Source of the DNA: Sipunculus nudus | Lineage: Eukaryota; Annelida; Sipuncula; Golfingiida; Sipunculidae | Assembly (NCBI GenBank): GCA_026874595.1 | Contig: CM049317.1 | Coordinates: forward strand, 50,432,401-50,496,400 | Direction of reading: 5' to 3' | Length of the DNA stretch: 64,000 bases | Shown here: piece after piece, positions 1 through 64,000 of the stretch | How positions within the stretch are numbered: position 1 is the first letter of the stretch | How the letters are laid out: each line of letters begins with the position of its first letter | Made by a program: the position numbers and the translations under genes | The notes under the pieces: model-generated | Seen by the model: the letters and a program-made list of their open reading frames with translations, nothing else | Told to the model about the DNA's origin: nothing | Databases searched by the model: none

Positions 1-77
1 CTTGAAAACTTTATTAAAATCTACAGTTTTTGATCAACTGGTTTCAAATTTTTGGTGTTAACAGTTGAAATGCTGAC

Positions 78-731
78 AAAAACATGCTGTGAAAATTAAA
101 TCCACAGTACTTACAGGAAAAAAACGTGCCATGGTCAAAGTTGGGCAAAATTTAAGGTACCAATTTTTAATTTTTATAAATATTTTAAAAAATTTAAAAG
201 ATTTTCATCTAATTTTGGGTATACAATTTAATATTGATTAATTAAAGTTATATTACTGGAAAAAAGGTACACAGCTTTAACATTTTTTGTGTTAAGTGAT
301 TAAATATCTTTCCTTATTTTTTTCAAAATGCATTATGTTTGGGCCCAGAACTTTTTTAAATTAAATAATACAGACATAATTTCTGGCATGTACATAGGAA
401 CTATATAGAGGAATATTTATGGTAAACATGAGGAAAAACAGATGAGTGGTTTTGATATTAGGCAGTCCTAAAGTGTGAAAATAGGTTTTTAATAAAAAAT
501 TGAGGTTTTTCCTTAATTTCTCAAAGGAACGAAGTTGCAAAGACCCAGTTTTCGGCTTGGTAGGAGATCTTGGGGACATCTAACATTATGCCGAATTTTG
601 GATTCCTAGGTCTTACGGTTTCAAAACGTGCCACATCTACGGACGGACGGACGGATGGACGGACAGATGGACGGACCACGGACAAAGGACCACGACTATA
701 GCTCAGATGACTTATAGTCAGCTGAGCTAAA
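78..731 (+). repeat. Hairpin-ended dispersed repeat, copy 1
   Basis: About 650 bp, directly repeated at 8,665-9,307. It ends with a GGAC-rich stretch (ACGGACGG units near 640-680), then the hairpin TAGCTCAGATGACT / AGTCAGCTGAGCTA with a 3-nt loop (about 699-730). No coding sequence; the GGAC tract yields only a spurious Pro/Ser/Val/Arg repeat frame. Confidence 0.75.
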
Positions 732-829
732 AATACAGGTGGCGCCACCAGTCTGCACAAACTGATGAAACAACCCATGATCAATATCCATGCAAAAAAT
801 TATGGTGATCAATGCATTAGTTGTTCAGA

Positions 830-1083
830 TACTTGAGCTTTTGTATAAAATTTTCAATTATTCTGGGGGGTACTTTGGAGCCCCATAGCTCAAAGAATAT
901 GGGTAACAGAGACCTAATTTCAGGTTTCAAAGGAGATTTTTTTATGGATCTCCCACGATGTCAAGTTAGAAGATTCCAGTTCTAGTGGTTATGATTTGTG
1001 CCTGGTTAACGGACAGACGAACAGACGGAGGACAGACAAAGGTTGACCGCTATAGCTCAGATGACTTTCAGTCAGCTGAGCTA
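830..1083 (+). repeat. Hairpin-ended dispersed repeat, partial copy
   Basis: The 3' portion is related to the copies at 78-731 and 8,665-9,307. It has the same terminal hairpin, with a different loop (TTC), after an ACGGACAGACG stretch. Its 5' part resembles 11,695-11,760. Confidence 0.65.
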
Positions 1084-1749
1084 ATAAACACAATCACAGG
1101 TTACACCACTTCATATAAGACTATAGATTATAAGAGGCTGAGCATTATTATCTATATCAGTATATCACAATACAGTGATTCACACATTCCAAATCACTAT
1201 ATGGTTTTCATGATAGATATTTTTCAATATTTTGTTAAATGTGACTGAAACTGATTCACGGTAACAAAAATAGGTTTCTGTTACAATTATAGACAACTGA
1301 ATTTGTATTGCCAGGTGAAAGGCCGAAAGAAAATTTGCAACTATGTCTAAAGACAAATATCAAGTAAAATACCATGTAATGGGAATTGTTTAAGTAGGCT
1401 TGACTGACCATATGATCAAAGGTCTGTTTGACAAATGACTTACTTGTGGCAAAAAATATTGCTTTATTTTAGTGAGGGTTTTATTTTCGGGATATTACTC
1501 TAATGGAAGTAATTTCAAATATGAACCCTTGGAATAAGATGCCCCAGCAACTAAGATGGCCAGGATTTGATGATGCTCATATGCACAAATGGAATAGTTA
1601 TCACACCTTTGAAAACGTGGTTCATTAATCAGCAGTCTTACCAGTGCATGCGAGGCATAGGAACCAGCCCATGCAAACACACATTAATTAGAATAAAACA
1701 TGCAGTAATCATATGTGTTGACTTAAAGACGTCATAATATAATGACTTA

Positions 1750-2350
1750 CTAAAACTAGAAAATGGGTAGTTGACTAGCGGCTACGTATATCCGCCGAAA
1801 TCAGAGTAGGACGGGTGAAGTGAGGTAAGGAATGAGGGAAATAGAGTTACATGTGTTACATATTAGAATGGATGTCTGCCATGTAAACATGATTGCAGGT
1901 GGCGATACCTGTTATTTGAACTAGAAACTATCCAAGATGTATACACATGCAAAATTTCAGGTGGAAAAGTAAAACCACTGCAGAGATATGAGTGATTTTA
2001 ACCAATGGCAGACAAACATAGGGACGCTGTGCAAAAATGGCTGCAGGTGGCGCCACCATTTTTGTTTATGTTATAAAGCTATCCAAGGGCTACATTTGTA
2101 CAAAATTTTTTTCCTGATCGGTCAAACGGTTCCCGAGATATGTGGGTTTATGTGTGGAAACAGATGCACAAACAGATGCTAGGCAGAGAGGAAAGGTCAG
2201 AGGTCAAGGCCAATTGGTAAGGCACCAGTTCACATGTGACCCGATAATTGGTGTAAGTTTCGGAAAAATCCATCCAGTAGTCTCAGAGGAGTTTTCCGGA
2301 AACGAACGCGGCAGCGGCAGCGGCGGGGGAACCTGGTCAAAAACATAGTA
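1750..2350 (+). repeat. Pearl/HINE-like element with about one core unit
   Basis: The head (AAACTAGAA then ATGGGTAGT) and core match 12,187-13,790. The core includes GGTGGCGCCACC (2,046-2,057) and a CGGTCAAACGGTTCCCGAGATATG-type segment. The tail carries AGGTCAGAGGTCAAGG and a GGCAGCGGCAGCGGCGGGGG stretch. Same-ended elements with variable numbers of core units are typical of bivalve Pearl and Helentron-associated (HINE) repeats; assignment is inference. Confidence 0.6.
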
Positions 2351-2624
2351 CCCGCAAAAACTGTTTTGGCAGATACAATGAATGAATTATTGTGGGATTT
2401 ATTTTTATAGTGATATCAGGTCTATGCAATCACGAAAAATGAAACCCTCGCAAAACATTCAAATTGAAAAAATTGCCAAAATTTCAGCCTTGCAAATATA
2501 AATTACCATCAACAGTATTCTCCACATTCCACAAATAAACTGCTTCATCAAGAAAACATTAGGATCAGATACTCACTGGAACGATCCATGTCTCCCATAA
2601 CAAACCCTGGTAGGTGCACAAGAG

Positions 2625-3300
2625 AAGAGGATTTGTCAGGGCTCACCAGGCATTGAATATACTTGTTGATCCTAAAAAGACCAGAGAAAATTTATTAGGG
2701 TCACACGGCATAAAATGTATTTGTTGATCCTAACAAGGCCTACATGTACAATGCAAGTGCTATATAAACATTTGATCCGAAGTACAAACACCAATAACAC
2801 AAATTTCACTGCTGATATACTGGCATGGGTGCACACAACACAAAAACGATTGTAGGTAGCACCACCAGTCTTGTGTACGAGAAAGCCATTGAAGATGTAT
2901 GGACATGCAAAATTTCAGGCAGATACTTCTTACCTCTCTTGGGCTATGTGCACAGATGCATGAAACTATTGTAGGTGGTGCCACATGTCTTGTATACAAC
3001 AAAACTATCCGAGATGTATGGACATGCAAAATTACAGGCTAATATGTAAAATCATTCAGGACTGTGAAATAAGCAGGAGCATACACTGTGCAAAAATTAC
3101 TTTAGGTGGCGCAACTAGTCTTGTATACAACTAGCTATCAAAGATATATAAATATGCACAATTTAAGGCTGATATATCAAAACCCTCCTGAGAAATAAGC
3201 AGGGACATACACTGCGCAAAAATTATTGTAGAAGGCAACACCAGTCTTTCGTACGAGAAAGCCATCAAAGATGCATGGACAGGTAAAAATGTAAGGCAAA
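2625..3300 (+). repeat. Degenerate short tandem units (about 70 and 130 bp)
   Basis: Two ~70-bp units with TTGTTGATCCTAA (2,625-2,720; relatives at 9,400-9,560) are followed by four diverged ~120-130-bp units (starts near 2,829, 2,948, 3,080 and 3,209). Each of the latter holds a GTAGGTGGCGCCACC-like core and a GATGTATGGACATGCAAAAT-like segment. Non-coding. Confidence 0.6.
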
Positions 3301-3689
3301 TACATCAAACTTCTTTTGAGTCAGGTGCACTTGGCTGACCAAGCTCAGGTGAGGAAGGCAGTTGCCCCATGTGAACCAACAAAATTGCCAGCTGCACCTA
3401 CTGCACTTAGTGACCTCTTGACCTACACCTGGCTGCACTGAGTGACCTCTAGACCTATTGCATAATCTAATACAGTTGGCAGTCTGCCAATTTGGCCTGT
3501 TGCCAAATCTGAAATAATTGGCAGTCTGCCAAGCTAATTATATATACAGACACAATCTTGGCCTGTTGGTAAATCTGTTTACACATGATGAAAGACTTTG
3601 GGTACAATGCTTTTTATTTAAGCTGACATTTTCACAACATTTTTATCAATGTTTAGATGCAGTCCTTTCATTGTTAAAGGTCCAATCAT

Positions 3690-4810
3690 TCTGCCAACAA
3701 TCTTTTAAAGGGACCCATTCATCTACCTTTTGAAAAAATATTTATATCTGGCTTCCTGTGTGTATATATAAATGATCTAAGGCTTATTCTGGTCATGAAA
3801 AGTTCTTATTACGCCTCCATGAAGGATGTATGATTTTTGTTTTTCAATAACGTGTTTGTAAACATAGCAATGTTGACAAAAATGGAAAAACATATACTCA
3901 AGGTGGCAAAGGTGCATATATGTGGAGGTAGAAAGGTCACTTGTTGTAAATGTTGCAAAACGTCATTTGCGAAGCTCAGGCTTATCTGACCTGCTGCCAG
4001 ATGCCATTAATGAATTTGTTTTGATTATTTTGGTGGGCCCCACATATTGTAAACACATTGATAAGCACTAAACAAGCAGCCTGTGAGCAGAGATATTCAC
4101 GTTTTCTGGACTCTTTTTATGAAAGCTCCAAGGGATTACCTTTAGTTTATGAAGGTCAGATATGTGATTTGGCCCCTTTAAGTTAACTTGAACAAAGGCC
4201 TCCAAAGAGTCATTTTGTGCAATGTTACCAAAGTTGAAACAACAGTTTTTCAGAAGACGACTACTGCAGCCCTCAGTTTGAAAGCCGACCCTAGGATAAT
4301 TCTTGTGAAATTTAAATGATTGAGCTTGACAGTCTCTTCATAAAATATTTTAAAGGTGCCCATCCACCTACCTTTTGACAAAGAATTTATGTGATTTCTG
4401 GCTTCCTCTGTGTATAAATTAAGGTAATTTGGGTTGTGAAAAGTTCTTATAAAGCCTTCGTGAAGGATGTATGAAATTGTTAATCAAGAACATGTTTGTA
4501 AACATAGTAATGTTGACAAACAGGAAAAACATGTAGCCTAATGTGGTAGGTTGCATATGTGCGGAGGTAGAAAGGCGACTTGTTTCAAAACGCCATTTGC
4601 AAAGCTCTGGCTTATCTGACTTGCTGCCAGATGCCCTTGTTGAGTTTGTTTTAATTATTTTGCCAGGCCCCCCACATATAATAAACATGATGATATAAAT
4701 AAAACAAAAAGCCTGAGTGCGTAGAAATCTATACTGGCATTTTTTAATAAAAGCTCCAAGGGGTTACCTTTAGATTTATAAAGGTCGGATAGGTGATTTG
4801 GCCCCTTTAA
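3690..4810 (+). repeat. Tandem duplication of a ~480-bp repeat
   Basis: Copies begin near 3,695 and 4,345 and share the order: CATCTACCTTTTGA, CTGGCTTCCTGTGTGTAT, AAAAGTTCTTAT, GAAGGATGTATGA, CTGCTGCCAGATGCC, AGCTCCAAGGG. A distant relative occurs in both palindrome arms (27,720-27,980 and 57,950-58,180). Nothing coding. Confidence 0.65.
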
Positions 4811-4849
4811 AGCTGAAATAGGCTAAATAATGAGGTTTTTGCCTGTAAA

Positions 4850-5762
4850 AATCAGGTCAATGTAGGTGGTGCCACAAAAACTGCAATTTTAGATATGAGT
4901 CATGTGACCAACATTTGCAAAAACTTGGTGATTCTAGCTCCTGTTGTTTCTGAGATTATTGTTAGTATGCTTACTTGGCAAAATGAATAGGTTCAACTTC
5001 CTGTAACACGGCCAAAATTCATCAAACCCAAAACCATCTGAACAAACTAAGAGAGCTTGACTCTGGGATCATTTATGTGAAATATTGCATATTTTGGCTG
5101 AATGATTTCAGAGAAGAACATTTTCAAACTTGTTTTAGCTTATCCCCATAAAATGTAAGTTAATGCAGGTTACGCCACAAAAAGCTCAATCCCACAACAT
5201 TAGAAATGTGACAGATGCTAGCTCCTGCTATTCCTTAAACATTATGGGTTAATGTACTGATGACCGATGACCCTCAGACAAAAAATGTTGATGCAGGTGG
5301 TGCCACTGATACCCCAAATTCAAATATGAGTCATGTGACCAACATTTGCATTAAATTTGGTGATGATAGCTCCAGCTATTTCTGATATTGTAATTAAAAA
5401 TTAGTATCCTTTATTTGGCCAAATGCCCAAGTTCAGCTACCTGTTACTTGGCCAAAATTCACCAAACAGGGATCATTCCAACAAACTTAAGAGAAATTGT
5501 TTTAGAGATTACTTCTGTGGAATATTGAACAATTGAGCCAGACAGTTTTGGAGAAGAATATTTTTAAAGGAATTTAGCTTCCCCCCTATAAAATCTAAGT
5601 AAATGCAGATAGCAAAGAAAAAAGGAAAATTTGATAGAGTTTTTCAGATGACTGATTTTTTGCATAAAATTTGGTGGTGCTAGCTCCTGCTTTTTTTTCA
5701 GATAATATGGGTTCATATACGGTTGACGGACGACACCACACCACTACATAAGCTCACTGGTT
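4850..5762 (+). repeat. Two ~420-bp repeat units with GGTGGTGCCAC cores
   Basis: Units start near 4,855 and 5,285. A third copy is at 14,205-14,733. Both regions end in GGACGGACGAC then CATAAGCTCAC..GGTTCA, so the 3' terminus is shared. The core palindrome relates it to the GGTGGCGCCACC repeats. Confidence 0.6.
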
Positions 5763-6124
5763 CACCAAAAAGATATAGAGATGAACAACCATGAAAACCC
5801 ATGAAAGCCATGAAAAGGTTATGTAGATGGCACCGTCAACATCTTTTAGGTACCACCTCACATGTGACCCTGTTATGATGTTAGGATACAGAAAGTTATA
5901 TGCATTGATCTCAGAGAATTTTCCTGGAAAACAAATGCAGCAGGAGCAGAACTCAGCAGAAAAAAAAACAAGGGACCCATGGGTCACTACTCTACTCAGC
6001 TGAAGTTGACCTTGAAAGTAAAAATCTAAAATAATATCAAATGGAGATAAAGTGTAAGAGGAAGAGGTATAACTAGACATTTCTTGGCACCCTGCGGTGC
6101 CAGAGTATCCCTAGACATAGTACG

Positions 6125-7245
6125 GCCCCTCTTTAAGAATAGACCCCCATTTTTAGCTCCTGTGACCTTCACCTTTGACCTTGTGACCTCAAAATTGATA
6201 GGGGTCTTACTCTCTTGGCAGGTGAACTATATGTGCAAGATGAAAGGTCTGAGATGAAATGTTTGGCTGAAAATGCATCCACAATCTTTTTAAAGATGTG
6301 TCCTGTGACCTTGACCTTTGACCTCATGACCCCAAAATCAATTGAGGTCTTGCTTTTCCAATGGGACATATACAAGTCAAGTTTGAAATCCATACGTCAA
6401 TAAAAGCAGGAATTATCATCCAGAAACTAATTTTTGGACAGATGACTCCTGTGACCTTCACCTTTGAACTTAAGACCACAAGAATGATAGGGGTCTTCCA
6501 CTCTTGGCAGGTGAACTATATGTGCAAGATGAAAGATCTGAGATGAATTGTTTGGCTGAAAATGCATCCACAGTCTTTTTAAAGCTGTGTCCAGTGACCT
6601 TGACCTTTGACCTCATGACCCCAAAATCAATTCAGGTCTTGCTTTTCCAATGGGTCATATACAAGTCAAGTTTGAAATCCATACATCAATAAAAGCAGGA
6701 ATTATCATCCAGAAACTAATTTTTGGACAGATGGCTCCTGTGACTTTCACCTTTGACCTTGTGACCTCAAAATTGATAGGGGTCTTCCTCTATTGGCAGA
6801 TGAACTATATGTGCAAGATGAAAGGTCTGAGATGAAATGTTTGGCTGAAAATGCATCCACAATCTGTGACCTTGACCTTTGACCTCATGACCCCAAAATC
6901 AATTGGAGTCTTGCTTTTTCAATGGGACATATATAAGTCAAGTTTGAAATCAATACATCAATAAAAGCAGGAATTATCATCCAAAAACTAATTTTTTTGA
7001 CAGATAACTCCTGTGGCCTTGACCTTTGACCTTGTGACCCCAAAATTGATATGGATAATCCACTATGAATATCCAGCTATATATTCAAGATGGAAGACCT
7101 GGGATGAAAGTTTGGCTTAAAATGCATCCACAGTATTTTTTTAAGATGTGAGTCTAGTGACCTTGACCTTTGACCTCATGACCCTAGAACCTACAGGGTT
7201 CTTACTTTAGTGGTGGGCCATACATAAGTCACGTTTGAAATCCAT
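6125..7245 (+). repeat. Tandem array, 144-bp monomers in 289-bp dimers, DR1-rich
   Basis: Alternating half-units (A with GGTGAACTATATGTGCAAGA, B with CATATACAAGTCAAGTTTGA) repeat with a 289-bp period. Each half-unit begins with clustered TGACCT hexamers. Perfect TGACCTTTGACCT occurs at 6,312, 6,601, 6,873, 7,020 and 7,164. Short frames inside recur with the same period and are not genes. Confidence 0.8.
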
Positions 7246-7489
7246 ATGGCTATCAACACTGGAGATATCATAAGAGGTGTGTGATTTCACCAAATATGGA
7301 CACATTAAAGGTCAAGGCCACTCTCATGGTAAAGGTCATGACCCAAATGTAAATAGACCTCATCCCATAACCCATCTCTCTACATGTGCATTATATAAAA
7401 GAAATCTGTCCATTAGTTTTTGACTTATAATGCTTACAGTACTGTCAAGTGGCAATTATGGGGGTATTAAAAGGCGTAAAAACAAGAAA

Positions 7490-7870
7490 AGGATAATAGG
7501 TGGCGCCACCAGTTTCCGGTATATCACAAGACTATCCAAGATCTTTGGTCATCTTGATTTTTGGACCAGTCCGTGCAAGCTTACTTGAGATATTTAAGAA
7601 TTTGTGTTATTTTCAACAAAAATGGACCTTTTCAAGGTCAAGGTCACTCTCCTAGCATAGGTCATGACCCCATTTTAAATAGGCTTCGTCCCTTTACCTA
7701 TATCTATACAAATTTAAAGTTATAAAAAGATCAGTGAAATGTTTTTTCGAGTTATCCTGCTCACAAGGTTTTTCTGTGGCAGCGGCGGCGGCGGGGGGAC
7801 CGTCATGAAACCATAGTATCCCGACTTTGTCTGGGGATACAAGTATCCCGACTTTGTCTGGGGATAAAAT
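7490..7870 (+). repeat. Repeat tail with GGTGGCGCCACC and duplicated hairpin
   Basis: GGTGGCGCCACC lies at 7,499-7,510, a GGCAGCGGCGGCGGCGGGGG stretch near 7,779-7,798, and two tandem 27-bp copies (7,815-7,866) of AGTATCCCGACTTTGTCTGG, each able to fold as GTATCCC/GGGGATAC. Same tail type as 2,300-2,340. Confidence 0.55.
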
Positions 7871-8664
7871 TAATATAATATAGGCCATGGTTGGTTCATA
7901 TGATTGGTTTGTATTGATGAGCAAGAAATTGTTGCAAATAATATTTTGTGACCTGACCATGTGTTTCCTAATGTTAAAACAGAAGCATGTGAGCAATTTG
8001 TGAACAAATGATCTGTTATAAGTTTATATTTCTATACATTTCCAATATAACATATATATCTGAATATAAAAGTTGATTCATAATTCTAAAATTGCATCAT
8101 CATAAATCTCACTCTTGTCAGATAACACCACATCATGCATACAAATATTTATTTATTTTTCCCCTTATAAATATATTTTTTGAATTTGCAAAACAATGAT
8201 ATCTAAAAATAATACTTGATTCAGATTTAACAATTTTAAATTGTGTCTTCATTTATCCATAATTCGCTTCATATTTTATAAATTTGCTCATACTGTTTAT
8301 TTATATTTGTTAAAATCATATAAAAGAAAACTGATTCCTTTAAAAATGCTACATTAACACAACAAGGCATCTTCTGAGTTACACCTTTAATTACTTTTTT
8401 AAGGAACGTTTTTGTACATTGGAGTGGAAACAGCATTACAGTTAAGGAGATACAGTATAACAATAACAATTACTGCATAACACTTGGTGGTTTGGGTTTG
8501 CAGCCGGGGGGGGGGGGGGGGGGGGGGAGGGGGGGATTGGGGTGGTGATTTGAGAATAACTGTACACCTGTCACAGTAGGTGATCTCCCCTAGTGACTGT
8601 AACAAATCAGAAAAACTGGCATTGCTGACTTCCTAGTCATCTTAAAAAAATTATATACTTATGT

Positions 8665-9307
8665 TTACATGCTGTGAAAATTAAATCAATAGTACTTACA
8701 GGAAAAAAACCTGCAATGGTCAAAGTTTGGCAAAATTTAAGGTACTTATTGTATTTTTATGCTATATAATAATAATTTTATTTTTATTAGATCTAATTTT
8801 GGGTTAACAATTGAATCTTAATTGAACAAAGTTAAATACTTGAGAAAATAATCTCTAGTTTCAATATTTTTCATGTTAAGTGAGTAAATATTTTTCCTGA
8901 TTTTTTACAAAATCCATAATGTTCCCACCCATAACTTATAGAAATTATACTTAACAGACTTAATTTCTTGCATGTATTTAGGAAATATGTAGGAGATTAC
9001 TTCTGATAAATATTACGAAAAACAGATACGTGGTTTGATATTAGGCAGTCCTGAAGTGTGATAATGTGTTTTTAATGGAAATTTGAGGTATGGCCTGAAT
9101 ATCTCTAAGGAACAAACTCATATTGACCTAATTTTTTGTATGGTAGGAGATTTTGGGGACATCTAATAGTATGCCAAATTTTGGATTGATAGGTCTAACA
9201 GTTTCAAAATATGCCATTCTAACGAACGACAGACGGACGGACAGCTAGACGGACAACTGACAAAGGACCACAACTATAGCTCAGATGACTTACAGTCAGC
9301 TGAGCTA
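8665..9307 (+). repeat. Hairpin-ended dispersed repeat, copy 2
   Basis: Direct repeat of 78-731 with the same order of blocks and the same terminal hairpin (loop TAC). Independent substitutions elsewhere contrast with the fully conserved stems. Confidence 0.75.
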
Positions 9308-9309
9308 AA

Positions 9310-10025
9310 GTGTCCAAAAATCTTGTTTAGGAGTTTACAATAATCAGAGCTAACCTTTAAAATTTTTTTAATTTTTTCATCAGTTAAGTCTTACAAAAAC
9401 AAGGAGATATTTCAGGGATCACCAGATATTTAATGTTCTTGTTGGTCCTATGAAACTAAGTGAAGATTTGTCAAGGCAAGTCTTGTTTTAAAAGACAAGA
9501 GATGATTTGATAGGGCTCACTTCACATTAAATATACTTTAAAACTTGTAAGACCTACAGAGATAAAAGAGGTTTGTCAGTCCTCTGATTCATTTTATATA
9601 CACTGCCAGGATTACAAGGACACAGTTGATGTACTGGCTGTTCCCACAAAGATGAGAGATTATTTACCAGGGTAACTGACATATCTGGGCTTTCCTAAAA
9701 ATTTAAAGTAGCTGTTGATCCCACGAAAATTATAAAATTTTGACAATAAATATTTTTTTTATTTCAATTGACAACAGAAGATTCATTATGAATCATCTAA
9801 AAATATCTTTAATACCCTTATTATAAAACTGCTTATAAATCATCTCAAAATATAATAAATTTCTTTCATTTCCTTATTATAGACCTGCTATACCAAGAGC
9901 AAATTTTGCAATAATCAGACAAAGATTTTTTTACAGATAAAATGGCTTTTAACACAAAATATGCCACATAAGTAAAGATTTATCTTGTGGCAAGCCTAGA
10001 ACTGAATATGATATCAATGGAAGAC
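9310..10025. other. No gene seen
   Basis: AT-rich; holds degenerate ~70-bp units with AGGGCTCAC (9,400-9,560) related to 2,625-2,720. Nothing else recognised. Confidence 0.5.
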
Positions 10026-10027
10026 AC

Positions 10028-10350
10028 ACCAGCTTCTGTGGCTCAGGGGTAGAGTGCAGGACTTAAAGCCGGGTGACCGTGCTTTCAAATCCCAGCCGGG
10101 TTGGTGAGATTTTTCACAGTTGGCCCCAACCTGATGAGCACACTGCAGGCCCTAAGGGAAGGCCATACCTTACAGTTGTGTTCACTACAAACAAGTCCAC
10201 CTTTTTGTGGCTCCTTGGTGGTATGAATCAGCAATGGGGTTGACTACACACCCAGGGGCCACAGGTGCTGTAGTCACCGGGCCTGGTTAACACAAGGATA
10301 TAAAATGAGAGGAAGCGTGTGATGCTGCCCTGTCACTTAGTCCTACACTG
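10028..10350 (+). mobile_element. tRNA-derived SINE
   Basis: The head resembles pol III boxes: TGGCTCAGGGGTAGAGTGC (A box) and a B-box-like CTTTCAAATCCC about 35 bases on. It is followed by a non-tRNA body. It does not fold as a full tRNA, so it is called a SINE rather than a tRNA gene. Confidence 0.6.
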
Positions 10351-10779
10351 TAATGGAATTCTGCAGATGTACATATATATAGTTAAGTAAGCTTAAAAAC
10401 ATCAGAGGCAGTTATCTCCATATAAAAAATATATTTAAAAATAATTAATAAAAATGGAAGACACTTCTATGTAGTTGCCTCTGCCAGGAGTGTATGCTTT
10501 TATCTCCGTCAATGTTCACAACATAACTCGTGGAATAGTAAACGGCATCTGATGTATTTTCAGGGCAACTTGGGAATGAGCCTAAGATTTTTTTTTTTAG
10601 ATTTTGGTGTGGATCTGGCACATGATCAGGATTCAGGAATGTTACCAAGGAATATTCACAAATGTAAAAAACGCTTAAGCCCAAAGGAATATGGGCCAAA
10701 TAAGTGAATGCAAATACAGTACAGGGTTCATGATACTTTGAAATGTTCACCTTTGCAATAGAAAGGCATGAATCTAGTT

Positions 10780-12180
10780 TTGCCTTTCCGCTGGAAAAAT
10801 TTGGCTTTCCACAATAGATGCATCATATCAAACTTTCAACCATTCACTTCCATTTTATTATTTCCGGGGAACCGTTAACCTGTGTTCCTATGGTTCACTG
10901 GTTCTGCATCCTAATGCTGACACCAGGCAATCTTTTTCTTATGTACTCTGTGATTGAATATAGGCCAGTGTAACATAACAAATTGGCCAATAAAGTATTT
11001 CCTTATAAAGAAAGAATGGGGTTTTGACTGATACTCAGCTCTGTTGTGACTCTGCTCTTCTTGAAATCACAGAGCTCCATGAATTCATCAGCACTGTGAG
11101 GCCATAAAAGAGTCGGGTACCAGGGTTGCTGGGGCTTTCCAAGTTACCGGTACCATTATCGAGGGGAATATTTTGTTTTTCTGTATTTTTCCTTTCCTTA
11201 TGTAATTATACCAAATGAAAAATGCCTTTCCCTGCATGTGTTTGACCCTCTGATCCCTGCAGTATTTGGGGCATCCCGCAATAGGGTCTCCCCATATGGT
11301 GGAGGTTTTCATTGCTCATAATGCAGTATATCTATTTTTTTTATATGGTACACAAACAGTGAAAATTCCATGAAAAGATTATATTATCACTTTACACTTT
11401 ATCACAGACAAACAATATATCACAGTCTTACATAACATGACATTAGTGTGGTACTTTTGTATCACTTCTGAGGCTTACCCGTGTGTATTTAGGACAGAGC
11501 TGGTGGAAAGGTGCCTCCTGCTGTGGCCATAAACCAACGCCCTCTGCTGGCAATGAAGAACAACGCTTCTAATACAGTTCATGGCTGACCTAAAACCAAG
11601 TAAATCATGGCATTATATTGTAGTGTATTAATACCTTCAGGGAGCTCTTACTAACAATTACAACTCACAAAAAATAATGATTAGAAACGCAAATTATTCT
11701 GGGGGTCCCATAACTTGAAGGATAGGGGTAACAGAGACCTAGTTTCAGGTCTCCAAGGAGGCAATGCTAGTGCCTGTGGTTTGATTAAAATCAATTAGTA
11801 TATATATACAAGGGGGCTCTATTTTCGCGCTCAAGCAATTTTTTAAAGTTTCACGGGGTTCCATTTTCGTGATGGGGAATATATTGATATTTTTAATAAA
11901 CACCAAAATAGGTATAAATTCTCTATTACACAAAGTTAAGTTTTGCTCAAACAACAATGACCGTCACTGCTGGAACGATGCCGCTTCAAAGGGGCATTGG
12001 TTTCCCAGCTTGAACATTATATATCAATATAACAAGGCGTACAGGCCTAATGCAAACCTGTGCAAAGTTTGGGAGTACGAATGGAGGTTTTTTTTTTTTT
12101 TTAATTTAATATGCATATCTACCTTAGTCATTATGATTTCAGCAAAATGGACATTTCGGACCTGCAAGTTTCAGACTAGG
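10780..12180. other. No gene seen
   Basis: AT-rich intergenic DNA with short repeat fragments (11,695-11,760 related to 850-935; 11,815-11,875 TTCGCG-type). No frame with coding features or splice context that I trust. Confidence 0.5.
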
Positions 12181-12186
12181 ACATCT

Positions 12187-13790
12187 TAAAACTAGAATAT
12201 GGGTAGTCGACCAGCGATATGTGTATCCGCAGAAATCAGAGTGGGACGGATGAAGTCAGGCATGGATTAAGTGGCATGGGGAATAGACTGAGGTGTGTTG
12301 CATATTAGCATGGATGTCTGCAGAGTAAACGTGAATGTAGGTGGTGCCACCTGTCATAAAATCGAGAAAATTGTCCAGGATGTATAAACCTGCAAAATTT
12401 CAGGTGGATAAGTCAAACCACTGCTGAGATATGAGTGATTTTATCCCAAGGCAGATGAACAGATGGACGCTGTGCATAAGTGGTTGCAGGTGGCACACCA
12501 GTTTTGCTTATGATGAAGAGTTATGTGAGATCTATACACATGCAAAATTTTGGCCCAATCGGTCAAACGGTTTCCGAGATATTAGCTTGGATGTCTGCAG
12601 AGAAAACATGAATATAGGTGGCGCCACCTGTCATAAATAGAGAAAGCTTTCCAGGATGTATTAACCTGCAAAATTTCAGGTGGATAAATCAAACCACTGC
12701 TGAGATATGAGTGATTTTATCCCAAGGCAGATGAACAGATGGATGCTGTGCATAAGTGGTTGCAGGTGGCGCCACCAGTTTTGCCTATGATGAAGAGCTA
12801 TGTGAGATCCATACACATGCAAAATTTTGGCCCAATCAGTCGAACAGTTCCTGAGATATGAGCTTGGATGTCTGCAGAGTAAACGTGAATGTAGGTGGCG
12901 CCACCTGTCATAAAATCAAGAAAGCTGTCCAGGATGTATAAACCTGCAAAATTTCAGGTGGATAAGTCAAACCACTTCTGAGATATGAGTGATTTTATCC
13001 CAAGGCAGATGAACAGATGGACGCTGTGCATTAATGGTTTCAGGTGGCGCCACCAGTTTTGCCTATGATGAACAGCAATGTTAGATCTATACACATGCAA
13101 AATTTTGGTCCAATCGGTCAAACCGTTTCTGAGATATGAGCTTGGATGTCTGCAGAGTAAACCTGAACGTAGGTGGCGCCACCTGTCATAAACCGAGAAA
13201 GCTTTTCAGGATGTATTAACCTGCTAAATTTCAGGTGGATAAGTCAAACCACTGCTGAGATATGAGTGATTTTATCCCGAGGCAGATGAACAGATGGACG
13301 CTGTGCATAAGTGGTTGCAGTTGGCGCCACCAGTTTTGCCTATGATGAAGAGCTATGTGAGATCTATACTCATGCAAAATTTTGGCCCAATCGGTCAAAC
13401 GGTTCCCGAGATATGAGCTTGGATGTCTGCAGAGTAAACCTGAATGTAGGTGGCGCCACCTGTCATAAAATCGAGAAAGCTGTCCAGGATGTATAAACCT
13501 GCAAAATTTTAGGTGGATAAGTCAAACCACTGCTGAGATATGAGAGATTTTATCCCAAAGGCAGATGAACAGATGGACGCTGTGCTAAAATGGTTGCAGG
13601 TGGAGCCACCATTTTTAGTTCATGTTATAAAAAGGGCTACATTTGTGCTAAATTTTTAGCCTGATCGGTCAAACGGTTCCCGAGATATGCGGGTTTATGT
13701 GTGGAAACAGACACACAAATGGACGCTGGGCAGCGAGGAAAGGTCAGAGGTCAACCAAAAATGAGGGTGCAGCAGTTCACATGTGACCTG
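12187..13790 (+). repeat. Pearl/HINE-like element with about five 278-bp core units
   Basis: The head matches 1,750-1,870. Core units are marked by GATGTCTGCAGAG at 12,310, 12,588, 12,867, 13,147 and 13,424 (spacing 277-280). Each unit carries two GGTGGCGCCACC-type palindromes and a GGTCAAACGGTT segment. The tail with AGGTCAGAGGTCAACC and GTTCACATGTGACC matches that at 2,190-2,240. Frames within are repeat artefacts. Confidence 0.75.
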
Positions 13791-13885
13791 ATGATAAACC
13801 CAATTCACTTAAAATGCAAACCAAGTTTTTTCAAACAGTTGAAAGATATAGTTCCAATAATCTGGGAATTCTACATCCAAACATT

Positions 13886-13935
13886 GTCTAGACGTCTAGA
13901 CGCTGTGTCTAGACGTCTAGACACATTGTCTAGAC
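13886..13935. repeat. Cluster of GTCTAGAC palindromes
   Basis: Five copies of the octamer in 50 bp: doubled at 13,886-13,901 and 13,907-13,922, single at 13,928-13,935. Could extrude or serve as a binding array; function unknown. Confidence 0.7.
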
Positions 13936-14204
13936 ACTCTCCCAGAGCCAGGTCAGTTGCCATGGTGATGTCTGGACCCCACCTGTTTGTACTGAGTGAC
14001 CTCTTGACTTGGCTGCTGAAACTCAAATCTGTTTTCAAATACAAAAGCCTTTTTCAATTGGCTACAATGTTTTTTTAAAACTGTATTTACCCAATCTGTT
14101 CTTATAAAACTGGCAGAACCCTACCTTAGAATAATTCTTGTAAAGTTTAAACCAATCAGCTTAACAGCTTCATCATAAATCAGTGTATAAGCTAGAAGAG
14201 TTAA

Positions 14205-14733
14205 AAATTACATTTTCGCTTGTAAAAAACACATCAATGTAGGTGGCGCCACCAATACCTCAAAATCTGATATGACATATGTGACAAACATTGGTAAAAA
14301 ATTTGGTGATTATAGCTCTAGCCGTTTCTGAGATTTTAATTTTAGTGTGCTTTTTGGACAGATAACTAAGTTCAACCTCCTGTAACTCGGCCAAAAATCT
14401 CCAAACTGGAACCATTCAAACAAACTTGAGAGAGATTGTTCCAGGGATCATTTCTGTGAAATATTGGACAATTTGGCTGGACAGTTTCAGAGAAGAAGAT
14501 TTTTAAAGGTTTTTAAGCTTTTTCTCTATAAAATCTAAATTAATGCAGATAACCAATAATAAGCTCTAGGGCACCAAGTTTCACATGTGACTAATTCTAA
14601 CATATAATTTGGAGCTGCTAGCTCCGACGGTTTCTGACTTACAGCCATGGACGGTGGAAAGCCAGCCCTGGGCGGCGGACGGCTGACAATGGACGGACGA
14701 CGCTGCGCCATCGCATAAGCTCACAGGTTCACT
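14205..14733 (+). repeat. Third copy of the ~420-bp GGTGGCGCCACC repeat
   Basis: Matches the units at 4,855-5,762 block by block and ends in GGACGGACGAC, CATCGCATAAGCTCAC and GGTTCA. Confidence 0.65.
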
Positions 14734-15121
14734 TAAAAGGGGGCCCTCCACTCTACCTTGATCATATCATGTTCGGATTGCGTAACAAAAACATTGTTCA
14801 ATGGAAATAACAAGTTGGTTACGGAAGGGCCATATCCCTGAAGCGGCGTGTGCAGAAGGTCTGCCTCATACCAGTGAGTGTGAATGTAGAGAAAGAGCAG
14901 AAGTACTCTAACCAGCAAATGATCAGATCTACTGACAGCGGACAAAGTGTAAGGGAGAAGTGTTCAAGCAGTTCGACCGCAAGTAAATGGCTTGCAATAG
15001 CAATTCAATCAATAAAATCAGACATGCAGAACTGCAAGTGAGAACCAAGCATTTTTTTATATATAAAACTACATCTTGGACACGTCGCACACAGCGATAA
15101 ACATGATTGTCATTTGGATTA

Positions 15122-15460
15122 GACCAAAAAATATTAAAGTTATGGTTCTCAGGCACTGCCCGCATCAATTTTTACCCCCCACATCAAAAATTTTTATTTT
15201 GATTTTCAACAGAAACTTACCGATTTTGAGCTGCAGCCGCTCGGATATTTCTTTCAAGTAGACAAAATCATACAATTTCCTTTGTTATGTAGTGCTTAAG
15301 CTTGTTTAACAAAATAAATCTGTTATTATCATGCTTTTCCCTTATCATTTGACATTGTAAGCGAAACATACTAAAAAAATAAAAATAAAAAAAAAGCCCT
15401 CCCGCATTGATTTCTGAAAAAAAGTGCCTGAGAACCATTCCTTTTTTTTTATTTTGGCCT
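15122..15460. mobile_element. Second copy of the TA-flanked MITE family
   Basis: Same structure and internal sequence as 54,470-54,808: GACCAAAA start, GGTTCTCAGGCAC, matching GTGCCTGAGAACC near the 3' end and TTTTGGCC close. TA lies at both edges (15,120-15,121 and 15,461-15,462). It sits outside the palindrome, so the family is dispersed. Confidence 0.85.
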
Positions 15461-15529
15461 TATATTCATTTCCGACTTATGTCTGTTATTGCCATCTGGT
15501 GGCAACTACAGAGACTACTGTGGTTATCT

Positions 15530-16012
15530 TTATTTTCGTGAGGCTGAAATTTCGCGATTTCATCATTTTGAACGTTTCGCGAGGGTTACATTTTCGCGAT
15601 TGCCCCAGAACATGCAAAATCTAAGTAAAGCAGGATCTGTTTTGATTTAGAAAAAAATCCTTCAATACCTAAATAATTTCTGGTTGTCATTAAATTAGGA
15701 CTTGTATTACAGTCGATATGTATCACAGACTGTTATGTGTGTACGGGCTAATGCATGGGCGAGTTTCGAAACCAGGTACAACTTAGGTTGCGGTTGAGGT
15801 TGTTTTCAGAGGTCTTAGTTGATGGGGCATATAATTCCCGAGGGTTTTATATTCGGGATAATTTCACATTCGCGAATATCGTGAAATTAAAACCCTCGCG
15901 AATAAAAAGGCAACTACAGTATTTTCCCATGACAGCCAGGTTTCATATCTGCGTTGTTTCAATTTTGCGGCATTTCCCCTACGGCGAATATCGCAAATTT
16001 AAAACCACCGCG
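15530..16012. repeat. TTCGCGA-rich dispersed repeat copies
   Basis: Several short segments (15,530-15,605, 15,835-15,920, 15,960-16,012; also 11,815-11,875 and 1,470-1,498) share GAGGGTTTTA, ATTTCGCGA and their reverse complements. This suggests fragments of an inverted-repeat element broken up by later events. Confidence 0.45.
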
Positions 16013-16036
16013 AATAACAAGCCAGCCACAGTGTGT

Positions 16037-16045
<9 letters not shown>

Positions 16046-16108
<63 letters not shown>
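16046..16108. repeat. TA dinucleotide tract
   Basis: About 60 bp of TA repeats after a short GTGTGT tract. Spurious Tyr-Ile frames come from it. Confidence 0.95.
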
Positions 16109-16111
<3 letters not shown>

Positions 16112-16434
16112 ATTAAGTTTGACAGATATGCAACTCATCATTATATGATAATTGGTCTGGAGTGACTGATAGTGGAGCAGCTCCCTGAGCAACAGTCATG
16201 CAGATCACTGTTTCTGATTCAAAGATAGTTTTATGCACAGGGGCTGCAACATTTTAAAAGTGAACTCTGTTTTCATTCATAAACTTAATATTTAGTTAAA
16301 TATCTTGGACATAAATTACTATTTTCTGCCCAAAATTACACGTTTCCATAAACACAACATGTGATTTTATACAATTTTATTCTTGGAAAGAGATTTATGT
16401 TGTAGCATTTTTCTTAAAGTGACATAATCAGGCC

Positions 16435-16810
16435 CAAAATTCTGCCTATTCTTTCACACTGTTAGTTCAGTTTCCCAGCAAAACTATCCCAGCACACAGT
16501 CTCAGTACCTCACATACGATTGTTAAATAACACCTTGTTATGGCTCAGTGTGTTGGTAAACACAGTCCAGTGAGTCCACATGCGTCTTTTAATGATAACA
16601 TGGCCGAGTGACCGGAGATCTGATTTTGAGCCACAACACACAGTGTTTCAGCCACTTGAACATGTATAACATTTTTGGGCTAATTCATCGGGGGCATCTC
16701 CTGATTAACACATGTTGTGGCTCTACAATGCAGATGCCCCCACGCGCTGTGTTTATGTTGACACCTGGTCACGCCCAATTCACTGTTTTTAACAATCGTT
16801 TACAAGAGTG
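16435..16810. repeat. Dispersed repeat shared with the palindrome spacer
   Basis: Matches 39,865-40,415: TATTCTTTCACACT, CCAGCACACAGTCTCAGTAC, GACCGGAG and GCGCTGTGTTTATGTTGAC in the same order. A short related core also occurs at 27,550-27,610. Type unknown. Confidence 0.6.
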
Positions 16811-16957
16811 AGCAAATGGTTTCAAGGCAATATTTTTGCAGGTACCAATTTATTTTAAGAGGAATAAGGTATTTTTGGTGTTAATTCAACATGCTATATA
16901 GGTGATTGGGCCCCTTTAATGTTTTTTATGCAGCAGTATCCAGGATCCTGGAAAAAG

Positions 16958-16960
<3 letters not shown>

Positions 16961-17047
<87 letters not shown>
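16961..17047. repeat. TA dinucleotide tract
   Basis: Uninterrupted TA repeats of about 86 bp. Confidence 0.95.
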
Positions 17048-17049
<2 letters not shown>

Positions 17050-17050
<1 letters not shown>

Positions 17051-19281
17051 GGGTCAAAATTATGATACAAACTCTTGCACAATGCAAGCTTTTATCCATC
17101 AAAGCAACCTGAGATGAAGACTGACTTGCGGCAGCAGCAAGTGCCTAACCGTAATGTACATAGGCCTATATATGTTGAAAATTGCCATGAAAAAAAATTT
17201 ATAGCCTTTCATTTGTGATCGTATATATTTCAATTATTTGTCATCACCATCCTTATGTCTTGCACATCTCCGCGCCAATCTGCCGCAGGTTTCCCGGGTG
17301 TTGCTGTTTGTATTCATGATTGTGTTCTGTCATTACGACGTTAGGCTACTCTCCTGTCGCGGGTTTAAACTTGTGCTGCTGACTGTATAATTGTTGCAAC
17401 GTGCCACGAAATGTCAGCACACACAGCGCCGTGTCAACAGCTTGTTTGTCTCATGAACTACGTCACCCATTTCACAGAATTTATTGAGAATGATCCCCTT
17501 AATAATACAATACCCCTTGCATCATCCCCGACTGTTTCAGGACAAAAACAAGAGTTGAGAGACAATAGTTCTGTTCCACATTTTCCATTATTTATACTGT
17601 TGTGATGTCACTTAATAAATCAATCAGAAAATTAATATTAATCAGGAATATATTGTAATTAAACATATAAAAAGAATATTTAATATATCATGTTTCAAGT
17701 ATATATTTATGTACTTAAAATTTTTATATAAGCAAATCGTTATGAATATATGCTTTGTATGTTTAGCAAAGCATGTACATACTAGTACCTAGAGAATGGA
17801 AGATCACTGGCCGTCATGTTCAGTGATTCATATCTTACTGAATCTGTTCACAGCATAGCAAGAATAGCTGTTAATACAAGTGCGAGCTCTATCCACGCTT
17901 ACTGGTCAATCTGAATATAAACCGTGGTGAGCACTGAATCTTAATGCATGGGGAAATCCCAGACAAAAGTCAGTCATATGAAGAAGCATACTAAAGACTT
18001 TTCCAGAATCTTGTGAAGCCTCCTGGATCAGTGATATCCAGGTGAAACCTGTATGTACTAGTTGTATTGTAAAGATTCAGTTCACATGAATATGTATTAG
18101 TCTGTATATTTATAAATATTGCTCACTCGGTATGACTAATGAGGAGATCCCAGCCACCGCGAACATCTGTCTTCAAGAAGTAATCTCTCCTAGTCATCCA
18201 GAGAGAGACTATTATTGTCAAACTGGAATAAAAACCTCTAACATAATCCCAAATTACTTGTTTCTGTGAGTGTGCGACGGACGTCTGCCTGCAACCAAAC
18301 AACACACCAATGTAATAATACCAATTAAAACGCCCCTGTTACTGTCCCTAAGGTTTTTTCTTAATTTTTCAAAGAATGAAGTCGCAGTGACTCATTTTCG
18401 GTTTGGTAGGAGATTTTAGAGACATCTAACAGTATGCAGTATTTTGGATTCGTAGGTCTATCTGTTTTCAATACGTGCCAGTCTAACGGATGGATGGATG
18501 ACTGACAATGGACCACGACTATAGCTTATAGTAAGCTGAGCTAACAATTAAATAAGCATTTTTTTGTTGCAGGCCTGTAGCTAGAGTACCTGCTTGCCTC
18601 CAGCCATGCAGTAACTTGGGTTAGCCTAGTGAAGTACTTAGTGGTGGTGGACACTGTTACACTTCAATTAGGGCTAAGCTAATTAGCAGGGGCAGATCAA
18701 GGATTTTAGAAGTTGACGGGTCTGTCCCAGGAAGTCCAAAAAGACAATTTAAAGTAAGGTCCCCTAATCCAGAAAGGGAGGGGTCAAGTCTGGATTATTT
18801 AGTTTAAACACCTGAAATAGTTGTTGTGGCTCAAAAGTAGGGAGTCTGGACCCCTGGACCCCCTTCTGGATCTGCCACTCATTAGGACAGTTAATGAGTT
18901 CTCATGTTGGGTATTATTGTAAGCAACAGGTTTTGTGTGTGCTTGTGGGTAGAGAGAGAGAGAAAGAGGGAACCAGATAACATTCATCAGTTTCAAAAAT
19001 AAAATGAGAGATGAAGCTCAAGAGAAAGAGAGAGTATCTTCTGTGATATACACCGTATTATGTCATGAGCTATACATTGTAGTGTTGGAGTTCTATCTAG
19101 TGACTGGAAATCTAGTACTAACTTGAACCCTATAAGAAGGGGCAGATCCAGGATTTTTTCTAAAGGGGAGGGTCATGCCCAGGAAGACTGAAAAGATTCG
19201 AAACCAAAAAAAAATTTCCTCTTGTCCAGGGAGGACGGGGTCAAGGTCACAAACTTTATTTGAAACCCTTAAAAAAAATGA

Positions 19282-19312
<31 letters not shown>

Positions 19313-19430
19313 GGGCCCAGATCTGTCATTGCTGTGTTTATACTGATAGGAACAACATCTGGTGGCCTTAGTTTATATTGATGGTAATGACATCTGGTGG
19401 GCTTAGTGTGAAGTTTAATGTGTTTTAGCT
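17050..19430. other. No gene seen
   Basis: Apart from the repeat fragment at 18,340-18,543 and the poly-C run at about 19,285-19,312, I see nothing recognisable. Confidence 0.5.
18340..18543 (+). repeat. Hairpin-ended dispersed repeat, 3' fragment
   Basis: Only the last ~200 bp of the family. The hairpin is shortened to TAGCTTATAGTAAGCTGAGCTA, meaning part of the stem is deleted. Confidence 0.6.
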
Positions 19431-19440
19431 AATGCCAATA

Positions 19441-19546
19441 TAGTCCATCTCTGGACCCTTGTGTCCTATGTTAGACCTGATGGACGGACACGTACGTGTC
19501 CGTCCATCAGGTCTAACATAGGACACAAGGGTCCAGAGATGGACTA
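19441..19546. mobile_element. Perfect 106-bp palindrome flanked by 9-bp direct repeats
   Basis: Two 53-bp arms are exact reverse complements with no spacer; the centre is ACGT between 19,493 and 19,494. The element is bounded by ATGCCAATA on both sides (19,432-19,440 and 19,547-19,555). A target duplication of about 9 bp and pure inverted-repeat content suggest a minimal foldback or Mutator-like MITE. No second copy is in the window. Confidence 0.75.
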
Positions 19547-19559
19547 ATGCCAATAAAGA

Positions 19560-20637
19560 TCGTAAACATTAAAAGGACTTATTTAATTTCAGAATGCATA
19601 CATGTACATGAAAGATAATACTACAGTATAATATAAAGATTAAAGGAAAGACAGATATGTTTGAGTGCCGCTTACCTTTTAAGCTTTTCAGCAGATCGTC
19701 TTGTCGTTGACGACGATGAATTATGTACCCTTGAACTGTATACAACCTTGTAAACATAAATATTATCACGTAGCCCTACTTCTTGACCCGTGACCGGCAA
19801 GGCGTTCCCCTTTCTGACCTTTCCGTGAAAGTTAGTAAAACGCGTGCACGCACACACGCACGCAGATTTCCTCTATAATTTACAAACAGGCTGAGACGCT
19901 TGCGGTCGTGTGTGCGGATCATGTATAAATTTGAATAGACCTACATCTGACGAAAATCAAATTTAATGTACACCTACGCGTATAGCGGTTATAAGAAACA
20001 TTTGAGGCAGTTACCTCTAAATTAAAATTTTATTTTGTAATCTGTGTTTTTTTTAAGATTCCAATTAATTAATTCCGTTCCCGCCGAGTCGTGTACATGG
20101 TTAATGTTTATCATATCTTTAAATTAATTGAAAAAAAAAATAAACTTTAATTATGTTTTAAAGGGACCTATTCACAATCTAGGTATATCAGAACTACATG
20201 AAATTTTAAATAATCTGTTTAGTATAATCTAATATTGCCGTCGGAATCTGCCAATATAACGTCCTCAAAACGTTTGCTTACTCCTGACCACAACTGAGAA
20301 AACAGCTTGCACCGGGCGCATCGGTGGTTCCAACCGGCGTTTCTTCCGTGTTTCTTCTTTCGTTGTTGTCCTTGTTTGGAAATCGGCTAGCTCGCATGCT
20401 CAAGGTCGGACCTATGATCACGCAGTTTTGTTATGGTAAATATGGTGAACAAGACCGGACCTCTGATCACGCAGTTTTGTTATGGTAAACAGCCACACGT
20501 GGACGGTGTTTATACTCACACTAAGAATCATAACAACGTAGAAAACAGATGAACTGGATCGAGCTATACTGAGCCCCTGTGCCGGAGCAGTTTTAAGTTA
20601 ATTTGCATTCATCCTATACAATTCACCATAAATCAAA

Positions 20638-20691
<54 letters not shown>

Positions 20692-20904
20692 TGAAATTAA
20701 ATATTCGCCTTTTTTATTTTTTAATTTTTTTACGACAAAAATTAAAGAACTTTAGGCCTACTTCCCTGCGTCTCAAACACCCAATTTTGTCCTTAAGTAC
20801 CGATTATTTTCATATATTGTTATCTTTATTGTTGAAAGTCAAAGAATTACAAATATGGTAAGAAAAGATGTAGTAATAGCATTTGAAACTAGAAATTGAT
20901 TAGA
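19560..20904. other. No gene seen
   Basis: Mixed AT-rich sequence including a short duplicated segment (CTCTGATCACGCAGTTTTGT type, about 20,408-20,490) and a TA tract. No gene. Confidence 0.5.
20643..20689. repeat. TA dinucleotide tract
   Basis: Uninterrupted TA repeats of about 46 bp, just outside the visible left arm. Confidence 0.95.
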
Positions 20905-21135
20905 TTTTGGTGTGGGTCCGGCTCATGATCCGGATGATCTAGGAAGGACTTTCAGGAATATTCACAAATGTGCATTCACATATGCACGATTGTACATGGG
21001 AATATGGCCAGAATAAGTGAGTGAACCTGGGATTATGGGTCATTAAGGGAATGAAAACACGCATTGCGGAGTACCCCACATATAAGGACCGCCAACAAAA
21101 GAGTGGCCTGCATTCTAGAGAATGCATACTTCTAG
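20905..21135 (+). mobile_element. Helitron-like short repeat, copy 1 (left arm)
   Basis: The 3' end has hairpin GCATTCTAGAGAATGC (21,110-21,125), six bases, then CTAG followed by T, as in Helitron termini. The 5' part has a GGTCCGG...ATCCGG stretch. The 5' terminus could not be fixed. Its mirror copy reaches the window end at 63,864-64,000. Confidence 0.6.
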
Positions 21136-21863
21136 TTTATAGTTAATTTTATATAAAAAAAATCTTGTTACGCCACCAAAGAAATAATTATATGTAATTG
21201 TTTTACTGACTCTGAGACCAAAATCAGCAATAATGATCGGGACACGATAAGATGAAAAGGAGACGGGCTTGGGTAAGTGGAAGACTTCTATTAAACTGTC
21301 AGACCAATTGGCCTAACAGCATGTACTTTTACTTGCCGCTGGTACAATGAGTATTTACACGTGCAATGCCGCCAAATCAGTGACCGAATCGTCTACATGT
21401 CTTGACTTCCTACCAGCTAGCGCATGCCCCCCCCCCCCCCCATTTTAAGGATTTTTTTAAAGATTCAGAACAAGATCACAACATTGCAACAACCTTCAGC
21501 CGTGAGAACACGACTTATTAGGCATTTATGACGGACTGGTAATCTATCTTACTTGAGTCGTTACACAAGCCATACGGGGAAACTCCTTGCAAAGTTAGGC
21601 CATCCATCCTGTTGCATCTGTATCTTAAAAAACAGCCGGTAATCTTAATATGAGGCTACGAAAAATGAATAACCACGAATGAATAACACAGACCAAAGTT
21701 CAAATCCATCTCTTTTATAAAAAGTCCTGCTTTGGTTCATTCGGTCAGAAATTAAAGGAAGATGCAAGGGAATTTAACAATATGGTGAATTTTAGCGGAA
21801 ATTTTCTCGAACCTGATATATGTGTTGTTTGCATGTATACATACATGACTTATGATTGTGTTA

Positions 21864-22154
21864 CAGCCTGGTATTGTTCTCAGGCACAGCCCGAGTCAAT
21901 GTTAACCCCACGCATCAAACATTTTAATTTTAATTTTCATCTTTTCAAGAAGATCAAATAGTACAATTTTGATAAGATTTCCTTTGTTATATAGTGCTGT
22001 TACCTGTTTAGCATAAACATTGTGTTATTTTCAAGCCTTTTCCCTGATCGTATGATATTTTTATCGAAACATACAACAACAACAAATTAAAAAAATCGCC
22101 AGCCCGCTGATTTTTTAAAACAAAGAGCCTGAGAACCATACCTTTTTTTGGTCT
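21864..22154. mobile_element. Diverged MITE copy, left arm
   Basis: Shares GTTCTCAGGCAC and GAGCCTGAGAACC inverted ends and TA flanks with the family, but is shorter and more diverged, with shortened termini. It is present in both arms, so it predates their separation. Confidence 0.75.
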
Positions 22155-22294
22155 TACTGGATTTAAAAAAAAAAGAAAAGACAGGATAAGTGTTTAGGTA
22201 TCCAAATGTCCTGTTATTTAACCGGGAATGATGGGGGGGGGGGGGGGGGGGGGGGGTGTAATTTGTAAACTACACATATTTGAACAATGGACAA

Positions 22295-23630
22295 TTAGGA
22301 TTATTTAGGAAGCACTTATAACCGATTCCGGGGATTGTACTAATTGAGGATTAGTTATGCATAATCATAAACTGTTTTGGTATATATCTAGATAAATAGA
22401 TAGATTGATTGATAAACAGTGGTGCATGGTGTGCCAATTATTTCATTATATCGATAATTGTTCGTTTTCTATTCTAAATGATTAAATTGATTACATTTCT
22501 GCGATAATACGGTGAGGTATGCGCATCCAAAAAGGCATGTTATCTCGATAAAACATTCTAATTAACACAGAGATATAAGAAAGACGGGACACTAAACAGC
22601 AAACAGCATTAAAGTTTATCCTTGTGCAACCAATAAGTATCAACAATATGATCAGTACCTTGACCTTCCATGCGTGAGGTACAGGATGTATACCTAAAGT
22701 ATTGACCAAGTTAATTCAGTGCAAGTCTACACAGCAAATTTCACGGTAATACAGATGAAATATAAAATAATCGATTAACGATTGATTATCGTTTTGGTCT
22801 TTCAGTCATCGAGTATGATTTTAAAATCGTTTCCTACAACTACAGCAAAACATTAGACAACACACATTGAATGAAACATCACAAAATTATGCCAGTGACA
22901 CTTACTTGTTCCCTCAAAGTACGAAGAAAGTTTGAGAAATATATAATATCCCTGGGCGAAAGCAATATTGCCTTCCTTTTTGTCACTGGAGAATAAAGTT
23001 AATATATGTTGTTAGTTTAAAGTTAACTTGCCAGACTACCTATTTCACGTTTGACTTAGATGTCTCAGCTTTGTTTTCTTGGTAACATTTAGCCACACAG
23101 GGATGACCCAGTTTGGATAGACCTGTACGTCACTAGCCATGTGTGTGCGTATTCATGATATTTTCATGTGTTCGCGCATACCTGACGCCTGATTGCCTCC
23201 GCCAGAAGAGTTGCGTTCATTCCCGTTCGCGCGCGTGTGTGTGTGTTTTTGTGTGTGTGTGTTCACAACAAAGCTTATCCTACCCGTTTCAAACCCTTCT
23301 AACCAGATATTATGTTAATATAATAAAATCATGTTTGTTGAAGCTCTCAGGAGAACTGAACATTTTTTTATGTCGGACTCTCTGTCATGATGCACACTCG
23401 TAATAGCCGTCAGGTGGCACTACAATCGCTCCTAAAAAAGTGAAATTTCTCGGAAATAACCCCCATAGGATACACTGTGAATCATTAACGCGAATATTTA
23501 AGACAAAACACTGCATATCTGTGGCATGGCCATGCATCGGAGACGATGCGTGACAATCTTTTTTACCAATTATAATGTATATTAACTCACGCAATCAATC
23601 ATGAACGGAATCCAATGAAGTTTTCAATTA
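22295..23630. other. Left-arm-specific block
   Basis: This 1.3-kb stretch has no match in the right arm, where a different 427-bp block occupies the same place (62,272-62,698). Flanks match well on both sides. It has a GT/GC-rich patch near 23,228-23,262. No gene or transposon ends recognised. Confidence 0.75.
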
Positions 23631-23664
23631 GGGCACTTCGGGAATTGGTCAATGAAGATTAAAT

Positions 23665-23920
23665 GTTGGCGTCGGTCCGGATCATTATCCGGATCTAGGA
23701 AGGACTTAAAATAATATTCCCAAATGAGCAGTCACATATGCCCGATAGATCATGGGAATATGGGCCAAATAAGTGTATGCGAACCCTTGTTGGGGAACAT
23801 ATGCATCAATGAACCTGGGAATATGAGCCCAATAAGTTGAAAACACGGGCTGCGGAGTACCTCACATTAAGGACCGCCGAAATGGCGGAGGCCTGCATTC
23901 ATGAGAATGCGTATTTCTAG
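23665..23920 (+). mobile_element. Helitron-like short repeat, copy 2 (left arm)
   Basis: Same family as 20,905-21,135. The hairpin is GCATTCATGAGAATGC (23,895-23,910), then six bases, CTAG (23,917-23,920) and T. The near end has an inverted CCGGATCATTATCCGG. A mirror copy lies at about 61,983-62,240 on the minus strand. A partial, more diverged relative appears at 10,598-10,775. Confidence 0.6.
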
Positions 23921-24179
23921 TTTGGTCTGGTTCCATAGTCTGATGTTGTTCCACAGTCTGCTCCCCTCTAATAAATATTTGCCTTAGCAAACCATAGCAA
24001 CCTTCAGAACGGTCAAATAAACCTAACAATACAAAATAATTCTCTGAAACTTTGTCTCATTTTTTTCAATTGACAGTCGAGACCAGTTACATCAAGTTTC
24101 CCCAAATTGCTTTTTTACACTTCTTAAAATGGTGCATCGTACTATATATTTTGAGAATCTGGGCATGGGCCACAAACAT

Positions 24180-24360
24180 GTTATTCCGTTCTAAACATTG
24201 CCGATTCAGGTCCCCTTGTCACCGCAAATAGATTCTCGCCTCGTCGATGTCCTCGGAGAACTTTCATGTTGCATATCCCCTGTTTGACCCTCCTTCAAGA
24301 TTATTTCTTCCAGTTTCTCGAAACCGCTCATGGGGGCTGTCATTTTGCTTACACACTTAA
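24180..24360 (-). repeat. MTAPMSGF repeat, copy 1 (left)
   Basis: On the minus strand it carries a frame beginning MTAPMSGFEKLEEIILKEG. It then frameshifts relative to the right-arm copy (61,558-61,721), which stays open for 54 codons. Related copies are at 33,169-33,370 and 33,830-34,045. Confidence 0.5.
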
Positions 24361-24399
24361 ACTTGAATGACGTTACAGTTCACTACGCTCTTTACACAG

Positions 24400-25130
24400 C
24401 GCTTTAACTATAGGCCTATACTCCCTATTATCGTAAGCGCTGTTATGAACTCGTATCCTGAATTGCTACACCATAGGGGAGCACTGTATTTTTGTCCAAT
24501 CAGATGAAGCCTTGTGCTGGAAGACACGGCCAAGCGAGGAATACACGGAGCCAATCATGTTCATTTCGTTTTGAGTGACAGCTCATCGCCCTGGTAACCA
24601 TTGAACAGGCCACAGGCTCAAAGACAATTGCCCCAGACGTGGTATGCTTAGGGCCATTGGCACATAGGATGCCCGGCCGGTGAGTTGTAATTCAAACGAT
24701 ACGTAACAACAAAGGCTGCGTGCACACCTCACTGGCTGGTTTCAGTTCTGCAGATAACAGATACATGGCTACCCTAACACAGTCATAATGTCATAATCGA
24801 ATCGGTCGATGATGCGAGAATACAGAGGGAGCAATTAAAATTTGACCGTTAACTCTCACCAAGCGGCGCTTGAAGCGCAGCTATGGGCGGAGCCAGGATG
24901 CCTGTCGCGTGTTTGTTTATTGGCATCTGGTTGGCTGCTTGTCAAATCATACGCACGTTTTTTTCAGCGGACAGCGAACCGCCATCTGGTCTAAATATAT
25001 CATAAACGGTCAAAGCTGGCAGCGTGAAAATCAGTTGCTTCTTTAGAAGCGCAAGATTTCCGCTGCCTCGGGAGAGTACAGTTCACATGTCAAAATGGTT
25101 ATACGCTAGCGTCAGCAACGCAAAGGTACA
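24400..25130. promoter_or_regulatory. Promoter-like GC-richer stretch (left arm)
   Basis: Less AT-rich than its surroundings, with several CCAAT/ATTGG motifs (for example near 24,495-24,560 and 24,600-24,660), a GGGCGGAGC box near 24,885 and TGACAGCT near 24,579. It is conserved in the right arm (about 60,780-61,520). No transcript is identified, so this is suggestive only. Confidence 0.25.
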
Positions 25131-25970
25131 TTCAGATTCAGCCATAATTTATTAATGAAAATGTTTCATTATTAACACCCGTATAATGATTCCTTTATAG
25201 GGATCAAGACTAGATCAAAAAAGTAACATTACTATATGAGTAGCATCCCTGGCAAAAAAAAAATCATAAATCTTAAATCGATCCAAATGTTGTTTTATAT
25301 TCATGTCAGACCCCTTAAAGTATACATCGTTTTAAAATTTGCACAGTGAATACATGGTGTTCATGTTTTTGATTATCATTCGTTTTAGCATTTTAACATT
25401 TTGAATTTTTCTTTTTAGATTTTAAAGAGTACGCTGTTTAAGCACCCAGTAGCATCAAGCCATTTTTAATGGGCTATAATATGAAGCAACACGACTAACG
25501 CAAAAACCTTTTTCTGTTTTTCTCTATTATGTTACAATTTAACTTAAAACTAAAGTTTTAAATATTATTTCAGAAAATATTTATAAATTTCATTTTCAAA
25601 CAAAAAAGACAAAATACTATTAATTTTCTTAATATTAAAATATATACATATATATTACTTTCTGCAATCCATATAATATTTTATCAAAATAATCTAGGTG
25701 TAACATTACCAACGGTAGAACAAGTATTTCAGCAGCACCTTTATAGTCAGGTATTTACGTATAATCCTGAAGTAGTTCAACATATCTACACGACATTTCA
25801 TTTTTTTACATGCTCTTGAAGTTCAAAACAAACAATAGACTATGTCACCTGCATTTACTAATTTCTTTGTAGTACCCCTTCTTTATAATTGGGCTTGGCT
25901 ACCAAACAATATAAATTCGGTCTTTTAGTATTCACTTTGAGCTTGTACCTGTTCATCCATTTATTTATAG

Positions 25971-26170
25971 TTACTGCTCATTGTTCTGTTGATCTACAGC
26001 TGCAGTTTCCCCTCGTGAAGACGCAGGATTAAAAGTAATGTTGGCGATGTAATCATCAGCAAACCCATAGACTGATGCGGACGGCGGGTTCTCATTTATA
26101 AAGTAGTGCCATGGGCCCCAGTAGCTCCCTCCTTGGACGGAGCATTCAAGAGCATGCGATGAGGAGTTAG
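25971..26170 (-). CDS. Unrecognised last exon F (left)
   Basis: A 200-nt open exon after an acceptor-like TTTAG, ending in TAA with AATAAA just beyond. It codes about 65 residues, including NSSSHALECSVQGGSYWG and GFADDYIANITFNP. The right-arm copy keeps frame, acceptor and stop with few changes, which argues for real coding. It is preceded by two bases, so the upstream exon must end in phase 1. Looks extracellular (N-glycosylation-type NIT, a Cys). No family recognised. Confidence 0.45.
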
Positions 26171-26455
26171 CTAAATTTACATTTAAAATAGTATATCATA
26201 ATAAAAGAAAATTATCTAAAGTTTGTATACCACCAGCTAAAACACTTTACCTGATTTAAAATGACATTATTTTTGGGTCTAATATCAAATATAAATGATT
26301 TTTGGATTGATTCAAATGAGGTTTTTTTCCCTAGCGATGTTATCTTAATGCATTATAGTCATTACATCTGGGTCATATGGTACGTGCGAGTTGACAAATA
26401 TAGAAATTATGCGGCCGATTTTAGTGGTCATTCACAAAAATCATCCTCAACAACT

Positions 26456-26603
26456 ATGAGCGGCGACTCCGTAAAACTTATTTTCCTTGGTATGGCCTTG
26501 GTGTTATTATATCTCTCTGTTTCGTGTGCCTGGTTGATATATATTCCGCACATTATTCCCGCTGTCAATAACACCCGCTGCTCGTTGTACCAAGGACTGA
26601 AAG
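26456..26603 (+). CDS. Unrecognised first exon E with one membrane segment (left)
   Basis: From the ATG at 26,456: MSGDSVK, then a hydrophobic span of about 23 residues (LIFLGMALVLLYLSVSCAWL), then IPAVNNTRCSLYQG and a GTATGT donor after AAG, phase 1. Topology resembles a signal anchor or small type-II-like membrane subunit with a Cys-bearing ectodomain. A likeness to BK-channel beta-type subunits is only topological. Open in both arms. The downstream exon is not found on the same strand in this arm. Confidence 0.45.
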
Positions 26604-26639
26604 GTATGTTCCCCCCATTTTCTCCTTTGAGCTAATCAG

Positions 26640-28560
26640 ATTTACCTAATATACCAGTAAATGAATCAAAGTGATTTGTATACTATAACGCGGAGATAAA
26701 CGGGGGGTCCAGTTTTATTTGCATGCTCTGCCATTACACAATGATATAGCTACACTACACCACAGTTCGCCTCGCCCATTGCCTATAGTCCGCCTTACCC
26801 CTTCATGTCCACCTTGTTTTTTTTTTTTTTGCTATAAAAATGATTATTATTTACATTTCAAGGGAAACAATTATAGTGTAGAGTAGAGGATTATAGAACC
26901 TTATTTTCAACAAGGTTATCAAATACCTACCTTACATCTTATTTAACAAACAGAATTATTTGATAATATGAGAAATCAGTCTACGTTTTACAACACATCA
27001 GACCCACTTATGGTGGTCAAGATCATTGGTCACTTGAAAAAACAGCCTACTTTGACAGCTGCTGAAAAAAAAATAACCAGCTAAAACAAAAATGGCTACT
27101 CATGCAGAAACACATCATATCTGCAAGAACATTGTGTAGAGACTAAAAAGTTGTGAAACATCATAAACTTGGGATTTATTGTAAAATTCCTAATTAGGTT
27201 GTAACTACCATAAGTAGTTTTTCCAGGAATTAATTGTAAAATATAAACATTTTTAGAAAATAATCAGCAGAAAACTGGTGGACAGCAAGTGGTGAATCGG
27301 ACTATATAGTTAGGCTGAAGGGTGTGAAAAATTTGGAATCGAGTATTCGATAGCCATTACCCGGCTCATGCAGACTCACTGAAAAACGTTTTAATGATAC
27401 TATAAAAAGTTACGTTTTGTCCCAATTGGGACAACTCATATATAAGATTTAAATTAAAAAAAAACCATATATCATTTTGGCTGACTACCAAAGGAAACAG
27501 TCGAGACACATATATATATATATATACTTCCTAAGTCGTATCCACCTGTTTTATACGTTGTTATGGTTCTCCGTGTAAGTAAACACAATCCACTTGTATC
27601 TGTTTCTTTGAAAAAGTTCAATGTATACAAAGCCTGGTTTCATACGATAACGACAAAATCAGGTAATATTTTCAGATAAGTTGTGGTATACCGAATTTTA
27701 AAGCCAGCTTTTCACTTACTCTTTCTGTAGATTTTTTTTTTTCTGGCTTACTCTGCGTACATATTAAAGAACTGTTTGTATTTCCTCTTACGAAATATTC
27801 TTATTACGCATCTGTGACGCATGTATAAGCTTGTTTGAAGATCTACGTACATGCCATCTACATGCGACTACTGGCTTCTATTCCATGATGAATAATGAAC
27901 AAAGCATTTGAACCACTCAAATGTCTTGCGCGCACTTGTTTTAGGCGGCCTCCTACACGTATCTGTATTGCACTATTCAGATCACACGTTTAAAATTGCC
28001 AGAAGGACGTCGAGATGTTTATGAAAAAAAGCTATTCCAACTTTGATTAACCTCCATCGCCTGCGAGTCATCTCCCCATCCTTGAAGATAAATTGACGCC
28101 ATTGGAACTGGTACATGTCTGTTCATTATTCATGAAATAGACGACAAGCGGCAATCAAAATATCTGATAGCGTTCAGCGGCCTGGTCATTGATAGAAGGA
28201 AGATGATATTTAGGAATGTTCTAAAATATAAAATTATAGAGAAACTATCAAATCTGATCGCAGACTAAGTGAAAAGGGTGTAGTCTCACTGAAGAATCAG
28301 TTTTCAGGATCAGAACTACGTCATTCTTTAATCTTAGTTTCATGGCAAAATCATTCTTTAATAATAATAGTTTCAAATTCTTATTACTATAGTTTTGAGA
28401 AAATACACGATAATCTTAGGCTACGTGGTACTATATGGTGAGATTAAATTTAATTAAACTGAGATTATGCATCATGGTCTAGGATAGCTTTCACTCAAAT
28501 TTCCAGGTCCATGTTCTAAGTCCGCCCATGATTATCGCACGCCAGAGAACTTATGAATAA
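26640..28560. other. No gene seen (left arm)
   Basis: AT-rich sequence conserved with 57,345-59,270. Includes a short repeat related to 3,690-4,180 (27,720-27,980). No further exon found downstream of E. Confidence 0.5.
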
Positions 28561-28564
28561 CTAA

Positions 28565-29637
28565 CTAGCTGATAAACCCGGTTTACCGGGCTTTTTACCG
28601 GGTTCGGGATATGTTTAAATTGACAGGATTGTTTGATCTTTTTTTATTTTAAAAATTAAAAGAAAAAAATATAGATTTTCAGTGGTTTACAGTCTCAATT
28701 AGATATATACAAATATTTAGTAAACATTTATTTTGTGGCGCTATGCTCGTGGCAAGGAATTCACACACCGGTATGTTGACCTTGAAGACCTGGTCAGTGG
28801 TGATTTTTACATTAATTTGTGGATTGGAATGAAACGCAGGGGCCCTCCGGTTTTCGGTGACCTTTGACTGGTTACTATTCTTGGACGTTTAAAGTACAGG
28901 TAAATGTGAGGAAGACATTAATTCTAGATAGCTTAACATAACCTCTAATTTAATCGAATAGGAAGACATGAAAGATGAATTAAATGTAAGTTTAAAGGCA
29001 AGGAAACTGTTTCTGAAGAGAGAAACGGAAATGTACATACCTCGTTAGTAGCAGAAGCGGACCCCAGGGGAGTCCAGGAGGTCGGTCCCCCTTTCAGCTG
29101 CAACCTTTTTTAATCGTATCAGACCAATTTTGAGACCCATCCCAACCCCAACCTTTTTTTTCCGGAAATGGGGACCTTGTATTGGGTTTTACCATTACCC
29201 TCCTGGGTTGAACCCCTCCTTTTCGTAAAGCGAGCCAGAGTCATGTGTTTTTCACATTGACTGACCACACACGTGAGTCAGAGCCTTTGTTAAATGTCAG
29301 CCCAAAAATGCATAAATCCGTCACTGAAAGCAAGGTTATTCATATGCACGGTAGTCCTGAAATCGGCTTATCGGTTTGAGGTGACCACAAAGAATATCCG
29401 GTCTTTGCCGAAGGCAGTTCGGCTGTTCTCGGTGTTAGCCTCCGCTCATATCAGAAACCACGCAAAAATCACTCAAAATGAGGTGTACAATAAAAATTAT
29501 TTATTCTAATAACGATTATGTCACTGAGGGAACAATAACCTTTAAAATGAGGTATGGCACCGTATTATACGCTACGCGGTTTCAGAAAACATTGCGAACA
29601 GAGGTGGACCGGATTCCTTTTATAAGTATTAGATAGA
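28565..29637 (-). mobile_element. Non-autonomous Helitron (1,073 bp), left arm only
   Basis: On the minus strand the element starts TCTATCTAATACTTATA and ends with a GC hairpin (CCCGGTAAACCGGG), eight bases, then CTAG. It is flanked by A on the 5' side and T on the 3' side with no target duplication. Those are the Helitron rules (5'-TC, 3' hairpin then CTRR, insertion between A and T). The right arm shows the intact empty site at about 57,330-57,352, and the arm offset changes by exactly 1,073 bases across it. There is no Rep/helicase coding, so it would depend on helper proteins from elsewhere. Confidence 0.9.
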
Positions 29638-29754
29638 TACCCTGTAACCGATGTGCTCGTAAGAGAAAGGTTCTTAGGTAGAGAAGCTCCGCATGTCGCA
29701 CATCTGAATTATTACTTTAAACTTTATTTATTTTACACGGATAGCACAACTATA

Positions 29755-29951
29755 GGTATAATAATTGTATTACGAGGCACTCTTCATGGCTCGCAATGGT
29801 GGCGTTCGGTAGTATAGGGGTGGAGGAAACCACCGACCTGGCCACCAGTGTACTTGCCACTCAAACCACTCTCATAGTTTAACCGGGGATCGAACCCGAT
29901 TCGCAAAAGGAGAGAGCCGACCGTTTTACTAACCGATTTACCAGGCCTTGA
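29755..29951 (-). mobile_element. tRNA-related SINE, copy 1 (left)
   Basis: On the minus strand it has a B box GGTTCGATCCCC and a body with GGTTTCCTCCACCCCT and GAGAGTGCCTCGTA-like blocks, shared with 36,377-36,600. The mirror copy is at about 57,054-57,225. It borders the Helitron on one side and gene A on the other. Confidence 0.65.
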
Positions 29952-30059
29952 ATCGAAGTACCATGGAATTTATAATACTACATATTGTACTCATTGAAAA
30001 AAGTAACCTAACCAATAGATCATTCACTGTATTTTTTCCTTTTCCCCAGCTGTACAAGT

Positions 30060-31475
30060 ATGGATTACTTGGCATTGCTCATGATAACGTGTACCTTGTC
30101 CGGCATTGCACATGGGGCAATTGAGGAATCAACTTGGAGGAAGGACTTTGACATAGAATGCCCAGACGGTAAGACCGTAAGGATGATCAGAGGTATGTTC
30201 GATGCATATCGTGGCGTAAAGGATCGTCTTTATGTAGTCCTTTGTGAGAAACATATCGACATCACGTCAGACTGCTACTGGACTGGTTTCAGGAATGAAT
30301 ACGGAGGTCCCATGAGCTTCTTCTGTCACCCTGATCACGTGATAAGAAGCATAGCCAGTATCTATGACAAAAATGCCGCAGATCGAAGGTACATAATTGT
30401 TTTAATGAAGCTGTTTTTGTTTTATTAAGGTATTTAAATGGAACACTTTTAACATTATTGTTAGAAGTATTTGTTGATATAGCCGGTTAAAACCAAGCAA
30501 GTAACGATTAAAATGATTATTTTTTTAAATGATCCATAGATCCATATATACTTTTGAACATCGACACTGTTCCATATAAACTAAAGGGTGGTCTTCAAAT
30601 GCAACTAGAAACATTGAAATACCAATGTAAATTTTAAAAATAAATCAAATTTAAATATATTTGAATTTAATAATATGAAATTTAAACGGGTATGCGACAA
30701 TGCGATAAAAGTGTCAAATATAAAGGCATTTAAATGTCCAAATGTTTCTAAACAGAAACACAGTGTTATATAAGGTGGTCTATTAAGCATTATAACTGTT
30801 GTTCATGAAGCATGGGAAACAGCACACTATTTTGTCAGTTGATTAGCACTGTTTTGTCTGATTTCCAACTTGATGTTCTTTTTGGACTGTTTGGAATTCA
30901 ATCAGCAGCCATAATAACCCCCCCCCCCCCCACACACACACACACATTTTATAAACGTATGGATATAAACAAAGCGTATGGCAGGTGCATTATGGAATCA
31001 GCGTGTGAAAGGCTCAAGAGATTATCTGTATTTCACACACGTAAGTTATCGATATAAACCCCTGTTACTTTTTTTTCAGGTTTAATTTTGAATGTTGTAA
31101 ACAAGCCAATAAGATGCAAGGACACTGCCACTTCACCAAGAAGTATATCAACAAATATGGCCGTATTATGCGCTACACTGCTCCAGAGAACAAAGTCATC
31201 AGGGGCTTCAAAAGTATTTATAATGCATGGATGGGGTAAGGTCGTACCACTCAGTACTTGAATAGCTGCTTTTTATTAGGGCATTTTGTCTCTATTAGAA
31301 CAGACAAATAACTGGCACGTGCTACCCGTGCAATGGTTTTTTTTGTTTTTGCAATGTTGTAATAATAATATTTCAGACTGCCCCGAGCATAATTTCCATG
31401 CGGTTGGCGTTAACGAGACGCGTAAGCTGACAGAAATCCCCTGGTCGATGTTGCACTAACCGAGAGGAACCTTAC

Positions 31476-31552
<77 letters not shown>

Positions 31553-32655
31553 AGAAAAGACCAATGCCATCAACGAGGAAGGGTGTGGTAGGCGGATACC
31601 TTCTACCGAATTGGGGGAAAAATTTAAAATATATACTTTCCTTGGTACATATAATGAATTTCAACGGAAGAATGCACTACTGCATGAATTCTTTTTGTGT
31701 CTGTTGATTTTTTAACTGCTGACAGACTTTGGTGTTAATATGAGCTGACTGAGGCCCCGGTTATGAGTACTGGTAGAGGGGAACTAGGTGAGGATGCGAG
31801 GATATTGGATGGAGGGGGGGGGGGGGGGGCTGAGATGAAGATGCCGCAAAGCGACAGAGGCGAGGCTTGTGAAGTACCGCGTGTCGAAGTCACGGAACGT
31901 TTTAGGAGGGGGGAATGGGGTCTGTCCTCCTCAGTTATAAGGGTAGAATAAAAAATGTCTCCCCTTATTTTATGGGGAATGAAACACATTACAGATAAAC
32001 TTCAATGCCGTCAGTATCGTCATATTTTTGTCAATATTCTTTCAATTATATGCATATATAATATAACATTCAGAAAATTTAGCATATTGCCTGGGCAATT
32101 TGCCTCTTTGAAATGTCATAATGTCTTGGCCCTTTGAATATTTAAATCAGAACCTAGCAAAATTATTTGTATATTGTATGCATAAAGCCATTATATTACA
32201 CCCATCTGAAACCCTTCCGAACAAAAAGTCATCCGCAGTAACTACATCGGTAATTAAGTTTGTCATTGGACCTAATACATAACGATGCAAGGCGCAAAGT
32301 CTGGGGTTGCTTTTCTTTATTAAGCGTGTATTATTTTAGTCCTAAGATGTTTTGGTCGGAAAAGATGGGGGCGCCACTGCCACCCTTTAAATCCGTCTCT
32401 TGTATTTCATGTAGCTAGTTATAAGTCATGTATTTAATTATGGTGACAAATTCTTATCTGACAAAGATAAAGAAGTATACATAGGCCTTGCACATTAAAA
32501 TGTCATAGCACGCCTCCAATACACAAAACTGAATGTTAACACTAATAAACAATACTAAGTTATTGTACAGTGGTTTTATAAGCTTAATTATACCGTATCT
32601 TGGTTTCAGTGATCGTGTGTGGAAGGTTTATGTTTGTGAACAAATGGAAGAGTAA
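30060..32655 (+). CDS. Dermatopontin-like secreted protein, gene A, left copy
   Basis: There are three coding exons: 30,060-30,388, 31,080-31,235 and 32,610-32,655, with GT donors and AG acceptors and both introns in phase 2. The product is about 176 aa. Residues 1 to about 19 form a signal peptide (MDYLALLMITCTLSGIAHG). The body shows the dermatopontin pattern: paired Cys, a CYWTGFRNEYGG block, and three DR-aromatic-x-x-x-C type motifs, one per exon (DRLYVVLC, DRRFNFECC, DRVWKVYVC). Family knowledge: dermatopontins are small disulphide-bonded extracellular-matrix proteins that bind proteoglycans, and related proteins occur in mollusc shell matrix. A tract ending in CCCCAG just before the ATG (AG at 30,048-30,049) looks like an acceptor, so a non-coding 5' exon probably lies upstream. 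AATAAA is at 32,728-32,733. Matrix or shell function is inferred from family only. Confidence 0.88.
31490..31554. repeat. GT then GA microsatellite in intron 2 of gene A
   Basis: A (GT)n tract followed by (AG)n. The right arm differs here, with AC and long TA tracts at 55,460-55,552. Confidence 0.9.
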
Positions 32656-33077
32656 ATCCATCACTTGGCAGTTCCCTTGGTCATACCGCATGGATGTTCC
32701 ACGTCACCTGATATTCAGAATTAATCAAATAAACTGCTTTAAAACTTGTACATGAATATAAATTATTCTTCTGTGTGCTTTGTGAAAGAGAGTAGACTTT
32801 AAGTCTCGTTGCCGGATCATATTTTTACTATCTGTTTATCCTTACTTTTGACATGCGAAGACCCTTTTTCAAGGAAAGGTCCATGGCCTGTTGTTGGCAC
32901 TATCTATTGACTGAGGATGAAGGTATTCATACGATACAGATGATATGTTAGTATTAAGCCTTCTGGATTTCAGGTTTTATATGCACGGGGATAGAAATAA
33001 TCCAGAAGTCATAACCTGCCGTTAAGACATAAGAGTGAATCAATGATTTTCTAGCGATATTTCACCATTATGCCATC

Positions 33078-33145
33078 GAGGCATCGGCTGGGTTTGAACC
33101 GGGGACTTTCAGCTCCGAACCACTAGGCTACGCCCTACCCGGTAT
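33078..33145 (-). mobile_element. Short tRNA-like sequence (left)
   Basis: A box TAGCCTAGTGG and B box GGTTCAAACCC are both good, but they are only about 20 bases apart, so there is no anticodon arm and no functional tRNA. It probably heads another SINE. The mirror is at 53,518-53,585. Confidence 0.55.
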
Positions 33146-33168
33146 TTGTATATATACATGTACGCAAA

Positions 33169-34045
33169 ATGACAGCCCCCATGAGCGGTTTCGAGAACCT
33201 GGCAGTAATAATACTGTCAGGGTTCGATAGGGCCCAGGGGATGCGACACGTAAGTACTCCGAGGGGAGCGTTCAGGTCAGAATCCATGTATGGACAGAGT
33301 TTAGGGTTAAGTTTAGAAGGGATAACGCTCTTTTTGGACCACGCTCATATCCTCAAATTATTTGTAGGATTTCTATAGACACCGTGGCGCATTGTTGTTA
33401 AATAGCTCCAAAGCCCCTGCAGCTGGCCTCAGAAAATTTTGTAAGCAAAGATATAATGCATCAAATATGATAACATAGTTGTATGTGAGCCCAAAGAACT
33501 GTTTTATCACTTATCCTATATGTGTGTCATCGTAAACCATACCATTTGTCAGTTTCTTAATACAATGACTGTTCCCGAATATTTCAGGAACTGCCATCAC
33601 AACCAAAATCGTATTGTTACTTGTTTGTGTTTGTAAGACACAGGTGGCGCAACCGGTGTTGATCCACTTTCTACGAAACTAATTCCGAGATAGGTCACAA
33701 TTAAATAATGATATTCTAACTTCCTCCTCTCTCCGTTCCGTCTCCAAATTTATGTACAGACCCAAGGTCACATGACTTTCAAAGCAGAGAAACGGTCTTC
33801 CCAAATACGACCCTTCAGATTGTGTTACAAACTAGCAGCCCCAATGAGACGTTTCCGAAAACTGGAAGTAATTATCCCGTCAGAGTTCCATAAACGATAA
33901 GCGATAAGAAATTACTACGAGGACAGTATCCATGAGAGAATCTATCTTCGGAGAGAATTCGGTGGCAAGAGGATGAGTAATGGTAAAGGATAGAACGGAA
34001 TAACGCATATTTTGGACCACGCCCATATCCTTCATCTATAGTAGA
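33169..34045 (+). repeat. MTAPMSGF repeat, copies 2 and 3 (left)
   Basis: 33,169-33,370 has the full MTAPMSGFENL start. 33,830-34,045 keeps the APM..F.KLE.II pattern but lacks the Met and stops early. Both end in a GGACCACGCTCATATCCTC-like segment. Mirrors are at 53,282-53,491 and 52,615-52,830. Confidence 0.5.
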
Positions 34046-34609
34046 AAATAAGCAAATTCGAGGCTTGAGTGGATCTCGGCATCATTCTGTTCTTAACTGC
34101 GCATTTATAACGCCTGTATACCTAGTCTGTGTCACCGTGTCAGAGAAAATGGTTATTATCTATCCTTCTTTTTCTGGAGGTACCGAGATGTTTTACCATA
34201 ATAGATGCAATCACACGGGCCATTACCATCATAGGCATCACGGATCTTTGATCTTGCTGGTAGTATTTCATCTAATTTTGTTTAGAACAAGTAATTGCAG
34301 ACCAAATGATCGACCACAATTGCCACAGGTCTCGATATGCCGCCAGTAATTGAGATAAGTATAAAAATTGCGATGATGGTGTGAGTTGTTAGTATTTTGA
34401 GTATGTATGTTGACTATTTAGCATTATCGTCATGACGGAATGCACGGAGATAAAATTGTTCTTACAGAACTAACACCTTGTTTTGAGCATTGGGTAACTT
34501 AGCTACAGGCCTGTAACGCAAACAATTCTTATTTCATTGTTCTTTCTTGTTTAGCCGTTCCTGAATGGGGGCTGAATGTTCGGGCTAGGGGTAACTAGCT
34601 AGACAGCTT

Positions 34610-35050
34610 TACTTTAGGGTACCGGCTTTTGCTTAAGAGTAGCGGGTCATACTTTAACATTGAGAGAAGCGGTGTCATACTTAAGAGTAGCGGTGTCATA
34701 CTTGAGAGTAGCACGTCATACTTAAGAGCAGCGGGTTTTTCTTTAGAGTAGCTGTGTCATCCTTGAGAATAGCAGGTTACTAGTATACTTGAGAGCAGCG
34801 GGTTTTGCTTTAGAGTAGTGGGTCATCCATGAGAGTAGCAGGCAATATTTAATAGTAGCGGGTTATACTTGGGAGCAGCGGGTCATACTTGAGAGCATTC
34901 ACAACTGTTCGGCCTTTTGAAACCAGTTCGGCTTAGTCAAAACAAAAGCCCTGCGAAATGGTTTCAAAAGGCAGAAGCGTTGTGAACGATTTTAAGAGTA
35001 GTGGATTACTCTTTTTATACTTGGGAGGAGTGGCTCATTTAAGAATAGGG
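34610..35050. repeat. Minisatellite (~22-28-bp units) with embedded inverted repeat, left
   Basis: About a dozen units around GTAGCGGGTCATACTTGAGA. Within it, 34,898-34,925 and 34,959-34,986 form a 28-bp inverted repeat (TTCACAAC...CCTTTTGAAACCA) with a 33-bp loop. Mirrored at about 51,620-52,055. Confidence 0.8.
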
Positions 35051-35623
35051 CTGTGTATCGCCTACTATTTTCGTATTGCAATATATTACGCTATATTTGG
35101 TAGCATGTTGCGGTAATAGATGTATTGCTTTATTTTGCATTGTATTAATTTACAGGATATGTTTGTTTGCCGGTATATATAACAAGTTGCTTATGTTAGT
35201 TATAATTATCACGTTAAATATAATTTGATCACTTACTTATTGTTGACCAGAACTAGATGAAAAATAAAATCAGTTTTCTTCAAGTCTTATATGTGCAAGT
35301 TACTTGGCAGTAAGGTACTTCTGAACTGTGATTTCGCACAGAGGGATAGATAGATGCCGTTCTTTATCAGTTATACTGTATGTAATTGACACTTCAGTTA
35401 TAAAAATATGCAAGGATTGGATATTAATTAGTGATTATTAATTAACAATTTATATATTTCTTTTTTTAATTTTTTTTTGTTTGTACCACTACGTCATAGA
35501 CAAGAAATAAGATTTCCTTGGACGGACAAATATATCATTTTCAACGTCATGGATTTGTGATAATGCTTTTATTAGGTGAACACAACTCATTCCAACAAGA
35601 ATTTAACCAGAATTTTGAAATTG

Positions 35624-35973
35624 TTATTTCTCTATCTGGCTGCAGATGTTGAGTTTCCATCGATGGTCTCTGAAAGCAAAAATTAGATTAAATAATATGG
35701 TGTTTGAATTTCGTGAATTTTCTTGGAGTACCAGATTAAATTTAGGAATGAAAATAACTTCCTTATGGAGAGGCACACAATTTTGAACGACCGAACTACT
35801 TTCATTAAAAAATCAGCTTTAAGTCGTGAATTGTACCATGATTAAGTAAAATCATTATAGTTTAATACTAACTTTCATTAAATAATCCTCTATTTGAAAC
35901 TGCCCACATAAAATATAAAGACAAAAGGTAATAGTTATATGCTTTAAATGATGGAAATTGTTACAATAATAAA

Positions 35974-36015
<42 letters not shown>

Positions 36016-37846
36016 AATATGATATATATAGTAAGTAAGACAGAATCTGCAATATTATATATTACTTTGAATCATAAAAATTACGTAATAAAATCGTACC
36101 TGACGGTGTCATTGTGGAAACTCCTGAAACCATGAAGGACGCTGTTTTTGGGTACATAGTGGTACATGTCCCCTTTGAGGTCATTGATGTAATCCGTTAG
36201 TTGACATTGGCCCTGCTTCCTCCATCTCTGCTTGCAGCAAAGGAAACTGAACCTGCAGAAGATGGAAACAGACAATATCCTGCCAATGTTAACGTGATTA
36301 CATCACGTTTACTTGGGCATATACTGTAATTTCATGTGTATAAACCGGCCAGTGCTGTGATTACTAATGTAGTATATGAGCTGTCCCGGCCGCATGGACA
36401 GTCCAACGGTAAAACGCTCGAATCTCTCCGTCGGGTTCGATTCCTGGCGTGGCTATGAGATTGATAGTAGGTTGTATAGTGGCCCGTCCAAAGCCGATGA
36501 GTTTTTATCCGGTTCCTCAGGTTTCTTCTACCCCTAAAGTTTACTGAACACCAACATCCAATTCATTGAGAGTGTCTGGCATTATTTATTATAATAATAT
36601 GTAAAATGAATGAAATAGAGTTTTTAGCAGGACCTACATATCTCCGGTTTTATGAGATAAACTGGTCACTGCTTTGTATTATCGTAGCCGTGAATCCACG
36701 ACTCGTTTATGTTGGGTTGGTGGAATAACATGAGTCGTGATACAAGCCACGCGGGGGAATGTACTATATCATACATCCATCCTTTGTCTTATCTGTTAAT
36801 ACCATGGTAACAGCCGGTAATCTTAACATTAGTCTACGTAGTCGTTTTCTGTATCGGGAACAAATTGGCCATTGTCCCGTAACTTGCTATCAAATTCAAC
36901 AAACATGCAGGGGGATAAAACCAAAATGCTGAGTTAAAACGGAATTTTTATCGCACATGGTTGGTGTTGTTTGAAAGTATACTAAAAAGCTAACGATTGG
37001 TCCGTTTAAAGTCACCTGACAGCGTACTTTTAGGCCATGAGGCGTTGTCAAAAATGACGAAAATCTTTGCAAACTTATACTGCTGTACACTAGTTTCCTC
37101 TTAGTAGGAGGTAAAGGCACTCTGGTCGTAAACTCTCTAATGTCGGAGGGCCGAAATGGCGCCAGTTTTATGAGAGAAGCTGCAGACATAGGTTTGACCA
37201 ATTAATATGACAGCGACAAGGATAATGATTTCACCATTTAAAAGCTGTTACGATAATTTAGTATGAAAATCTGATCAGTGCACTACCTTACATATTATTA
37301 GATTGTACATAATGTTTAAAGAACTGCGACATAAAAATATTACGTTGTGTAGTTATTGGTTTTAAAGGTAAAACTAACCGACCATGACATATAAATGTAA
37401 CATTTTTTATGATTTAAGGAAATATATCAAGATTTGCAACATATATGCTTGAAGAAAAAGGAATCCGGGCTAGAGACATGTTTGTTGACAATAGATATCA
37501 GACAAAGGAACTTAATGGAATAAAAACACACTTACCATCTGGTTTTAGCATTTGAATCATAAACACTATGAACTCCTCGTATGGCATGATCCACCCGACA
37601 AATCATCACTTTGTCACCGGCAATCTCTTCTGAATACCCAGACCAGTGACACCGTGACGTCAGCGCCACGCGCCTCTTGCACGTGAACTCGTAGCGACGA
37701 TCATTAAACTCGTTGACGTAGATGCTGCTGACCCGAACTATTGACTGGCTGTCGGGGCAAACTTTGTATAGCGGACCATTGGAGTTATTATCCCAGGCCG
37801 TGGTCACACAAAACGCAAACGAAGCCAGCAAAAATAGGGACCCCAT
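35624..37846 (-). CDS. Dermatopontin-like secreted protein, gene B, left copy
   Basis: There are three coding exons on the minus strand: 37,536-37,846, 36,100-36,252 and 35,624-35,669. Intron phases and the 46-nt last exon match gene A, so the two genes share a structure. The product is about 169 aa with signal peptide MGSLFLLASFAFCVTTAW. Dermatopontin motifs are NDRRYEFTC, CHWSGYSEE, an exon-1/2 junction reading KTRW followed by FSFLCC, and DHRWKLNIC at the C-terminus. An in-frame upstream ATG at 37,891 was rejected because it overlaps a TATAAA (37,891-37,896) that is well placed to set transcription start about 30 bp downstream. AATAAA on the minus strand is at 35,568-35,573. Second and third DR motifs are altered (KTRW, DHRW), which may affect fine structure. 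Confidence 0.88.
35968..36012. repeat. AAT trinucleotide microsatellite in intron 2 of gene B
   Basis: About 14 TAA/AAT units. The right-arm counterpart (about 50,658-50,705) is interrupted and shorter. Confidence 0.9.
36377..36600 (+). mobile_element. tRNA-related SINE, copy 2 (left, intron 1 of gene B)
   Basis: B box GGTTCGATTCC, then GGTTTCTTCTACCCCTAAAG and GAGAGTGTCTGGCATTAT, the same body plan as copy 1. The mirror is at 50,080-50,292. It lies between exons 1 and 2 of gene B, antisense to the gene. Confidence 0.65.
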
Positions 37847-37890
37847 CTTTCCTGACCTAATACTGAGTGGTATAACGTTACGTTTCCCCA

Positions 37891-37896
37891 TTTATA
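37891..37896 (-). promoter_or_regulatory. TATA box of gene B
   Basis: TATAAA, 45 bp upstream of the chosen start codon and overlapping the first in-frame ATG. Conserved in gene B' at 48,773-48,778. Confidence 0.7.
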
Positions 37897-37899
37897 CTT

Positions 37900-38046
37900 T
37901 GTCATAGGGATGTTATTGAATGCCAAGTCCCGGCGTTATTGCCTAATGCGATAATTTAGCTACAATGTGCCGTTGTACATATTTGGCGTGTAATATTGCG
38001 TAAGGCCAAAGGAATGCAGGCTATCAATCCATTGTAAAATGCTCAG

Positions 38047-38091
<45 letters not shown>

Positions 38092-39230
38092 ATCGATCGA
38101 GAATGATCTCTCTCTCTCGATCGATCGATCGAGATTGATCTGCGTTCTCTCGATCTCGAAACTTTTATTATTCGTTTATTAGCTTATCCTATCCGGTCAT
38201 AACTTGCACTAAAAGATTACTATAGTTTCATCCAAAAAACAGTTCTTTTTTATAACAAACAGTGGCTAATCTCTGTTGAAAGCAACAGATAATAAAACAC
38301 ACATGTGACAGGAGACCATTTAGTTGCACAGTCATGGGAAATACATAGGAATAACATGCCCAAAGACAACCTGTAAATTAATGAGCAACAGATCAGACAA
38401 AAGTATATTTCAAACCCTACTTACCATATATTTTATCAATGTAATCAGATTATGTTTGTTGGTGATCTTTGACTTGAATATTTTGTGTTGTAGGCTTTTA
38501 TGAGAGGGCATCAGGCCCTGAGTAACATAAAGCTCTCGCCCTTGATACAAGCCATAAAAACATGGCATTCAGGCCTTTATAAAATAAAATTTTCGGGTCC
38601 TGCGAGTCATTATACAAGCCATAATAGAACACCCATTCTAAGGAGAAGATAAACATATTTGCTGCGTGTAGTATTTGACATCAGAGGCTTATATGGTCGT
38701 GATTTATTTGCTATATAATGAAGAAGAAAAAATTTGTTACAAAAGATTTTTGGTGGTTACCCTGGCGGCGAGGACTGAAGATTGAATCAGTTCCGACTAC
38801 AGCAGTTTCCGCTGTCATAGCGGAAGATGAGACATGCAATCTTAGCGAGTAAAACCAGCCTCGTTATTAATCATTGCTGCATGAATACGAGTAAGTCAAC
38901 CATGAATCTTATATTTATTATTTTTCCCCACAGAATGTCACTTTTTGTCCTACCTCAGGAAAATGACAGTTCCACAGGCAGATAAAAATAAAAACGTACT
39001 GTTAGAAGTGGTGTGCAAATCTGCTTTATACTAGAATTGATCTGAACCCAATAGCTTGTACTGCCACCTCAACCTCTTCAGTTAATTCAGGATTAAAATT
39101 ATAAACATTTTACGTCTTACATGACAATAATTAAAACCTTTGGATTGATTTTTGCCAGAGATGCATCTTTAAGTATGAGTTTTCAATTTTATATCCCTGA
39201 ATGTTAATTGTTTAATAAATGTTCACCGCC
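37900..39230. other. No gene seen between genes B and C (left arm)
   Basis: Contains the CT tract and otherwise unremarkable sequence conserved with 47,430-48,770. I looked here for later exons of C on the minus strand and found none. Confidence 0.5.
38047..38130. repeat. CT microsatellite with GATC-rich end (left)
   Basis: (CT)n, then repeated CGATCGATCGA segments that are self-complementary. Mirrored at about 48,537-48,620. Lies upstream of the gene B TATA box. Confidence 0.9.
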
Positions 39231-39236
39231 GATCAC

Positions 39237-39535
39237 CGCCGAATGTAGCTCCCTACGCTACTGATCACGTATTCTGGTTGACAATAAAACTGCATGAATC
39301 CTTCAAAGTTATAACGGTAATCTGTCCAGTAACAGCACCCAGACGATACGTCTGCCCGACCGTCACAGTCAAAACGCCACCAGCGGTCTTTCTGTAGGAT
39401 GCGAAAGGCGCTGACGTTCCTCGTCACTGATTGGCCAGAGGGGCAGATCTTTTTGAATGTCCCGCCCAAACTGTTATCCCAAGCAGACGACAAAACCAAG
39501 GTCAAGGCCAGCATGAGGATCCTGAACAAAACCAT
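39237..39535 (-). CDS. Dermatopontin-like exon C, left copy (downstream exons not found)
   Basis: A single open exon codes for about 99 aa: signal peptide MVLFRILMLALTLVLSSAW, then a dermatopontin first-exon pattern including KDRWWRFDC, CCYWTDYRYN and FYCQPEYVISSV. A GT at the 3' end (plus-strand 39,235-39,236) would give the same phase 2 as the first exons of genes A and B, but its context is weak. I could not find the expected second exon (a W-x-F-x-C-C start) or a 46-nt last exon between here and gene B. Either it is a partial gene, or the later exons have diverged beyond what I can read. The palindrome boundary at 39,402 cuts through this exon, so its N-terminal half lies in unique spacer. 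Confidence 0.65.
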
Positions 39536-41694
39536 CCTTTCTCCTTGACGAATTTATCAAACCTTCATGTAAAATGAAGTATTAAAGATCTGCTCCAGTA
39601 ATGTAGGACTCGAGTCCACACTAGGACGCGAGCCCGCTTTTCTAGGAACTCGGACTCGGACTTGGACTGGAAGTTTCTGGACTCGGACTTGTTCTCGGAT
39701 TCGGAAGTAAGGTGAAATCTAACATACTATACATACTTTGTCACATACTATAAAGACATATACATGTACCCAACAGAATATTAAGCATATAAAATCAGAC
39801 AATATTTACCAAACTTTAGTTCGGCATCGGGAGCTGAACGTATTTTAAAGGGACAATCGAATGCAATATTATGTCTATTCTTTCACACTATCAGTTCAGG
39901 TTATACAAAGTTTCCCCAGCAAAACCATCCCAGCACACAGTCTCAGTACTTCCAATAAGGCTGTTTAACACTTTGTCATGGTTCTGCGTGTTAGTAGACA
40001 CAGTCCACGTGGCACACCTGTATGCCGCATCAAAGCCGCGTGACCGGAGGTCCGATTTTGCAAGGGATAGTCCAAACTTACTACCGGCCATACATAGACC
40101 ATCATGTCCTCTGTTATATCTTTGCGGGATGGACATAACGGTCCATAGGCCGAATGTTCATTGTTGAACCTGTCGCAATAGATTAGTACGATAGGTCGAG
40201 GGACCTCATCTTTAATGGCACGAGTAACACAGTGTGAGCCCGTGTACCGGGTTCCCCGCAACGCGCGATGTTTAAGTCAGTAGGAACATGCATTATATTA
40301 TTTGGACCAAGTCAGGCAGGGCATCTCCTGTTTGGCAGATGTTGAGTTCCAAGCGCTGTGTTTATGTTGACGTCTGTGATCGCGCCCGGTCAACTTTTTA
40401 ATATTTATAATTATTATTATATATTTGGTTCAATTTCTAGGTTTACTATGAAATATTACACATGTTACCAGAATAAATTAATTGCCTGAGTATCCACCAG
40501 AGGACGCTTCTGTCAGGTTGGCGGCGGAGAGAGTTACCCGCTAAAACTGTGCGTGAGGGGGTGTTGGCACGGTCTGAAACGAACAGGAGTGTGGAAAAGT
40601 CTCGCTTTCCGCCTGTCATCCCGCCAGCAATTTGATTTAATCGACGGCAAACGCAGATACTTTTAGGCATCGGAAAAGTAAGCTCATTTCATGCACGCTA
40701 ATTAAAAATTTTAAATTTATTTCCGCTGTCATGCACCGTTTCGGCTGATTAAATGTCACAAACACATTTAGAGAAGGAGACTTTTGGTAGTACATAGATA
40801 ATTTACTCCTTGATAGTTAACACACGTTTTAACTGTGATTGTGCAGGGATCATACCTGGGTTATAATTTTAACTTTCCCGTATGTTTTTTTTATCAGACT
40901 GCATGTATTAAATTTTACGAACTTAATATTTGAAAATAAAATGGCAACAAAATAAGATATATATTGTTGGTCACTTGTGTGCATTTCCTAAATGCAGAAA
41001 CTTATTGAGGATTCCATAATATTTCTATTTAAACTTGATATCTTTGTACATATATTTTAATACTGGAATTTTATATGTATTTAAGTAACGATTCTGTAAT
41101 GTGCGTTCTTTTCTATGTATATAGTTTGCCTAATCAGAGAGTTGTGGATTATAAATATCTGTCACCAGAGGACGGTGACTTAGTTAGGACTTGTTTAGTC
41201 AGGGAGTAGGACCAGATGGTTGTTTTGCTAATTATTGTATATGGGTATATAGTATCATGTTTAGATATTAGCGTGAGATCATTGGTTAGTGACAACACAT
41301 GTTTCGTTTAATGTCAATTTTAAAGCAGTTTAGTTGTATAAAAGCACATCTGCTCTTTTTTATGGTACTTTCAAGGCAACTTAACTCCATGTGGGACGAC
41401 TCTGTTTAGCTGTGTGCATAGTAACTACCGTCTGGTATAGACATCAAAGCATCAAAACATGTTTAGGTTAATTTTCTCAACGTGGATGGAAGTAATGATT
41501 TGATAAGAAGAAAGCCAGAGTTATGACGTCAGCAGTCGCATATTAGCAGGGGGTACCAAGAATAATTCACAAACGCCGGTTCATCTGCAATTCATTGTAA
41601 TCGAGCAATTACATATTTTCTTGTGGTACATAAATTTTGTCCTCTTCCGGCTATGTATGGTGAGATGGGATGGTTTGATTGAAGGAGCAGGCGA
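39403..41694. other. Unique spacer at the palindrome centre
   Basis: These 2.3 kb have no partner in the other arm. They hold the 5' half of dermatopontin-like exon C (to 39,535), a stretch rich in GGACTCG-type short repeats (about 39,605-39,710), and a diverged copy (about 39,865-40,415) of a dispersed repeat also seen at 16,435-16,810. From 40,420 to 41,694 I see AT-rich sequence with no recognisable gene. Confidence 0.8.
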
Positions 41695-42162
41695 CATCCT
41701 ACAGAAAGACCGCTGGTGGGACAATGAGGGCGCTGGTGTGCTGTTTTGGGAGGAGCTGTGTTTCATGAGCTCACTTGTTCTTTGGGTATTTCAAAATTTC
41801 CAGGCAAGTACTATTCACAAATTTTTGCACAGTAATTCTGATCTAGTGAATTTGTACTTTGTATAGTTTATGTGCAAATAGTTTAATTGCGGCATAATTT
41901 GACTTTGTAAATTGAGAATAAAGTTAACAGAATTGAAGTTCTCCAGGGCCTATTCATTCCACAATGAAAGGGTGCCGTCACACCTGAATGGTTTCAATGT
42001 AATAGCACACCAGGGCCCCCAGTGGCACTTATTCTATCCTGTGTATCTTATGATTATAGCTGTGTATTCTTGGGTTTTTTCATTATGAGTGCCTGAGTGA
42101 AGCTTGACACCACCCTATATGTCTACAGTGAAATTACAAAATATGTATGTGTTATTAATAAT

Positions 42163-42933
42163 ATGTCATTAGAAGAAAAAAAGAGAAATAGGTCCGATAC
42201 TTCTAGCTCCTCTTCTGGTGGTTCTGTTTATACTTATAAAAGAGTAAAACAGGTCTTATATATAAGTTCCTCAGAGGATAGTGTACTAGAGGAAATGGCA
42301 GCTGTCACGGAAGACAGGCTGGTTGAGCTGTTAGATACTTTTAAAAGGGATATTATCCAAGAGATAAAAGAAACAGTCACTGTTCAGATTGAACAAACCA
42401 TTAAAGATAAATTTGTAAAACCATTGGAAACTACTGTCCAGAAACTTGAAGGTGTTATTGAGAAACTAAAGGAAGAAAACAGAGCTTTGGAACAGAAATG
42501 TAATCAATCTCTTGAGCTTGCTCAAACAGCCAAAGCTCACTCTGTGAATACAGAGCAATACCTTAGAAAATCCAATATAAAGATAATTGGTGCTCCGGAA
42601 ATAGAGAAAAATGAGAACTCAAAACATGTTGCTATGGCAATCTTCAAAGATAAACTCAACATAGATATTCATGAAAATGATATTGACATAGCACATAGAG
42701 TAGGACCACACAAGAAAGATAGTCAACGGAGCATAATAGTTAGATTTGTTAGAAGAGATGACAAAACTAGAATTCTGAAAGAGAGGAGAAAACTGAAGAA
42801 CACAGGCATTGTTTTGACAGAAGATTTGTGTAGTGACATGCAGAAGCTTTTTAACAGAGTAAAGAAGGATGATAGAGTAAAAGATGCGTGGACCTGGGAT
42901 AGTAAAGTGTTTGTAAAAAATGATGATGATTAA
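42163..42933 (+). CDS. LINE ORF1 protein (coiled coil plus RNA-binding region)
   Basis: An intact 256-aa frame. The start at 42,163 (MSLEEKKRN) is preferred over an upstream in-frame ATG at 42,097 because the basic N-terminus begins there. Order: a Ser-rich N-terminus; a long amphipathic coiled coil (about residues 50-125, with EKLKEENRALEQK); then an L1 ORF1-like RNA-recognition region beginning LRKSNIKIIGAPE and containing DIAHRVG and SIIVRFVRRDD. In this family ORF1p trimerises, binds the element RNA and acts as a chaperone. It is the only undamaged frame of the element, so it could still be translated. Confidence 0.85.
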   Translation: MSLEEKKRNRSDTSSSSSGGSVYTYKRVKQVLYISSSEDSVLEEMAAVTEDRLVELLDTFKRDIIQEIKETVTVQIEQTIKDKFVKPLETTVQKLEGVIEKLKEENRALEQKCNQSLELAQTAKAHSVNTEQYLRKSNIKIIGAPEIEKNENSKHVAMAIFKDKLNIDIHENDIDIAHRVGPHKKDSQRSIIVRFVRRDDKTRILKERRKLKNTGIVLTEDLCSDMQKLFNRVKKDDRVKDAWTWDSKVFVKNDDD

Positions 42934-43148
42934 ATATTTAGAGTTCAGTATGGAGAATCACTCAGTGATGTCTTCCACAGAAGTTAATATTGGACAGTGG
43001 GTTGGTATTTTCTTCCTTCAGTTGGTTTATTATTATATCTCAATTATGTTTGTAATATTGCTATGTTATAATGCATGTTTTGTCGCTTTAGGTGTAAAAC
43101 ATCATGGCTGGATGCACTCTACATATACCATACAAAACCCTTTAATTC

Positions 43149-46100
43149 ATGTCAGTAGGTGACGTTAACTTAGATTTTACAGTTATGTCTTTGAATACCA
43201 GAGGTATTCGTGGTTACCATAAAAGGAGAAAATTATTTAACTGGTTACATAAGCATGGTATGGCCAAAGGTATTTCATATTTACAAGAAACTCATTCAAC
43301 TGACCAAGATATGAATTCCTGGAAGTATCAATGGAGAGGGAGAATGTATTCTTCTAATTGTACTTCTAAAAGTGTTGGTGTTTGTACTCTTATTGGAAAT
43401 AATATTGATTTTAAAGAATTGAAAACATACATTGATCCAAATGGAAGAGTCATAATTATTCATTGCCTGATACAGGGGAATATGTTCTTACTAATAAATA
43501 TATATGCTCCAAATACAGAGTCACAGCAAGTTAATTTTTATCAGAAGGTTCTGGAACAAATATGCGCATTTGATATAGATAATGACACTCAAGTTATATG
43601 GGGTGGTGATTTTAACTTCCATTTTACAGATTTAGATGGTAGTGGAGGGAATATATATAATTTTAGAAAGAAGTCTATCAATATTATTTTGTCATCCATG
43701 GCACAGTTTAATTTGTGTGATATATGGCGCATAAGAAATGAGATGATTAAAAGATTTACATGGCGTACAACTTGTCCACTGGTACAAAGACGTTTGGATT
43801 TTTTTCTTATATCTTCATCCCTTCAGTCCTTTACCAAGACTTGTAACATAATTCCAGCAGTCGGAACAGATCATTCTGCTGTAATCCTTCGTTTGATTTC
43901 ACATTCACATGAGCGTCATGGCCCTTCATTTTGGAAGTTCAATAATTCGTTGATTGAAGATAAAGATTATATTAAACAAATAGAAGAAAATATAGAAAAA
44001 TGGAGCGGAAATTATGAATTGAGACATGATGCGCAGATGTTATGGGAGTATATTAAATATAAAATAAGGGAATTCACTATACAATACAGTAAACAAAAAG
44101 CATTTAGTTTTAAATCAAAGTTAAGAGAATTAGAAGAAAAGGTAAAATTCCTGGAATATAATCTTGATCAACAATCATTACAGAACAATTCAAGATATAC
44201 CGAGGCTAAATCAAAGCTAGAAGAAATGTATGATCAGATAACCAGAGGAATTATTATACGTTCTAGAGTACAGTGGGTAGAACAAGGAGAAAAAAACTCG
44301 AAATATTTTCTTAATCTGGAAAAGCAAAATAAATGTAAATCTGTTGTCCGAAAGCTTTTAATTAATGATGAAGAAATCACAAAACAATCTGACATTCTAT
44401 ATAACTTACGGAGATTCTATAGTAATAAATACTTGAAAACCTCGCTGTTGACTGAGAGTTATTGTAAAAATTATTTAAGAAATATTAATCTCCCAAACAT
44501 TACAGAAACAGAAGCTAAGAGTTGTGAGGGTATCATAAAAAAATGTGAGGTTTTGAAAGCTCTAAAAATATGAAATATAATAAAGTGCCAGGTAATGATG
44601 GTTTGACAAAAGAATTTTATGTTGGATTTTTCCCATTGATTGGTGATATGTTGGTAAACAGTATAAATGCCGCATATGACAAAGGAAAATTAAGTGTCAG
44701 TCAGGGTCAGGCTGTTAAAACTCTCTTGGAGAAAAACGGTAAGGATGCAAGGTTGATAAAATCATGGCGGCCAATTAGTCTTCTCAATGTTAATGTCAAA
44801 ATAATTAGTAAAATTCTAGTTCAGAGAATAATTGGTTTGTTACCGCACATTATCCATAATGATCAGAGTGCATTTGTGAAAAATAGATTCATTGGTGAGC
44901 CTTTACGCTTGATTTCTAACGTGTTATATTATTCAGATACCCAGAATATGGAAGGTATTATGTTTGGGGCAGATCTTGAGTCTGCATTTGATAATTTAAG
45001 CCATGATTTCATGTTTGCGGTTTTAGAAAAGTATGGCTTTGGTCAGTCTTTAATTAAGTGGGTTAAACTGTTACATAACAATGTCCAGAGTACTGTGGTT
45101 AACAATGGATTCAGTACAACTTATTTTACACTGACCAGAGGAACACGGCAGGGAGACCCCCTGGCCCCCTACTTATTTATCATGTCTGTAGAAATGTTAG
45201 GAGCCTTAATGCGATGTAATATGGAGGTAAAAGGAATAAAGATAAAGAATATAGAAATAAAAATGTGAATGTATGCGGATGATATTACTCTGTTTTTAAA
45301 GGATTTAAATTCACTGCGAAGAGTCATGACCATTTTTTATATATATGCTACATTTTCATCACTGAAGATGAATGTGGGGAAATCGGAAGTGTCATGAATT
45401 GGCAAATGGAAAAACAAAGCAGATGATCCATTTAATTTAAACTGGATAAATTAAGTTAATAGTTCAATGAAGATATTAGGGGTGCACTTTACATATAATG
45501 ATAATTTATCATATGAGCTTAATTTTTATAGGGCTTTGTCAAATTTGAAGAATGTTCTAAATCTGTGGAGAGGAAGACAATTTACTATATATGGCAGATT
45601 AGAGGTAGTAAGATCATTAGCAGTTTCTAAAATACTGTATATTATGAATATGCTCGACCCCCCAAAGGGATTTATGCAAGAGGTTCAAGAAATAATTAAC
45701 AGATTCACTTGGAAAAACAAACGAGCTAAGGTGAAATTTAGTACAGCAGTGGGTATGTATGAAGATGGAGGATTAAAATTACCAAACATAGAGATGAGAT
45801 ACAAGACCCAACGAGTAATTTGGGTAGTTAATTTATTAAACAAGTTTAATGGAACTGTTAAAATTCTCTTGAATGCAATGTGTAGTAATGTAGGTGGATT
45901 ACAATGCATTCATAAAGACTTTGATATCAACTGTCTTTCAAAGGATTGTGCACCATTTTATATATCTTGCTTTAAGGAATGGATTTTATATTGGAAATTT
46001 ACATTAATAGAGAAGGATGTCAGATGTCAATTTATTTGGAATAATCGAAACATATTGATTGATGGGTATTCTGTGTTTAATCCTACTCTATTTAAAATGA

Positions 46101-46912
46101 ATGTTCAATATATTAATGACATGTTAGATTGTGATAGTAACTTTAAAACAGTGGAACAAATTGTTAAGGATTATTCAGTTACTCGAAAGGATTTATTGTG
46201 TCTTCAATGGAACAGCCTTATTAGTTCAATACCGAAGGAATGGAAAAGAAAAATAAAAGATGAACTTGTTTCAGATATGGTGCCTGATAATATTTTAGAT
46301 TTGTCAAAACTGAACAGTCGTTCGGTGTATAAGGCACTTATCAATACAATTTATCAGGTACCGACAAATAGTACTATACTTGGTGATATTGGATATAGCA
46401 ATTGGCACAATGTTTATGAAAATGTCTATCAATGTACTCTTGATACTTAGCTACGTGAATTTCAATTTAAGATTATTAACAATTATCTTCCTGTAAATAA
46501 GAATCTTTTTAGATGGAAATTGACAGACAGCCCAAGATGTAGTTATTGTTTTATTTACAATGAGTCAGTAAGTCATCTGTTCTACTATTGTCATACAACA
46601 AAAAACCTTTATATCAGGTTGAAAAAGTGGATTGAAAGTACAGGCTATATTTTACCGGAGTTTACGAAATCAAATATTATGTATGGTCAGTTGCCGGATA
46701 GTAGTAACAGTAGGCTTAATAATACAATTTTTCTCATTTTCAAATACATAGTATTCCTTAAAAGGGAAACTGATAACCCTAATTTGTTAGAAATTATAAA
46801 GTTCAAGCTAAAAGAGGTGTATAACATCGAATATCTCTTGGCCTTCAAGAAGGGAAAACTGAATGTACATATGGAAAAATGGTCACAAATTATGGACATA
46901 ATCGCAACGTAA
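43149..46912 (+). pseudogene. LINE ORF2, endonuclease-reverse transcriptase, inactivated
   Basis: The APE endonuclease occupies the first ~250 codons with the usual landmarks: LNTRGIRG, QETHST, YAPN, GGDFNFHF, RRLDFFL and TDHSAV. The reverse transcriptase follows, with KVPGNDGLT, WRPISLLN, QSAFVKNR, GADLESAFD, RQGDPLAPYLF and the catalytic YADD at about 45,272. The C-terminus has a Cys/His cluster (CSYC through SHLFYYC). The frame is broken by a single-base loss in an A run near 44,566 and by in-frame stops at 45,266 (just before YADD), 45,395, 45,452 and 46,448. Everything after the shift is in one frame. The copy is dead for autonomous movement, though lightly damaged. Confidence 0.92.
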
Positions 46913-48577
46913 TTCTAACCACGATGTATGTGTCTTGTTCTAGTGTTTATTTAATTTTATTTTTTTATTATTTTTTTTTCTAAGTGCGTATGTCTCATGT
47001 AAAGAGCTTACTTTCATGTGTACTCTATTTGTCACTTAGAAAGGTATTGGTGAACAAGCGGAGGGTGTTGATGAACTGTTCTTAACAAATATTTTCCTTT
47101 ATTCTTAACAAACATTACATTCAGAAGAATATGAAAGACTAAAATATGCACTTTTGTCTGTACCTGTACTAATTTATGTATATCGCTTATTTTGTTATGC
47201 CATGTATGTATATGTACGTGTGTATCATCTTTTTTGAATAAATATTGTAAAAAAAAAAAAAAAAAAAAAAAGACCGCTGGTGGCGTTTTGACCGTGACGG
47301 TCGGGTAGACGTATCGTCTGTGTGCTGTTACTGGACAGATTACCGTTATAACTTTGAAGGATTCATGCAGCTTTATTGTCAACCAGAATACGTGATCAGT
47401 AGCGAAGAGAGCTACATTCGGCGGGGATCGGCGGTGAACATTTTATTAAACAATTAACATTCAGGGATATAAAATGGAAAACTCATACTTAAAGATGCAT
47501 CTCTGTCAAAAATTAATCCAAAGGTTTTAATTAATGTCATGTAAGACGTAAAATGTTTATAATTTTAATCCTGAATTAACTGAAGAGGTTTAGGTGGCAG
47601 TACAAGCTATTGGGTTCAGATCAATTCTAGTATAAAGCAGATTTTCACGCCACTTCTAACAGTACGTTTTTATTTTTATCTGCCTGTGGAACTGTCATTT
47701 TCCTGAGGTAGGACAAAAAGTGACATTCTGTGGGGAAAAATAATAAATATAAGATTCATGATTGACTTACTCGTATTCATGCAGCAATGATTAATAACGA
47801 GGCTGGTTTTACTCGCTAAGATTGCATGTCTCATCTTCCGCTATGACAGCGGAAACTGCTGTAGTCGGAACTGATTCAATCTTCAGTCCTCGCCGCCAGG
47901 ATAACCACCAAAAATCTTTTGTAACAATTTTTTTTCTTCTTCATTATATAGCAAATAAAACACGACCATATAAGCCTCTGATGTCAAATACTACACACAG
48001 CAAATATGTTTATCCTCTTCTTAGAATGGGTGTTCTATTATGGCTTGTATAATGACTCGCAGGACCCGAAAATTTTATTTTATAAAGGCCTGAATGCCAT
48101 GTTTTTATGGCTTGTATCAAGGGCGAGAGCTTTATGTTACTCAGGGCCTGATGCCCTCTCATAAAAGCCTACAACACACAATATTCAAGTCAAAGATCAC
48201 CAACAAACATAATCTGATTACATTGATAAAATATATGGCAAGTAGGGTTTGAAATAATCTTTTGTCTGATCTGTTGCTCATTAATTTACAGGTTGTCTTT
48301 GGGCATGTTATTCCTATGTATTTCCCATGACTGTGCAACTAAATGGTCTCCTGTCACATGTGTGTTTTATTATCTGTTGCTTTTAACAGAGATTAGCCAC
48401 TGTTTGTTATAAAATGGAACCGTCTGTCGTTTTTGGGATGAAACTATAGTAATCTTCCAGTGCAAGTTATGATCGGATAGGATAAGCTAATAAACGAATA
48501 ATAAAAGTTTCGAGATCGAGAGAACGCAGATCAATCTCGATCGATCGAGAGAGAGAGAGAGATCAATCTCGATCGAT

Positions 48578-48622
<45 letters not shown>

Positions 48623-48772
48623 CTGAGACTTTTACAATGGATTGATAGCCTGCATTCCCTTGGCCTTACGCAATATTACACGCCAAATATGTACAACGGC
48701 GCATTGTACCTAAATTATCGCATTAGGCAATAACGCCGGGACTTGGCAGTCAATAACATCCCTATGACAAGG

Positions 48773-48778
48773 TATAAA
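48773..48778 (+). promoter_or_regulatory. TATA box of gene B'
   Basis: TATAAA at the mirror position of gene B, 45 bp upstream of the chosen start. Confidence 0.7.
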
Positions 48779-48822
48779 TGGGGAAACGTAACGTTATACC
48801 ACTCAGTATTAGGTCAGGAAAG

Positions 48823-51049
48823 ATGGGGTCCCTATTTTTGCTGGCTTCGTTTGCGTTTTGTGTGACCACGGCCTGGGATAATAACTCCAATGGTCCGCTA
48901 TACAAAGTTTGCCCCGACAGCCAGTCAATAGTTCGGGTCAGCAGCATCTACGTCAACGAGTTTAATGATCGTCGCTACGAGTTCACGTGCAAGAGGCGCG
49001 CGGCGCTGACGTCACGGTGTCATTGGTCTGGGTATTCAGAAGAGATTGCCGGTGACAAAGTGATGATTTGTCGGGTGGATCATGCCATACGAGGAGTTTA
49101 TAGTGTCTATGATTCAAATGCTAAAACCAGATGGTAAGTGTGTTTATATTCCATTAAGTTCCTTTGTCTGATATCTATTGTCAACAAACATGTCTCTAGC
49201 CCGGATTCCTTTTTCTTCAAGCATATATGTTGCAAATCTTGATATTTTTCCTTAAATCATAAAAAATGTTACGTTTATATGTCATGGTCGGTTAGTTTTA
49301 CCTTTAAAACCAATAACTACACATCGTAATATTTTTATGTCGCAGTTCTTTAAACATTATGTACAATCTAATAATATGTAAGGTAGTGCACTGATCAGAT
49401 TTTCATACTAAATTATCGTAACAGCTTTTAAATGGTGAAATCATTATCCTTGTCGCTGTCATATTAATTGGTCAAACCTATGTCTGCAGCTTTTCTCATA
49501 AAACTGGCGCCATTTCGGCTCTCCGACATTAGAGAGTTTACGACCAGAGTGCCTCTACCTCCTACTAAGAGGAAACTAGTGTACAGGAGTATAAGTTTGC
49601 AAAGATTTTCGTCATTTTTGACAACGCCTCATGGCCTAAAAGTACGCTGTCAGGTGACTTTAAACAGACAAATCGTTAGCTTTTTTAGTATACTTTCAAA
49701 CAACACCAACCATGTGCGATAAAAATTGCGTTTAAACTCAGCATATTGGTTTTATCCCCCTGCATGTTTGTTGAATTTGATAGCAAGTTACGGGACAATG
49801 GCCAATTTGTTCCCGATACAGAAAACGACTACGTAGACTAATGTTAAGATTACCGGCTATTACCATGGTATTAACAGATAAGACAAAGGATGGATGTATG
49901 ATATAGTACATTCCCCCGCGTGGCTTGTATCACGACTCATGTTATTCCACCAACCCAACAAAAACGAGTCGTGTATTCACGGCTACGATAATACAATGCA
50001 GTGACCAGTTTATCTCATAAACCGGAGGTATGTAGGTCCTGCTAAAAACTGTATTTCATTCATTTTACATATTATTATAACAAATAATGCCAGACACTCT
50101 CAATGAATTGGATGTTGGTGTTCAGTAAACTTTAGGGGTAGAAGAAACCTGAGGAACCACATAAAAACTCATCGGCTTTGGACGGGCCACTATACAACCT
50201 ACTATCAATCTCAAAGCCACGCCAGGTATAGAACCCGACGGAGAGATTCGAGCATTTTACCGTTGGCATGTCCATGCGGTCGGGACAGCTCATATACTAC
50301 ATTAGTAATCACAGCACTGGCCGGTTTATACACATGAAATTACAGTAATTGCCCAAGTAAACGTGATGTAATCACGTTAACATTGGCAGGATATTGTCTG
50401 TTTCCATCTTCTGCAGGTTCAGTTTCCTTTGCTGCAAGCAGAGATGGAGGAAGCAGCGCCAATGTCAACTAACGGATTACATCAATGACCTCAAAGGGGA
50501 CATGTACCACTATGTACCCAAAAACAGTGTCCTTCACGGTTTCAGGAGTTTCCACAATGACACCGTCAGGTACGATTTTATTACGTATTTTTTATGATTC
50601 AAAATAATATATGATATTGCAGATTCTGTCATACTTACTATATATATGATATTCTCATTATTATTATTATTATTATTAATATTATTATTATTGTTAATTT
50701 TATTATTGTAACAATTTCCATCATTTAAAGCATATAACCTATTACCTTTTGTCTTTATATTTTATGTTGGCAGTTTCAAATAGAGGATTATTTAATGAAA
50801 GTTAGTATTAAACTATAATGATTTTACTTAATCATGGTACAATTCACGACTTAAAGCTGATTTATTAATGAAAGTAGTTCGGTCGTTCAAAATTGTGTGC
50901 CTCTCCATAAGGAAGTTATTTTCATTCCTAAATTTAATCTGGTACTCCTAAAAAATTCACGAAATTCAAACACCATATTATTTAATCTAATTTTTGCTTT
51001 CAGAGACCATCGATGGAAACTCAACATCTGCAGCCAGATAGAGAAATAA
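48823..51049 (+). CDS. Dermatopontin-like secreted protein, gene B', right copy
   Basis: This is the mirror copy of gene B, with exons 48,823-49,133, 50,417-50,569 and 51,004-51,049. Lengths, phases and splice sites equal the left copy. Only a few residues differ in exon 1 (Val to Ala after the CKRR stretch, His to Tyr near the exon end) and one is obvious in exon 2 (Gly to Arg before the QCQ). The TATAAA at 48,773-48,778 again overlaps the first in-frame ATG, supporting the start at 48,823. AATAAA is at 51,100-51,105. The frame is open throughout, so the gene is probably functional. Confidence 0.87.
50080..50292 (-). mobile_element. tRNA-related SINE, copy 2' (right)
   Basis: Mirror of 36,377-36,600 in intron 1 of gene B'. 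Confidence 0.6.
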
Positions 51050-52264
51050 CAATTTCAAAATTCTGGTTAAATTCTTGTTGGAATGAGTTGTGTTCACCTA
51101 ATAAAAGCATTATCACAAATCCATGACCTTGAAAATGATATATTTGTCCGTCCAAGGAAATCTTATTTCTTGTCTATGACGTAGTGGTACAAACAAAAAG
51201 AAATAAAAAAAAAGAAATGTATAAATTGTTAATTAATAATCACTAATTAATATCCAATCCTTGCATATTTTTATAACTGAAGTGTCAATTACATACAGTA
51301 TAACTGATAAAGAACGGCATCTATCTATCCCTCTGTGCGAAATCACAGCCCAGAAGTACCTTACTGCCAAGTAACTTGCACATATAAGACTTGAAGAAAA
51401 CTGATTTTATTTTTCATCTAGTTCTGGTCAACAATAAGTAAGTAATCAAATTATATTTAACGTGATAATTATAACTAACATAAGCAACTTGTTATATATA
51501 CCGGCAAACACACATATCCTGTAAATTGATACAATGCAAAATAATACATCTATTACCGCAACATGCTACCAAATATAGCGTAATATATTGCAATACGAAA
51601 ATAGTAGGCGATACACAGCCCTATTCTTAAATGAGCCACTCCTCAAAAGTATAAAAAGAGTAATCCACTACTCTTAAAATCGTTCACAACGCTTCTGCCT
51701 TTTGAAACCATTTCGCAGGGCTTTTGTTTTGACTAAGCCGAACTGGTTTCAAAAGGCCGAACAGTTGTGAATGCTCTCAAGTATGACCCGCTGCTCTCAA
51801 GCATAACCCGCTACTATTAAGTATAACCTGCTACTCTCATGGATGACCCACTACTCTAAAGCAAAACCCGCTACTCTCAAGTATACTAGTAACCTGCTAT
51901 TCTCAAGGATGACACCGCTACTCTAAAGAAAAACCCGCTGCTCTTAAGTATGACGTGCTACTCTCAAGTATGACACCGCTACTCTTAAGTATGACACCGC
52001 TTCTCTCAATGTTAAAGTATGACCCGCTACTCTTAAGCAAAAGCCGGTACCCTAAAGTAAAGCTGTCTAGCTAGTTACCCCTAGCCCGAACATTAAGCCT
52101 CCATTCAGGAACGGCTAAACAAGAAAGAACAATGAAATAAGAATTGTTTGCGTTACAGGCCTGTAGCTAAGTTACATAATGCTCAACACAAGGTGTTAGT
52201 TCTGTAAGAACAATTTTATCTCCGTGCATTCCGTCATGACGATAATGCTAAATAGTCAACATAC

Positions 52265-52501
52265 ATGCTCAAAATACTAACAACTCACACCATCATCGCA
52301 ATTTTTATTCTTATCTCGACGACTGGCGGCATATCGAGACCTGTGCAAATTGTGGCCGATCATTTGGTCTGCAATTACTTGTTCTACACAAAATTAGATG
52401 AAATACTACCAGCAAGATCAAAGATCCGTTATGCCTATGATGGTAATGGCATCTATTATGGTAAAACATCTCGGTACCCTCAGAAAAAGAAGGATAGATA
52501 A
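52265..52501 (+). CDS. Possible small secreted peptide, intact only in the right arm
   Basis: A 78-aa frame with a plausible signal peptide (MLKILTTHTIIAIFILIS, cleavage near ISRP), then one Cys and a basic tail. In the left arm the ATG is ATA and an in-frame TAA occurs mid-way, so either the left copy is dead or this is a chance frame. No family recognised. Confidence 0.25.
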   Translation: MLKILTTHTIIAIFILISTTGGISRPVQIVADHLVCNYLFYTKLDEILPARSKIRYAYDGNGIYYGKTSRYPQKKKDR

Positions 52502-54005
52502 TAACCATTTTCTCTGACACGGTGACACAGACTTGATATACAGGCGTTATAAATACGCAGTTAAGGAAAGAATGATGCCGAGATCCACTCAAGCCTCGAA
52601 TTTGCTTATTTCCTACTATAGATGAAGGATATGGGCGTGGTCCAAAATATGCGTTATTCCGTTCTATCCTTTACCATTACTCATCCTCTTGCCACCGAAT
52701 TTTCTCCGAAGATAGATTCTCTCATGGATACTGTCCTCGTATTAATTTCTCATCGCTTATCGTTTATGGAACTCTGACGGGATAAATACTTCCAGTTTTC
52801 GGAAACGTCTCATTGGGGCTGCTAGTTTGTAACACAATCTGAAGGGTCGTATTTGGGAAGACCGTTTCTCTGCTTTGAAAGTCATGTGACCTTGGGTCTG
52901 TACATAAATTTGGAGACGGAACGGGGAGAGGAGGAAGTTAGTTTATCATTATTTGATTGTGACCTATCTCGGAATTAGTTTCGTAGAAAGTGGACCAACA
53001 CCGGTTGCGCCACCTGTGTCTTACAAACACAAACAAGTAACAATACGATTTTGGTGCTGATGGCAGTTCCTGAAATATTCGGGAACAGTCATTGTATTAA
53101 GAAACAACTGACAAATGGAATGGTTTACGATGACACACATATAGGATAAGTGATAAAAAAGTTCTTTGGGCTCACATACAACTATGTTATCATATTTGAT
53201 GCATTATATCTTTGCTTACAAAATTTTCTGAGGCCAGCTGCAGGGGCTTTGGAGCTATTTAACAACAATGCGCCACGGTGTCTATAGAAATCCTACAAAT
53301 AATTTGAGGATATGAGCGTGGTCCAAAAAGAGCGTTATCCCTTCTAAACTTAACCCTAAACTCTGTCCATACATGGATTCTGACCTGAACGCTCCCCTCG
53401 GAGTACTTACGTGTCGCATCCCCTGGGCCCTATCGAACCCTGACAGTATTATTACTGCCAGGTTCTCGAAACCGCTCATGGGGGCTGTCATTTTGCGTAC
53501 ATGTATATATACAAATACCGGGTAGGGCGTAGCCTAGTGGTTCGGAGCTGAAAGTCCCCGGTTCAAACCCAGCCGATGCCTCGATGGCATAATGGTGAAA
53601 TATCGCTAGAAAATCATTGATTCACTCTTATGTCTTAACGGCAGGTTATGACTTCTGGATTATTTCTATCCCCGTGCATATAAAACCTGAAATACAGAAG
53701 GCTTAATACTAACATATCATCTTTATCGTATGAATACCTTCATCCTCAGTCAATAGATAGTGCCAACAACAGGCCATGGGCCTTTCCTTGAAAAAGGGTC
53801 TTCGCATGTCAAAAGTAAGGATAAACAGATAGTAAAAATATGATCCGGCAACGAGACTTAGAAGTCTACTCTCTTTCACAAAGCACACAGAAGAATAATT
53901 TATATTCATGTACAAGTTTTAAAGCAGTTTATTTGATTAATTCTGAATATCAGGTGACGTGGAACATCCATGCGGTATGACCAAGGGAACTGCCAAGTGA
54001 TGGTT

Positions 54006-55514
54006 TTACTCTTCCATTTGTTCACAAACATAAACCTTCCACACACGATCACTGAAACCAAGATACGGTATAATTAAGCTTATAAAACCACTGTACAATA
54101 ACCTCGTATTGTTTATTAGTGTTTACATTCAGTTTAGTGTATTGAAGGCGTGCTATGACATTTTAATGTGCAAGGCCTATGTATACTTCTTTATCTTTGT
54201 CAGATAAGAATTTGTCACCATAATTAAATACATGACTTATAATTAGCTACATGAAATACAAGAGACGGATTTAAAGGGTGGCAGTGGCGCCCCCATCTTT
54301 TCCGACCAAAACATCTAAGGACTAAAATAATATACGCTTAATAAAGAAAAGCAACCCCAGACTTTGCGCCTTCCATCGTTATGTATTAGGTCCAATGACA
54401 AACTTAATTACCGATGTAGGTACTGCGGATGACTTTTTGTTCGAGAGTGTTTCAGATGGGTGTAATATAAGGCCAAAAAAAATTAAAGGTTTGGTTCTCA
54501 GGCACCGCCCGCATCAATTTTATACCCCCGCATCAAAAATTTTTATTTTGATTTTCAATAAAAACTTTCCAATTTTGAGCTGCTGCCGCTCCGACATTTC
54601 TTTCAAGAAGATAAAACCACACAATTTCCTTTGTTTTGTAGTGCTTTAACTTATTTAGCAAAATAAAACTGTTATTTTCATGCTTTTCCCTTATCATTTG
54701 ACATTTTTATCGAAACATACCAAAAAATTTAAAATAAAAAAAGCGCCCGCCCGCATTGATTTCTGCAAAAAAGTGCCTGAGAACCATACCTTTTTTTTTA
54801 TTTTGGCCTAATGGCTTTATGCATACAATATGCAAATAATTTTGCTAGGTTCTGATTTAAATATTCAAAAGGGCCAACACTTTATGACATTTCAAAGAGG
54901 CAAATTGCCCAGGCAATATGCTAAATTTTCTGAATATTATATTATATATGCATATAATTGAAAGAATATTGACAAAAATATGACGATACTGACGGCATTG
55001 AAGTTTATCTGTAATGTGTTTCATTCCCCATAAAATAAGGGGAGACATTTTTTAATCTACCCTTATAACTGAGGAGGACAGACCCCATTCCCCCCGCCTA
55101 AAACGTTTCGTGACTTCGACACGCGGTACTTCACAAGCCTCGCCTCTGTCGCTTTGCGGCATCTTTATCTCATCCCCCCCCCCCCCCCCCTCCATCCAAT
55201 ATCCTCGCATCCTCACCTAGTTCCCCTCTACCAGTACTCATAACCGGGGCCTCAGTCAGCTCATATTAACACCAAAGTCTGTCAGCAGTTAAAAAATCAA
55301 CAGACACAAAAAGAATTCATGCAGTAGTGCATTTTTCCGTTGAAATTCATTATATGTACCAAGGAAAGTATATATTTTAAATTTTTTCCCACAATTCGGT
55401 AGAAGGTATCCGCCTCCCACACCCTTCCTCGTTGATGGCATTGGTCTTTTCTCTCTCTATACACACACACACACACTCACACACACACATATATATATAT
55501 ATATATTTATAAAT

Positions 55515-55556
<42 letters not shown>

Positions 55557-56939
55557 TGGTTCCTCTCGGTTAGTGCAACATCGACCAGGGGATTTCTGTC
55601 AGCTTACGCGTCTCGTTAACGTCAACCGCATGGAAATTATGCTCGGGGCAGTCTGAAATATTATTATTACAAAATTGCAAAAACAAAAAAAAAACCCATT
55701 GTACGGGTAGCACGTGCCAGCTATTTGTCTGCTCTAATAGAGACAAAATGCCCTAATAAAAAGCAGCTATTCAAGTACTGAGTGGTACGACCTTACCCGA
55801 TCCTTGCATTATAAATACTTTTGAAGCCCCTGATGACTTTGTTCTCTGGAGCAGTGTAGCGCATAACACGGCCGTATTTGTTGATATACTTCTTTGTGAA
55901 GTGGCAGTGTCCTTGCATCTTATTGGCTTGTTTACAACATTCAAAATTAAACCTGAAAAAAAAAGTTACAGGGGTTTATATCGATAACTTACGTGTGTGA
56001 AATACAGATAATCTCTTGAGCCTTTTACACGCTGATTCCATAACGCACCTGCCATACGCTTTGTTTATATCCATACGTTTATAAAATGTGTGTGTGTGGG
56101 GGGGGGGGTTATTATGGCTGCTGATTGCATTCCAAACAGTCCAAAAAGAACATCAAGTTGGAAATCAGACAAAACAGTGCTAATCAACTGACAAAATAGT
56201 GTGCTGTTTCCCATGCTTCATGAACAACAGTTTTAATGCTTAATAGACCACCTTATATAACACTGTGTTTCTGTTTAGAAACATTTGGACATTTAAATGC
56301 CTTTATATTTGACACTTTTATCGCATTGTCGCATACCCGTTTAAATTTCATAATGTCAAATACAAATATATTTAAATTTGATTTTTTTTTTAATTTGCAT
56401 TTGTATTGCAATGTTTCTAGTTGCATTTGAAGACCACCCTTTATTTTATATGGAACCGTGTCGATAGATCATTCAAAGAAATTATTATTTTAATCGTTAC
56501 TTGGTTTGTTTAAACCGGATTTGACAACAAATACTTTTAAAAATAATGTTAAAAATGTTCAACTTAAATACCTTTATAAAACAAAAACAGCTTTACTTTA
56601 AACTATGTACCTTCGATCTGCGGCATTTTCGTCAAAGATACTGGCTATGCTTCTTATCACGTGATCAGGGTGACAGAAAAAGCTCATACGACCTCCGTAT
56701 TCATTCCTGAAGCCAGTCCAGTAGCAGTCAGACGTGATGTCGATATGTTTCTCACAAAGGATTACATAACGGCGATCCTTCACGCCACGATATGCATAAA
56801 ACATACCTCCGATCATCCTTACGGTCTTCCCGTCTGGGCATTCTATGTCAAAGTCCTTCTTCCAAGTTGATTCCTGAATTGCCCCATGTGCAATGCTGGA
56901 CAAGGTACACGTTATCATGAGCAATGCCAAGTAATCCAT
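54006..56939 (-). CDS. Dermatopontin-like secreted protein, gene A', right copy
   Basis: This is the mirror copy of gene A, with exons 56,611-56,939, 55,797-55,952 and 54,006-54,051, identical in length (329, 156 and 46 nt) and phase. All splice sites and the reading frame are preserved, so it looks functional. Amino-acid differences are scattered, for example the first DR motif reads DRRYVILC, and the Trp near the end of exon 2 is replaced by Arg. The second intron carries a TA-flanked MITE at 54,470-54,808 that gene A lacks. It has the same signal peptide and Cys pattern, hence the same likely secreted matrix role. If the palindrome is an assembly artefact this would be the other allele. 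Confidence 0.86.
54470..54808. mobile_element. TA-flanked MITE with long terminal inverted repeats, right arm only
   Basis: This 339-bp element has ends AGGCCAAAA and TTTTGGCC; the inverted repeats extend about 35 bp inward to the shared GGTTCTCAGGCAC. It is flanked by TA on both sides, and the left arm has the single TA empty site at 32,190-32,200. It lies in intron 2 of gene A'. TA duplication and terminal inverted repeats suggest mobilisation by a Tc1/mariner-type transposase, but no coding remnant is present to confirm this. Confidence 0.88.
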
Positions 56940-57053
56940 ACTTGTACAGCTGGGGAAAAGGAAAAAAAAAAACATACAGATAATAATCTGTTAGTAAGGT
57001 TACTGTTTTCATCAAGTAAAATATTTAGTGGATTCCATGGTACTTCGATTCAA

Positions 57054-57225
57054 GGCCTGGTAAATCGGTCGGCTCTCTCATTTAGCGAATCGGGTTCGAT
57101 CCCCGGTTCTGCTATGAGAGTGGATTTTAGTGACACTTCCACTGGTGGTTTCCTCCACCCCTTAAGACTACCGAAAGCCACCACTGCGAGCCATTGAGAG
57201 TGCCTCGTACTATAATTATTATACC
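57054..57225 (+). mobile_element. tRNA-related SINE, copy 1' (right)
   Basis: Mirror of 29,755-29,951, with a short internal deletion near the A-box side. Confidence 0.6.
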
Positions 57226-59309
57226 TATAGTTGTGCTATCCGTGTAAAATAAATAAAGTTTCAAGTAATTATTCAGATGTGCGACATGCGGAGCTTCTCT
57301 ACCTAAGAACCTTTCTCTTACGAGCACATCGGTTACAGGATATTAGTTATTCATGAGTTCTCTGGCGTGCGATAATCAGGGGCGGACTTAGAACATGGAC
57401 CTGGAAATTTGAGTGAAAGCGGTCCTAGACCATGATGCATAATTTCAGTTTAATTTAATTTAATCTCACCATAAAGTACAACGTAGCCTAAGATTATCGT
57501 GTATTTTCTCTAAACTATAGTAATAAGAATTTGAAACTATTATTATTAAAGAATAATTTTGCCATGAATCTAAAATTAAAGAATGACGTAGTTCTGATCC
57601 TGACAATTGATTCCTCGGTGAGACTATACACCCTTTCCACTTAGTCTGCGATCAGATTTGATAGTTTCTCTATAATTTTATTTTTTAGAACATTCCTAAA
57701 TATCATCTTCCTTCTATCAATGACCAGGCCGCTGAACGCTATCAGAAACTTTGATTTATCGAGCCGTTCTGTCGTCTATTTCATGAATAATGAACATATA
57801 CATATACCAGTTCCAATGGCGTCAATTTATTTTCAAGGATGGGGAGATGACTCGCAGGCGGTGGAGGTTAATCAAAGTTGGAATAACTTTTTTCATAAAC
57901 ATTTCGATGTCATTCTGGCAAATTTAAACGTGTGATCTGAATAGTGCAATACAGATACGTGTAGGGGGCCGCCTAAAACAAGTGCACGCAAGACATCTGA
58001 GTGGTTCAAATGCTTTGTTCATTATTCATCATGGAATAGAAGCCAGTAGTCGCATGCAGATGGCATGTAGATCTTCAAACAAGCTTATACATGCGTCATA
58101 GATGCGTTATAAGAATATTTCGTAACAGGAAATACAAACAGTTCTTTAATATGTATGCAGAGTAAGCCAGAAAAAAAATATACAGAAAGAGTTAGTGGAA
58201 ACCTGGCTTTAAAATTCGGTATACCACATCTAATCTGAAAATATTTCCTGATTTTGTCGTTATCGTATGAAACCAGGCTTTGTATACATTGAACTTTTTC
58301 AAAGAAACAGATACAAGTGGATTGTGTTTACTTACACGGAGAACCATAACAACGTATAAAACACGTGGATTCGACTTAGGAAGTATATATAAATATATAT
58401 GTGTCTCGACTGTTTCCTTTGGTAGTCAGCCAAAATGATATATATATATTTTTTTAATTTTTAATCTTATATATGAGTTGTCCCAATTGTGACAAAACGT
58501 AACTTTTTATAGTATCATTAAAACGTTCTTCATTGAGTCTGAGCCGGGTAATGGCTATCTAATACTCGATTCCAAATATTTTACACCCTTCAGCCTGACT
58601 ATATAGTCCGATTCACCACCTGATGTCCACCAGTTTTCTGCTGATTATTTTCTTAAATGTTTAAATTTTACAATTACTTCCTGGGAAAAAAAATACTTAT
58701 GGTAGTTACAACCTAATTAGGAATTTTACAATAAATCCCAAGTTTATGTTTCACAACTTTTTAGTCTCTACACAATGATCTTGCAGATATGATGTGTTTC
58801 TGCATGAGTAGCCATTTTTGTTTTAGCTGGTTATTTTTTTCAGCAGCTGTCAAAGTAGGCTGTTTTTTTCATGTGACCAATGATCTTGACCACCATAAGT
58901 GGGTCTGATGTGTTGTAAAACGTAGACTGATTTCTCATATTTTCAAATAATTCTGTTTGTAAGGAGGGTATTTGATAACCTTGTTGAAAATAAGGTTCTT
59001 TAATCCTCTACTCTGCACCATAATTGTTTCCCTTGAAATGTAAATAATAATCATTTTTTATAGCAAAAAAAAAAAACAAGGTGGACATGAAGGGATAAGG
59101 CGGACTATAGGCAATGGGCGAGGCGAACTGTGGTGTAGTGTAGCTATATCATTGTTTAATGGCAGAGCATGCAAATAAAACTGGACCCCCCGTTTATCTC
59201 CGCGTTATAGTATACAAATCACTTTGATTCATTTACTGATATATTAGGTAAATCTGATTAGCTCAAAGGAGAAAACGGGGGAAACATACCTTTCATTCCT
59301 TGGTACAAC

Positions 59310-59457
59310 GAGCAGCGGGTGTTATTGACAGCGGGAATAATGTGCGGATAATATATCAACCAGGCACACGAAACAGAGAGATATAATAACACCAAGGCCA
59401 TACCAAGGAAAATAAGTTTTACGGAGTCGCCGCTCATAGTTGTTGAGGATGATTTTT
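59310..59457 (-). CDS. Unrecognised first exon E' with one membrane segment (right)
   Basis: Mirror of 26,456-26,603 with an intact frame and GT donor; small changes include Ile to Tyr after the membrane span and Leu to Met near the exon end. Confidence 0.45.
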
Positions 59458-59725
59458 GTGAATGACCACCAAATCGGCCGCATAATTTCTATATTTGCCA
59501 ACTCGCACGTACCATATGACCCAGATGTAATGACTATAATGCATTAAGATAACATCGCTAGGGGGGAAAAAAAACCTCATTCGAGTCAATCCAAAAATCA
59601 TTTAAATTTGATATTAGACCCAAAAATGATGTCATTTTAAATCAGGTAAAGTGTTTTAGCTGGTGGTATACAAACTTTAGATAATTTTCTTTTATTATGA
59701 TATACTATTTTAAATGTAAATTTAG

Positions 59726-59925
59726 CTAACTCCTCATCGCATGCTCTTGAATGCTCCGTCCAAGGAGGTAGCTTCTGGGGCCCATGGCACTACTTTATAA
59801 ATGAGTACCCGCCGTCCGCATCAGTCTATGGGTTTGCTGATGATTACATTGACAACATTACTTTTAATCCTGCGTCTTCACGAGGGGAAACTGCAGCTGT
59901 AGATCAACAGAACAATGGGCAGTAA
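59726..59925 (+). CDS. Unrecognised last exon F' (right)
   Basis: Mirror of 25,971-26,170, same length and frame. Differences include Tyr to Phe in the GGS-aromatic-WG stretch, an Asn/Tyr change and Ala to Asp before NIT. AATAAA is at 59,931-59,936. Confidence 0.45.
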
Positions 59926-61557
59926 CTATAAATAAATGGATGAACAGGTACAAGCTCAAAGTGAATACTAAAAGACCGAATTTATATTGTTTGGTAGCCA
60001 AGCCCAATTTAAAAAAAGAGGTACTACAAAGAAATAAGTAAATGCAGGTGACATAGTCTATTGTTTGTTTTGAACTTCAAGAGCATGTAAAAAATGAAAT
60101 GTCGTGTAGATATGTTGAACTACTTCAGGATTATACGTAAATACCTGACTATAAAGGTGCTGCTGAAATACTTGTTCTACCGTTGGTAATGTAACACCTA
60201 GATTATTTTGATAAAATATTATATGGATTGCAGAAAGTAATATATATATGTATATATTTTAATATTAAAAAAATTAATAGTATTTTATGTCCTTTTTGTT
60301 TGAAAATGAAATTTATAAATATTTTCTGAAATAATATTTAAAACTTTAGTTTTAAGTTAAACTGAAACATAATAGAGAAAAACAGAAAAAGGTTTTTGCG
60401 TTAGTCGTGTTGCTTTATATTAAAGCCCATTAAAAATGGCTTGACGCTACTGGGTGCTTAAACAGCGTACTCTTTAAAATCTAAAAAGAAAAATTAAAAA
60501 TGTTAAAATTCTAAAACGAATGATAATCAAAAACATGAACACCATGTATTCACTGTGCAAATTTTAAAATGATGTATACTTTAAGGGGTCTAACATGAAT
60601 ATAAAACAACTTTTGGATCGATTTAAGATTTATGATTTTTTTGGCCAGGGATGCTACTCATATAGTAATGTTACTTTGGTGATCTAGTCTTGATCCCTAT
60701 AAAGGAATCATTACACGGGTGTTAATAATGAAACATTTTCATTAAAAAAATTATGACTGAATCTGAATATACCTTTGCGTTGCTGACGCTAGCGTATAAC
60801 CATTTTGACATGTGAACTGTACGCTCCCGAGGCAGCGGAAATCTTGCGCTTCTAAAGAAGCAACTGATTTTCACGCTGCCAGCTTTGACCGTTTATGATA
60901 TATTTAGACACCAGATGGCGGTTCGCTGTCCGCTGAAAAAAAACGTGCGTATGATGTGACAAGCAGCCAACCAGATGCCAATAAACAAACACGCGACAGG
61001 CATCCTGGCTCCGCCCATAGCTGAGCTTCAAGCGCCGCTTGGTGAGAGTTAACGGTCAAATTTTAATTGCTCCCTCTGTATTCTCGCATCATCGACCGAT
61101 TCGATTATGACATTATGACTGTGTTAGGGTAGCCATGTATCTGTTATCTGCAGAACTGAAACCAGCCAGCGAGGTGTGCACGCAGCCTTTGTTGTTACGT
61201 TTCGTTTGAATTACAACTCCCCGGCCGGGCATCCTATGTGCCAATGGCCCTAAGCATACCACGTCTGGGACAATTCTCTTTGAGCCTGTGGCCTGTTCAG
61301 ATGGTTACCGGAGCGATGAGCTGTCACTCAAAACGAAATGAACATGATTGGCTCCGTGTATTCCTCGCTTGGCCGTATCTTCCAGCACAAGGCCTCATCT
61401 GATTGGACAAAAATACAGTGCACCCCTCTGGTGTAGCAATTCAGGATACGAGTTCATAACAGCGCTTACGATAATAGGGAGTATAGGCCTATAGTTAAAG
61501 CGCTGTGTAAAGAGCGTAGTGAACTGTAACGTTATTCAAGTTTAAGTGGATAAGCAA

Positions 61558-61722
61558 AATGACAGCCCCCATGAGCGGTTTCGAGAAACTGGAAGAAATA
61601 ATCTTGAAGGAGGGTCAAACAAGGGATATGCAACATGAAAGTTCTCCGAGGACATCGACGAGGCGAGATCTATTTGCGGTGACAAGGGGACCTGAATCGG
61701 CAATGTTTAGAACGGAATAACA
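61558..61722 (+). repeat. MTAPMSGF repeat, copy 1' (right), 54-codon frame
   Basis: Open from the ATG at 61,558, reading MTAPMSGFEKLEEIILKEG and onward to a TAA at 61,720. It belongs to a dispersed family of which three copies lie in each arm. Whether it is a protein-coding exon family or a non-coding repeat is unclear. Confidence 0.4.
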
Positions 61723-61982
61723 TTTTTGTGGCCCATGCCCAGATTCTCAAATTATATAGTACGATGCACCATTTTAAGAAGTGTAAAAAAGGCAATTTGG
61801 GGAAACTTGATGTAACTGGTCTCGACTGACATTTGAAAAAATGAGACAAAGTTTCAGAGAAAAATTTAGTATTGTTAGGTTTATTTGACCGTTCTGAAGG
61901 TTGCTATGGTTTGCTCAGTCAAATATTTATTAGAGGGGAGCAGACTGTGGAACAACATCAGACTATAGAACCAGACCAGACT

Positions 61983-62240
61983 AGAAATACGCATTCTCAT
62001 GAATGCAGGCCTCAGCCATTTCGGCGGTCCTTAATGTGAGGTACTCCGCAGCCCGTGTTTTCAACTTATTGGGCTCATATTCCCAGGTTCATTGATGCAT
62101 ATGTTCCCCAACAAGGGTTTGCATACACTTATTTTGCCTATATTCCCATGATCTATCGGGCATATGTGACTGCTCATTTGGGAATATTATCTTAAGTCCT
62201 TCCTAGATCCGGATAATGATCCGGACCGACGCCAACATTT
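61983..62240 (-). mobile_element. Helitron-like short repeat, copy 2' (right arm)
   Basis: Mirror of the element at 23,665-23,920 with the hairpin and CTAG end conserved; ordinary substitutions only. Confidence 0.6.
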
Positions 62241-62322
62241 AATCTTCATTGACCAATTCCCGAAGTGCCCTAAAAATTTCATAAGATTTCGTACATGATT
62301 GCGAGAGTTATGTTGTATACTA

Positions 62323-62661
62323 TCAAACAAACACACCTATATTATGTAAAATCTGATAACTTTTATTTGGGGAACCAATACACCAATCAAATTTGGCAGA
62401 CATGTTGATTATGTGATTGTAAATCTCGCGTGTTGAAGGCTTTCTCTCTCTGTGATGAGATGAATTGGTATTTTCTGCTATGTCCCGAATAAACTTGATT
62501 TGTAGAATATGATCAACTGTATCATACATTAAACGTGTGTTACTTGAATGGTTTATTTTCAAAATGGCTTCTAATGCAAATACAAATCGCATAATTAGCC
62601 TGCTTAATGTAAAATCCAATGCGTCAGCAGATTCACTGTTTATTTTATTACTCATTATCAT
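62323..62661 (-). CDS. Unrecognised 112-aa frame in the right-arm-specific block
   Basis: The frame fills most of the 427-bp block that replaces 22,295-23,630. It starts with Met and codes a mixed-composition, mildly basic protein with an EIYNHIINMSAKFDW segment. There is no signal peptide, and I recognise no family. It may be a fragment of a mobile-element protein or a chance frame. Confidence 0.25.
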   Translation of the reverse strand: MIMSNKINSESADALDFTLSRLIMRFVFALEAILKINHSSNTRLMYDTVDHILQIKFIRDIAENTNSSHHRERKPSTREIYNHIINMSAKFDWCIGSPNKSYQILHNIGVFV

Positions 62662-62828
62662 GCATAATATCTATGTCAATGTAAAACCTGACCCTTGGGT
62701 CCATTGTTCAAATATGTGTAGTTTACAAATTACACCCCCCCCCCCCCATCACTGCCGGTTAAATAACAGGACATTTGGATACCTAAACACTTATCCTGTC
62801 TTTTCTTTTTTTTAAAATCCAGTTTGTA

Positions 62829-63120
62829 AGACCAAAAAAAGGTATGGTTCTCAGGCACTTTGTTTTAAAAAATCAGCGGGCTGGCGAATTTTTAAATCTT
62901 TTTTTTTTTGTATGTTTCGATAAAAATATCATACGATCAGGGAAAAGGCTTGAAAATAACACAATATTTATGCTAAACAGGTAACAGCACTACATAACAA
63001 AGGAAATCTTATCAAAATTGTACTATTTGATCTTCTTGAAAAGATGAGAATCAAAATTAAAATGTTTGATGCGTGGGGTTAACATTGACTCGGGCTGTGC
63101 CTGCGAAAAATACCAGGCTG
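62829..63120. mobile_element. Diverged MITE copy, right arm
   Basis: Mirror counterpart of the copy at 21,864-22,154, TA-flanked, with inverted ends around GGTTCTCAGGCAC; one end is eroded. Confidence 0.75.
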
Positions 63121-64000
63121 TAACACAATCGTAAGTCATGTATGTATACATGCAAACAACACATATATCAGGTTCGAGAAAATTTCCGCTAAAATTCACC
63201 ATATTGTTAAATTCCCTTGCATCTTCCTTTAATTTCTGACCGAATGAACCAAAGCAGGACTATTTATAAAAGAGATGGATTTGAACTTTGGACTGTGTTA
63301 TTCATTCGTGGTTATTAATTTTTCGTAGCCTCATATTAAGATTACCGGCTGTTTTTTAAGATACAGATGCAACAGGATGGATGGCCTAGCTTTGCAAGGA
63401 GTTTCCCCGTATGGCTTGTGTAACGACTCAAGTAAGATAGATTACCAGTCCGTCATAAATGCCTAATAAGTCGGTTCTCACGGCTATAGGTTATGTTGCA
63501 ATGTTGTGATCTTGTTCTGAATCTTTAAAAGAATCCTTAAATTGGGGGGGGGGGGGGGGGGGGGAAGCGCTAGCTGGTAGGAAGTCAAGACATGTAGACG
63601 ATTCGGTCACTGATTTTGCGGCATTGCACGTGTAAATACTCATTGTACCAGCGGCAAGTAAAAGTACATGCTGTTAGGCCAATTGGTCTGACAGTTTAAT
63701 AGAAGTCTTCCACTTACCCAAGCCCGTCTCCTTTTCATCTTATCGTGTCCCGATCATTATTGCTGATTTTGGTCTCAGAGTCAGTAAAACAATTACATAT
63801 AATTATTTCTTTGGTGGCGTAACAAGATTTTTTTTTATATAAAATTAACTATAAACTAGAAGTATGCATTCTCTAGAATGCAGGCCACTCTTTTGTGGGC
63901 GGTCCTTATATGTGGGGTACTCCGCAATGCGTGTTTCCATTCCCTTAATGACCCATAATCCCAGGTTCACTCACTTATTCTGGCCATATTCCCATGTACA

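Follow-up and report, generated by a model that had tools for sequence, protein, structure and literature searches.

A large inverted repeat carrying dermatopontin genes in Sipunculus nudus is probably an inverted segmental duplication

Two inverted arms of ~60 kb each, carrying dermatopontin genes and flanking a short spacer, occur on one of the large contigs of the Sipunculus nudus assembly. On grounds of parsimony, the arms most likely represent a real inverted segmental duplication of ~60 kb. The stretch analysed here, referred to as the window, comprises 64,000 bp (C12:50432401-50496400), and together with 100 kb of flank on each side it forms 264 kb of sequence containing no Ns. Coordinates outside 1-64000, whether negative or larger, extend the window numbering into these flanks.

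Results

Two inverted arms of about 60 kb

Self-comparison of the window revealed four main inverted blocks pairing 20991-39391 with 47269-64000 at 90.9-97.2% identity, far beyond chance, which bears out the inverted match of the preliminary description. The arms had been described there as at least 16.7 kb long and ending at the window edge; the lower bound holds, but the arms are larger and reach -21966 and 105856, so that the flank comparison rules out an arm length of only 16.7 kb. Eighteen chained blocks, from which matches of at most 88% identity were left out, pair -21966..39391 on the left with 47269..105856 on the right. They span 61,358 and 58,588 bases, with 42,172 and 42,037 bases aligned, respectively (~70% of each arm). 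Two opposite copies of more than 1 kb and above 90% identity are thus present; segmental duplications are defined by the same two figures. The coordinates of the features are collected in Table 1.

The gaps between blocks show that each arm has gained or lost sequence, in stretches of several kb. Examples are left-only gaps of 5182, 2997, 2697 and 1072 bases and right-only gaps of 338, 3393, 2305 and 4273 bases. The right-arm piece 77745-79390 is part of a high-copy dispersed repeat. We also observed that a right-only 3.4-kb piece (72954-76346) resembles -46815..-43356, outside the left arm (94.5%), and that the left arm contains tandem arrays at 6157-7184 and 12302-13616, with units of 289 bp and 277 bp; sequences related to these arrays lie in the flanks or in the right arm.

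Table 1. Positions of arms, spacer, genes and insertions in window numbering
Feature	Coordinates	Strand	Remarks
Left arm, in-window part	1..39401	+	Arm start ~ -21966
Gene A exon 1, left arm	30060..30389	+	Dermatopontin
Gene A exon 2, left arm	31081..31236	+	Dermatopontin
Gene B exon 2, left arm	36084..36245	-	Dermatopontin, by eye
Gene B open frame with exon 1, left arm	37532..37891	-	Dermatopontin
Gene C first-exon open frame, left copy	39233..39553	-	Dermatopontin; spans inner junction
Spacer	39402..41694		2293 bp; holds 5' part of gene C first exon beside left arm
Right arm, first 25 bp	41695..41719	-	Includes LINE left target-site duplication, 41705-41719
LINE retrotransposon in right arm	41726..47268	+	Endonuclease and reverse-transcriptase frames, poly-A end
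LINE right target-site duplication	47269..47283		Identical to 41705-41719
Right arm, in-window part	47270..64000	-	Arm end ~105856
Gene C fragment, right arm	47270..47427	+	Without 5' part
Gene B open frame with exon 1, right arm	48778..49137	+	Dermatopontin
Gene B exon 2, right arm	50424..50585	+	Dermatopontin, by eye
~340-bp element, right arm only	54467..54812		3-bp overlap at empty site; 88% copy at 15118-15463
Gene A exon 2, right arm	55796..55951	-	Dermatopontin
Gene A exon 1, right arm	56610..56939	-	Dermatopontin

The inner junction, the spacer and an adjacent LINE

At the inner junction, which lies between 39401 and 39402 on the left and between 41694 and 41695 on the right, 25 bp are identical between the arms and the next bases differ, bearing out the sharp boundary noted earlier. 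The uniqueness claimed for the 2.3-kb spacer was likewise upheld: with 40 of 5351 candidates scored, 52 matches were obtained in all, only one of them full-length (the spacer itself), and no second full copy was found. The remaining matches are pieces of two dispersed repeats inside the spacer.

On the right-arm side, ~31 bp from the inner junction, starts a 5.5-kb LINE with a ~6-base filler at its 5' end (41720-47268, filler included). It has eight near-full-length relatives at 96-98%, most of which start at query position 7-8. Identical 15-bp target sites flank the element, the first of them starting 10 bp from the junction. Because 25 bp of arm lie to its left and the same target site occurs on both flanks, the LINE is not a join of two unrelated sequences, and an assembly join running through it was ruled out on the same grounds. 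Since the first target site and 10 arm bases lie to the left of the LINE, it either entered an existing right arm or came with the right arm.

Private differences bear on its age. Compared with three young copies, the LINE carries 46 in 2992 positions (~3 kb; four copies), giving a bound on its branch of 1.54% that equals the per-arm figure and would permit the same age for insertion and duplication. The comparison with five copies (six copies plus outgroup, ~3 kb) leaves 25 strictly private differences in 2962, or 0.84%; the outgroup polarised 17 of these 25, and all 17 are derived on the LINE's own branch. A quick tree gives a terminal branch of 1.14%, against a per-arm average of ~1.5%. The insertion is thus probably younger than the duplication, judging from these branch lengths. 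Its position so close to one junction is odd and is not accounted for by the favoured duplication.

Divergence between the arms

Over 41,710 aligned columns the arms differ by 1272 substitutions (3.05%; 594 transitions and 678 transversions), with 199 indels within blocks. Divergence per kb is uneven (9-67 per 1000, dispersion 4.4) and shows no gradient from the palindrome centre (correlation 0.06), and one identical run between the arms, which is not an open frame, measures 534 bp, longer than the ~234 bp expected under even divergence. The unevenness and the long run could reflect weak gene conversion, uneven mutation or mixed ancestry. Palindromes maintained by gene conversion are expected to have arm identity above ~99%, and the arms, at 3.05% substitutions, lie below this level. 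These figures suggest that the arms evolve nearly independently and that gene conversion between them is weak at most.

Dermatopontin and thioesterase-like genes in the arms

The dermatopontin family is expanded in the assembly, with 73 exon-level matches among 87 scored candidates; 70 were marked over the cut-off, two of them only with neighbours in frame. At this locus the DERM domain (PF14704) scores above its curated cut-off in exons 1 and 2 of gene A, exon 1 of gene B and exon 1 of gene C, and exon 2 of gene B was identified by visual inspection of its translation, not by domain search. The preliminary description had the palindrome enclosing a dermatopontin cluster; the genes in fact sit in the arms, not between them. 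It had also called A and B intact in each arm. Exons 1 and 2 of both are indeed open on both sides, but a further exon of gene A, not located, is likely because donor-like sequence follows exon 2. No second exon of gene C was recognised in either arm.

Beyond the window, a thioesterase-like frame of 273 codons is open in both arms (-16867..-16049 and 95369..96187), with weak domain matches of 25.1 bits (cut-off 25.5) and 21.6 bits (cut-off 21). We note a third copy of this frame at -37401 to -36547, on the same strand and outside the left arm, with ~85% DNA identity.

Between the arms, pN/pS is 0.31 for exon 1 of gene A (18 changes) and 0.32 for its exon 2 (5), 0.29 for exon 1 of gene B (4) and 0.11 for its exon 2 (3), and 0.27 for the thioesterase-like frame (12), small counts whose values do not separate alleles from paralogues. 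The A, B and thioesterase-like copies in both arms are apparently still under purifying selection. The part of gene C common to both arms shows six non-synonymous and no synonymous changes, a pattern that would be expected of a decaying copy.

Duplication or joined haplotypes

The large gene-bearing palindrome announced in the preliminary description stands as a feature of the assembly. It could also have arisen if the assembler had joined two haplotypes of one locus head to head, which we consider unlikely. Divergence of 3% with large arm-specific indels and insertions would also fit alleles of a very polymorphic invertebrate, and its unevenness would fit alleles of mixed ancestry. Furthermore, just two copies were found of the arm stretches tested. 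For the inner arm (35000-39390, 40 of 8564 candidates scored), the two full copies are the two arms, no third full copy was found, and the next match is 80% over ~540 bp; a second, weaker test with 76347-77749 also gave two copies, a high-copy repeat in the query having taken most of the 40 scored places.

Alleles should, however, share flanks, and those beyond the outer ends differ. Comparison of -99999..-19000 with 102900..164000 revealed no inverted homology other than the arm ends and matches of 95 and 155 bp, and thus none of the homologous inverted outer flanks expected of a haplotype misjoin; the direct strand shows, besides a few short matches, tandem-repeat ones that reach ~1.1 kb at 68-84%. 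The structure is without Ns throughout, no leftover copy of the spacer or inner arm was found among the candidates scored, and the inner ends lie at different places on each side, which under a misjoin would demand that the second haplotype, too, be broken within gene C. A real inverted duplication is favoured, on this reading of the sequence, because a haplotype join would require additional sharp junctions within sequence that has no gaps.

Control families also speak against widespread duplication by the assembler. CCT/HSP60 and MCM sets are usually single-copy in animals. We found nine host loci, two host long-frame matches (C3, C11) and ten bacterial GroEL copies for the former, and eight host loci along with 20 small-contig matches for the latter. 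With loci grouped by eye, near-identical duplicates were absent for all 17 host loci. On C16, in contrast, there are two inverted copies of a dermatopontin cluster, 9.5 Mb apart (22250001-22270000 and 31710001-31730000); they are 98.4% identical across 12,963 columns, and the blocks flanking them match at 95.1% and 93.0%. This pair could likewise be a genuine duplication or mark inversion breakpoints, or it could be an assembly duplication, in which case such loci might be duplicated by the assembly in general.

The 1.4265-Gb assembly consists of 153 contigs. Fifteen of C1-C17 (without C6 and C10) were measured at 61-111 Mb each, and C6 and C10 are also large, with matches at C6:80.99 Mb and C10:73.55 Mb; this is compatible with 17 chromosomes. 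Among the other 136 contigs, eight sized ones, including C18, are of 52-103 kb (C73 is 57 kb), and some bacterial contigs reach megabases, as seen from match positions. Intronless bacterial GroEL genes, nine with an identical score, lie on C61, C62, C66, C72, C73, C75, C89, C99 and C74, and markers repeat ~2.0 Mb apart on C61 and C89, which suggests that a ~2-Mb bacterial genome was assembled more than once. A 149-aa GroEL fragment from small contigs has at most 67% identity among the 80 best loci shown, none of them close.

A second palindrome at the outer end

The right outer end (~105849-105856) adjoins a second inverted repeat, formed by 105850-109390 and 110225-113752. The arms of this 8-kb palindrome are 96.8% identical, with 62 substitutions in ~3508 aligned columns (1.8%), and no other copies of its full arms were found with 40 of 2798 candidates scored. 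A small palindrome abutting the outer end is odd, and both junctions of the large repeat thereby have unusual neighbours.

A multi-switch repair event could have made both palindromes. More broadly, the inverted duplication, the LINE and the small palindrome might all stem from one event tied to retrotransposition or template switching, as the LINE target site 10 bp from the inner junction and the palindrome abutting the right outer end would suggest. We regard this as highly improbable: the LINE has ordinary target-site duplications and a branch shorter than the per-arm divergence, and the second palindrome has diverged by 1.8% against 3.05% for the arms. Slightly less remote, though still quite doubtful, is a ~120-kb palindrome that arose together with the adjoining 8-kb palindrome in a single replication-based event, with occasional conversion tracts since then keeping the paired dermatopontin copies alike and the inner junction serving as a preferred LINE target.

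Discussion

Both arms with their ends, the spacer between them and the open exons are directly observed; from these we infer an order of events for the favoured inverted duplication. Continuity points to the left arm as the original, since there is no break from this arm through the 5' end belonging to gene C and on into the spacer. Probably through template switching during repair, a copy in inverted orientation would then have been inserted 2.3 kb upstream, cutting gene C in the copy. The arms would afterwards have diverged mostly independently, to 3.05% and with gains and losses of several kb each, and the LINE would have entered the right arm later, beside the inner junction. As an outcome, dermatopontin A and B and the thioesterase-like gene would each be present in double dose, while the truncated gene C decays.

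Inverted segmental duplications, or low-copy repeats, can carry members of gene families. The locus shares with them large inverted arms, a unique spacer, genes of an expanded family and independent insertions in each arm, and nothing essential differs; what it has in addition is the LINE at the inner junction and the small palindrome at the outer end. The structure suggests an ordinary, known kind of feature, an inverted segmental duplication that appears to be fairly old. The likeness to sex-chromosome palindromes drawn in the preliminary description is weak, as the arms differ by 3% and ~30% of each is unaligned. Mammalian sex-chromosome palindromes (PMC8981503) are reported to have gene-bearing inverted arms whose identity above 99% results from frequent gene conversion; the arms here also bear genes but are 97% identical in aligned columns, are alignable over ~70% and show no gradient from the centre. 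Palindromic repeats also occur outside mammals, as a report on the willow sex chromosome (PMC7023750) indicates; at the present locus, on C12, gene conversion appears weak at most. At the level of titles and abstract openings, a literature search found no work on this locus.

The locus illustrates how the case for or against joined haplotypes can be made from one assembly, even without reads. If the duplication is real, as we favour, it would provide a well-bounded case of the growth of a matrix-protein gene family by inverted duplication.
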